Shown here: positions 1 through 64,000 of the stretch, piece after piece
Numbering within the stretch: position 1 is the first letter of the stretch
Layout: each line of letters opens with the position of its first letter
DNA from: Ulota crispa
Lineage: Eukaryota; Streptophyta; Bryopsida; Orthotrichales; Orthotrichaceae
Length of the DNA stretch: 64,000 bases
Direction: 5' to 3'
Assembly (NCBI GenBank): GCA_963920765.1
Contig: OY987242.1
Span: 24,328,002 to 24,392,001, forward strand
The notes under the pieces: model-generated
Seen by the model: the letters and a program-made list of their open reading frames with translations, nothing else
Databases searched by the model: none
What the model was told of the DNA's origin: nothing
Made by a program: the position numbers and the translations under genes

Positions 1-17
1 ATATGAACTTTATCCTC

Positions 18-353
18 TCATTAGGAAAAATATGGGGCATCAATAAGGCCTTTATAAACAAATCCAGCCCTCCATATGTTGTGTTTCCAATGTGGGGAAC
101 CAGCCCCTGCAAATGGCCCAAAAAAATTAATTTAAAAAAATCCAAAAAACAAAATAAAAAGAAAAGAAAAAAATCTTAGAAAAAAAGAAGAAACTTCTTT
201 TGATTTTTTTTTAATTTAAATTTTTTGAAAAAGTTGACATGGCACCAATAGTGCCACGTCAGCTTGCGCATGATTTTATTGGGAATCGGGTTCCCATGGC
301 TAGGAACCCCTCCAAACTCAGGGCCTTATTGGGGCCCCATATTTTTTCTAATG
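18..353. mobile_element. M1-1, inverted-repeat MITE
   Basis: Left TTAGGAAAAATATGGGG, CAATAAGGCC; right GGCCTTATTGGGG then CCCCATATTTTTTC form about 30 bp inverted ends. It contains CATGGCACCAATAGTGCCA, itself a short palindrome, shared with M1-2. Confidence 0.7.
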
Positions 354-1225
354 ACTTTCCTTGATAAGTGGGCCAACCAATTATTTATGGGGTGTGTTGA
401 AATGCAAGGCCACCTTTTTGAAGAGCATGGGTGGAGATCAAGGAGCTTGAGGGCTGGCCAAAACAAATGGAAAACTTTAAAAGAGCCCAAACCGGTGGAG
501 ATGCTCTAAGGCCAATAGTATGTATAATTAGCTCAAAGGCCATATTTCTCTTTAAGGTATGAGTCTCTAAAAGTGATCATGTTCTAAATGTGTTCCCTAT
601 CTATGAATGAGTGGCATGTTCCTTTAGATATCTATTGTTGTCATTGATGAATTAGGTAGGCTTAATCCCTAAATGCCCAAGGGGTAAGAGCAAAACATAG
701 ATGTATTATAAAAAAATGCTTATGTAACTTTGATGAAGTTTGTTTCAAAAGAGAAAAGAACAACCATGGTGTTTAGTAATTATCCATATAGTCTAACATT
801 CAAAAAAATTGGATTTTTATTTAATGAATTTAGAAGCATTTACCATTTAATATTCACCAAAATTACAAATTTTATGCATAGATTTTAAAATTTGGTATGA
901 TTGGTTAAAAATCAACATTGTATTGTAAACTTTAGAAATGCAATCTTTTCAAAGGAGAGCATCATTAGTTTCCTGAAATAGTAAATTTTACAATACCAAC
1001 AAATATTGAAGTGTTTGTCTTTGAAAATTTCTCCTTGATGGAGTTTAACTTGGATTGACATGATTCAAGTTGAGTTGGAAAGTAGGCTTGATTTTCTATT
1101 ATAGAAAAAAAGCTTTTTTAGAGAAAGTTTTCTCATCTCAGGCAGCCTGCAAAAAACAGGTAGCAACCAAAAAATGGCCACTTGAGCGCTTAGGGATTAA
1201 ATGGCTGATTTATGGAACTACTACA
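354..1225. other. AT-rich DNA, nothing recognised
   Basis: No gene or terminal repeat seen. A short stretch near 625-665 (GTTGTCATTGATGAATTAGGTA) resembles an M3 arm. Confidence 0.4.
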
Positions 1226-2162
1226 TTAACCCCTAAAGGCTTCAACGTTTTTTGGCAACATAGTGATTTTGGGCAGCTCACTACAAATGGATTTTTCATT
1301 ATTTTTCTTTGAAATTTTCACACATGATGTGTCCAAGGAGTAGCTTTAAAGCCCAAAAAATTTCATAACTTTTGACTTCATGGTTCAAAAGTTGTTGCAT
1401 GATATGTAGTTTTCTTTGTTTAGGGGGCAGTCGGGCAGCTCAAAAAGCTTCTTTAAAATCACATTTTTTGATTATTTTTTTTGAAATTAGTTCTTTAGAT
1501 ATGTATATTCTTGGGAAGCTTTGAATCATTCAATTTTCATTAATGAGATGAAAGTTATGAGGAGATTCTATTTGCGGGCAGTTATAGATTCCCTACTCTA
1601 AATAAAACTTTTAAGTCCTATGTTTTACTCAATTTTTAATATTTTGGAAAAAGAATAAAGCCAAAGTATGTAGATTGTTTATTACAACACTTTGAACATT
1701 GAGATTGGAATTTTAGTTTTTCATAATTAAATTCTTAACAATTTAGTGTTTTGTATCATTCTCTACTTCTTTTTATTTACTATTTTTTTCCTATGTGTTG
1801 TACCTTTCCAAATGATTTGAAAATTTTCAAGTGTGTACCTAACTTGCCTTGAAGAATGAATACAAAAAATTACAACCATTTTGAAACTTTTTTCATACAA
1901 ATATGACCTTAAGAAGTGCAGCGGCCCGGATTTTTGTAGGGACAAAAAATGACTTTTTGTCAATTCAAACTCAATCACCTAACAATCCACATGGCAGAAA
2001 TTTCTGAATTTTTTTTGACATCTTTGGATACTAGTGTACTACAAGATCTTACAATTAGATGTGTCCAAAAATAACTTTTATCTAAAATTTGATACTTGCA
2101 CTACAAATGGCAGTTTTGGGACAGTTTTGATGAAAACATAGTCAAAAGCCTTTAGGGGTTAA
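1226..2162. mobile_element. T1, non-autonomous TTAA element
   Basis: Left end TTAACCCCTAAAGGC and right end GCCTTTAGGGGTTAA are exact inverted repeats. The next approximately 50 bp inward are also related (GGGCAGCTCACTACAAATGG near the left end, CACTACAAATGGCAG near the right). No coding frame. TTAA stands at both borders. Confidence 0.85.
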
Positions 2163-3504
2163 TTGACTATTTTGATTATGTTGTCCTAAGAAAAATCTCT
2201 GTTCTTGTCAGTCAATTGGACAAATAAGTAGTAAACCTTCAATTGGTTTGCTATAAAGCTACAGAATACAATTTAATGCATGAACTGCAAAGCTTTTATA
2301 GTAATTTGATTCCCTTTATTTGCTCATAGAGTAGCTAGCTTAAACCTCTATGGCTAATCAAAACCTAAGGAAAAAGTACTTATAGGTTTAAAGATTTAGG
2401 TTCATAATCTTAAAACTTATTTTAGCTTATTTAACTTATATTTTAAGACATCTAATATGGTCTAAGAACTAATTCTATGTCATATACATAGTATGCCTAT
2501 CTTTAGTTGTATTAAAGACCACCTAGAAGCATTGAATAATAGACTATAGAGTCTAGAATGTTGTCAAAAGTATTGCAAATCTAACTTTTTAGTTTTCTTT
2601 AAAAAGATTTTGTAAAGCCTAAAATAAAAATGTGCTACTTTGCTAAGCTTGTAACTTCAGAATTCTCTTGGCAAAGCATATGGTGACTACTTGCATAGGA
2701 ATTTAGAAAACCAAAAAAAAAGAAAAAGTCCAGGGTTCAACATAATATAAAAAGATCTCACCCTTTGTCTAGGGTTTAAATATCTTCACTATTCCTTATC
2801 CAACATTTTGTTATTTTTAAGAATATAATTCAATAGGAGCAAATTTCGACCCTCAAAAATGTAAGGTATAAACCACCAACGTTGTCATATGCCACTTTGG
2901 ATCAAGGATAAAATTAGATCCCTTTTATACAAATTCAACCAACTCGTACAAATTGCTGGTAGCCCCTTTGGTATAAACACTCAAATTGGAGTTTGAAATC
3001 TCTAACCTTGTGAATTACCCCCTTCGGTGTGAAAGTAATCTCTAATAAGGTCTTTATTTTCTTTAGACATTGCATGACTGTGATGATAGGCATGGTGGAC
3101 AAAGGACTATAGGGCCTGACATGGCCATTACAAGGGAAGTGGTTCAGCACTTTAGCCCATGTGACAAACGAATATGTATCAGTGAAAATGAGAAAAATAA
3201 ATACTTAATCGGGGGCTGAGCCAGCCTTTAAATTTTGTTTTTTCGTTGGTTGGTAGCGAGACAGGCACCGAACAATACAAGCATGTAAGAAAAAAATTGG
3301 ACAGAAATGGATAGAATCGACTCCTTGTGCATGTTCATCCATAAAATATACTAATTTTAGTCTTTCTCATTTAAATTTTGGTAAATGTAGTGATTGCTTG
3401 AGGAGGGGATTGACAATTTCATCCATTTTTTCACATGATTATTCTAATGTTACAATAGTCAATCCAAAATCAAGGTAAAATTTAAGCAAAAATTTGCCAA
3501 GAAA
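2163..3504. other. Intergenic, one dispersed block
   Basis: Nothing gene-like. From about 3240 (GTAGCGAGACAGGCACCGAA) to 3504 lies a block that recurs around 21480-22190 and 29455-29712. Each time it ends next to a T-element terminus. Confidence 0.45.
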
Positions 3505-3660
3505 TTAACCCCTAAAAGCCTGTTGTTCCTACAAGGGGACAAAATGGATTTTGGGCAAACTTTTTCTATTGAAAATTTTGTCAAATTATTTAAATTTTAT
3601 TTTTGAAATAGAGTTTTGCAAGGGCTACACGGGCGTATAATTTTTAGTAAGATTGAATTC
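3505..3660. mobile_element. T2, solitary left end of a T element
   Basis: TTAACCCCTAAAAGCC followed by the typical ACAAAATGGATTTTGGGCA subterminal stretch. I find no matching right end before 5 kb, so this is a truncated or decayed copy. The right limit given is only where resemblance fades. Confidence 0.55.
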
Positions 3661-4114
3661 ACAATTCAAAAGCTATGAGTCTTTTATGTGCTCTTTTTGT
3701 ACAAGGGGCAATGCAAGCATGCCAAATTTTGATAATTTCTCTCAAGGGCCACAAATGAAGGCATGAACCTTCATTAGAATATACCAAGAGCAATAGTATA
3801 CTAGCTGAAATCATTTTTGCATTTGATAAATACACTAACATTTGAATAGGAATAGCTATTAGAGATTTGATTTTTTTTCAACTTTTTTTGTGGCGTCAAT
3901 AAAGTTAAACTCTTTCAATTTGCCGTTTGGATTTTTACATTTTTATATTAACACTCAAAAATTGAGGTTGCAAAAGCCCAAACGTTATGGACATTTCAAG
4001 CGCATGCTTGCAATGCAAGGCCATGTAGGGTGTGTTCCATGTCTTTGATGAATTTAAAAATTGGTGGAGATATGCCAACATGATTTAGAGCATGTTGATT
4101 GACTCTCTAGAACA

Positions 4115-4350
4115 CCCTTATTAAATTCTTGTTCCTTAAGGGGGTTTTTTTAGCATGGAAAATATGCATGTATATGGATATTTCCTGCATATCCACTGAA
4201 TCAAATCTCATAAATTCATCACCAATTTTTTGCAATCAATTATCATGTAAAACCATGAATTTCTTACAAAATAATTCACCAAAAATGGAGTTTTGGTTTT
4301 TAGGAACTAATATTTTGGTTTGCTTGATTGGGGTTGCATAAGAATCCAAT
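4115..4350. mobile_element. M6 single arm fragment
   Basis: TTAAGGGGGTTTTTTTAGCAT followed by a stretch resembling M6 arms (CCACTGAATCAAATCTCA, ATGTAAAACCATG). Only one arm is present. Confidence 0.55.
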
Positions 4351-5139
4351 ATCAGTGATGCAAGACAACAAAATTACTAATTCTAATCTATATTATACAA
4401 AGTTCCTTGATTGACACAACAAGGTGTTTGTATACTTGATGTACCCCACTACACATAAGTTAGCAACATCCATAATAGTGAGTTTAAGGAGTTTATGATA
4501 TTAAGCCCAATCAAATAAACTTGAAAATAATATTCCTAGATTAGCAAGAGGGAATCAAAAATATAGCATCAATTTGAAAGTTCCAATTTTAAGCATTTGT
4601 TCACAAAGATTTAGTCCTAAATCACTAAAATTGTATAGTTGTGTGTAGGAGATGTCTATAGTGTGCTCATACCTTCATAATACCAACTTGAGGAGTTCTT
4701 AAATAGTGAGATGGGCCACTCAAAACCGTCATGCCAATCACCCATAACCATCACTTTGTCACACATAACCACCACTTTGTCACCCATAACTATTACGGAG
4801 TATTATTTTTAATTGTCAATGATTGACATCACAAAAACAAGTAGGTGTTGGGGATGGAGACAGTAATAATGAGGGGTGCTGCTACCTTATGCTGATGTAG
4901 GTCCAAAGTGGAAAGCTCAAGTTTTTTTCCAAATACGTGTACTAATATTCATTTGCCCCTATTTTGTTGTTGTTTAATTGTATCCTTTGCTGGAGTTCAA
5001 GCTTGAAGTAGGGTCTTTGAATCCAAATGTGAATTTAAAATTCCCAAATTCAATCTTCTAATAGTAAATATCTAAACTCTCACATTTTTGGCACGTGAAA
5101 ATCAGTGGTTTTTCACCTAGGCCCCACATTAGCGTATGT

Positions 5140-6015
5140 ACAGTGGCCTTGCTCTGATTTTGTTCACCCTATTTCATTGTTCCAAAACCTTCACATTTCA
5201 TAGAGTAAAATAAGCATTTTAGTATCTTGTATAACTAGTTTTCTTTTCTTACTCAATCCCAATCAAGCATACCAAACTTTCAGTTTCAAAAAACCAGAAT
5301 CCTATTTTTAGTTAAGTATTTTACATAATATTCATGGTTTTACATGATAATTGATTTTCAAAAATTGGTGATGAGTTTTTGAGATTTGATTACACGGGTA
5401 TGTGGGAAACATCAATACGCACATGTTTCCTTCAAACAAGCATCTCCAAAAAAACTTACAATTCCTTCTATGTAGATTTTAATGTTGGAGTGTTTACAAC
5501 CAAATCTTACAAAGTAGATATTTCTTTATGATAATCAGATTTTTTTTATTTGAATTATACAATGTGATTGGGTTGGAATCTTTGAGCACAATAATATGGT
5601 TGTTTTGCTAAAGCTAGTTAAAAAAATACAAATATCTATTTTATAAGATTTGATCATGATTGCTCCAACATTAAAATCTACATAGAAGGAATTGTAGATT
5701 TTTTTGGAGATGCTTGTTTGAAGGAAACATGTGCGTATTGATGTTTCCCACATACCCGTGTAATCAAATCTCAAAAACTCATCACCAATTTTTGAAAATC
5801 AATTATCATGTAAAACCATGAATATTATGTAAAATAATTCACTAAAAATAGGATTTTGGTTTTTTGAAACTGAAAGTTTGATATGCGTGATTGGGATTGA
5901 GTAAGAATAAAAAACTAGTGATTCAAGATACTAAAATGAAAATTTTATTCTATAAAATGTGAAGGTTTTGGAACGGTGAAATAGGGTAATCAAAAACATA
6001 GCAAGGCCATTGTAT
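5140..6015. mobile_element. M6-1, fold-back element
   Basis: Two arms of about 400 bp in inverted orientation around about 5575 (e.g. AGATGCTTGTTTGAAGGAAA and its complement). Ends GGCCTTGCT and AGCAAGGCC. No coding content. Confidence 0.75.
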
Positions 6016-6572
6016 AGTACCCTTACATAATGATAGGTAATCCATGTTTTGGCATTCCAAACAAGTTTGTGTAACAAAAAATATAAATGGTATTTCAATC
6101 TCATATTGTTGGTATATGATTCTCATGCAATTCCAATCAACCATACCAAATTTTGGTTACGAAAAACCAAAATCCTATTTTTGGTAAATTGTTTTGTGTC
6201 AAAATCATGGTTTTACAAGAAAGTTGATTAAAACACATTGGTGATGAATTTTTGAGATTTGATTGCATGAATATGTAGGAAACATTCATACGCACATTTT
6301 CCCTTCTAAAAAGAACCCCCTTAAGTAACAAAATTATGATCAACAAAGAGTTCAGTGTGGGGTGTGGTAGGACCAAATTTGTAAAGCAAATATTTCTTTA
6401 TGATAATCAATTTTTGTTATTTGATTCATACACTGTGACTAAATTTGTACCTTTGAACATGACAATATATTTACTTAACCAAAAACTAGTCAAAAAATAG
6501 AAATATCTACTTTACAAATTTTGGTTCTACCACACCCCACATTGAACTCTTTGTTGATCATGATCTTGTTAC

Positions 6573-7825
6573 TTAACCCCTAAACCACAAAATTTTGTTC
6601 AACTGTCAGTTGAAAGTTTGGGTAGGTTCCTATGAAGTCAATTACTGGTAGATGTTTTTGAAGTTTGGAGACGAGGTGCACACAATTAATACCTTTGTGT
6701 GAAAAAAAACCCCCAAATCAGATACTTGAACAAAAAGTTATGCTACCCAAAAGAATTTGGGCACTTTAGGCAGTTTGGGCATCTTTGGAGAATCTTATGC
6801 TAGAACTTTCATCAACTTTTGAAACTTGGCATGTATGTTACTAATAAAATATGGTATACAATTGTCAAAATAAAATTGAGCTTACAAATCACAATCTAAG
6901 AGGAGTCAAACTTTGTGAACTATGTTTGGGTAGTTTCAAGAAACAATAGTGTCTTCTAACTTTAAGCCATGTTATCTTGCATTTCATAAATTCAAAGTTC
7001 TTGGAACTCTTTTTGCATATTCCATATGTTTGCCTCTAACCTTTTATTGTTCAAAATTAAAACTGTTTAGGAAAATTTCAGCCCTCAATAAGGCCTTTAT
7101 AAATTTTGTTCCTGATGTGGGAACTAGCCTTGAACTAGTCTTGCTAATTGCCCCATAAAAATAAATTAAAAGAAAAAGAAAAAGCAAAAGAAAAAGAAAA
7201 TTTAGAAAAAACTTTAGAAACTTTTTTGATTTTTTTTAATTAATAAAATGACATGGCACTAATGGTGCCACGTCAAATTGCGCATGTGCAAAGTTGGTGT
7301 AATGTGCCCAAAGGTTTCCATGCTTGGTAACTCAGGGCCTTATTGAGGGCCCAAATTTTTTCTGATGGCAAAGATTTCCTCTTTGCACAAGAAATCATGA
7401 AAATATGACTACTATATTGCCAATTCACTGAACCCCCTTGCATTGCAAGGTGATTTAGACTAAGCTATATTCTTTATTTGCTTCTGAAATTTTCATGAGT
7501 GAACCTAACATTAAACACTGATGAATGGTCAGTAGTCTTGTTTTGTGTGAAGCAAAAATTTCACTTCAGGAGGGCTCAAAGTCTCTTGACCTTGTTTTGC
7601 AAGAACATTAAAATGGTGTTTTTCTCACTTCAAACATTATAACCTTACAATCTACATGGTCAAATGGACTAAATGTTTTTTGCACATTGCCTTACTTGTA
7701 TATTACACTTTTTTATGGTTTAAACTAAAAAAAATGTGTTTATTTTTAATTTTAAACAAACCTTCAAAAATTGGTAGTTTTGGTCTTATTTTCCTTTGCA
7801 ACACCCTTTGGGCTTTACGGGTTAA
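6573..7825. mobile_element. T3, TTAA element nested in a fold-back element
   Basis: TTAACCCCTAAACC at the left, GGCTTTACGGGTTAA at the right, inside the right arm of fold-back M6-2. Its interior is a diverged copy of T6 (e.g. both carry ATGTTACCC or ATGCTACCC followed by AAAAGAATTTGGGCA). An M1 element (7065-7368) is inserted in it. Confidence 0.85.
7065..7368. mobile_element. M1-2, MITE inside T3
   Basis: Same ends as M1-1 (CAATAAGGCC, GGCCTTATTGAGGGCCC) and the same internal CATGGCAC...GTGCCACG motif. It is absent from the sister element T6. Confidence 0.7.
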
Positions 7826-8296
7826 GGATTGTCTTTTTAGAAGGGAAAAGGTACGTATGGATGTTTCCTACATATCCATGCAATCAAATCTCAAAAATTC
7901 ATCACCAATGTGTTTTAATCAACTTTCTTGTAAAACCATGATTTTGACACAAAACAATTTACCAAAAATAGAATTTTGGTTTTTTGTAACCAAAATTTAG
8001 TATGGTTGATTGGAATTGCATGAGAATCATATACCAACAATATGAGATTGAAATACCATTTATATTTTTTGTTACACAAACTTGTTTGGAATGCCAAAAC
8101 ATGGATTAAGTATCATTGTGTAAGAGTACTATACAATACGCTGAGTTCTAGTGATCCCAAATATGATTTTCACTTTAAGCACAAGTGGCTAAAAACACTG
8201 TTAAAAAGTTAACTTTTTCAAATTTAACACTAGAAAATTGATATTTTTTTAGTTGCATGAAATTTTTGTTAGCAATCTTGAAAATTTTAGCTAGTT

Positions 8297-9156
8297 TAAC
8301 CCCTAAAGGACTTGATCCATTTTGAAATGGTCAAACTTCATGTCTAAGCTCAATTTTGCCTTTAAAAGTGTATTTAAACAAAAATATTATATTTTTATTG
8401 CTTGGAACTATGAATAATATATCATTACAAGAAACTTCAATTTGTTTCATGAAAAATTGTAATTGTTATAAACAAATTTCAAAAAATGAACATAAATAAG
8501 TTAAAATAGCAAAAAAAGTCCAAATTACTTGATTTTTTTTAAAGAGGTAAAAGCAGCATTAAAGATTAGTGCAAAAAAATTCCAATTGGTTATTTTATTT
8601 TTTACATCCAAAACAATCACAACAAAGTATTCAAAGTCAAATTTGACTATCAAACCAAATTTATCCTTAAATTTAATTAATTATAAAATTTTGATATTTT
8701 TTGCTAGAAGATACATTCATTTTCTATTTAATTTATTTTCTTTGATAAATTTGATGGAAAATTCAAATTATTGTGATTTTTAAAGCTAAATGTGGAAATA
8801 AAATCATATCAATTAAAATATATATTAAAAAAATCTTTAATTTTTACCATAAATGAACGGTAAAATGAAAAACATAGTTGTATAGTTTAAACTTAAAATG
8901 CACTCAAAGAGTAGAAAATATGAATGAAAAACAGACCATATTGTGTTATGTGGATTTTAACACTTGGAGCTTTCAATGGCAATAACTCTATTGGTTTTTG
9001 ACATTTTTCAAAAAAATTGAATGGAATAGAAAGGAAACTTGTCAAGCTTTGATTTCTTAATTTGAACCATGTACCAAAAAATGACATTTTGAAACTTACA
9101 ATCAAGGTTGACCAAGGTGCATCCACTTTTTGGATGCATGGACCTTTAAGGGTTAA
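8297..9156. mobile_element. T4, TTAA element
   Basis: Ends TTAACCCCTAAAGGA and CCTTTAAGGGTTAA, flanked by TTAA on both sides, about 860 bp, very AT-rich, no gene. Confidence 0.75.
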
Positions 9157-10582
9157 ACAACGCTATCGAGTCCTATTCAGGGAGTTGAAGTGCTCTATGT
9201 CATGTTTTCTAAATAAAACTTCATAACAAGCTCAAGTGGCAAAATAAATTAGTACGTAAATTATTTTAAGAGAAGATATAAAAATGCCCCTCAATTATAC
9301 TGAAATATTTAGTATTTCTTTGGTTTTTGTGTATGAATATCAATTTTGTCTTTGTCAATCTTTGAGAATATCAAAAACATTCCTAGTTTTTTTGTGCCTT
9401 TTTATTACAAATTTTATACATCAATTTAATTTGCACCAAAGACATTTTTGCATTTGCAACAAAGACGTTGGCAAAGAACAGTGTGTTATTCAATGAAATC
9501 AATGCAATAACTTTGGTAACAATAGACTTATATGCAAAAGCCTTGTATAGAGCTTGAAGAGCTTGTCTCTAAGGTTTGACTTGCATTCACTGCACATCTA
9601 TTTGTTGTAATATCTATTGTCATCTTGATATTTACAAAAATATACACTAAAGAAGCGCAAGAGGTGTAAGGATATTTATGATATTCTCATGGACAACTAG
9701 GGATGTAATTGATGTTTTTACACAAAATCAAAGGAATTTTTGACAGTTCATATAATGTATGGGTATGTTTGATATTTTCAAATAATTGGGGACATTCTTG
9801 GTATTTTTCCTTTTTTTAAAATTTTAGTTTCACCATTGACAAAGTAGCACCCTCAAATGCTAACAAACAACTAGATTGAACCATCCAGGTGGGCATCTTC
9901 ATCCATATACCTAGCTATATTTAATAGGTTTCATCCAACTGGTGACAAAACTTTAGAGGGATTTGTCAATTTTCATCAATTTTAAGCTGGCATAGCCACT
10001 ACAGACAGAAAGACACATGTAATTTGTACTTTAGCATTAAGACTTGGAGTTCGGTCTCCACTGCTTTGTCACTACTAATTTTCAGATAATGCCCGAGATG
10101 GTACAAGCTTTTGTTCACAACATTGTGGAGGTCTTTTTAGACCATGCTACTGATGCTAGAGCTCATAAAACGACTCAAATCCTTTGACTATGGAGGAATC
10201 ATTTCCTTTCATATTGAGAGAACCTATTTGATGTGCAACTGCATCTTCTTGTCTTTTTAATGATGGCAAGGGGTTAGTGTGAATGTAATGGGAGCTTCTT
10301 AGAAAGGTGGAGGCGCTACTACACGTGACCCGCTCCATGTCACTTTGTAACACTTTTCACATTTAGTTTACAATAAAAGCAATAGAGTTGCTCTAAGAGC
10401 AGTTCCACCTCTTTCATTGGAAAGAGAACGCAACAAGTGTTTTGGAGAGCCACAAAGCAAGTCAATTGCAGTAGAAATTCCACTCATTCCAAAACAACCC
10501 CATTGCATTCACACTAGCATCTTGCCTCTTACCGTGGTCAACATCCTTTCTGCTTCTTCTCTCTAACTCCTTTCAACTATAT
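9157..10582. other. Intergenic, nothing recognised
   Basis: AT-rich, no terminal repeats or coding pattern I could support. Confidence 0.4.
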
Positions 10583-11682
10583 TTAACCCCTAAAAGCCCA
10601 AGTAGTGTTTTTTGGCAACATAGCAATTTTGGGCAGCTCACTACAAATGGAGTTTTCATTTTTTTTCTTTGAGATTTTCACACATGATGTGTTCAAGGAG
10701 TAGCTTTAAAGTCCAACAACTTTCATGACTTTTGATTACATGGCTCAAAAGTTGTTGCATGATATGTTTTTTTCTTTGAGATTTTCACACATGATGTGTT
10801 CAAGGAGTAGCTTTAAAGTCCAACAACTTTCATGACTTTTGATTACATGGCTCAAAAGTTGTTGCATGATATGTTGTTTTCTTTGTTTGGCAGGCAGTCT
10901 AGGCAAATCAAAAAACTTCTTTAAAAATTTACATTTTTTTAATTTTTTTTTAAAAATCTGTTCTTTAGATTTATGTATACGTGAATTTTGAAAAGCTTTG
11001 AATCATAAAATTCCAATTTATGAGGTGAAAGTTATGAGATGTTTTAGTTTGTGGGTACGTGTGGTTTTAGAGAGACTCCATACCTACCCACAAACTAAAA
11101 CTTCTCATAACTTTCACCTCATAAATTGGAATTTTATGATTCAAAGCTTTTCACATATACATAAATCTAAAGAACCAATCTTAAAAAAAAAATCAAAAAA
11201 ATGTAAATTTTAAAGAAGTTTTTTGATTTGCCTAGACTGCCTGCCAAACAAAGAAAACAACATATCATGCAACAACTTTTGAGCCATGTAGCCAAAAGTC
11301 ATGAAAGTTGTTGGACTTTAAAGCTATTCCTTGAACACATCATGTTTGAAAATCTCAAAGAAAAAAAATGAAAACTCCATTTGTAGTAAGCTGCCCAAAA
11401 TTGCTATGTTGCCAAAAAACACTACTAACACTAGTAGAAAATTCAGCACAAAATCAACAGAATTTCAACCAAAAACAGTTGATTTTTTCTGTGAATTTGG
11501 TCAAGTTGATTTGGGTACTTTTCTGTTGATTTTCTGTTGATTATTTACAATTTTTTGTTAATTTGTTGTTGATTTCTATTACGTATTTTATGTTGTTCAA
11601 TTCTATTTCTTTTCATTTTTAAATTATTATTTTCATAGAATTTGTTTTTATTTTATGAAAATGTGAAATTTTTAGGGAACGG

Positions 11683-11772
11683 GCAGCTGCCCAAATTTTT
11701 GGGCAGCTACCCAAGCCCCCAGACAGCTGCCCAAACTTTTGGGCAACTGCCCGAGCCTCCAAGCAGCTGTTG
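11683..11772. repeat. GGGCAGCTGCCC palindromic repeats
   Basis: Four to five partly degenerate copies of GGGCAGCTGCCCAA in about 90 bp, each a self-complementary 12-mer containing CAGCTG. No match to this array is seen in CACTA-like element 2. Confidence 0.7.
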
Positions 11773-11777
11773 GTAGT

Positions 11778-11850
11778 GGTAGTGGGGTTTGAACCCTCCA
11801 CCTCTCCTCTCACACTCCACAACCTTAGCACATTCTCAAAACCATTAGAG
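11778..11850 (-). other. Diverged tRNA-like block in CACTA-like element 1
   Basis: The minus strand carries GGGTTCAAACCCC (B-box-like), with a weak CTAATGGTTT A-box-like motif upstream, at the same relative position as in element 2. Confidence 0.35.
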
Positions 11851-12370
11851 AATGTGCAAATGCACATACACACATGGGTATCTTGATTCTATTTGTACAT
11901 TAAATGTTCATGTCTTTAGTAATCCAGTAGACTTTGGAGGCTATTTCCGCCCATTAAAGGACTTTTTTTCAAAAAACTTAGAACTACAAATAGTTGGTAA
12001 ATGTAATTTTCTTTCACCTCCAATTTTTTTTTTTAGATTTCAATCTTTTTATCAAAAGTTATGAGCTAAAATTAGAGAAGGTGTTTGGAAATTTTAAATA
12101 AATTGTTTATTTCCATCCTTTTGATTTTGTTTATAAATTTTTTTTGGAATTCACAAATCTCATAAGGATTGTTGCAGGCAAAAGTTGGATTCATTAATAA
12201 TTATTATTTAGTGCTAGTTTTTTTGTAAAAAGAACCTTATTTTGTTAAAATAGCCTCTATAGTTTGATAGCTTCAAATAATATGAAGTCGTGAAAAGTTA
12301 CGGAATTAAAACCTTGCAATTATAAAATCAAAATTCTATTGACTTTTGAATAGTTTTGAATATTTTTTAA

Positions 12371-12782
12371 GGGCATTAATATGTGAACCACACCCTTTGA
12401 ACTACTGTACTACACCCTCGGGGTAGATTTTAGATTTCTACCATCAAAAATTTGAGTTTGAGAATTTTAAATTCAAATTTGGACTTAGAGACTATGATAT
12501 TGTCAAGGACCATAAAAGAAATTGCAATTCAACAACACCCAATGAAAAAGCTTATCTTTTTTTACAAACAAAAGTAAAATTAACAATTTTCTCCCTAACT
12601 AAACTTTTTCATTGGGTGTTGTTGAATTGCAACTTTTTTTATGGTTCTAGACAATACCATGGTCTCTAAGCCCAAATTTGAATTCAAAATTTTCAAATTT
12701 AGCTTTTTGATGGTAGAAATCTAAAATTTACCCCGTGGTGTGGTATAGTAATTGGAAGGGTGTGGTACACATATCAATTCCC
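12371..12782. mobile_element. M5-1, palindromic MITE inside CACTA-like element 1
   Basis: Starts GGGCATTAATATGTG and ends CACATATCAATTCCC. The arms are inverted copies around about 12570 (CAACAACACCCAATG and complement). Confidence 0.8.
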
Positions 12783-13649
12783 ATCTTTTAAAGCTTATAA
12801 AAATATTTTATAAGATTGTTTTTTTTTAATTCATTTGGTTAGTAATAGAAGGAAAATTTCTAAAAATGCCCTTTAAGTCTTTCAAAATATCAAGTTTACG
12901 CCGAAAATATGTGAAACATAAAAAATAGTCCTTATTTTTTTGTAGGAATATCAATTATACTCCTATTATTTTGGAAAAATAATAAAAAAGCTCTTCTATT
13001 TTGAAATGTTAAATATATCCTTGTGTTATTTGAAATGTAAAAATCACCTTTGGTTTCTTGTAAGAATTTGCATTAAACTATACACTTGGTTATCATGTAA
13101 CACAAAGATATTTTTGGTACTTTTAATCCTTAAGGGACATATATGATTTCTTCAAAGAATTGAAGAGCATCATTTATATTTGTTTGTAAAGAAATTTTGG
13201 TATTTAAAACAACAAAATGTTGTACGTTTTATATAAAATTTTGTTGAATTAGTGAAGTTGTGTCCAAAAGTATCTAGATCAACAAAAAATTGTTGAGTTT
13301 TATGTTATTATGGTCATGTTTTTACTTGACTTTAAAGGCTGCTAAGTTTAAATCTTACCAAATTGTGAAAAGTAAAGAAAATAAAACTAGTCAATGTACA
13401 CTCAAACTTCTAAAAGATTCTTTTTTTTTTGAAAACTTCTTTTATTTTTTAAAACTTCAAAAAAATTTAATGAGGTCCAAAAAGATTTTAGAAAGATTTC
13501 AAAAACAAACCTAAACTATTGTGATAGTTTTTTTGAAAGTATTTTGATGATTTACAAAAAGATTCCTAAATGACTCTAATTCAGTCTAAGAGATTCTATT
13601 TCTATAAGTATTTTGAAGTACTTTAACAAATTTCATAAAGATTTTAAAA

Positions 13650-14190
13650 AGATTCTCAAAGATTCCAAAAAGGTTCTTGAAAATTCTTAGAGATTTTCAA
13701 AGATTTTTTGAATTTCAAAAAGGATTTTCAAAAGATTCCCAAAGATTCTCAAAGATTCTCAATTGTTCTCAAACATTCTCAAAGATTCCAAAAAAACTTG
13801 AAAAGATTCCAAAGATTTCCAAAGATTCTTGAAGATTCCAAAAAGATTCTCAAAGATTCTCAAAGATTCTTAATTTTTCTCAAACATTCTCAAAGATTCC
13901 CAAAGATTTCAAAAGATTCTCAAAGATTCCTAAAAGATTCTCAAAGATTCTCAATTGTTCTCAAACATTCTCAAAGATTCCAAAAAAACTTGAAAAGATT
14001 CCAAAAGATTTCCAAAGATTCATGAAGATTCCTAAAAGATTCTCAAAGATTCTAAAATCTCGAAAAGATTCTTAAATATTCTTAAAAATCCTGAAAAGAT
14101 TCTCAATGAGTCCCAAAAGATTCTTGAAGATTCTTAAAGATTCACAAAAAATTCCCAAAAGATCTTCAAAAGATTCCAAAATTTTTGTTG
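13650..14190. repeat. Subterminal AAAGATTCTC repeat tract of CACTA-like element 1
   Basis: Dozens of approximately 10-11 bp units, consensus AAAGATTCTC or AAAGATTCCA, in one orientation. It makes a spurious Ser/Lys/Asp-rich open frame at 13708-14025. In CACTA elements such subterminal repeats bind transposase. Confidence 0.8.
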
Positions 14191-15224
14191 ATTTAGATAA
14201 TGGTGTCCAAATCAACAAAACGTATTTAGTTTTTTACAGAATTTTGTTAAATTAGTCAATTAGCGTGGGCAAGCGCCCAAATCAACAAGAAACTGTTGGT
14301 TTTCTGTTGTTTTGGAAGGAGTTTTCTACTAGTGTAACTTGGGTCTTTAGGGGTTAAGCTATTCTAGCTCTAGCGTGAACAAGAAAGTCCTCCACAACGG
14401 CATGAACAGAAGCTTGTACTAGCTCTTCATGCTCTCTGGAAATTGGTAGCGGCTCTGTGGGGGAGGCCCAAATTCAAGGTCCTCTAGTGAAAGTACAGGC
14501 TAAGGCCCAATTGAGACTAGCGGCCGGACAAAGCAGCAAAATTGGCACCTCTACCAGTGGTTCATCCGTTGGGAACTTTTCCATGTCATTGTGTGTCATC
14601 CAAGAGTGTGCTTCTACTACATAAGTTTGGTACCACCCTTGGAGAAAGCTCCAAAATTTCACTATTTTGGCCACTGACGTGGCTATATTGAATGGTGAAC
14701 ATGGATGTTAAAATATGGGACAAACCTTGAGTTTGAACCCTCCAACAAACAAAAGCCATATTTCAACCAATCACGTTTGAGAAAATTTTAGCCGGTTGCT
14801 AAGGTAGAGTGCTCATAAATTGTCCATTTAAGCCTACCTAACTCATCAATCATTGTACTCAATTTATCAACTCCAATGTCACCCATTCCTAGAGCCAAAC
14901 AAAATTAGAGCCTACTCGCACTAGTAGAAAATTTTATAGAAAATCAACAGATTTTCCACTTGAATCTGTTGATTTTATCTATGACTTTAGTCAAGTTGAT
15001 TTGGGTGCTTTTCAACAAGAGTTTGTTGATTTTTTTTTGTTTCTTGTTAATTTTTGGTTAATTTTTTGTTAAATTTTTATGTTAAATATAAATTTATATC
15101 AATGTTTTTTTTTTCATAAATTTTGTTTTATTTATTTTTATTATTATTATTATTATTAAATTTATTTTTGAATCCAGCCAGGCCAATTGCTGGCCTTGTG
15201 GAGCAGCTAACCGCAAGCACGCCA

Positions 15225-15305
15225 AGGCTGGGGTCAAACCCCAGACTTCCGGCCTCCAACTCTAGCTCCTTATCTCAAGCCCCATTACCACTAGGCTATG
15301 CTCAC
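15225..15305 (-). other. tRNA-like (pol III promoter-like) block in CACTA-like element 2
   Basis: On the minus strand TAGCCTAGTGGTAA fits the A-box consensus and GGGGTTTGACCCC fits the B-box, about 45 bp apart, as in tRNA genes and tRNA-derived SINEs. I could not fold a full cloverleaf, so it is not called a functional tRNA. Confidence 0.45.
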
Positions 15306-17179
15306 ACATGTGTGCACACAAAGATACAAATAACCTATTTGTACACTACACATTAACTACTTTGCAAAGTCAGTGACTTTGAAGCCTATTTTGGCCTAGT
15401 AGAAGACTTTTTTTTGAAAAGTTCAAAATTACAAAAAGTTGGTTAATATAGTCCACTTTCATCTCCAACAATTTTTTTCAGATTTGAGATTTTTAATTAA
15501 AATTTATGAGCAATAATCGAGGAAGGTTTTCAGAAATTTTAAAAAATTATTTATTTCCACCCCTTTGATTTTTGTGTACAATTTTTGATTGAAATACATA
15601 AATCTCAAAATAATTGTTGCAAGTGAGGGTTGGCTTCATTTCTTAAAAAATTAGTTTTATTTTTTTTGAAAACAAAACTCTTATTAGGTTAAAGGCGCCT
15701 CCGTAGTTTGCTAGCTTCAAAAAACATCAAAATTTGAATAGTTATGGAATTAAAAAGTTGTAATCATATAATCAAAATTTTAAAGTGTCCAAAAGATTAA
15801 AGAAGATTCTATAATATTTTGAAGCCTTTTTAATCTTTTTAAAAAATTCCAAAAATATTTCATAAGATTTTAATTTTTTTTTGTTGATATGATTCATAAA
15901 AGAAGGGGAAATATTAAAAATGCTCTTTGGTTGTTTCAAAATATGAAATTTACCTCTCAATGATTTTAAATATCAAAAACACTCTTGTTTTTTGTCAAAG
16001 TATCAACTCTACCCCTATTATTTTGAGATAACATCAAAAACGCTCTTTTATTTTGAAATATCAAACATACTCTTGTGTTATTTGAAATATAAAAGTATCC
16101 CTTTGGTTTTATGTAAGAATATCAATTAAACTATACCCTCAATTTTTTTTTGAGGCTATTGCAAGTTCTCATAATTCCCTTTTTTTTTATAAGTTTTTGT
16201 ATCTACTAGAACAACAATGGAAACTACTTAAAATAGAGGCAAATTAATTGCAAACTCAATCTTGTAGTCAAGTTGTTCAAATTCTTTGCAGGATTTCTAC
16301 ATATAGATTTATTATTGCAAAAATCATTGCATCAATTGCATAGTGATTTTTTATTTTTAATATAATATTTACAATTGAATTGCGCTAAAAAGACACAAAA
16401 AACCTAGAGGTATTTATGGTAATTTCAAAATCTAAGAATAAAGATTAATTGAAATTTTTACATAAAACCAAAGATAGATTGTTTTTTTCAAATTATAGAA
16501 GGATTTATTTGATAATTTAAAATAGTTGAGGAGCATTTTTAATATTTTCCTAGTAGATTAGAGGTACTGTTGATATTTTTGCAAAAAGCCAAGGGTATTT
16601 TTGATACTTTTAATCTTTGAGGGACATATATGATTTTAGGAAAGAATTGAAGGGCATCTTTTATATTTTTTCATAAAGAAATTTTGTTATTTAAAACAAC
16701 AAATGTTGTACTTTTTATATAAAACTTTGTTGAGTTAATGAAGTTGTGTCCAAAAGTGTACAAATCAACAAGAAATTGTTGATTTTTTGTTGATTTGTCC
16801 TATCCAAAAGTGTCCAGATTAACAAAAAACTGTTGAGTTTCTATTATTTTGATCATGTTTTTAGTAGACTTTAAAGGCTACTAATGTTAAACCATACCAA
16901 ATTGGGGAAAATAAAGAAAAAGCCACACTAACAATTCTAAAAGATTCTAATTTTCTTGAAATTTTTTTTATTTTTCAAAAATTCAAAACATTTTCATGTA
17001 GTCCAAAAAAATTCTAGAAAGATTTCAAAAACAACCCAAACTATTTTAATTGTTTTTTATGAAAAAATATTTTAAAGTATTTTAATGAATTACAAAAAGA
17101 TTCTAAAACAACTCTAATTGAGTCTAAGAGATTCTATTTTTATAAAATTCTTGAAGTCTTTAAACAAATTTCATAATTA

Positions 17180-17430
17180 AAGATTTCAAAAAGATAATCA
17201 AAGATTCCAAAATAGATTTTTAAGAATTCCAATGAAAAAACCTAGAGATTCTCAAAGGTTCTTAGAGATTCTTAAGTTTTTTGAAAAGATTCTCAAAGAT
17301 TTTCAAAGATTTTTAAAGATTTCAAAAGATTCTTAGAGATTCTTAGAGATTCTCAAAGATTCTCAAATGTTCTCAAAGATTTTCAAAGATTCTCAAAGAT
17401 TCTCAAAGATTCTCAAAGATAACAAAGTTT
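17180..17430. repeat. Subterminal AAAGATTCTC repeat tract of CACTA-like element 2
   Basis: Same unit as in element 1 and the same distance class from the right end, with the best-preserved perfect run at about 17345-17420. Confidence 0.8.
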
Positions 17431-17750
17431 CTGTTGATTTATGTAATGGTGTCCAAATCAACAGGACGTAATTTGTTTTTTACAAAATTTTGTTAAATTA
17501 GTTAATTAGCATGGGCAAGTGCCCAAAACAACAAGAACTTGTTGATTTTTTGTTGTTTTGGACACAATTTTCTACTAGTGACGGTTTATGAGCACACTAC
17601 CTTAGTCTGAATTAGGACTAAGTGTGTTTTTCCCTCTATTATGGTGATGCTCTAAACCCCAATGTTTTTTGTGTTCACGTAGTCAAGTGTCAACATGAGG
17701 TAAGATTCTGCCAACATATTGTCCTAAGATGAATTCTGGATAGCTAGTTC

Positions 17751-18117
17751 TAAGGTAGGAGGCTCTAATTCTAGTTAGGGCTCTAATTCTAGCTAGGGCT
17801 CTAATTCAGTTCAGCTCTAGGAAGGGCTAATATTTTACACCCAATATCTATTACTGCCATTGATGAGTTAGGTGGGCATATCAAGTTAACCTAATGTGCT
17901 AAGGGTATGTTCACACTTGGTGTTAAGAGTGGTAGTAGCAAAGGAAAATTTGATGCACTTGGACACACTTTTAAACTGCATTCATATTGCTAGTACCCCT
18001 CCTAACACCAAGTGTGAACACACCCTTACCCACCTAAGTCATCAATGACAATAATAGATATTGAATGTAAAATGTCAACCCTTCCTATAGCTGAACCAAA
18101 TTAGAACCTCCTACCCA
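17751..18117. mobile_element. M3-1, AGGTA-type MITE with a nested palindrome
   Basis: TAAGGTAGGAGGCTCTAATT to AATTAGAACCTCCTACCC. Inside, TCATTGATGAGTTAGGTGGG pairs with CCCACCTAAGTCATCAATGA. The centre (about 17904-18030) is a second palindrome, GTTCACACTTGGTGTTA and complement. Confidence 0.75.
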
Positions 18118-18225
18118 TAACATTCACTAGCACTCAACAGGCCTGCCCTACCTCCAACTGAAAAGCGTGGAATATTCCACACCCATCAGTGGCTAAGAGG
18201 ACACTTGACTCAATTTGTGAGAGAA

Positions 18226-18395
18226 TTTATGAAAGAGAGGCTCTGTTTAGTGCACATATGTTGATGTGGGGGCCAGTCCTGTCAAAAAAAATTATTAAAT
18301 TTTTTTTTTTTTTTTTTTTTTGTCAAAATGAAATTTGTGAATGATACGTGAAGAGAGGGAGAGACAGCCTCTCTTCAGGCTACTGAATGTTATGC
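18226..18395. repeat. M10-1, dispersed repeat
   Basis: GTTTAGTGCACATATGTTGA near the left and CCTCTCTTCAGGCTACT near the right are shared with M10-2. A poly-T run (18297-18321) sits inside. GAGAGGCT and GCCTCTC form short inverted ends. Confidence 0.55.
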
Positions 18396-20148
18396 CTTAT
18401 GCAAGTGCTCACTGCTCAATATGCTGAAAATTACAGGTGGAAAGTTATTGAATTGAAGGACCCCATCAAACCGGCTGTCTTTTCAGAAGATCGCCAGCTA
18501 AAATACAGTACTGAGGTGATTGGCGCATTATGTCCCATGTTCCATTGAATCCTCACAATCTGATTGGTCAATTAGTTGTTATTGGGAATTGCACCTTCAC
18601 ACTATGTTCCAAGCAATGTCTTGGGAAAACTGACATTTAGTGTATTGTCACTTTGTCAGGCGATTGAAATTGCGAAATAGTTGAATGCATTTTATATTCC
18701 CTGCAAAAAATTGTTTGAATTTTACAACAAAAACTAATTATAGCATATTATAGCATAAACCTATAAAGTATATGGTGCAATCCAATCAAAATTGAGATGA
18801 TAATAGGAAATGTTGGATTTTAGCAGGTGAAGTCAAAAAAATTTCCCAAATGCTGGTTTAGGGTCCTTGTCTTTATCCATTGCAACTTATCTCCATGGTA
18901 CTAATTTTTGAAATTATAGCGTCAATAAAGTATACAATTTGTGCAAGACCTTGTTACATTAATTTGGGTGAATTTTGTTTAATTAGTACAAAGATATGGC
19001 TTGCTTCTTATCCTTATATTCTAATATGGGTTTTGAACTCAATCTTCTGATGCCCCCTCAAGTGGCAATTTGGTGTTGGAGCTTTTTTAATGCGACATTC
19101 TCCACAAATTCTCTAGTTGGGCTATTTGATAAGGTAGTTAGCTCGTAAACCAACCATCTAAGGGCTAAAATTGAATCTTGGGAAGGTGAAACTTCTTGAG
19201 ATGTTTTTTTAGTAAATTTACTTGAAAGACAAGGAATTGACATCTATCCAAGTTTTTTTCATATTTTTTGGAGCTTTGTGGAATTAGTTATAAAATTTTG
19301 AAGTGGAAAGTCCATATGGCTCTAAAACCGCCCACCTCCTCAAATGTATAGTCACATGTACATTACTAAAAAGTTATGAAAAACAGCATGTACTAGGTGA
19401 GTGCATTTGAGGAGGTGAGTGGTTTTAATGCCCTAATGGAGTTCAAGCTGACTACCTTAGCAAAATCTCCTTGGAATTTTGACCACTTGAGTCAAACAAT
19501 TTGAGATAGTATTTAAGTACTATAAATCCATTGCATATTGCATTAACCTAATTTATTGTGAAATGCTTTGTGATTGCACTTTGCAAGTTCACTTATTCCT
19601 TGAATTAGTGTTGGCCTAGCATGGTTAATGTTATTAGTGCAAGAACTCATGCAAGAAGCAGTGATTAGAGTAAACTGTATAGTAGTTTGCTCAAATAATC
19701 AGTTTTGGCCACAATTAGGGCCACTTCACACTATGGCCAACAACCAAGCGGCCATCAATTTCCACCAATTATATTGTAAGAAACTAATACTTTAGCCTCT
19801 CAACCCTTCACAATAGAGGCCAAGGTCCAAAGTCCATCATCCTGCAAATTGCCTATATGACATCACTTTTTCATCCAAAATAATGGCCTCTCAAAAGAAA
19901 CTTGGTCAAGCAAACATGGAAGCCCAAGCTATGGTCAAGAAACCATCAATTTTTGTTGTATAGCAATAAAAAAGTGACAAGATCTTGGCTATTAGATTAG
20001 AAGGTTTGGATTTTTTGCTTGGCTTGTGGAGGCTTCACAATATGGCCGTTCAAGTCAAGAGGGCGTGGAAATTCATTACCAAGAGTTTGGACTTTGAAGT
20101 TGGCCTTTGGAGGCTTCATACTAAGACCGCCCAAAAATTTCAAAAACA
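18396..20148. other. Intergenic apart from M11
   Basis: No gene seen. The short open frames on both strands at 19985-20266 overlap each other and have no protein character. Confidence 0.4.
19321..19437. mobile_element. M11, about 115 bp palindromic MITE
   Basis: CTAAAACCGCCCACCTCCTC pairs with GAGGAGGTGAGTGGTTTTA across a short AT-rich loop. Confidence 0.6.
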
Positions 20149-20732
20149 ATACTCCCTCTCTCCCAATATAAAGCTCCAAAGTAGGCATAGTTCTTGTCCC
20201 ACTAAAAAGCTCCCTTTTGCTAATTTCAATTGCTAAAAAAGCATTTGTCATGTCCAATGATCTCATGAGGGCAGATTAAGCAATTAAAGAGCATCCCTCT
20301 CCAAACAAGCTTGGCCTTGCCCACATGAGGTACCATTGTTGCTACTAATCTTTTAATCATTAATAATGAGGAGCTAGCAACATGTACAAATATAGTACTT
20401 TTGCATGGAATTTAGGTGCCCAAACAACAACATCAAAGTTAGAGATTTTGCACACATTTGGTAGATGGTATATTGATTCTAGAATGCATGTGTTATTAGT
20501 ACAAAGACTAAAATAATGAGGAGGCAGTAGCCTTCACAAAATATGCACAAATATGGTACCTTTTCCATGAAATTTGGGTGTTTAAACAACAACATAAAAA
20601 TTTGAAATTTTGCAGATATTTGATAGGTGATATTAATTCTAGAATGCATTTATCACTAGCATAATGACTAAAAATACAATTAATCCTTCATGGAGAAATT
20701 TTTTGGAGTTTTATAATGGGACACATGAAGTA
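20149..20732. mobile_element. S3, Stowaway-like (TA-flanked, CTCCCTC) element
   Basis: Left TACTCCCTCTCTCCCAATAT. The right part TTATAATGGGACACATGAAGTA is a decayed inverted copy. The interior is shared with S2 (CATTTGTCATGTCCAATGAT). Confidence 0.6.
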
Positions 20733-21609
20733 TTTCATTACATATTTTCAGCCCATTTATATGATTTTTTGACAAAGCTTGGTCAGTCAATCCCATGCCC
20801 TCTTGACTTGGTCTGCCATAGTGTGAAGCAATCCTTAAGAACCCGATTCATAAGTCAAGTCTCACCCAAAGAAATGATACGTAAATCATACAAGCCTTTT
20901 TTTATTTTATTGATATCTCTTTTGGTTTATTGAGATGTTGAAATAAAAGAAGACTTGGGGCTAGAGCTGGCACATGGGACAGAGGAAGAGCCGAGCCTAG
21001 TTAGAATGATATTCTCTAACCGTGCACATGTACGTCTATAATGCAGCTTCAGATTGCTCTATGATATTTATGTTTGACACAAGTGAATGAAAATCTATTG
21101 CAGGGAATCAAATATTAGCAAACCTCAGTTGGGGTGATACTAGGGTATTTTTTTGGTTTTCTGACCAATGGCTGCGTGATCTTCTTTGAAAATGGTGCTG
21201 ACTCCATTCCTATTTTTGGTTAGAGTTGAAGGTGGCCCCTATGCATGGGTTAGCTTTTTTTTTTGACAGTGCCTTCAGATCTATCTCATTATGCATCAAT
21301 TCTCAATATGGTACTTTTTTTTATGAAATCATAAGTTGCAATGCGATTTTCATAACTGCAATTTAGTATTTTTAGAAAATTTCTTCATTTCCTTTCTATA
21401 GGCTTGAAGCTCACCTTTTTTTTCCCAAGGCAATTGAGCATTCAATTGCCTGATCCAACCTTTTTCATTGGTCATGCAACACGCACCCATTAATGCAAGC
21501 ACGTAAGGAAAAATTGGATAGAAATTCATAGAGTTGACAAAGTGTGCACATTCACCCATCAAATTTACTAATATTAGGAGTTTTCATCCAAAAATTGGCA
21601 AACCTAGTA

Positions 21610-22075
21610 CTATAGTGCGTGCCACCATAAACCAACAAAGATGCAACACTCATATTAACTATTTATAGAAACCCTCAAAAAATTACATCTCTTCGTAACT
21701 ACAAGCAATGAGATGTTAGGGAAAAAGTTATGAAGAGAAATTGGAATTATCTTTTGTCAAAAAAAAGTTATCATCATTCGAAAATGGTAACTATTGGACA
21801 TTTTATACTAAGAGGGCAAAGAATTGGCCACCCTAGCACTAGTTTCTTCAATATTAATAATTAATTTGCATGAAATTGACAAGTTGACTAACTAAATTGA
21901 TAAAAATCCAAAGTGGAATCATGCTACCTAGTCAACGCATTTATGTCCATCATGACAAGTTTAGGAGGTGTCATCTTGGTAGTGGAGCACGTCATAGCTA
22001 AAAGCTAAAAACAAACTACCCAAGAATTTGCCCACTTTCCATAGTTTGTTGGTTTATGGTGGCACGCACCGTAGC
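21610..22075. mobile_element. M7, inverted-repeat element
   Basis: GTGCGTGCCACCATAAACC and its complement GGTTTATGGTGGCACGCAC stand about 450 bp apart. It splits a block similar to 3250-3500 and 29455-29712. Confidence 0.65.
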
Positions 22076-22203
22076 TTGGGGAAGGGTTTGGCAATTTCAT
22101 TGATTTGTGACCTGGTTTTTTTAGTGTTATGGTAGCTAGCTACAAATCTAGGTAAGGTTTTGGCAAAAAATTGCTACCTTTAAATATGCCGCATTGATCA
22201 TAA

Positions 22204-23153
22204 CTAAACTCCTAAAGGACCAAGTGTCCGTTCAACAGCCACTTGACAACTCAGTTAGGGTCATATGAAGTTAATTTTTATTGGATGTTCTCAAAATTGT
22301 TACACAAGGTGCAAATATGTATTCCGTAAGTGGAGATGTAACTTTTTCCCCAGTTGGATGTCTGGTTCAAAAGTTATGTTACCCAAAAGAATTTGGGCAG
22401 CTTGGGCATCTTTGGAGAATCTTATGCTAAAACTCTCATCAATTTTTGAAATTTGGCAAGTATGCAACTAAAAAATCATAATGTACAATTGTCAAAATAA
22501 AATAAAATTGAACTCTCACATCACATTTAGAAGGGAGTCAAACTCTATTAACTATGTCTGGGTAGTTTCAAGAAAAAATAATTCCTCTAACTTCAAACCC
22601 TATTATCTTTCAATCCATAAATTAAAAGTTCTTGAAACTTTTTGGCATATTCTAAATGTTTGTCTCTAACTTCTCACCCTTTGGATTTCAAATAAAAGAC
22701 TTCCTCATTGCACAAGAAATCATGAAAGAATGTCTAATGTATTGCCAATTCACTAAACCTCCTTGCATTACAGGGTGATTTAGAATAAGCTAGATTCTAT
22801 CATTGGATCTGAAATTTTTCATGAGCAAATTTAACATCATATACTTGTGAATGGTCAAAAAGCTCAAATTTGTGAAGAGCAAAAATTTTACTCTAGGAAG
22901 GCTCAAAGTCTGTTGACCTTATTTTGCAGGAATGAAAAAAATCTATTTTTCTCACTTCAATTGTTATATTCTTACAATCAGCAATGTGAAATGGACTGAA
23001 TTTTTTGCACATATTAACTTATCTATTTAACACACTTTTGTATGGTTGGAATTGAGAAAAAAGATTCTTATTTTCAATTTTGGGCAATGCACTAAAAGTT
23101 GGCAGTTTTTGAGATTTATTCTCAAAAAACACCCTTGGTCCTTTAGGGGTTAA
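22204..23153. mobile_element. T6, TTAA element, sister of T3
   Basis: Right end GGTCCTTTAGGGGTTAA is intact. The left end has decayed to CTAAACTCCTAAAGGACC. The interior aligns with T3 but lacks the M1 insertion, so it serves as an empty-site reference for that insertion. Confidence 0.75.
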
Positions 23154-24499
23154 GGCATAAGCATCCATAGCCAACAACGCCCCATACCTGACCAATAGGG
23201 TGCACTATTTCCAATTTCAACAAGGATAGGTGCTTTGGAATGCGTTCTTCTATCTTTTCCAAGGTTGGGATCACTTAAGTCATGCCACATGTCCCAAAGT
23301 GAAGTAGAAAGTAATAAGTGAAGAGTAGTTTGGCTATAATCAGAATTGCATGAGCCTAGAGGTAGGCAATGGGTTCAAAGCACTTTTCAATTCCCAAAAT
23401 TCATAGTAATCTCAACTTTACAAATAAAATTATGAAAAATTTGCAATCCCAATATTTCTTATCTTCTTACATGGGAAAGATTTGTTGCCTCAAACTCTTT
23501 GTAGTTTGTTGCAAAATCACTTAAGTTATTGGTTATGGGTGCTTCCACTTTAGAGCAACCTCAATAGTTGCACAATACCCACAAGTAGTGAGTAAGGCAT
23601 ATAGCATTGGAAATTTGGGCTCCTATGTTTGAAGTTCAAGATTTGGGGTGAAGGGACCCAATGGTAAACTTGTTACACATAGGACTTGTGCTACTAGCTT
23701 AAGCAACTAATAGTATACATAATATTCCTAAAGGTATTGAGAATTGGGCTCACTTGTTGCCACAATGTTGTTGACCATACTTCTTGCTTCACTTAGCCTG
23801 TGCAATAACAAGTTGCAAAATGCGACTTTAGTGCTCTTGGCTAGCGTGCACCCAATCAAATTTGTTGGTTATGGTTTCCATTGGTCCTCTATTTCCCTAT
23901 CCACCTCCATCTTACAATTTCTACGCCTACATGGCATGTCCATTAAGGTTTCTACCAAGGCTGCTTGACACTACAAGTCAAGGTTGGTTTCCAACCTCCA
24001 ACTCTTCCAATGTTGGTATTTGATTGATTAGTATTTTAAAAACAACCTCAAAGTTTTTACACTTGGAGTGAAGGTTGATTTTTCAAAACAAATTTGAATA
24101 TTCAAAAGAAAGTATTTAACATGGTCCCCTTTTAAAAATTGGGTCCTCCAAAAATGTGAAGCCAACTTTTGACCCCAAGACCATGGTAAGATATGAGTAA
24201 AATATGAGTTTTTGAGTAAAAAATATTTTTCTAAGATACTCAACACTTTAGGATGGAGTAAAAATATTGACGGCTCTCCTTGATCTCTTATTTCATCCCT
24301 TTTCTCCCAAAATTTTCAAAGTTTACTCTAGTGGACTCAACTCTTTGGCCTTAAGGCCTTTACACACAAGCATATTGACCCTTGTTTTATTCATAATATA
24401 ATGGGTGTTTGGGGGCTGTTCTTAAGGCCATTTAAGCTCAACTTTTGATTAAAATGGCCCCAAGTTTTTAGGGCCTTGACTCCTAGTGTAAAGCGGCCC
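23154..24499. other. Intergenic, nothing recognised
   Basis: No element ends or coding signal. The segment at 24020-24250 is shared loosely with T7-like interiors. Confidence 0.35.
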
Positions 24500-25431
24500 T
24501 TAACCCCGCTAAAGGACTAAGCAATGTTTTCACCAAAAACTCTCTAAGATTGCCATTCTGAGAGCATCAATCAAATTTGAAAACAAGTTTGAAAACAAAA
24601 ACATTTTTAGGCATATGCAACCATAGGATCTTGAAGTAGTATAGTTTTGGAAGATGTGGAAAAATTTCAGAATTTTCCACCGCATGAATTGGAAGATAGA
24701 ATGGTTTGAATATTCAAAAAAGTTTGGTGAAAAACTAGGCAGCTACCATTTAGAAGGTGAAATTCATAAGGAAAAAAGGTTGTATGGGTGGTGCTTCCCT
24801 AGATTTTTTACCCCACCTAAGTGGGGTACATGTCAAAAAAGTTTCAAATCATTCAGAATTGTATAGCATATTGGAAAAAAATAGTAAGTGTAAAGAAGTG
24901 GAGAATGATTCAAATGACTAAATTGTTAAGAATTTAATTATAGACATGAAAATGCCAATCCCAATAGTTGTAATGTTGTAATAGACAATCAACATCCTTT
25001 GGTTTTGTTATTTTTCCAAAATGATGAAGATTGAGTAAACTAAAGGACTTCAAAGTTTATTTTAGAGTAGAGAACTATAACTGGTTGCAAACAAAAACTC
25101 CTCATAACTTTCATCTCATTGACAAAAATGGAATGACTCCAAGCTTTCCATATTCACATAAATTTCCTTAACCAATTTCAAAATTTTGTTTAAAAAAAAA
25201 GTGATTTTATAAAATATGCCCAAGCTGCCCGCTAAGTGAAAAAAAAACATAGTAGGTCATATCTTCTTGTTCATAATTCCAAATTTCATGAATTCAATGC
25301 ACATGAATGATAAACCTTGTTCCCACATTTTGTTAAAATTTCAGCCTAAAATATGAAAATCTCCAATCACAATTACCTGCCCAAAATCACTATGTTGCTA
25401 AAAAAGGGGGGCTTGGTCCTTTAGGGGTTAA
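24500..25431. mobile_element. T7, TTAA element
   Basis: Ends TTAACCCCGCTAAAGGAC and GGTCCTTTAGGGGTTA(A). The interior resembles T8 (GATGTGGAAAA near the left, a shared AGAGTAGAGAA motif in the middle). No coding frame. Confidence 0.75.
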
Positions 25432-25839
25432 TAACCCAATGAAGCTGCAGTCATGTATTGAGGTGGGACTTGCACAGATGGGATGTGACACATAGTATGA
25501 AGCACCTTGTACACTAAAAAAATGTATTTAGGTTGCTTTATCCTCAAAAGTTATCTCAAGACTTAGAGGCTTGGCCACTTTGGTGGTGCACACAACTCTT
25601 TAGATATTTGGATTCCATGTGATTTACAACTTGGATGTTGCTAGTTTGCATTTTTTCAACTTTGTTGTTGTTGCCAAGTTTTTAGAAAGTTGTTTATTGA
25701 AGTAATTATTAATGAGTATAAAAAAAATTTGTTTATTACAATAATTATTGATGAAAATCACTATAGTACTAGTAAGTATTTTTTTTAGTGTAAAGTGTCA
25801 GAAACTTAGTATGAGGCAATATAAATGCACTATTTGGTG

Positions 25840-26380
25840 TAAGGTAGGAGGCTCTAATTCAATCCAGGGCTCTAATTTGGTTTAGCTCTAGGAATGGCTA
25901 ACATGTTGCTTCAAATATCCATTACTGTCATTGATGAGTTAGGAGGGTTTAGCAAATTAGATTAACTTGCTAAGCCCACCTAACTCATCAATGACAATAA
26001 TAGATATTTGAAGTAACATGTCAACCCTTCCTAAAATTGAACCAAATTAAAGTAGGAGCACCCATAAGCAACGCTATTCACATAACCATCAGTTTTGAAA
26101 TTTTGGAAAATCTTTGGAAGTAAATAGATGTGATGACAATGATGTACACCATGTGAACATGAAATCTTGATAGTGGTTATGGGTACAATGGCAGTTTGCT
26201 CTTTAAAAATTCACAGCTTATTCTCACAATATCCAAATAATACACTCAAAATTACAAACTCATTATTTTTCTGTTCCTAATAGGATCCTATAATTTGCTA
26301 GTTCTTTATTAGCAGTTATCATGTTCAAAACCCTTAGTTTGACGTTTATGGGTGCTCCTACCTTAGAGCCTCCTACCTTA
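25840..26380. mobile_element. M3-2, AGGTA-type MITE interrupted by M4-1
   Basis: Starts AAGGTAGGAGGCTCTAATTC and ends GAGCCTCCTACCTTA after the M4-1 insertion. The internal palindrome is as in M3-1. Confidence 0.75.
26052..26365. mobile_element. M4-1, AGGTA-type MITE nested in M3-2
   Basis: AGTAGGAGCACCCATAAGC to GTTTATGGGTGCTCCTACCT, flanked by TA. Removing it with one TA restores the M3 end seen in M3-1. Confidence 0.75.
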
Positions 26381-26399
26381 GTATTCTCACTTCTCCCCA

Positions 26400-26770
26400 C
26401 TCCCCCAAAAAGAAAACAAGCCTCCTGTAACCGTTTCAAAGAGCACAATCATTCTACCGAGAAGGCTCTCTGTGCCAGAGGGCTCATGCCAAGGGACCAG
26501 GGGATCAATTTCCAAAGTGAGACATTTCCACCGAATCCTAAAGACGCAATTGGTTCCAGCTGTCGGTGGGCATGCCCAAAAACACTCATATTTGAAAGTG
26601 CCTGAAATTCCTTGGTTGAGACGCTTAGCATTCCCTGACAGAGGCCAAGGACGAGCACTTGCCCGGGGACATGGTACACAATTGTCTCAATATGCATACT
26701 TGTACTGGCCTCCAATCACACCCCACTGCATGTGGGTGTCATGTGAGAGCCAGGGCTTTTTTTTTTTTTT
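26400..26770. other. GC-richer island without a recognised gene
   Basis: Clearly less AT-rich than its surroundings, open in several frames on both strands (e.g. 26472-26822 plus, 26449-26715 minus), and bounded on the right by a poly-T run at 26759. No protein family recognised and no terminal repeats found. Confidence 0.35.
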
Positions 26771-27163
26771 GGCTTTTTGGTGCCAGATTGCACCCAAAAA
26801 AAATCTGGCAAAAAAACATTAAAAAAAATGCCAAAAAATTTGGATGATTTCACCACTAATCTTCAATTTTTTAAAAATAATTGGATGAAATTGCCAAATT
26901 GTGAATGGAAACCAAATTTTAAACATATAGTATGTACTAATGTGATATTTTCTAGCCAATATGTGGATGAATGTTGAAATTTGGAGCACCACTATAACAT
27001 TTTAAATAGCCACCTTCACACTTCTTAAAAAATGAAAAAAAAAAAGGCTTGGTGAGAGCATCTCTTGCAACCCTCCAATTACAAGGGCCTTTTTAATTGA
27101 AATATGTTCATTTAAGAGGGGATGGCCACTTGTATCATCAACACTATAACTTGCCAAATAAGG

Positions 27164-27476
27164 TAAGAGCACTCATAAGCGTCAGTTTAAGGGTTTTGAA
27201 CATGATGAGCATTAGTAAACATCTAGTAAATTATAAGATCCTATTAGGAACATAACAAAAAAAAGTTTGCACTTTTGAATGTATTATTTGGATATTGTGA
27301 GAATAAGTTATGAATTTTTAAAGAGCAAACTACCATTGCACCCATAACCAACACTAAGGTTTCATGTTCACATGTTGTACATCCTTGTAATTACATCTAT
27401 TCATTTCCTCATATTTTCCAAAATTTCAGAGGTGATGGTTATGGGGATACTAACGCTTATGGGTGTTCCTACCTTA
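27164..27476. mobile_element. M4-2, AGGTA-type MITE
   Basis: TAAGGTAAGAGCACTCATAAG to CTTATGGGTGTTCCTACCTTA. Same family as M4-1 in opposite orientation (both share GGGTTTTGAACATGAT or its complement). Confidence 0.75.
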
Positions 27477-28079
27477 TATTGCTAACCAATCACAAGTCAA
27501 GGAACTTCCAAAAGCAATAAATAATTTATGATGACTTGTTAATCCCAAAAAAATATACAACTTGTAGAAAGTTTAGTGACCTCTTCAAATATGACTTATT
27601 TGAAGCGAGGAAATAAAGGTAAAATAGATTGCTTGTCATCCAGAAATTAGAGGGGAGGGGACATTTGGAAGGTTGTAGGAGATGCTTTGAGAGCCACACA
27701 TGCCAAAGCAGCTGGTTTGAAATGGATGAATAAACAACACGATTTTTTTTGAAGTAGTCAGTTTAGAATGGATGACAAAACCAAAGGATTTTTTTGGAGT
27801 GTTGAGGGACAACCATTTTGTTCAAAGTTTCATGCGTTGTTTCACTACAAAAAATCTTTCCACCTAGGGCAAGAGTTTGGAGATAAGCGTTTCTAAAAAC
27901 TCAAAAAATATCTGTTTCAAATGGAACCTAAATATGAGTGTAAGATTCCAAGGGATCTATTTTTACACAAAGAAGTACAAGCAATCATTTCTTTTTCACA
28001 AAACAATTTTATGGAATGGATTTTTATTTTGGTGTGGCCCTACATTTAGTCCATGTGTGCCGTGTTATTGAATCCACCT
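27477..28079. other. Intergenic, nothing recognised
   Basis: No repeat ends or coding pattern supported. Confidence 0.35.
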
Positions 28080-29038
28080 TCAACCCCTAAAGGCTTTCGA
28101 TTAAGTTTTTGCCAAAATCGCTCTAAAACTATCATTTCTAGCACAAGTATCAAATTAAGAAAAATAAATAAATTTGGACACATGTAATTGTAAAATCTTG
28201 TAGTACACTAGTACTAAAAGATGTGGAAAACAATTTAGAAATTTCCACTATGTAAATTGTTAGATATTTGAGATTGAATTGTCAAAAAGTCATTTTTTAT
28301 CTTTGCAAAAACCTAAACATCTGCACTTCACAAGGTTGTATTTGTATGAAAAATCATCAAAATGGTTGTAACTCTTTGGATTTATTTTTCAAGGCAAGTT
28401 TGATACACACTTGAAAAATTTCAAAATTTTGGAATTGTGCAACACATAGGAAAACAATTGTAAGTAATCAAAAGTAGAGAATGATTCAAAACACTAAATT
28501 GTAAAGAATTTAATTATGAAAATGAAAAATGCAAATCCCAATGGTTTAAATGTTGTAATAAACAATTTACATCCTTTGGTAATTCTTTTTCCAAAATAAT
28601 AAATCTTGAGTAAAATAATGGACTTCAAAGTTCATTTCAGAGTAGAGAATCCATAAATGCCCGTTGTGATGCTTGCAAACAAGTTCTCCTCATAACTTTT
28701 ATCTCATTGAAAAAAATGGAATGATTCAAAGCTTCCCACGTGTATTACATATAGACCTAAAGAATCAATTTTAGTTTTAATTTTAAATTTTAAATGTAAT
28801 TTTTAAATAAGTTTTTTGAGCAACCCAGGCTGCCCAACAAGCAAAGAAAACTACATATCATGAATTAACTTTTGAACCTTGTAGTCAAAAGTTGTGAAAA
28901 TTGTTGGACCTTAAAGCAACTTCTTGAGCACATCATGTGTGAAAGTTTCATAGAAAATTATTGGAAAATATATTTGTAGTGAATTGCCCAAAATTGCTAT
29001 TTTGCAAAAAATAAATTGTTTGGGCCTTTAGGGGTTAA
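28080..29038. mobile_element. T8, TTAA element abutting T9
   Basis: Left end TCAACCCCTAAAGGC (TTAA changed to TCAA), right end GGGCCTTTAGGGGTTAA. The right-hand TTAA is also the left-hand TTAA of T9, so the two elements share one target copy. Confidence 0.75.
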
Positions 29039-29896
29039 CCCCCAAATGCCCTAGGCACCAAATTTTGGTGTTCAAAAAATTTCAAGAAAGTTTGAATGCT
29101 ATTGAAGGCACAAATTTGGTTGTTTTAAACATTTTTTTTGGAAAAGTTGTGCGTTGAAGTTAGCTTTAGCGCTCAAATTTAATTTCCTCCATATTTTATT
29201 CCAATTATTTTCTATGGAAGCTAAACTGCAAGCATATGTTTTATGTCACAAATAGTATCATGACAGTGTCACAAAGAATGTTATGAATAGTGTCACAAAG
29301 CCTATGACAAGTTGCCACATTGAAAAGACAAGCATCAAGTTGAGAAAAAAGTGAAGATTTCCCTTAGGCAATCTCTTAGGCAATAAAGACCCTTAATATT
29401 GAAGTTTTGTCATCTAACCAAATTTAACCCCTAAAGCTAGCGTTTTTTGTTTTGTTTTTGCTAGTAGAGTGACACACACCCCACCATGCATGCAGGCAAG
29501 GAAAACTTGGATAGTCATTGACGTTTGCTTGTTCATCCATAAAATCTACTAACATTAGTACCTCTCATCCAAAATTTGGAAAATTTGGTGCAGACTTTGG
29601 GAGGGATTTGGCAAATCCATTCATTTTTTCAAAGATTTTGCTGGTGTTATGGTAGCCAAATGGGTTTTGAGGTAAGGTTTAGGCAAATTTTTGCCAAGAT
29701 TGTTTTTGTTGCCTAAAGCTCTAAACAACATTTTTTTGGCAACATAGCAATTTTGGGCAACTTGCTACAAATGGGTTTGTCATTTCTTTTTTTTGAAATT
29801 TTCATGGATTATGTGTCCAAGGAGTGGCCTTATGGTCCAACAATTTTCATAATTTTTGACTTCATGGTTCACAAGTTATTGCACAATATGTATAGT

Positions 29897-30774
29897 TCCC
29901 GGACTAAAAAAATTGCTGCCCCCCTTTTGTCACTTTGATCACTCACTAAATTTAGCCTTTTAGCAAATACAATTGGAATTTTTTTATTTTGCATCATGGA
30001 TGTTAAATTCTCACTAGTAATCCCAGTCACTCATACCAAAAATCAACCTCAAAAAATCAAAACCCAATTTTTGGTGAATTGTTTTGTATAATAACCATGG
30101 TTTTACAAGAAGGTTGATTGAAAAACATTGGTGATGAATTTTTGAGATTTGATTGCATGGGTATGTAGGAAACATCCATATGCACATTTTTCATGCTAAA
30201 AAAGACCCCCTTAAGTAACAAAATTTTATCCTATAAAAATTTAAGTGCAACCTTTAATATGCCCAAATTTTGTAAATAGATATTTTTATGTTTTAACTAA
30301 CTCTTCAGTAAGGAAACATAACATCATGTTCAAAAGTACAAACTTAGTCACAATGTATGAGCAGAATAGAAAATTTTGATTTTCATAAAGAAATGTCTAT
30401 TTTACAAAATTTGGGCATATTAAAGGTTGCACTCAAATTTTTGTAGGTCAAAATTTTGTTACTTACGGGGGTCTTTTTTAGCATGAAAAATGTGCATATG
30501 GATGTTACCTACATACCTATGCAATCAAATCTCAAAAAAATTATCACCAATGTTTTTCAATCAATCTTCTTGTAAAACCATGGTTATTGTACAAAACAAT
30601 TCACCAAAAATTGGGTTTTGATTTTTTGAAGTTGATTTTTGGTATGAGTGATTGGGATTACTAGTAAGAATTAACATCCATGATGCAAAATAAAAAAATT
30701 CCAATTGTATTTGCTAAAAGGCTAAATTCAGTGAGTGATCAAAGTGACAAAAGGGGGGCGGTTGGTCCAAGTAC
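29897..30774. mobile_element. M6-3, fold-back element in T10, with 8 bp target duplication
   Basis: Arms of about 400 bp around about 30330. It is flanked by TGTATAGT on both sides (29889-29896 and 30775-30782). An 8 bp duplication is usual for the hAT superfamily. Confidence 0.75.
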
Positions 30775-31202
30775 TGTATAGTAGTTTTCTTTGCTTGGCA
30801 GGCAGCTCACACAACTACTTAAAAATTACATTTTTTTTGTTTGTTTTTGAAATTTGTTCTTTAGATTTATGTGTACGTGGGGAGCTTTGAATCATTCAAT
30901 TTTGATTAATGAGATGAAAGATATGAGGAGTTTTAGTTTGCGGGTAGGTATGGCATTGAGAGACTCCATACCTATTCATAAACTAAAACTCCTCATGTCT
31001 TTTATCTCTTTAATCAAAATTGAATGATTCAAAGCTTGCCACTTACATGTAAATTTAAAGAACCAATTTCATTTTTTTTAAGAAAATGTAAATTTTTGAG
31101 AAATTGTATGAGCTACCCGGGCTACCTGCCAAGCAAAGAAAACTATATATCATGCAATAGCTTGTGAACCATGAAGTCAAAAGTCATGAAAATTGTTGGG
31201 CC

Positions 31203-32838
31203 TTAACCCCTCAAGGCCTAAGCAGCCTTTTTTAATGATGTCTAGGGATTTTGGATAGGTCACTACAAATGAGTTTTGCAATGGTTTTTTTATTAAATTT
31301 TCACACATGAAGTACCCAAGGAGTAGCTATAAGGCCCAACAATTTTCATGACTTTTGACTACATGGTTCAAAAGTTATTGCATGACATGTTTTTTTTGCT
31401 TGTTAGGGCAGCCCGGGTAGCTCAAAAACTTCTAAAAACCCCTAAATGCCCAAGGGTGTTTTTCTTGTTTTCAAAAGGCAATTTTGAAGTTTTTGATTTG
31501 TCCTTGTAAGATCATTATTAAACATCAAAATAAAATTGTAACCATTAAATCTTGAACTTCAAGGCTTCTACATAGCGTTACCCAAAAAGAATCCAAAATG
31601 GCTCTGCAGATTTTAAGATATTTGCAATTGAATGATGATGAGAATAGAATTTTTTGCTTTTTCAGAAGCTGCCCAAAACTTCTAATGCAAATTGGCAACT
31701 TCTGGATACAAAATTGGAAAACAACCACTTAGATTGCTTTAGTGTTTATTGTTTTTACTTCAAAATCAATGGCCCCCTTCCATATCCATGACCACAATTT
31801 CACAAATGAGTCTGCAACGCAACTGTCAAAACGCAACCATCTAATACAAAGAAAATTTCATCTCCAATTATGGACCAAAAATCATTATGAATGAAATAAT
31901 TTTCAATGGTGAAAGGATTCTAATTTTTGTAACAAAGACATTCCAAGTGAAATTAGTCCAAAAACACTTTTAGATTTTGGTAAATGTCAAAATTTCAATA
32001 AAAAGGCCCTTATTACCTAAGGGAGTGCCCAAGGGAAATCTTCACCTTTTGCTCAACTTGATGCCCACCTTTTCAATGTGGCAACTTCTCGTAGGCTATG
32101 TGACACTATTCACGACACTATTCATGTCACAAAATGTATGCTTGTAGTTAACCTTCCACCAAAAACAATTGGAATAAGATATCGAGGAAGTTGAATTTGA
32201 ACGGTGGAGCTAACTTCAGCGCACAACTTTTCCAAAAAAAAAACTTGAAAATGATAAAATCCGTACCTTCAACAAGGTTTCAAAGTTTCTTGAAGTTTTT
32301 TGGACACCCAAATTGGGTGCCTTGGTCATTTAGGGGTTAAAATTACATTTCAAGTTTGGGTTTTCTTTAATTGGTTCTTTAGATCTATATATAGGTGGGA
32401 AGCTTTTCATCATTCAATTTTCATTAATGAGATAAAGTTATGAGAAGTTTTAGTTTGCAGGTAGGTAGACTCCACACCTATCCACAAACAATAACTTCTC
32501 ATAACTTTCATCTCATTAATGGAAATTGAATGATTAAAAGCTTCCCACCTGTATATAGATCTAAAGAACCAATTAAAGAAAACCAAACTTGAAAAGTAAT
32601 TTTTAAAGAATTTTTTGAGTTGCCTAGGGTGCCCTGACGAGCAAAGAAAACAACATATCATGCAATAACTTTTGAACCATGTAATCAAAAGTCATGAAAA
32701 TTGTTGGGCTTTATAGCTACTCCTTGGGTACTTCATATGTGAAAATTTAATAAAAAACAAATGCAAAGCTCATTTGTAGTGACCTACCCAAAATCCCTAG
32801 ACATCATAAAAAAGGTTGCTTGGGCCTTGAGGGGTTAA
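31203..32838. mobile_element. T11, TTAA element nested in T10
   Basis: Perfectly matching ends TTAACCCCTCAAGGCC and GGCCTTGAGGGGTTAA. Its arms are inverted copies around about 32470, interrupted in the left arm by T13. Confidence 0.8.
31435..32340. mobile_element. T13, innermost TTAA element of the nest
   Basis: Left end CCCCTAAATGCCC preceded by AAAA (a decayed TTAA), right end TCATTTAGGGGTTAA, about 0.9 kb and uninterrupted. It is the reverse-oriented full copy of the subfamily of which T9 is the interrupted copy. Confidence 0.7.
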
Positions 32839-33165
32839 ACTGTTAAAGCCACTCCTTGGACACATCAAGTGTGAAAATTTCAAAGAAAAAAAAAACAAAA
32901 AACCCATTTGTAGTGATGCCAAAAATCATGCTATGTTGCCAAAAAAACGTTGTTCAAGGCTTTAGGTGTTAAAAGTGCTTTGGACTAATTTCACTTGAAA
33001 TATCTTTGGTATAAAAACTAGAATTCATTCACAATTGAACTTTCTTCCATTCATAATAATTTATGGTCAATAATTGAAGCTAAAAAATTCTTTGTTTTAG
33101 GCAATTGAGCTTTAACAATTGGCTCATTTACAAAACTATGGTCATGGATCTAAAAGGGGGGCCAT

Positions 33166-33320
33166 TAAGGTAAGACCACCCATTCTTGAACCTTTAACAA
33201 CCTATCCCCAATTCCAACCTTATGTACCCAAGGAGTACATTTCAAGATTGAAATGTACACCACAAGTACATTAAGGGTCGGAATTGGGGACTGGTCAGGA
33301 ATAGGTGGTCTTACCTTAGT
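33166..33320. mobile_element. M8, 150 bp AGGTA-type MITE in T9
   Basis: TAAGGTAAGACCACC to GGTGGTCTTACCTTA, an exact inverted pair. T13 has the corresponding site without it, supporting a TA duplication. Confidence 0.8.
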
Positions 33321-33649
33321 TTTCAAGTAATAACAATAAACATTAAAACTTCCTAAGTGGTTGTTTCCCGATTTTGTATCCAAAAGTTGCCAATTTGCAT
33401 TACAAAAATTTCAGGCAATTCCAAAAGCAACAAAAAACTCCATACTTGTCCACAATCAATCACAAATATCTTAAAATACATGTGGCCATTTTGGACTGTC
33501 TTTGGGTAGCACCATCTAGAAACCTTGAAGTTCAAGATTCTACAAATACAATTTTGTTTTGATGTTTGATTAATAATGGTCTCGCAAGGACATTTCAAAA
33601 ACTTGAAAATTGCCTTCCGAAAACGAGAAAACTACTCTTTAGGGGTTAA

Positions 33650-34360
33650 TATCTATTTTAGAATTATCAGAGCATTCAGATTAGGAAAATTTTGCAGTAC
33701 TGTCATCAGCACTTAATAAGCCCTTAAATTTGCACACATGAAGACTAAGAACACAACTAGAGAAACTATGCTAACAGCAATCATTTTCGATCCATTTCAC
33801 TCAATCTCATGCAAAGGAACTCATGGTGTCAATTGCATTGCATCCTCTGAAACTCACTCTCTTCCATGTTATAAGAAAATAGTAAAGCGCAACACAGTAG
33901 AAGCACTCCTGCTACGGTACATAACCATTACCATCCATTTAACAATTCCACCTATATGTACATATGAGGGCGGAATTGAAAACTGGGCAGTATATGGTAC
34001 GCTCACCTTTGTGGAAACCATGTCTTGTTCCAGACAGGAAGTTCCAGTTTCAGCCAAGCTGGGTGGACTCCCTGGCTGGATTATGACATTATTTCCAGTA
34101 GTGAGAAAAAGATTGCAAGATCATAAATGACAAGTAATTCTGCATCCAAAAAACTTATCCAATATAGAGATTCTCAAGATTCGATCATTGCTAACACTAG
34201 AATTGGTTACAAAGAAAAAGAAACTCAGCTATCTTGCTTCCAACCACAAGGGCTGGGTTTATGGAAGAAGCGAGGAATACAAACCAAATTGCTAGTATAA
34301 TATCTGGCTTATCTCTCTCACTATGTGGTGTCAAACAAACACAAAGAGAGCGCTACTACA
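33650..34360. other. 3' flank of AP4E
   Basis: About 0.7 kb between the last T-element TTAA and the AP4E stop codon. It probably holds the AP4E 3' UTR (minus strand). A plus-strand open frame across 33738-34130 has no recognisable protein character and is antisense to the transcript. No repeat from the neighbouring cluster is seen inside it. Confidence 0.4.
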
Positions 34361-37300
34361 CTATCCAAAAAGGTCCTGGAAAAGGGCAGGATTTGTGCCT
34401 GTGGGAGTGACGCCGACTTGCCGAGTGGTAGCATCTTTTTGCAAAGAGTCTTGCACAGAATGTCCCTTCCGGTCCGGCAAAACAGTCGCTGGGGATGAAC
34501 TCGACTGCACAAGCCCTGCCAGTGGGCTGGCAGCTGGAACCTCATTCAAGTCCAGGAGTCCTGCTTGCGGTTCATTGTTCACGGCCTCCAAACCAGAACT
34601 GCTTGTAAGCCCTAAAGACAAGAAATCAGAATCATGTGTAGATGAGACAGTGCTAGGAGTGTTGTCATACAAAGACATGAAATCCATGCTATTCTGGGAT
34701 GCTACTTGTGTAGACGACGATGTAGCTGCTGACGGGGGTGGTGCCCCATCAAGTAATCCTTCCAATTCCATGAACGGATCATACGAGGGCTTTACAACGG
34801 GAGCTGATAGCGAGTCACCCTCACTCATGTCCATCAAGTCCATCAGAGGAGCTGAGGCTTGCTTTGGCTGAGCAGTATGTGATGCCTTTTCCTTCACAGG
34901 TCTTGCTGGTGCGGCCTTTTCACCAGGTCGGAGATTGGCTGCTGCTGCTGGCTTGGATCCCTTCACTGCATTCGCAGCCTGGCTTGGAGGTCCTCCAAAG
35001 AGAGAAGCCGCCAATCTCTGTTTCTCAGCTGGTATCTCTGGATGTCCCTTCTTTTTCTCAAAGTTGCGGGGATCATACATAGGCACTGCTCAACAACGGT
35101 TTCACGGACGAATAATCAATCAACGATACCAAATATAGCAATCTTGGACATGCCCGCACATGTACACAAAAGACAAAAATACACTAGCGAAGTATAACTG
35201 GCAATGCGTAGTTAAGTTACTTCATGGTGCACATAACTTACTCAATTCACTTAGAAATACTCTCAAACCAGTGCGTTTCAGAAAAGAAAATGCGTTAGAT
35301 TCTCCCACTTGTAAAGGCGTGTTAAGCAGTTTCTAACGTAAATCCTGCCGACTGTAATGCGGCAAGGTTTTCTAGGTCCCCTCTGAGGGGTGACTTTTCT
35401 ACAAGTGCTTGTTTCTCATGGGAGCACGCATGACTTGCATACAAAAAGAAGACTGAAAACATTGACAATGGACGAGACTGTAATCGTGCAATTACTAGAA
35501 AACTGACCTGCTGAAGTACTTTCCCAGTTATGGCTTGCTCTTTCTGAGACACCACTTCCGCCATTTCCACCTCTTTCTTTCTCTTGGTCAAAATTTGGAG
35601 TGGCTTCAGGAGGAGGAGGCTGAGAGGAAGCTGACGGACGGCCCCATTTCTTCTGCACTCCATCTAATCGGAGCCTTGAAACTTCAAGTCCAAGTAAATC
35701 GACCTGGGAATGATCAGCTGCTAACTGATTCCTGAGACTTCGAGGTGACTCCGGTTTTTTCTCCTGGAATTCTGGAAGAAGCGAAGAAGGAGCAGGTGAG
35801 GGAGTGGGTGCGGTTGGTGTTTCATAAGCTTCAAACCGTAATGCGTGGGAGGGCTCCTGTTGGCTGCGACTAGTACTAGCGAAAGAGCTCAAGCCACTGC
35901 TCATCTCAAGGCGTTCATTCTCATGGAAGTACGGACGGGCTCCGTTAGCCAAAGCTGAGTCTACAAAATCTTGTAAAAATGGTAGATCCTTGTCAATCTG
36001 CAGATTCACCCAACAAAGCTTCCAAAATCAATATTCGTCTGCCGACAGAAGGCGAACAGTGCTAAACTAGAAGTCACATTTCTAATTTTTGACAAATTCA
36101 AACACCGAAATTTCACATAAACATAGATGAGAATACAGTCGACCCTTTAAAAACCAAGAAGCCCAATATGAGCCACATACTCTTTTTAGTAGTTTCAGTA
36201 GGTAAAAAGGGAACTCTCTTTTGTATTTTATTTTGCGTACCTCAATTTCTTCACCACTCCCATTTTCAGGAAGCACCTTCTGCACAAGGTCCGGACTGAG
36301 TCCCAAGAATACTTGCAACTCATAAGCTCGTTGTTGAAGGTCTGTGGAGTGGGATGCTAAGAGATCATCGATGAATGAACGACACTGCAATGCCAACAAG
36401 GACAATCCATCGTCAGAAATGATACGTGACAAAGAACTGCTGACAGAAATTCGCAACTGCTTAGAAGCACACAATTTCCTGCTCAGAAAACATTAATAGA
36501 TCCAAAACCACGTATTTAAGAAGAGGTTTCCATGAAAGTACATAATCACAGGATTCTTAGGTGTAGCATGTGATTATCTGTGGTCTTTGTAGATACAACT
36601 GGAAAGGAAGAAATTGCTTTCAAAGAACGTCTCACAAGTACTGCAATTCTAACTAAATTGCCACACAACGGAGGAGACCATTCACCTCCTAGAAGAAGGT
36701 TTGTTGCTAACTTTAGCAGCTAAAACTGGACTGCAAAGTCTTCAGCACTTTCACAACAAGAATAAGAGACCCTGCATAAAGATTGAGAAGTCACCTCAGA
36801 TATAAGCTCAACTTGTCTGCCTGCCCCAATCTCAAAAGCGCAGATCTTGGTGATTGCTGTAACTGCATATCCCTGAGCATGTCCACAACAACATATATAT
36901 TAATCCAGTTCAATTTTTACTCATTCATAACATGCCATTAAAAGTCGTCAATCTATACGAGAGACACTCTCATCGACAAGAAAGGCCTCACCTCAGCAAA
37001 GATGCATCCAACAAGAAAGTGGCTGGAAAAGGGCACGAAACAGAATAGAGGCACATTCACCTTTACAACGGTATCACCAAGATGAGCTTCAGCAACGTCA
37101 CAGAGCTTGCCAATGATATCGTCAGCTGTATGCGTACCATCAGCGGTTCCATACTCTCCTAATACCCAGCACACAACCTGACATGAAAAAGTAGTAGTAA
37201 AAGTTAGATGCAAATAACTGAGAAATGCTGCGTACTCAAACCTCCTACCGAAATATTAAGGTTTCTTGTCTTACAATGTAGGTTGCAGGACTACCCTCCA

Positions 37301-40300
37301 ACCTAATGGTCAGCAAATCTAAGGTACACACCAGGCAATCCAAAGAAACACCATGCAACAATAGAGACAACGTTGGTGGCTGATATCGAGTATCCTATTC
37401 CACACATAGCTACCTAATAGATCCAATAGCTACTGTTGCGGCCCACATAGATAATAATCTTATTATATTTTTACAATATTTTCTCAAACTCGAAGTATTC
37501 TATACTAGAAAAAAAAATCTTTATTTTGAAACCAGAATTCACGTGAAAGAGGAGCAGTTGTAAATTGCGCTTTGTATTAGCTTTTGGATTGAACGCATTA
37601 GAAAAGGAGGAAAAGAACTGCAGCTTAATCAACCTGAAGGAGGATCGGAGGTAGTTTGGGTTCCCTAAGCAATTGCAAATAAGAATCCACCTGCATGGTC
37701 GAAGAAACACAATAAATATCAACACGGAGTCAAGAGATATACTTAGTAACCAAAGACTCAAAGTGCCAAGGAGGCTGGAATACTAGGGATTATACCCAAA
37801 AATACATACTAAGCCAGACATAAGGAATACTCCCTTTTTAAAAGGAGTATTTCCAAAACTTTAAGGTAAGGTGAATCATTGTTTTAACGAGAACTGAGTG
37901 AACAACTAATATAGACAAGTGAAAATAAGTAGTTTTAAAAATGAATAAAGCAGTTTTTAAGCAACTGATCGCCAATGAAATAACTACGAACTTCCACAGA
38001 AAGGGTAGAGAAACATACAGCAGAAGATCTGAGAAGAGAATCTGCTTCTTCATCGTCCTCACCAGCGCCTTTCGCAAGAAGTCGCATAAGGTCATGAGCA
38101 ACTTTGGCAGGCACCAAATCGCCTGCTAGCTCAAAAACCTGGTTCATAGTCTGTTGCATCTCATCGGTGACCCCATTCCATATTAGCAGTTAATCATAAA
38201 GGATTGGGTTGAGCTGAAACTTCTCACAACAGATTACAACCTCACACGAAACGTATATAGGACAAGAATAAAGTCCTCCTATTTAAAATGAAAACTGAGT
38301 GTATCAGGGAAGTCCAACTAATGAGAAGTGATACCTGTATAAACCATTGATTACTGGGCGCAAATCTCTCAGCCAATTCAATGATGCGACTAGCAATCTC
38401 TGTCTTGTTATGTGCATCATTCAAAGTCCGCATATAACCTATCATACGGTCCACTATCACTTCGACATTTGTTGACTTGGTCATTTTATACAAAAGATCC
38501 AGTGTCTTCCGCTTCAATGTGTCGTCTTGGTCCTATCAATGAGTAACAGGAACAACACAAGATAGCAGCAAGTTTAGAATATGCTTACTCAAGAAACAGT
38601 GTTTTCAGAAATGCCGAATAAATATTAATATATAATTCATGCGCTACAACCACCTTCAATCCAACTCACAAAAGTCAGAAGGCATGTGATCATACCTCCA
38701 GACAATCGATAACAGCCAACTGGTGTTCCTCAGCAAAGTCGGGATTAATTTGAATTACACGTCCCAGTGCATCGATGCCCATATACTTGAAGTTGTGATT
38801 ATCACTCTGACCAACAAGGAAATAGTTAATGACATGATATATCGTGAATAAGTTGTGAGACGAGGTACCTTCAGAAATTTGAGAATAATTTTAAAGACAC
38901 TGCGCCAATGCTAAACTGCTGATAGAAGATGGTGGCAGAAGCAATTACAAAACTAATGTTGCAAATGCATGGGATGATCATGGGCCTTAGAAAGGTTTGA
39001 AATAAACTGTTAGAAAGTTTGAAGTGTATCTGTATACACCGATATCATAACAAACTAGCCGGCGTGACAAGTTCAGTACCGTACACCGAAACTACACAGG
39101 CCTTTCACTACACAAACAATCTGAAATAGGTCAACAAACCACAGCTCACCTTCAGGAATCGAGAGGTGATTTCAGCAGCCATCCCAAGAAGCTTGGGATT
39201 TGCGACAATTGAAGTAATTGTACAAATGCACTCATAGAGGATGGCATAACTTATATTGGAGGCAGTTTCAGTTTTACCAGGCTCACTTCTCTTAAGAACC
39301 TCCAATAACACACTGTACATGTTCTCACTGGTGTGCCTGTCCCCTGCCCCCAGCAAAGCCAATATTTTCAAGATCTTGATCTGCAACCAACAGCCACAAG
39401 AGCTTCAGTGACTCCGATTATATAGACCAGTCAACTACTGGACGAGGCAGAAGCACGCAAACTAGATTGGACCATTAACTCCCAGATATTTCAAAAAAAA
39501 GACCAAACTTCTGTTCGACTCTTAAAATATACGACCGAATCGTTGTGAATGGCTGGCTCAGAATATGAACGGGAAAACAGCGCCTCATTTGATAACGTTG
39601 ATAAAAGTAACAATGCAAATTGAGCACCTGTATAAAAGGAGCTGGAGTGCGATGGTAATCATAAGCCTTGGGAAGCCGGTGCTCCGCTACTTGCTTGAGA
39701 ATACTCACAAAACTTGCTGTGAGAGATTTGAATGCTTTTATATCAGAAGAGACCAAGTCAAATAGTGCACAAAGTGCGGCACTCATCACACTTGGGTCCT
39801 TGTCACACAGGATCTGCATCAACAACATTCATTAGAATCCTATAAATCCCGATGAGGTGGAAAATACATTTACAGAATCACCCCATTTGGACTGCAAGAT
39901 TAAACGACATTTAATATGAAAGATAAATAAGAGCTTTATAATCTCAAAGGGATCAACCCTCCCACCCACCTGTCGAAACCTTGTGAGAAGATGAACTACT
40001 GAACTTGGAGAACGTTGGTGAAACCTGTGCAAAGCCATAACAGCTTTTTTCCTCACATGTTCCTTCGGGTGACCCAACAAGTCGACGACTTGTGGTAATA
40101 CGGCAGGGATGGTCTCCTCGTTGATAAGTTTACATACAGCTGTTAGAGCAGCAGAGACAACGAGGAAATTATCAGACTTCAAATCCTTCTGGATGGTGTT
40201 GACGATCAGAATAATGAGGTCGTGATCTTCGTTGAGAAATAAAGTCGTTGCAAGATAGCCACTCTTTTTACACAAAAGATTGTCATCATGCGTCATTTTG

Positions 40301-40527
40301 ACAGCATAAATGTAGCCAAAGGACGCGTCATGGCCCAGCATCTCCACATAAACAAGCCGAATGATATATTCCTTCATTTTCTTGCGAGGTACATCAGGTT
40401 CCATTATCCGTTTCTTAAGAGATTCAATCTCCGCCAACACGATCCTCTCCTCCTCTGCCTTCGATTTCGCTTCTCCAATGGCTTTGACAAGATCTAAAAA
40501 GTCTTTCGAAGAACTTTGACTGCCCAT
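34361..40527 (-). CDS. AP4E: AP-4 complex subunit epsilon, complete, 12 coding exons
   Basis: Large adaptin of the AP-4 adaptor, which sorts cargo such as vacuolar sorting receptors at the plant trans-Golgi network. Exons, in transcript order: 40527-39970, 39813-39628, 39380-39150, 38806-38696, 38532-38335, 38150-38019, 37690-37634, 37177-37061, 36872-36795, 36384-36241, 35997-35508, 35085-34361. All have GT-AG borders and keep frame, giving about 1008 residues against roughly 940 in Arabidopsis. The N-terminal adaptin/HEAT trunk (residues about 1-600) is near-identical to the plant family, e.g. [24 protein letters not shown] and [10 protein letters not shown]. Residues about 605-1008 are a low-complexity, Ser/Pro/Ala-rich hinge and C-terminal tail ending in LFQDLFG. 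The ATG at 40527 (MGSQ) is the first Met in frame. Family members start about 12 residues earlier, and here that stretch (DQLKTIGRELA) is open back to an AG acceptor near 40569 but has Ile where Arabidopsis has Met, so a short upstream-encoded N-terminus is possible. No breaks seen. Confidence 0.95.
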
Positions 40528-40943
40528 GGCGAGCTCTCTTCCTATGGTCTTCAACTGGTCAATTGTGCCTGCAGATCTGCTATTCAAAAACGACAGAAAC
40601 ACAAAGCAAGTAAACACACTGCCACAGCTAAGTAATCACACAAATGTACAACGACAATGATTCTATTTATTTAGATATTTGTAAAGAAAAACATTGATCG
40701 CAACCTAAAAGCTAAAACCTCCAATTCAGCGACCCCAGTGATGATTATTTAGGAGCCACAGATAAGAGGAGATTTCAAATCATAATTGATAAACATTCAT
40801 CCTCAGATGCCAGCACAAACAACCATACATAGTACAACATCTTTACAGAAGTGCCACAAATTAACCCTATTCGGAAAACAACACCCCAAATTATTGCACG
40901 GACATCATAACTCAGGCATTCCGAGTTAACAAAGTTGAGGACT

Positions 40944-41278
40944 TCACCCTTGCTTGAAGGCCTTCTTCACCATATCGTTCGCCCACGACTCCATTGCGGT
41001 CCTGCAATACCCATTGATTCCGTCATCCACTACAAACACGTTCTCAACACGCCGGAAGAAACAACTTTAGATTCGTTTAGTGCCGAAACTATCACAATAG
41101 GATTCTAAACAACAAGATTAGCTGAAAATCCATGCACCAAAAATTTAAGATCATTAAAAATTCCGTGTCTGCCGACAGGTATAAATTTACATTGCCCTCA
41201 TGGTTTCTTTCATGATGTTATACGTGGCCACGCTGTTCTTTAAGCATTCTCCAATCCGGTTCTTAAGGCGACCTCATT
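40944..41278 (-). pseudogene. Two-exon coding-like fragment, possible gene remnant or tiny gene
   Basis: On the minus strand, an exon-like block at 41278-41191 is preceded by a CCCAG acceptor and followed by a GTAAAT donor. It reads LKNRIGECLKNSVATYNIM and on to MRAM. A second block, 41001-40944, follows a TTGCAG acceptor and reads MESWANDMVKKAFKQG then stop. Residue composition looks like real amphipathic helix, not random AT-rich translation. However, the frame of the first block opens with TGA just inside the acceptor, and the splice joins the two reading frames out of phase. It is therefore either a decayed gene with small indels or I have mis-set a border. I do not recognise the family. 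It lies between the AP4E coding start and the duplicated leader, so it may also be retained inside AP4E leader introns. Confidence 0.25.
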
Positions 41279-41639
41279 CTGGGAAACACATTGAGGAAAG
41301 TTAATTCAGCTGAATTGAAATGCTTCCAATTGCATTGGAAACTACGGTAGTCTCCGTTATGATTCCCACAGTGTGCACAGCCTCACATTAGTATGTCCTC
41401 TGCAATAAAGAATTAATAAAATGCATTGCACGCTCAAAGACCGAAATCTTCTGAACCGTGACGTGTCATTGAAACAAGCTAATATACAGCCCCATTCATT
41501 CCTCACAATTCATACACCTCGTAGTCTACTCAAGCAACCAAAAAGTACGAGATAGAAGCCATAGCTGGAGATGAAGGCTACAGACCTAACTGACTCCAGC
41601 GATTCACAAGAGCTCTAACCACCTGATCGGATCAACACC

Positions 41640-42500
41640 TCAATTATCGATTCTCGTTCGAAAATATACAACAAATATTGATTGAAATTCACAAGTACCT
41701 CTCCTTAGGTCAACCCGAACGGGCAGACACACGAGCTCTCCACAACCAGCACCACACCAGTCGAGTTCAACCGCAGCTTCAAGGTTGGCTAAAGCCACAC
41801 CATCATCGTACAGCTCCGAATCGCCTCCCGCGCGGATCCGCCCCGAGGTTTTTTTTATCGCCAAACCAGCCACAAAAGTTAACCTGAAAGACGCCGTTCA
41901 TTCATATCACTCAGCAGCACATACGGAATCCTACTCAACACGAATGCGTCGCATGATCCACCACCGCTGGCGAAACCCTAACTACAACACTACCACCATT
42001 CCAAAGGAAATCGATATCAACTCGCTGTTTCAAGTGCCATTTCTTTGGAAACTAACGAAGAGCAAGAATCGGCAATCCCGTTTAAGCTCCGATTCACTTA
42101 CCTCCACGGATTGCAGCAACGTCCAGCTCAAAATGGCATCGAAAGTCTCACAAATACACCGCTCCTACTCAACACGAATGAGTCGCATGATCCACTACCG
42201 CTTGAATGCTGGCTGGCGAAACCCTAACTACAACACTACCACCATTCCGAAGAAAATCGATGCCAATTCGCTGTTTCGACTGCCATTTCTTTGGAAACTA
42301 ACGAAGAGCAAGAATTGGCAACCCTGTTTAAGCTCCGATTCACTTACCTCCACGGAGTACAGCGACGTCCAGCTCAAAATGGCACCGAAATTCTGAAAAA
42401 AACACCGAAATGGAACGGAAAAAGGTTGCTGATCTCGCACACGTGCGCTCTTCTGTAGATCGAGCTGCCTTCGGTTTCCACCATGGATTCCCGCAAGGTA
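41640..42500 (-). promoter_or_regulatory. AP4E 5' leader and probable promoter with tandem-duplicated leader exon
   Basis: This GC-richer stretch lies upstream of AP4E and contains no convincing coding frame. Two direct copies of an approximately 246 bp unit sit at about 41925-42150 and 42170-42396. Each reads, on the minus strand, a leader-like segment ending in GTGGAG followed by a near-consensus donor GTAAGTGA (donors at about 42101 and 42347), and then TAGGGTTTCGCC. The reverse complement of that last motif holds the plant telo-box AAACCCTA. A third possible donor (GAG/GTACTT) is at about 41698, and joining it to the acceptor at 40569 keeps an open frame without any ATG. I read this as 5' UTR exon(s) and promoter of AP4E. 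It could also serve the small spliced fragment at 40.9-41.3 kb. Confidence 0.5.
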
Positions 42501-42719
42501 GCGATTGAATCAAAACGCGAAGGATTTCTAGGTTTCGGGATTGCCGGATGGTGCAGGCCTCGCTCTCTTCACTTTGAGCCAGCTCCCTCTGACACCTCCT
42601 CTTCCAGAAACTCTGAAATCTACGCGGGTGGTAGTTTATCTTGGTAGTATCTAGATGTTGAGTTGCTTGAGTGAGCTGGTCGCGAGAAAGGATCAAACTT
42701 CTACTCATTGTTATCTACA

Positions 42720-43824
42720 CCCGTTCTAGATGTAATTTTCTTTGCGGGTACGAGGATGACTGGCCACCATGAGGTACATTATTTCAAGGCTTTCAATGAT
42801 TTTTGACTATGGAGTTGGACATGATGAGTTTGAATATTTTGAGGAAACATTGAAAGTTGGTTGATAATTGGTTTTTAAGAAGGAAAAAAGATGAGAAGTT
42901 TTGTTGTTGTAATTTTTTTTAAATGTGTAAAGTACAAATTCAAATCATGTCTAATTACTACCTTTACATACTGACTATGTGAAGTACCTAAACATGATCC
43001 AAATAGTAGAATTAAGTGATGTGCTTGAAATTTTAGTATTGAAGGGCCACTTTTGGTCCACATTTTGGACGTTGAAGCCAAAGATAGAAAAGAAAGAAGG
43101 TCTCTCTACCTTTTATAAAATTTGGAACGTTGATAAAGCAATTTCACAAACAAGGACGCTTTAGGTGTAAAAACTTGATAGGATCTTGTTTACAAAGTCC
43201 CTTGTTTGATCTTTTGACATGATTTCCCAAAGTTGAAAGCAGATATTGAACTTAGAACCAAGTTAATTGCAATAAAAAAAGAATAGTCTCTTTGAACATG
43301 TTATGCCTTCATTTCTTAAAATTCTTCTTTATCTTTATTAGTTTGCATATATGGAGGTTCTACCTTTTATAATTTGAATTTTATGTGTATGTAATTCTTA
43401 AGAACATAAAAGGACCCACTTGCATCATGACATAAATTAATCTTGAGAAATTAATCCAAATTTTTTTGGATTGTCATTATTGTTTATTTGAAACAACATA
43501 CATCTGATGGTTGCAGCACTAAATTTCCTTTATTTTGCATGTTTTGTATGAATAATTTTGCAAGTAAAACCAAACAAGGAAATCTCTATGTTCCATAAGT
43601 CTAATGAATTGGGCATGACTAGGCAAATCACAAAAGGGAAAATGGATGAAAGAGTTCCTAAAATAGACACAATGTCCAATAACATAGGAAGTTAGTGTAA
43701 TGCATTGGAAATAGAAACTATCCCAAAAACATAGCATTTAATAGCAGTCAGCAAGCATGCTCTCCCTCCAAAAGAATGGTGTGAAATATATCACACCATT
43801 CTTTAGCTATGGGGACACTTGGCA
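42720..43824. other. Intergenic, nothing recognised
   Basis: AT-rich DNA upstream of the AP4E leader with no element ends identified. Confidence 0.35.
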
Positions 43825-44000
43825 GAATTTGTTAGAGAGGCTCAGTTTAGTGCACATATGTTGATATGGAGGCCTAGCCATGTCAGGAAGAAAAAATAAA
43901 AATGAAAAATTAATTAATTAATTTTTTTGTTTTAGGATGAAATTCATGTATGATACCTGAAGAGAAGGAAAGGCAACCTCTCTTCAGGCTACTAAATGTT
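43825..44000. repeat. M10-2, dispersed repeat
   Basis: Second copy of M10: GTTTAGTGCACATATGTTGA and CCTCTCTTCAGGCTACT at the same spacing class. The upstream flanks are also alike (GGGACACTTGGC here, AGGACACTTGAC there). Confidence 0.55.
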
Positions 44001-44829
44001 ATGAAGTCTCGTTTGCAATCTCTCTTGCAATAAGCATGAAATTTCCTTGCACATTAAAAGTAGCAAGGGCATACTCGAGCTCACTATCAGCAGGATTGAG
44101 TGGCAAAATTGGCCAAGTTATGCAAAATTGGTCAAGCTATAGAATCAGCCATATTCCTACCAATTCTGCCCACAAAATTCAACGCCATTGCTATTTTTAA
44201 TGCCAGTAAATGGGTCGGAAAGGGATGATTCACTCATTATAGATGTAAAGGAGTGAGGTATTGATATCTAAAGTGAAAAAAAAGTTTTTTTTTTGTGTTG
44301 CCTAAAAATTTAAGAAGCTTTTGACCACTCTTGTAGCAAAAAAATTGCTTTATGCAAAGTTGAGGTTTATTTTTTCCATGTAGAAGACCAAGCCAAGTAT
44401 ATGTCGGAGAATTTCCAAAAAAATTGGAGGTGTACAACATACTTCAAAAAATATTTGAATAACGGAAGGACATGAAATTTGCAAATACGTTGGGCAAAAT
44501 TGGAGGAATTATGTGAAATTCAAAAATTCAAATCACATTGATCAAAATGATGAGAACCAAGGATTCTTAGCCTACTATGACTTGGACAAAAATTCAATTA
44601 AAAAACAAATATTCAAACCGCTCAAAAAAACAAAGCATCAAATTTTACAAGGGGCAAAAGGAATGGAGGTTAATTTGAGAGTACCCCACAATGGGCACCT
44701 TCCACTCCACTCCCCTTTGCCCAAGTGTCTACACCTTATGCCCACAAAGGCTGACCCTCTTTGGAATCAACACCCACTTACAAAAGAGAGGCCTGCCCAA
44801 ATTGCCCCTTATTACCTTGTTTCAGAAAA

Positions 44830-45006
44830 TTATTGATAACTTCTTCAACAAATGTTAGAATGAAGAAAAAATTAAATGCCTGCGTAGGTTTTGGAATTCC
44901 ACACCTTCAATAAATGTTTCAAAAAATCACACAAACTAGTTTAGCTATAGGTACATGCCCAATACCCATTTGTCCCTTGAGGGCATAGTTGGGCCTTTAG
45001 GGATTA
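44830..45006. mobile_element. T17, right arm of a T element
   Basis: Ends GGGCCTTTAGGGATTAA and matches the last approximately 180 bp of T16 (shared TACATGCCCA and the ATAAATGTT/ATAAAAGTT region). No left end found. Confidence 0.55.
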
Positions 45007-45735
45007 AAAGGTTCACTCTAAGGCACGTAATCAATTTCAACTTACTTTCTTTTGTGTCCTTGAATAGGGATTATTTTATTTTACATTTCAAATAGTATGT
45101 CACATGCCTTTTGTCCTTCAGTTTTTTTTTTTAAATTGTGAAAATTTGAAATTATTACAAAATTTGAAATTATTACAAAATTTGAAAGAATAAATGAAAA
45201 AAACTCATATCAAACACAAAATGAGTTTGGAAAGCTTGAAAAATTCAACATAGGTGCAAGATATAGTGTAGAACAACATAATGTAAATCAAAATTCCATG
45301 TACTCTTGTAACTTGAAAACAATAGTCCTTGTTTACGGACCCAAAGTCAAACCACAATATAATACTCAAATTATGGAAACCTTCAAGTTTTCAAAATTGG
45401 AGTAAATACTAGTCTTAGTTAACTTCATTCTATTGGCTAATCTCACACTCAAAAAAGATCAAATTTTATGGCTAAAGATTCAAATCTAAAGCAAAGAAGT
45501 ACATATATTCAAAATACATTAAAAAAGCATCTTCCAATATTCAATTATCCAATTTCTTTAGCATCTTTTGTAGTAGAAAAGTCAATAGCACGCTATTTAA
45601 AAAATTGCCACTACCATCCACTGCAAACACATTCAAGAAACTCTTAAGAAAAGAATGAGATGAAAAAATATCACTCTTCATCCAAATTTTGAACCTAAAA
45701 TCATCTCACTGCCATTGCATTCTTTCTTGGCACGT

Positions 45736-46200
45736 AACCCTTAAACACCCAAGAGGATATTTTATGTTCCGTATTCACCAAAAATCCTTTGTAGGACCCC
45801 AAAAAAAGTCATTTTTCATATGTTTTTAGAAGTGATCATAAAGACATGGTCCAGCATGAAAGGCAAAACATAAACTTATCATATGCATTCATATTTTTAA
45901 GTATTTCAAATTGTGGGAAGATTCACAAATATATTGTTAGGTTCCATGTCCTTACAATTTTCATGAGATTAGCATGCACTCTTGGCTTTTGCAACTTTTA
46001 AAAAAATTATTATAATAGGTGAGTACTTGTCAAACCATTGTAGAGCACTATAGAACTATTTTTGAGTGGTAGTCATTGTGATCAATTGAGTGATCAAGGA
46101 TTGTGGATGAAAGAATCCATTACATTGAAAAATCTAATTTGTACTTTAGATATTTTTAGAGCTCAATTATTTTTCAAGCCATCTGCCTTATTCACTAGAG
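45736..46200. mobile_element. T18, T-like element with eroded right end
   Basis: Left end GTAACCCTTAAACACCC. The interior (AAGTGATCATAAA, then GGCAAAA) resembles T14 upstream of DQD/SDH copy A. The right terminus is not recognisable before T16 begins. Confidence 0.45.
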
Positions 46201-46926
46201 TTAACTCCTAAAGGACCAAGCCCCCTTTTTGGGGACAAATGGGATTTTGGGCACGTACCTATGGCTAAACTACTTTGCGTGATTTTTTGAAACTTTTATG
46301 AGGGATGGGGAATTCAAAGATCTGTGTGGGCATCTAACTTTTATCTCATTCCGACATTTATTGAAGAAATTAAAAATGAATTTATGAGAATTTTAGTTTG
46401 GCGGGCAGCCCAAATACTTCTTTAAAAATTGCATTTTTTAAAAATAAAAATTTGAGGTTAGTTCTTTAGACTTATGTATATGAGGGAAGCTTTGAATCAT
46501 TCAATTTAATTGATGAGATGAAAGTTATGAGAAGTTTTAGTTTGCGTGTAGGCATTGTTTTGAGATTCTCCACACCTACCCGCAAACTAAAACTTCTCAT
46601 AACTTTCATCTCATCAATTAGAATTGAATGATTCAAAGCTTCCCACATATGTGTAAGTTTAAAGAACTAACCTCAAATTTTTATTTTAAAAAAACGCAAA
46701 TTTTAAAGAAGTTTTTGGGCTGCCCGCTGAACTAAAATTCTCATAAATTCATGTTTAACTTCTTCAATAAATGTTGGAATGAGATAAAAGTTAAATGCCC
46801 ACACAGATCTTTGAATTCCCCATCTTCCATAAAAGTTTCAAAAAATTACACAAAGTAGTTTAGCCATAAGTACATGCCCAAAATCCCGAAAGTCCTTTGA
46901 TGGGACTTTGGTCCTTTAGGGGTTAA
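46201..46926. mobile_element. T16, palindromic TTAA element
   Basis: Ends TTAACTCCTAAAGGACC and GGTCCTTTAGGGGTTAA. Nearly the whole element folds back on itself around 46560, with the conserved core AGTTTTAGTTTGCG and its complement. Confidence 0.8.
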
Positions 46927-48000
46927 GGGACCCAAAGGAGGGCCAATATAATGCATTTTTTGTTATAATAATTTCACAAGGGTAACACAATCAAAGGAGG
47001 CACAATCTTGTCTTTGACAATGAGTGATGTTATTACATTGCAAGAAACGTGGGTAAGAAATGGGACAATCATAATGATAACTAATTTTATTGTTGTAGTG
47101 TATAAATGTACAATAAACAACCTTATATCCAAGCAAGTGGTTCATTAAGCAAAGCTTTAGTTATGCAATTTCCATTTATACCATGTAGAGTTCATACACT
47201 TAGTTGGTTTTACCCACACTTAGTTGAACTAATTATTAGTGGTAGAGCAAGAAGGCATGGTATCTAAAATAAACATGTTTTGAGATTTTCATGGCAATAG
47301 AAAGCTCGCAACAAGGCACATGTTCCTATACATTAAAAGCCTTGAACTCCCTTAGAAAGAAACCCAATCATCTATTCAATCCCGACCTAATTGGAGCATT
47401 TCTCAACCCTCAATCTAACAACTTCTAAACATGTGTTTTGATCCCAAGCCTTCTTGCACTACCACAAAAAATCAGCAAGTGATGTAAACATAACTTAAAT
47501 AGTAGCCACCCTTTTTGAGTAAAAAGGTTGTCAACAATAGAAGTCATTAATACTGATTCACAAATAACCATTTTGAAAATTGCACAAGAAGTTTATACAC
47601 AAAGAACAAAAAAGGGAGACTCTAAACAAATTTGTCTTTTGTATCCCTCCATTTGTAATTGGTTAGTAGACACTCAATCTCATCCCTTTGTGTGTGATTG
47701 ATTTGTGAACAATAGTGTCATATTCTTTTGTGAATTATTGGACTCCTGGGCTTGGGAGGTTTTACACTAAAGACTACATATAAACCCTCCAAAAACGAAA
47801 CGAGACCCAGTGAGGCCACAAGCTCAAATTGAGGTCTGCTAATTTCTAATTTATTTACACATTTTACAGACACGGGTGTCTGCAGTACAGGTGAAGGGAT
47901 AAAAAGTGCTCACTCCACTACATTATACATCTACCAAGAAGTCTCATCTACGTATTTGTTAACATGTATAAATTGACACAAATAGTATCTTTTACCCTGC
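46927..48000. other. Intergenic, nothing recognised
   Basis: No element ends found and no coding signal. Confidence 0.35.
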
Positions 48001-48129
48001 ACTAAATAAGAGTTTGAAGGTGCCGGTGGCAGACGGAGCTCTGAAATCCCTCATCTAATGACTTATGGTGATATGAAAGAGCCACCAATGTGGTGGAACT
48101 AGAAAAGTTCAGTAATAAATAAAGTATTG

Positions 48130-48460
48130 TGAATGATACAAAAAAGGTGTACTACTCAAAACCTCAGTGCAAAAGACCACTCAATTGTACCTGCGATCTT
48201 TCCATCGGCATACCAAAGCTTGCCGAACGTGAAAAACACCATCCTCTGTGGCAGGGGTTGACATATACCGACCGGCTTAGTCTCATCCCTCTTCCGTTGT
48301 GCGTACCAATAGAACATCGTGCAGACACAGGAGTGGGCATGGTTCCTGAAGAAAAAACATCAACAAAAAAGCATCACATTCTATCAATACTCCCTCAACC
48401 TGGCAAAAGCACGTGCCTTACAGTCAGTATTCTCCTAAAGGAAATTCAAGTTTGAGCCCC
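48130..48460 (-). other. Exon-like GC-richer island 3' of DQD/SDH copy A
   Basis: On the minus strand, a TTTTTTCTTCAG acceptor at about 48347 opens about 150 bp that ends at a GATCGCAG/GTACAATT donor near 48193. Two minus frames and one plus frame are open across it. No family recognised. It could be a 3' exon of a longer copy A transcript, a piece of a lost gene, or chance. Confidence 0.3.
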
Positions 48461-49000
48461 GCCAGCACCACGTAGTACCAATTAGCTAACTGGCATTTGT
48501 TACTGAATGGTAGATCTGCAGAAGTTGTGTTAGTAAACAAATTGGTGCCAACTGTTGATTCCAACTTTAAGTTCATTCTTACCAGTTAACTAAACGGAAA
48601 AGTGAAGTAGAACTACCTATACCAATGGTTTGAACTGTTAAATCCAACGTCAGCAAACTCGAAAACCTAACTCGCCGTTAGTTACCATTCGATTCTGTTT
48701 AGTTAACTTCCAACTAGTTAACAGACCTTAACATACACCAGTTAGCTAATTTGCGCTACTTGGTTGGTGCGAACGGGGCCTATTACAATGCTGCCCGAAT
48801 TACACCTGGCAGGATGCACATACAGCAACAGGTACATATAAGTAGTTTGATGATTTTGAGGAGAACAATAAAAATTGGAACTCAAAGTTTATATTTAGAA
48901 CTTTTCTAAAACAAAACTCGGCTCAGATAGTCTACAGGAAAGCTTTAAGAGAATACAAATATTTCTACAAGAGCAGGAGTCTTGAGTCCAGTGCTGTTTG

Positions 49001-52000
49001 TCAACCTTTGCGAGCAACGGGTGGCTTGGAAAGAGCATCCCGCATTGGACCCTCAGGTGCTGCATACAAGAAACAATCACTGTAATGTCACCACCGTGCA
49101 CACAAACTATCATAAATTATTGAGTCAAGCGGAGTCTCTATCAAAATCTGCAATAAACTCCAAACTCCAAGCAGAAACTAGGCTCCATACTTCAGAATAA
49201 ACTCATGGTGTCGATCACCAGCAATACCAGCATGTTGTACTTCTCAGATCAGTCAACAGGATAATTATTGCAGCATGCATACAAGCATGAAAATTCATCC
49301 TGGTGCTTACGAGAATGGCCTGTGAAGAGTTTGAACTGCTCAAAGGCTTGTCTGTAAAACATCTCCTCCCCACTCACAGTTACTGCGCCCATCTCCATCG
49401 CGTCCCTCAAGAGCTGAGTCTCTTTTGGTGTGTAAACGGCATCGAACACCAAAGCATACGCACTCAACGCATCCTGAGTACAATTTCACCATGTTCGTAT
49501 GAGACCACTATAAAGTAAATTTCAACGCTGTTGTACTACATGAGCAGAAAGTGGTAAAGTCAGATGTAGGGGTCGCTCTTAGTATTCTCTCTGAAGACAT
49601 TAAAGTAACAGTTTCAAAATGGTTCCAAAAGAGAGACTGATCAATTGTTGAAAAACGTTCTACTGCTCAATCCAAATAAGTCATCTGCTAAAACGAACGG
49701 AACGATGTTGAGACAATCATTCCAAATAATAGAATTTAAATTTTAATAAACTTGTGAATTATAGTAATTTAAATAGTGAGATTTAAACACAAAAAATAAT
49801 AATAGAGTGACACCTAGCAGTTGAAATTTTTCATTTGGAACAGGAAGGTTTTCTACGAAGCAAAAAAATTTGCAATTGGTTCGTTTCAACATTCAAAAAA
49901 TCAAGATTTCTCTATTAAATATATGGAGATCCTTTATCAAAATGAAGATGTGCGACATACAAGAGAATCAATTAGCTCCTCACCAAAATCTGCTGCTATA
50001 CTGTACTCAGAGGAACCCAGAGAATCCATATTAGTAGAAAAACCGAACCTTAGCAATCGGGGACTTCGTGATTTCTGGCTGCATCCCAATGGAGGTACTG
50101 TTGGCAAGTATCATGCCCGTTTCACGACGGAAATCTGATAGCTTCTCAAGCTCTATTGCCTCCCCGCCCACCAACGCTGCTAGTGTCTTCGCTCGCTCTA
50201 AAATGTCCCAAATAAATCCATTAGTTCGCATTCAAAACAGCATTGATTCAGAACAGCATTGATTCAAAACAGTTCAATTTGTTCACGTTCACTTATGCTA
50301 AACTGCAACAATCTCCGGACGCAGAAGGCATCTCAATGCAGAAAATGTAGCACGGGTACCAAAATTGCGGTTGGCAACGACAACGCGGGCAAGCCTTTCT
50401 TTAGCTCCATAAGCCAAAGCTTTGCCAGCCCCACCAGCTCCAATTACTACAAACAGCTTATCTTTCAACGGTGTTTCCATGCTCGTTGCTAGCCCTGTAG
50501 GCACACGAGTCTCCTTAGCATAGTGGACGATTATAGATTCAGCGTCATTCAGGCTTTGAAATAGACATCGCCAGGAAGCGAGACCAGTAATAGATGAAAG
50601 AATCTCAAAGAATTGCCAGTAAATCTTCGAGCTCTCAAACTAGAAATTGAAGGGCCACAAGCGCAGTGACATTCAGAAGGTATGTTTTGTGACATATCTA
50701 AAGCTCCCTAAATGATTTACTTCAACGCCAATAGATAACGCATCGGCTACATTTGATCACTACGAGGTTAAACTAATGTGCGTAAAACCATGCTAGAGAC
50801 TTGCTTTGCACGCGGTAAGAGCCAATAGCAGACTTATTACCTGAGTGACGAAGTCCGTCCTCGATGGCTGAGAGGGCACCATAACAATCAGTATTGTAGC
50901 CCTGCAACTGTCCATCTTTCGCTCGTAAAACTGTATTCACTGCGCCAATTCCCTGGAGATTTTGAAAAATTAGTAATTGAGTTCCTCTCCAAGCAGGTAT
51001 ATCAAGAGCCGCTGCAAAAAAATTTAAGGGTTGTGTGTGGAGAGTAAGCTTGTAAATAACTACCTTTGTTACATTATCCACTTCGTCGCTCAACCCTAGA
51101 GCATCTTCCTTGTATGGAATCGTAACACTGCAACATTCAGTTCAAAACACTGGTGAGTAAAACTTATTTCAACCACCCTGAGGGTGCGAAAACTAGCATT
51201 GCAAGAAAGAGACAAATTTACCAAGCGAAGCATAAGGTGTAGATTCAGTGTCTTGCACAATCTCTACAGTGAACAATAGTAAGATAGGAAATCCACTCAC
51301 GAAGCATTCCACTGAAATCAGTGATTTCCACTGTCTAAAGTGAAAAGTTGGATTTGTAGGCCTTAAAATACATTTTTGAGAGGATTCCATCATGATAGAA
51401 ATACTTGTTATCCAAATATCCTGAGAACAAGTTGTGAATCATTGAATTTTGAGGCAGTAAAATTCCAATACCGAGCCTAGACGACCTATGAACCATAGAT
51501 ATTGCATCAACGGGATGTCACATGCAAGCATCTTTGACTAGGAAAAGGTAACATTAGTACCTGAAACCCCGAAAATCGACACTACTGTACACGCTCATGA
51601 ATTTCTTGAAATCGTCCACAAGCAACGGCAGATAAACGTAATTGAGGTTCAGCTCTGTGAAACCTTTATTATGCAGAACTGGGCCCTTGCTGTGATACAC
51701 AGGCTTCCCAATCACTCCACAGACTACGGTGTCTCGATCCATGGACTTCACCCTGTCATTTCATATTCAAATTAATACATCTCTAAAGCTCTGACACCAC
51801 CTATAGGCAAGAAAACATCACACTTTTGTAGTACCAAGAAATGCAGAGAACTGAAAAGGGGCACTGCAAAGCTCTACCTGTACACTTCAATCAGATCCTG
51901 TACAGTAGGCTGTCCAGGTGCAGATTCTTGCCCTTTACTCAACGCCCCAAACGTCAAGTAGCCACCGAACTTGGGAGCCAGAAGACGAGAGATCATTCCC

Positions 52001-55000
52001 GTTTGTCCCATGGCTAATCCAATTGTTGGCCTCTACAGTGACAACATGACGTGAGCTCTTGCCATAAAGCACCCGACATCATTAAAACCTTCCCATTGCA
52101 TTGACAAAATCCAAATTATAAGCTAGTATATATCAGATTCATAATGTCCTGATGTTGAATTAATGTAGGTAAATGGTATTTTCAATATATTTGATGTTCC
52201 TGAGATGTTAGTGTCGTTGATACTAACCTTGATTACACATTGCCAACTGTTAAGTTATATGTCTAAAGTCGAAGGGTTCATGACATTATAATGAGCAACT
52301 CGACAGATCATACGGTGAAAAACATAATTCAAATGAAGACATAATTTACATTACAAAATTAGTCAGAACGTTGCATATGCTGGAGAAAAAATTAAAAAAA
52401 ACTGGACAAAAGAAAGCCTCTACATGCCCTACACAAGGATGCTAGAAAAAATCACATGCAGCCCTATCTCGGACCCTTGGTCCTTCAAGCGGCTAACATT
52501 AAATCATTATTCCCTTGACATTTGTAAATGAATCAAGGGGAGATAGAAAGACTTCTCAGTTTAAAGACTAATAGCCACAAGTGCGCAAGACAAAGAAATT
52601 TTCATGTACATGAAAGTAAACCCTATGACCACTGGAGATAATGTGCGTTAATTCAGAAAAGGCACAACTCACTTTCGCCGCAGATAAAAATTGAAAAACT
52701 CGTGAAACATCCGTGATGTCTTCCGCAGTGGTCACGAATTTCACAATGTCACCACCCGTCGCCCACATTCGTTCTATGGTGCTGTCAATCTCCTCTTGCG
52801 AGGGGGTCGATTCCCAGTTATGATTTGACACGATGATCTTCGTTGGTGACTTCACGCTGCTGCCCCTCACCTCCTTGATAAAATCTTGAGCCACCTGTCG
52901 AATGTACATTTTAAGGACCGACCATTAGCTACCAGCCTCTAAAACCAAAGTGATAGTCTCATAACATCCCCGAACGAATTCACAAAGTCATCAATGTCAC
53001 ATTCACGTTGATCTCATTGAACATGAGCTCAATATTGAGGTAAAGCTCAAACGATAACGTTAACTAACCATTCAATTAACACCCATTTGGATCACATCCA
53101 CATCAACTTAACCTTAATTTATACTCCCTCTGTCCCTCTAAAAAGCTCCAAATTAGACACATTTCTTGTACCACTAAAAAGCTCCCTTTTGCTGATTTCA
53201 AACGCTGAGAAAGCATTTGCCATGTTCAATGATCTCATGGGGGCAAGTTAAGCAATCCGAGAGCATTCCTGTCCTAGCAAGCTTGGCCTTGCCCATATGA
53301 GGTATCATTGTTACTACTAATCTTTAAATCATCAAGAATGAGAAGTTGGTAGCATGCACAAATATGGTACTTTTTGCATGGGATTTGGGTGCCCAAACGG
53401 TGACATCAAAGTTGGAGATTTTGCATACAATTGGTAGATGGTATATTGATTCTAGAATGCATGTGTCACTAGCACAAAGACTAAAAACACAGATAATCCT
53501 TTGCAAGAAAGCTTTTTGGACGTTTTTAGAGGGACAGAGGGACTACTAACTTAACGCTCGCACTTTAACCCCTAAAGGATGTTGCCTACCAAAAGTGTTG
53601 TATGTATTTATAGGAGAACCATTTAGTACTTCAAAAAAAACTTTACAACAAATGTCAAAAATTCCCCAAAAAATCCTAGTTGACCAATATTATGTTTTTG
53701 ACTTGGCTTGAAATTTACAACTCCAATGGGATTCACGTGCTATCCAAATAGCCCATCCGTAAGCAACACGGGAGTCCGTATACAAAACAGCAACATCCTT
53801 TAGGGGTTAACCTCAACTAAAACCATCTTCATTAAACTAACATTATCTCAACATGAGGACTCTCTGAGTCTTCTGCCTAGTGTAAGTGAACAAAAAATAA
53901 CTTCGACAATCTAACTACGTGATGCAAATCGTCCGAACAACCAAGCAGGCACCACATACCTTCAGTTCCACATCAATATAGTCGGCTCCCAGGTCATAGG
54001 CTCTCCGCAAGAGCGCCTGCCTTGCTTCTTCATCACCCTCAAACAATCCACCTTCCCATTTCGCCCTATGATTCAATCAACAATAACATCCAACGATGTG
54101 CTTGTACTAATTAACATGCCATATTTGAAATTGCACAAAGACTTGACACTCCAGTGCTCAAAACTCTGAACACTAGTACTTTCAAGAGCCTCAAGCTTTC
54201 GCAACCTATAACCCTCACTTGCTCGGATAAGTTTTGAGGTGACCAAGTGAAACCTTGAATAAACCTAGAGTATAGGATTGTCACAAATTACAAACTTCAA
54301 TTTACATTTGGGCTAAGGTAGTATGCTCTAATTGCGACTCTTTCATGTAAAGGGTGCCATAGGTAGCTCAAGAATGGATCTGAAGTGGTCCTTGAATGGA
54401 CCTCTTCAAGTCATAGAAGAAAAGGTGTATTTCATTGCAAGAGTCAATCACACTCTTTGGTTTCTCCTCATCTCTTTACAAGTTGCAAGGGAACAATGTC
54501 TGTTATATAAAAATTTGAAAAATCATCAAAAATTCAATAATGCTTCAAAAAATATGAAAAAAATTGTGTTACATTTGGCATCCATTTCTTTTTGTCTGAA
54601 AATTAGACAAAAAAACCTTCATGCCTTGGAAGCTCATGAAAAGGCAGATCAACCCTTGAAGTGACGGTTTTAGAGCATGCTCCCTCTTTCCCAATATAAA
54701 ACTCCAAATTAGGCATAGTTCTTGTCTCACTAAAATGCTCCCTTTTGCTAATTTCAATTGCTAAGAAAGCATTTGTCATGTCCAATGATCTCATGGAGGC
54801 AAGTTAAGCAATTAGACAACATTCCGCTCCTAACAAGCTTGGCCTAGCCCATATGAGGTACCATTGTTGCTACTAATCTTTAAATCATCAATAATGAGGA
54901 GCTAGCAACATGCACAAATACGGTACTTTTTGCATGGAATTTGGGCAACCCAAACAACAACATCAAAGCTGGAGATTTTGCACACATTTGATAGATGATA

Positions 55001-56280
55001 TATTGATTCTAGAACACATGTGTCATTCATTAGTACAAAAATTAAAATAGTGAGGAGGCAGCAACCTTCACAAACTATGCACAAATATGGTACATTTTGC
55101 ATGGAATTTGAGTGCCTAAGGGGCAACATAAAAAAAGGAGATTTTGCAGATATTTGGTAGGTGATATATTGATTCTAGGATGCATCTGTCACTAGCATAA
55201 TGACTAAAAATAAAGTTAATCCCTCGTGGAGAAGTTTTTTGGAGCTTTATAATGGGACAGAGGGAGTACTACCTTACTGGTGACTCCTCTCAAGAATACT
55301 GCGAATCCTCAGACCTCCACCTTCCTATGACCGTATTTCAGTAAAAATTTGACCAAAGACGGAGCTGCACGTGATTGAAAATCCGACGTGTGCTCTAAGG
55401 TAGTATGCTCGAAAACCGTCAGTCTAAGGGCTGATCTGCCTTTTCATGGGCTTCCAAGGCATGAAGGTTTTTTGCCTAATTTTCAGACAAACAGAAATGG
55501 ATGCCAAATGTAACACAATTTTTTTCATATTTTTTTGAAGCATTATTGAATTGTTGATGATCTTTCAAATTTTTTTGTAGTATACACCTATTTGTGACTC
55601 TAGACCTTTCATAAACCATTCCCTTGCAACTTGAAAAGAGATGAGGAGAAACCGAGGAATGTGATTGACTCTTGCAATAAAAATACACCTTTTCTTCTAT
55701 GACTTGAAGAGATCCATTCAAGGACCACTTCATATCCATTCTTGAGTCACAAATAAGTGTGTACTACATAAAAGTTTGAAAAATCATCAACAATTCAATA
55801 ACGCTTCAAAAAATATGAAAAAAATTGTGTTACACTTGGCATCCATTTCTCTTTGTCTGAAAATTAGACGAAAAAACCTTCATGCCTTGGAAGCTCATGA
55901 AAAGGCAGATCAGCACGGTTGTAGAGCATCATATCTTACGGGCGACTCTCAAGACTACTGCAGATCCTCAGACCTCCACATTCCTATGCCAGTGATTCAG
56001 TAAAAATTGAGCGACTTATCCAAGACGGAGTTGCACGTGATTGAAAATCCGACGAGTTCTCTAAATAAAAAACATACCTCGGCGTCACAATAACAGGCAA
56101 CGGCCTGTCTTTCAACAAAACAGCAAGATCAGACTCGACATCGAAACCGACGATATGATCCACTCGCAACTCGGCGACATCCGCTCCGCTCTCCTTCGCC
56201 AATTTGAGCTGGAACAGCATTTCCTTCACCGTCGTCGCAATCAAGGGAGCACATATCAGACACCGCTGTGGACGCTCCAT
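49001..56280 (-). CDS. DQD/SDH: Bifunctional 3-dehydroquinate dehydratase/shikimate dehydrogenase, copy A (possible quinate dehydrogenase)
   Basis: Fused shikimate-pathway enzyme of plants: dehydratase converts 3-dehydroquinate to 3-dehydroshikimate, and the dehydrogenase then uses NADP(H). Exons: 56280-56078, 54065-53960, 52894-52673, 52032-51878, 51752-51561, 51127-51064, 50952-50841, 50494-50360, 50197-50049, 49473-49311, 49059-49001. All are GT-AG and in frame, giving about 519 residues. DQD (about 5-228): AELRVD, His128 in SNHN and Schiff-base Lys155 in GDIVKF. SDH (about 235-500): KPVYHSKGP (248-253), TIPYK (Thr295, Lys299), GAVNT (Asn320), YNTDC (Asp336), GAGGAGKA (370-377), NRN at the NRT cofactor motif, RQAFEQF. 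Numbering is offset 86 from Arabidopsis up to Asn320, so the catalytic Lys/Asn/Asp are kept, but Gly252 replaces the second Ser of S-K-S. The C-terminus is RDALSKPPVARKG. There is no transit peptide from this ATG. The start is the first ATG in frame; the frame stays open upstream to about 56345. Confidence 0.93.
53122..53545. mobile_element. S1, Stowaway-like element in intron 2 of DQD/SDH copy A
   Basis: TACTCCCTCTGTCCCTCTAA to TTAGAGGGACAGAGGGACTA, the classic plant Stowaway/mariner terminus with TA borders, about 420 bp. Confidence 0.8.
53575..53810. mobile_element. T19, 236 bp TTAA element in an intron of DQD/SDH copy A
   Basis: Ends TTAACCCCTAAAGGATGTTG and the inverted counterpart ATCCTTTAGGGGTTAA, with TTAA at each border. 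It lies in the second intron of copy A, 30 bp from the S1 element. It is the shortest complete T element in the window. Confidence 0.85.
54312..55278. mobile_element. M9-1, AGGTA-type element in intron 1 of copy A, interrupted by S2
   Basis: CTAAGGTAGTATGCTCTAAT at the left. GACGGTTTTAGAGCA, then S2, then TACTACCTTA at the right. Shares its body with M9-2. Confidence 0.65.
54680..55270. mobile_element. S2, Stowaway-like element in intron 1 of DQD/SDH copy A
   Basis: CTCCCTCTTTCCCAATATAA to TTATAATGGGACAGAGGGAG, inserted exactly in the right terminal repeat of M9-1 at TA (now TG on one side). Confidence 0.75.
55388..55926. mobile_element. M9-2, AGGTA-type palindromic element in intron 1 of copy A
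   Basis: CTAAGGTAGTATGCTCGAAA to ACGGTTGTAGAGCATCAT. The arms are inverted copies around about 55750 (GGCAGATCAGC and GCTGATCTGCC near the two ends). Confidence 0.7.
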
Positions 56281-56328
56281 GCTTGCCCCGATTCTTTCTT
56301 GTCCTCCTCTTCCCCTATCTCCCTCCAA

Positions 56329-57030
56329 TTCGTCGCTCTGTTACTCAGTAACACAAATCAAACACAAGGCTTGCAATCAGAAAAACATGCGAAAACAAAC
56401 CCCTGCGAAACGGCAAAAGAATGGCTATTGTACTATACACACTCGTCTCAAACCCTAGCGACATCAAAAACAGTCAAATCCAAGAGAATATTGAACCAAG
56501 AGAGGATATTTTGAACTAACAGTTCGTCAAGCTTCATAATCTCACCGAATTTCAGCTGCGCACCACAATTGAAATCACAAACAATAAAATTTCAAACTCC
56601 CGGACCTAATTCGAATGCTCCTATTCTAGTTCGAGAAATCAGCCATTCGAAGAATTGAGAGTATATAAAAAAGAGTCAACGAGTTGTAGCAAAAAGTAGC
56701 AGCTGAAGGCTGACTGAGCAGCAGCCAAAGCACACAAACAATGACGACTGACGGCTTTGACGAGTGAAAGTATGGGTCCCACAACGACGACTATTGAGAG
56801 CGTGAAGGAAGCGAGAACATAAGCTTACCGTGTTTTTTGTAAAGCTTGTAAAGCGGAATTTGCGAAACTTGGATTCGGAACTGCAAGTTTTGAATAAGCA
56901 GCGAAGGTTGGAAAATGGTCGTAGAAGCGCAAACACGGGCAATGGCGGCTATGGCGGCGATGGCGATAGTGTAAGAGCAAAATTCAGAGTTGGATTTGGA
57001 GAGGCGGGGTTTATTGGGAGGGACGAGCAA
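56329..57030 (-). promoter_or_regulatory. 5' region of DQD/SDH copy A, with possible spliced leader exon
   Basis: The DNA is GC-richer than the intergenic repeats. On the minus strand, about 57000-56826 reads as an open frame of transit-peptide-like composition (Ser/Ala/Ile-rich) and ends at a good donor, CACG/GTAAGC at about 56825. It contains no ATG, and joining it to acceptors near 56345-56352 does not keep a common frame, so I favour a 5' UTR exon. A TATA-like tract lies at about 56660-56670. A T element begins at about 57039, immediately upstream, so the usable promoter is short. Confidence 0.4.
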
Positions 57031-57038
57031 ATTTGTGC

Positions 57039-57388
57039 TTTGCCCCTAAACGTAGGCACGGACCAAAAACGTCCGTTGCCTCTGAAAAAAACTCCCATTC
57101 CAAAAGACCAATTTTGATCCTTTTTTTACAAAAGTGATCATAAAAGCGTAGTGCATCATGGAAGGCAAAAATTTACCTCTTGAGATACATTCATTTTGTT
57201 TTGTAACCCAAATTGTGATACATGGTGTTAGCTCCTGAGCTGCCCTTCTTGCAATTTTCATGAGGGCACCATGCATTGTTGACTTTTCCAATTTTTTGAA
57301 GCAATACTACTGGTGCCCATGTGCAAAATATTGTAGAATGCTATAGACAAGGCAAGCCACGGTGATCCATCCGTCCTTTAAGGGTTAA
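57039..57388. mobile_element. T14, T element directly upstream of DQD/SDH copy A
   Basis: Left end GCCCCTAAACG (flank TTTG instead of TTAA), right end TCCTTTAAGGGTTAA. The interior resembles T18. Confidence 0.55.
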
Positions 57389-57535
57389 AAAAGGTGTCTA
57401 GTGTGTTTTCCAAAATGTGGCCAAGTGGAGCAAATGTTAGTCAACTTTAAAGAAAATGTAGGTACATAAAATGTGAAAATGGCTATCTTAGATTTTGAAT
57501 TCTCAGTACATTTTAGCTATGTGTTTTAACACCTC

Positions 57536-58176
57536 AACGCCCATGGACTTTCCCAAGTATCTCAGAATCTGCTCTTGGATGAACAAAATGACAACATTTT
57601 GATAAGTTGCATCAATTTTTTTAAAATTGTAACCATACAAATTCAAACTAGATATGTTAGAGATCACATAGGATAAGAAAACACAACAACATCACTTATG
57701 GATTGAAAGATTATAAGGTTTGATTATGTGGGTGTTAAAACTGTGAAAGTGATTTGAAGACTTTCAATCCTCTTTTCACATCTCAAATTTAAAATTGAGG
57801 ATATCAAACAAAATATGAGTATGTAAAGTACAACATGTGTAATCCTAATCAATTTATGGCTTCTTAAAATCTACTCTACAACTTTTTAAATTAAATTTTC
57901 AATGTGATTGTTTCTCCAAGTTCTAGTGTACTCTAGGCTCATTTCAAGAGCTCTCAACACTAGAAAGTGAAGATCTGCAATGGACACCCTTGCACAAACC
58001 TTAAATAGAAAAATCATAATTAGTCATTTTCAAAATCAAGATTTTGATACTAAAACAAGATTTCAACAAGAATTTCTTTTTAAAGATCATGGTAATTAAT
58101 CATGAAGAAAATTTAGGCATCCCAAATTCCAAACAAGGAGGGACAGTTTTGGTCCCCTTGGGCGGTGAGGGGTTGA
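57536..58176. mobile_element. T15, diverged T element
   Basis: TTAACACCTCAACGCCC at the left and GGGCGGTGAGGGGTTGA at the right form an inverted pair. The right TTAA has become TTGA. Confidence 0.5.
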
Positions 58177-61079
58177 TGACTTGAGCTAAGATTTGGGATT
58201 ATTGCATGTGAGGAAGGCTTGAATTTAACATATATACTAAGTAAGAATGGGTCCGCAATTAGGTTGCAATTTTTTTTTAATATTTTTTAAAGAATAGCGA
58301 CTTTAGATTGTGTAGAAAAGATTGCCACCTCATCAATGTTTTGTCACGTTGTTTATGGGAACGTGGGCTTATGATAGGCAAGAGCACTTCCAAAGCAATT
58401 GCAATGTACTTGTAATTAGCATATGAGAAGAGATTTTAGCTCTACTAGATATAATCTTGGATTTGTTAGCCTCTCCCATTTTCAGCTGGTTTTTTTTGTA
58501 AACATGTGTTAGATATTCATTGTATTTATATTTTAGTATACTATAAAATTGTGTCTTTGTGAAATATTGTTGGTTTTTTATTTAATAGTTTTTAAAGTCA
58601 ATCAGATTATTGGGAGTTTACAAATAGCTCATTAATTGCCAATTGTTCCCAAATATTGCTTGTAGTGCACTTGCAATGTATTTTAGTTATTCTTTTGAGA
58701 AAAAGTAGTAACTTTGCCATAACATAGGATGAACAATCATTTAGTGGTCTCACTTTTCCTTGATAACTAAATTTTCAGTGTTTGAGGGTTGTGGACATCT
58801 CTTTACCATATGAGCTACAAACACAATTGTTGTCTTTCCACGTTTTGTGAAGTTTCAAGTAAAAAAAATGCTAACCATGCTGTCTAGGAATTGTCAATAT
58901 GGTTAAACTTGATAAAACATATTAATTGACATTTCTAAAGCCAATTTTGAAACTTTTTCAATATGAAAATTTGTGAAAAGAATTGCAACCTTAATAACAC
59001 AACATGTTTCTTTTCTTGCATGCATGGTGCATGAAGAACTTAGATAACAAGGACAAAGTATCTTTTGTTGAACTTTGACATTGGAATTAAAGGAGACATA
59101 TTCTTTATTTGCTTTTCAAAAATCTATATGCTATTTGCAAGACATTCTAACACACAATTTCACAAAAGAATTTTAAAGTATTTCAATAGTGTTTGAAGTT
59201 ATCATAGAGTTGAAGAGTATTACTTGTGTTATATGAATTATTTTGTCATTTTTAATTTTTTTATTCAACCTTGATTTTGACTTTAATCATAGTTACCATG
59301 AAACACAAGTTTCCAGTGCTTTTTGGTAGTGAAGTTCATCAAATTTAACCTTTGAACTATTTCAAAATCCTTTAATAGTAGAAATTTGAATTGCTTTTTT
59401 GGAATTATGACATAAAATTGATACATGATAATATTTTGAATTATTTATCACAATTTTCTTGAAACCTAGCATACTTAATTAAATTGAAAAATCCAATGTT
59501 TGTCTTGGAAATTGTGTCATGAAAATTACATTATTGGTTGTTTGATCCAATGGTCTCCCCACCTCCCTTGTTTTTCTATATGAACAAGGTTGTAGGTCCT
59601 CTAGACAAGGCTTTCCACATGAGTTTTTGCAAGCAAGTTTTGTGCATATGCTCCCTCATACTTTGACACAAAATTACCTAATGGTTTAGATATGAACTTT
59701 TGTAGGTCTAGCTTGCACTTTGCTACACTATAAGTCACCACATTTATATTTTAAAAAAGGGAATTGATATGCGTACCACATGCACACCTTCTTGACTATC
59801 CCACCACACCCCGAGGTAAACTTTAGATTTCTACCATCAAAAACCTGAATTTGAGAATTTGGAATTCAGATTTGGACTCAAAGACCGTGATTTTGTCTAG
59901 AACCATAAAAAAAATGTAATTGAACAACACCCAATGAAGAAGCTTAGCTTGGGGGAAAAGTGTTACTTTTACTTTTGTTTGTAAAAAAGATAAGCTCTTT
60001 CATTGGGTGTTGTTCAATTAGAACTTTTTTTGTGATTCTAGACAAAATCACGGTCTTCGAGTCCAAATTTGAATTCCAAATTCTCAAATTCAGGTTTTGA
60101 TGGTAGAAATCTAAAATTTACCCCGGGGTGTGGTGGGATAGTCAAGAAGGTGTGGTACTCATATTAATTCCCTTAAAAATAATATGAAATCATATTGTGT
60201 TTTCTTTGCACACTCAAAACACCCCAATTTTAAGATCATTTCTTTCCTTATTCATGATTCTTGTACAATTCTCACTAGCTTGTTGATTTTGTGCAAATTT
60301 AACTTCTCTTGAAAAAGTTTATAAAATTACTTCTTTTTCACGTTTCTTATCCTTTAATATCATCACATAAGCTGTATCACTTCTTGTCATTATCCCTTCA
60401 CATACAAGCATCCGTATACATAAAACAAGTTTTAGTACACTTGAGTCTAAATTTTGGACATCTGAATTTTGGCCTTCACTACATCATCTTCAGCTATGGG
60501 AGATTTTACTTGTAATTTTCAGTGCCAAACCTCCAAAACCCAAGGGTGTAATAATTTTAAAAACAATATGACAACAGTGTTGACAAATCAAATACACATG
60601 AAAGGATAAGACATGTCATATTCCAATGAAGTCATAAAGGCCTTGAACAAAGAAAATACAGAATCAATAATCATGGCAGTTCGTCAAAGGATTGCATTGT
60701 ACGAATATGCCATCAAAGCAAGTTTTGGAGGATAATCTGTGGAATTTCCCACAGCCTATGACCTCTTGTTGTAACCATAAAAAAGGAAGAGACTCACTTG
60801 AAGGAGAAAATTCAAACTACAAAAGAATGAAATTGAAAACCTCCTTTAAGCACATTAGTAGAAAAATTGCATTTCACCGATTGCATCTTGAAATAAACTC
60901 GATTGCCACCAACATTATGGTGATGTAACAGGCCAAAATTGATAAGAAAACATGCACTATATAATAGGAATTTAGAAAGTCAGGATCTCAATAAAGAGGA
61001 ATACCTTCTTCTCAAAGAAGGTACACGTGCTTCTATACTTTGCGCAAAAGCCAAGAGTCTTGAATCCAGTGCCTCTTCT
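58177..61079. other. Spacer between DQD/SDH copies A and B
   Basis: Contains M5-2 and otherwise AT-rich sequence. The last several hundred bases before 61080 should hold the 3' UTR of copy B. No further gene seen. Confidence 0.45.
59759..60172. mobile_element. M5-2, palindromic MITE between the two DQD/SDH genes
   Basis: GGGAATTGATATGCGTACCA to GTACTCATATTAATTCCC, about 414 bp, the same family as M5-1 with better-preserved arms (CCACCACACCCCGAGG and complement). Confidence 0.8.
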
Positions 61080-64000
61080 TCAACTACTCTTTACAGCAGG
61101 TGGTGCCGAAAGTACGTCCCGCATTGGACCTTCTGGTGCTGCATACAAAAAAAGAAAAGCACAGCTGTCACCAGGGTGCGCACCAGAATTATCATAAACT
61201 CTGGAGTCAAACGCAAATTCTGTCAAAATTTGCAACAGAAGTACTAACAGAAATAGAGATGCATACAGAACCAGCCAAAAAGATCCACTCCTTGCGCAAA
61301 CCTTCCCACGCACAATTAGTTCCTCACCAAATTCAACACTAAGCACATATTCTAAAGAGGAAATTACAAATTGGGGCATGAAAACAAAAAATATTATAGG
61401 TAGGGGCACCATTTCAAAATAATCTGTAGATTTTTGTAAATTTCTTTGGTTTGGAAATTGGTTGATTTAGATACATCACATTAAATGTTAATTAACTTTC
61501 AAAAAACTTAAAGGCTTCTCCAAATCAAGCCTAAATAAAGAAATTTTAGTAAAAGGGATGGCAACTTTTGGAGAGACCTCTGAGTTTTTGGAAGTTAGCT
61601 ATCATTTAATGTGATGTATTTAAATCAACCAATGTCCAAACCAAAAAAAATTACAAAAAGTTACAAATAATTTTGAAATTATGCCCCTATCTGTAATTAT
61701 TTTGAAACTATGCCCCTATCTGTAATATTTTTCATTTTCATGCCCCTGTTTGTAATTTCCCCTATTCTAAAAGTTGAGAGAGAAGAAAAAAATTCAAATT
61801 TGAGGTGTAGATTACTCCTCCACACCATGCTTGCAACTCTACCAAGAGTAATTTTGTGCCTACAAATTTGAACGAGAACGTCATGCTCATCAAAGTTTTT
61901 TGGCTATAGACCGCTCTTTGGAACTTGTCAGCGTCATCTTCTAAATTGAAAATAGATTGGTGGTGGATTGGAGATGACTTTAAGAGCATCTTGACAGTGA
62001 TTTGAACATTTTTTTTAAATTATTTTACAACCACTTCCCCTTGCTAAATAGACCTCAAATATTGACATCCTTTGCCCCCCTTTCTCAGCTTTCTAAACAC
62101 GTAGTTAGTTTTGAATTTTGGTGTGGAATAGCTTGCGTGGGATGGGACTGAGTGAGGAGTGGATAACATTACTACAACTTGAAGCAGCATCCACAAAAAC
62201 TCAGCATGAAAATTTATCCTGGTGCTTACGAGAATGGCCTGTGAAGAGTTTGAACTGCTCAAAGGCTTGTCTGAAAAACATCTCCTCCCCACTCACAGTC
62301 GCTGCACCAATCTGCATTGCATCCTTCAAGAGCTGGGTCTCTTTTGGTGTATAAACAGCATCGAACACCAGAGAATACGCACTCAACGCATCCTAAAAAC
62401 AGGTGCACCACATTCTTGTGAGTCACTATAAATTAAATCCCAATATTTTTCATGATGCATGTGTTAAAACGATGGAAAAAGGTGCCTATATTTCTTCTAA
62501 AAACAACTTGTTTCTTTAGTTTTCAACTTGATTCAGCGGTCTTCATGATTTGAAGGTCCCTGATCACAATCCAGACGCTCAATACACAAAGGACTCAACA
62601 AGCTTTGCAAGGAACTCTGGTGTTCAATTCAGCAGAAATTTAGAATTGAGTGAAAAGTATCGAATGTGATAAACCAACCTTAGAAATTGGAGACTTCGTG
62701 ATTTCTGGTACCATTCCAAGAGAGGTGCTGTTGGCAAGTATCATGCCCGTCTCGGGACGGAAGTCTGAAAGCTTCTCAAGCTCTATTGCCTCCCCACCCA
62801 CCGACTGTGCTAGTGCCTTCGCTCGCTCTAAAATGGCAAAAAAATAATCATTTAGTTCACGTTCAATGATGCTCAACAATACTACCTGTAGGTCAAGGGT
62901 TTACAAAGTAGGGTCTAAACAAGAAATTTCAATGCAGATTGCAGAGGGTTTAGAACGAGTACCAAAGTTGCGGTTCGCAACGACAACGCGGGCATGTCTT
63001 TCTTTAGCTCCGTAAGCCAAGGCTTTGCCAGCCCCACCAGCTCCAATGACGACGAACAGCTTATCTTTCAACGGAGCTTCAGTGTTGGTTGCCAGCCCTG
63101 CAGGTGGACAAGGTCTCTTTAGCAAAGCAAGATTTTAGCATCACCTATGCCTTTCAGGCCTAAGCATCCACGCGCTACTCTGTTTAACCATACTTCATAT
63201 TCACCTTGATAGTGACTTGATTCGGCTTCAAGCTCAAATTGAATATTTAAGTTCACCATATCTAAGCTTTAAGTCACTTATCCTAATAATTGAGCATTTA
63301 AATACCATCCGCACGTTTTGAGAGCCGAGATCTGAACTACTGTATTCAACATTTTCACTTCTCAATCTTCAAAATCTAAATCTAAGGTTTTGTTTGAAAC
63401 TATAAAACGTGGGTTTCTATTGTGTTATACACCACCAACAAATTAGATTTTCAGGAGAGGTTTTCACTATTTAACAATATTTTTCAAAGCAATTTTGAAG
63501 CTTCAAGAGTGGAAATAAATAAATTCCAAAACTTCAAAGAAGGTAACAAACTATACCGAAGGAAAGAAAATATCTTACCATAGATTCTTGAGTGAAGAAA
63601 CATGCTTGAGAATATTCAAAAACGTTATTTAATCTCAAGAAGTGGACGTTTTAAGTTTAGCATAGGCAAATTAGGAGTTAGGAAATATATGCAGACGAGA
63701 GATTTGGCTTGCACACAGTAAGAGCCAATAGAAGACTTCGTACCTGCCTGACGAAGCCCGTCCTCAATGGCTGAGAGGGCACCAATACAATCAGTATTGT
63801 AGCCTTGCAACTGTCCATCCTTTTCTCGTATAACTGTATTCACTGCTCCAATTCCCTGGAAATTTTGCAAGAATAGCAAAGTCAACAACCAAGTTCATTT
63901 TCTCCCTTCCAAAAAATATCAAAAGCCTCTCTGTAGCTCTTTCAGATTGCGTGTGAAAGTAAGCTTTAGATACCCACCTTTGTAACATCGTCAACTTTAT
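61080..64000 (-). CDS. DQD/SDH: Bifunctional DQD/SDH, copy B, 3' part only (5' end beyond window)
   Basis: Second shikimate-pathway gene, head-to-tail with copy A and transcribed toward it. Visible exons: 64000-63978 (partial, ends KVDDVTK), 63855-63744, 63097-62963, 62827-62679, 62392-62230, 61138-61080. The five complete exons have exactly the same lengths as in copy A (112, 135, 149, 163, 59) and the same phases. About 212 residues are seen, all within the SDH domain: GAVNT, YNTDC with the catalytic Asp, GAGGAGKA, ANRNFG, SEEMFFRQAFEQFKLFTGHS-type end (SGEEMFFRQAFEQF) and tail PMRDVLSAPPAVKSS. No stop or frameshift interrupts it. The S-K-S substrate motif and the whole DQD half lie outside the window. 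Its last intron is about 1.1 kb, against about 0.25 kb in copy A, because of an inserted inverted-repeat element. Confidence 0.93.
61358..61762. mobile_element. M12, inverted-repeat element in the last intron of DQD/SDH copy B
   Basis: AGGAAATTACAAATTGGGGC and its inverted counterpart GCCCCTGTTTGTAATTTCCCC. It is flanked by TATTCTAAAG and TATTCTAAAAG, a 9-10 bp direct duplication like that of Mutator-type elements. The right side carries a doubled ATGCCCCTATCTGTAAT unit. Confidence 0.7.

Follow-up and report, generated by a model that had tools for sequence, protein, structure and literature searches.

piggyBac jumping genes are best known from animals and have been little described in plants. 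The closest described system is the piggyBac superfamily itself, represented by Trichoplusia ni piggyBac (PDB entry 6x67) and Myotis piggyBat (PDB entry 9c0f). The elements described here resemble it in their TTAA target, their termini starting with CCC, the aspartate triad and predicted fold of their transposases, and a C-terminal cysteine-rich stretch in one transposase-bearing element (L041). They differ in their moss host, in the low identity of the modelled transposase to the solved structures (18–21%), in the size of the transposase-bearing elements (approximately 5–7 kb), in their CCCCTAAAGG ends and variants thereof, and in the very large number of these ends. piggyBac-derived MITEs have been reported in animals, namely coral (PMC2872659) and Daphnia (mPok; PMC4912750), and are likewise short non-autonomous elements with piggyBac ends; as far as the listings of these papers go, the plant host, the several end variants and the long palindromes mark out the moss elements.

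Among plants, a review of angiosperm MITE superfamilies includes PiggyBac in its listing (PMC10004981), although an earlier note on this DNA knew of no established, abundant class of piggyBac-type MITEs in flowering plants; the flowering-plant setting was itself mistaken, the host being a moss. This placement follows from the plastid proteins PsaA and PsaB, whose best matches are entries of Physcomitrium patens; a third plastid protein, rps14, gave no help in placing the host. The annotation of the C-fern counts 1,230 PiggyBac fragments totalling 122,417 bp (PMC6890710). Both cases share with ours a plant host and the superfamily name, but in the excerpts seen the review gives PiggyBac as a name in a list and the fern annotation amounts to a small number of fragments, whereas the moss has transposase-bearing elements with matching ends. 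The literature matches listed, mainly titles and the starts of abstracts with few subscription papers, contained no description of native piggyBac elements in mosses. The match to PMC10619864 is due solely to the word piggybacking, and the word is absent from PMC13120521. Animal piggyBac is used as a tool in rice and, in the part of the source seen, is called untested in P. patens (PMC5505980).

The window, i.e. the whole 64,000-nucleotide stretch of Ulota crispa DNA that was analysed, contains 33 ends of the TTAA-CCCCTAAAGG type at a profile score of at least 10, compared with four in the reversed sequence. A search for TTAACCCCTAAAGG with up to three mismatches gave 35 matches, against a mean of 7.1 and a maximum of 14 in 100 shuffles. 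The ends were paired by eye and then measured: 24 of the 33 form 12 facing pairs and nine are solo arms, which bears out the earlier count of at least 15 TTAA-flanked elements or arms with shared ends. Automatic pairing produced 35 pairs, with TTAA on both sides of 23, on one side of 11 and on neither side of one; this list holds two duplicates (L002/L003 and L004/L005), and its window pairs 29035–32340, 31203–32340 and 45734–46926 were rejected as spurious. For ten of the 12 window pairs, the automatic list gives 11–16 matches over the first 16 bases of the element ends. The genome (274.8 Mb) holds 15,411 exact TTAA-CCCCTAAAGG ends (7,719 + 7,692) and a single occurrence of the reversed pattern (1 + 0); with up to two mismatches there are 69,740 ends, versus 3,339 for the control.

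The features begin at position 662, not at 1226 as first described, and the paired elements measure from 246 to 3,775 bp including both target sites. Non-autonomous elements with TTAA on both sides were recognized by end profile and pairing at 662–1200 (piggyBac-type, 539 bp), 6573–7825 (1,253 bp) and 8296–9156 (861 bp); another, at 1226–2162 (937 bp), also has TTAA on both sides and a 13 bp perfect terminal repeat. The smallest element (53565–53810, 246 bp, TTAA on both sides) has a 17 bp perfect terminal repeat and is 238 bp long without its TTAAs, which corrects the minimum of 236 bp given earlier. The long element at 10583–14357 (3,775 bp) has TTAA on both sides, and no transposase was found inside it. 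Less regular target sites flank the non-autonomous elements at 22205–23153 (949 bp; TAAA on the left, TTAA on the right) and 28080–29038 (959 bp; TCAA on the left, TTAA on the right) and a degenerate element at 57526–58176 (651 bp; TTAA on the left, TTGA on the right). The non-autonomous element at 24500–25431 (932 bp) has a TTAA on the right and a left end, recognized by eye, with one inserted base, TTAACCCCGCTAAAGG; its right end, at 25428 on the minus strand, is counted among the nine solo arms, and automatic pairing gives 24502–25431, where 14 of the 16 end bases agree.

Two of the elements form long palindromes. The palindrome at 46201–46926 (726 bp, TTAA on both sides) matches between its arms at 320 of 363 bases. 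That at 31203–32838, also with TTAA on both sides (330 of 363 aligned bases matching between the arms; approximately 730 bp without its insert), is interrupted by a nested element at 31435–32340 on the plus strand (AAAA, decayed, on the left and TTAA on the right), and its candidate relatives genome-wide number 2,880, of which 40 were scored. In the non-palindromic elements the likeness is mostly limited to the ends. Solo ends were found by mismatch search and end profile at 3505–3518 (+), 29424–29437 (+), 32959–32972 (−), 44994–45007 (−) and 57375–57388 (−), and a weak one with GTAA by end profile (score 15.8) at 45734–45747 (+). A further solo end at 29035–29048 (+) faces away from the 28080–29038 element, and the two have the right TTAA of that element in common.

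Eight of the 12 window pairs have TTAA on both sides; in each of the remaining four one side has TTAA and the other reads TAAA, TCAA, AAAA or TTGA. The earlier note had stated that nearly every end carries TTAA or a one-base change of it. Outside these four bases there is no strong preference, and a longer target duplication was ruled out in the 12 window pairs, up to five bases each way. Genome-wide counts, which answer to the tabulation that had been proposed, agree: TTAA precedes 81.8% of the 18,843 CCCCTAAAGG sites, about a fifth having none. The elements thus have both a 4 bp TTAA target duplication and terminal inverted repeats starting with CCC, as in piggyBac. Empty sites with a single TTAA were found for two window elements, in repeat-family relatives of their flanks within the same genome. 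For 662–1200 there is one such relative (window 14860–14790, a 52 bp match), and for 6573–7825 a single TTAA is seen in four of the seven aligned relatives (window 6447–6201 and 30333–30093, L006 971–1214 and L044 98–339). Other comparisons were less clean: all four relatives were unclean for L047 8562–9478, one relative reads TCAA for L074, and for the nested element 31435–32340 the joined site is one base out, within a run of As.

A search of the window with 19 query proteins detected no transposase (no match below E = 0.16), in line with the earlier reading. The genome, on the other hand, contains 120 matches to the piggyBac transposase family PF13843; 110 of them have an internal stop, so their present activity is uncertain. 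When only 1.5 kb of flank was taken on each side, none of 30 loci showed ends with up to two mismatches, these flanks falling short of the 5–7 kb elements, whereas 9.9 kb loci resolved the borders for seven of 14 (a non-random set picked for high score or few stops). In these seven the transposase sits between facing ends of the TTAA-CCCCTAAAGG type, in elements approximately 5–7 kb long; L039, L042, L044, L045, L046 and L051 have no clear facing pair, and the left end of L047 is weak. The 14 loci contain 62 ends, compared with four in the reversed sequence. Read by hand, the closest end is oriented towards the transposase in ten of 11 cases on the left and 12 of 13 on the right, and at least 22 of 24 would be expected with a probability of 1.8e-5 under random orientation (hand computation). 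The piggyBac transposase bordered by such ends that the earlier note had proposed to look for is therefore present, although exact CCCCTAAAGG, the commonest window end, is found in none of the seven bordered copies. The ends of L041 and L052 read CCCCTAAATG, and the other bordered copies have more distant variants. Five variants in all border PF13843, namely CCCCTAAATG; CYCCTAAGC; CCCCTTGAGG; CCCYTGAGCG; and CCCCAAAAGG with CCCATAACGA. All have TTAA and a CCC start in common.

L041 is a 5,746 bp transposase-bearing element (L041:1867–7612) with a perfect 15 bp inverted repeat. The nested element 31435–32340 matches it at both ends (82.5% identity over the left 565 bp and 78% over the right 114 bp) and is thus an internal-deletion derivative of an L041-type transposase-bearing element. 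Among 1,878 candidate places for such derivatives, the 40 that were scored all start at query base 1–6, and 31 of the 40 stop at query base 547–554. This is the one family in which the short, non-coding, high-copy elements that define a MITE were traced to a coding element. Bases 1–335 of L041 also match 33649–33316 (80%) and bases 333–540 match 33167–32970 (77%), which marks 32970–33649 on the minus strand as a truncated L041-type left arm. Its end at 33636–33649 reads CCCCTAAAGA, and this arm, L041-like (80%) yet with that end, forms a bridge between the end variants. The last 114 bp of L041 match 29035–29146 (72%). Longer matches to a transposase-bearing element are thus confined to the nested element, the truncated arm and the 29035 end; the remaining window elements have only ends in common with such elements.

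The aspartate triad, which we take to be the catalytic residues of piggyBac transposase, is kept in full in L042, and its third position is N in L044. A C-terminal cysteine-rich domain is present in the C-terminal ORF piece of L041 and in several homologues; the reading frames followed in L042 and L044 lack it. The structure model of L044, of modest quality (mean pLDDT 67.4), is closest to piggyBac (PDB entry 6x67; E = 3.0e-21, TM-score 0.69 by query), with piggyBat next; this one transposase copy is thus predicted to fold like piggyBac.

We therefore favour, with a probability of about 0.93, the reading that the window elements belong to a piggyBac-superfamily group that is large, old and diverse in this moss, and that they are for the most part non-autonomous. 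The ends, the TTAA target, the empty sites with a single TTAA, PF13843 between such ends and the L041 descent all support the piggyBac-like MITEs first proposed. A DDD transposase would have bound the inverted ends and cut the element out, the cut element would have been joined to a TTAA with copying of those 4 bp, and small elements that kept the ends may have moved in trans and multiplied.

Three other readings were weighed. Kolobok and Sola3 elements also target TTAA with transposases of their own, and a mixture may be imagined, with piggyBac serving the L041-like elements and one of these other transposases serving some of the families that share the ends. Most window elements are tied to a transposase by end sequence alone, exact CCCCTAAAGG occurs in none of the seven bordered copies, and the sampling of coding elements covered PF13843 loci only; yet all five end variants, with their common TTAA and CCC start, border PF13843, and an L041-type arm ends in CCCCTAAAGA, so that we consider a mixture unlikely. 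Tc1/mariner-like elements with a TA duplication, ACCCC...GGGGT ends and a strong preference for TTAA would leave filled and empty sites that look the same as those of piggyBac; the TA and TTAA duplications being indistinguishable at such a target, the site letters alone would allow for them. However, the transposase at the seven bordered loci is PF13843, not a mariner transposase, and the one modelled copy is piggyBac-like in its predicted fold, which makes this reading very improbable. PIF/Harbinger (Tourist-like) elements, which are common in plants and listed among the plant superfamilies, would here have ends reading ACCCC or CCCC and a TAA or TTA duplication that is contained in TTAA, but a 3 bp duplication would give unequal ends, contradicted by the symmetric TTAA-CCC at both ends, and the bordered transposases are PF13843, so that this reading can practically be dismissed. 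No autonomous copy with the transposase of another superfamily appeared among the fetched loci, all of which are PF13843.

For the piggyBac-superfamily reading, then, the superfamily is already known, and the host, the scale and the diversity of subfamilies are new. There is perhaps an even chance that mosses have a piggyBac lineage of their own, deep and much branched, which has resided in them long enough to split into subfamilies with distinct ends, is now a chief repeat class of this genome (by a rough estimate, a tenth of it) and has given rise to short palindromic elements from which hairpin small RNAs could be made. The approximately 66,000 piggyBac-type ends above control, together with the many transposase copies, in a land plant show that massive expansion of this superfamily is possible in plants. 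Transposases and ends from a natural source resident in plants would be useful, animal piggyBac already serving in rice. Whether the lineage is an old resident of mosses or was acquired by horizontal transfer becomes testable.

Across the window, TTAACCCCTAAAGG, a 14-mer composed of TTAA and the element terminus, occurs 35 times at up to three mismatches (shuffle mean 7.1, maximum 14). A 20-position end profile, whose training ends were allowed at most one change in TTAA, located 33 ends at a score of at least 10, compared with four on the reversed sequence. Twenty-four of these form 12 facing pairs (paired by eye and then measured), which occupy 12,532 of the 64,000 bases (summed lengths, nested insert counted once), and nine are solitary. 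Among 63 distinct ends, T, T, A and A stand at positions 1–4 in 79–90%, and the six positions outside TTAA have no strong preference. When only the element side was scored, in a set that includes eight loci fetched by a TTAA-containing pattern, a score of 16 gave 64 ends, 53 of them preceded by TTAA (zero ends in the reversed control), and a score of 10 gave 109, 72 of them preceded by TTAA (39 control ends, two with TTAA). At 29035–29038 one TTAA is common to two outward-facing ends, as if an element had inserted at its neighbour's TTAA, and in the fetched genome locus L039 (1521–1599) facing ends lie just 79 bp apart, both target sites counted.

No duplication longer than TTAA was found in the 12 pairs, an extension of 1–5 bases on either side matching in 1–5 of them. 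Flank relatives without the insert occur inside this same genome. For 6573–7825, four of seven aligned relatives read GTTAC or GTTTC, a single TTAA and then GG; of the remainder, one has TTAC and the other two give no clean alignment at the site. The sole flank relative of 662–1200, which is identical at 44 of 52 bases, has the sequence GGTAGGC-TTAA-ATGG. That of a further fetched element (L074, 1389–2124) has TCAA, which is also the left-hand sequence at the filled site; TTAA stands on the right there. The element at 31435–32340 is nested in a palindromic element (31203–32838); six of eight aligned relatives have TTTAAA at the site, one base off the joined sequence, and two have TTAA and a one-base gap, while its own left target copy has decayed to AAAA. 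Its 244 bp joined flank (4 bp taken once) has many uninterrupted relatives: the palindromic family has 2,880 candidate genome places, and the 40 scored gave 76 rows, 71 of which span at least 229 of the 244 bases, one row being the window's own opposite arm. At locus L047 the comparison was clean in none of four relatives. The elements at 31203–32838 and 46201–46926 are both palindromic, each arm being about 360 bp long, and RNA transcribed from them could fold into long hairpins.

The assembly to which the window belongs comprises 274.8 Mb in 157 contigs. In it, exact TTAACCCCTAAAGG occurs 7,719 + 7,692 times (reversed control 1 + 0) and CCCCTAAAGG, its 10-mer without TTAA, 9,404 + 9,439 times (control 213); TTAA therefore precedes 15,411 of 18,843 sites (81.8%). 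At up to two mismatches there are 69,740 ends, compared with 3,339 in the control. If all of the approximately 66,400 excess ends were paired, in elements of about 0.9 kb, these elements would account for about 30 Mb, or close to one tenth of the genome, which is a rough estimate and not a measurement.

The genome also contains piggyBac transposase sequences. PF13843 (piggyBac) has at least 120 matches (best E 1.3e-73), obtained by scoring 116 of the 528 candidates from a first look, some few genes being split into two matches each, and the same search gave none in 14 control genomes. An internal stop interrupts 110 of the 120. Among 30 transposase loci compared, the longest matches shown have 63–79% DNA identity, with the exception of one pair (90%); some of the short matches, few in number, reach 84%, and one locus has no match. 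Two-piece matches free of stops, at C1:1180709–1181995 (L046, where a clear left end is absent) and C8:19570986–19572215, could be young or host-adopted copies. Two matches with equal scores and opposite orientation, about 14 kb apart (C2:36765124 and C2:36779670), are possibly a recent inverted duplication.

Open frames of L041, L042, L044, L045 and L046 match PF13843. By sequence, the L044 frame matches the solved piggyBac and piggyBat at E 3.6e-20 and 1.4e-16, and the L042 frame at 7.2e-19 and 2.5e-20, respectively. The predicted L044 structure (mean pLDDT 67.4) has piggyBac as its top match (6x67; E 3.0e-21, TM 0.69 by query), followed by piggyBat, with Tn5 far behind. The aspartates that we take to be catalytic are retained in L042, the third is replaced by N in L044, and L041 retains the cysteine-rich C-terminal piece. 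Two protein searches listed 61 homologues (19 + 42), all with PF13843; the names of 60 are uninformative, and the remaining one is a piggyBac-derived protein of a fish (29% identity).

We fetched 14 transposase copies, selected because they scored high or had few stops, with 9.9 kb each. These loci contain 62 ends at score 9, compared with four on the reversed sequences, and the nearest end is correctly oriented to the transposase in 10 of 11 cases on the left and 12 of 13 on the right. Facing family ends flank the transposase in seven loci (L040, 982–6991; L041, 1867–7612; L043, 1623–7053; L048, 2595–7824; L049, 2701–8008; L050, 807–7802; L052, 2371–7826, with TCAA as its right site); in the remaining seven, a clear end is missing on one or both sides. 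Exact CCCCTAAAGG is at the ends of none of the seven bordered copies, and paired ends have subfamily letters in common (for example, CCCCTAAATGCC in L041 and L052, CCCCTTGAGG in L048). L041 is the clearest case: it is 5,746 bp long, is flanked by TTAA at either end and has a perfect 15 bp inverted repeat. Its first 565 bp match window 31437–31999 (82.5%) and its last 114 bp match 32227–32340 (78%), with no more than short chance-level matches between; 31435–32340 is therefore derived by deletion from a piggyBac that carries a transposase. Another left arm of L041 type, 80% identical over 335 bp, terminates at 33649 with CCCCTAAAGA, so that the L041 group comes near to the commonest end. Candidate genome places for the L041 left arm number 1,878; all 40 scored, one being L041 itself, begin at base 1–6, 31 end at 547–554 of the 564-base query and the 39 apart from L041 have 86–92% identity, as would be expected of a high-copy family with one deletion in common. 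A palindromic repeat of about 330–415 bp is common to window 12360–12783 and 59805–60132 and the L041 interior (2881–3285).

The window also carries, on the minus strand at 34361–40617, a plant gene whose product we liken to the AP-4 adaptor epsilon subunit (Adaptin_N in the 39835–40617 frame). The earlier note had framed the family against flowering plants, which does not fit the host: plastid PsaB and a 443-residue part of PsaA are closest to entries that we take to be from Physcomitrium patens, and the host is therefore a moss. For PsaB, these best entries give 1,711.8 bits and the next entry 1,673.5; the remainder, including several entries that we take to be from seed plants, reach about 1,630 at most. 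Plastid DNA insertions seem frequent in the nuclear contigs, because 46 of 48 PsaA/PsaB family matches are partial pieces on C1–C10, outside the plastid contig.

In the parts of the sources available, a plant MITE review names PiggyBac among angiosperm MITE superfamilies (PMC10004981), a fern genome table gives 1,230 PiggyBac fragments (PMC6890710) and a paper on P. patens transposons deals with elements of the LTR and Mariner types (PMC7466625). Among the papers that the literature searches listed, none was seen to describe piggyBac elements native to mosses. The piggyBac superfamily is already known; what is new is that a moss contains an unusually large and diverse set of its members.
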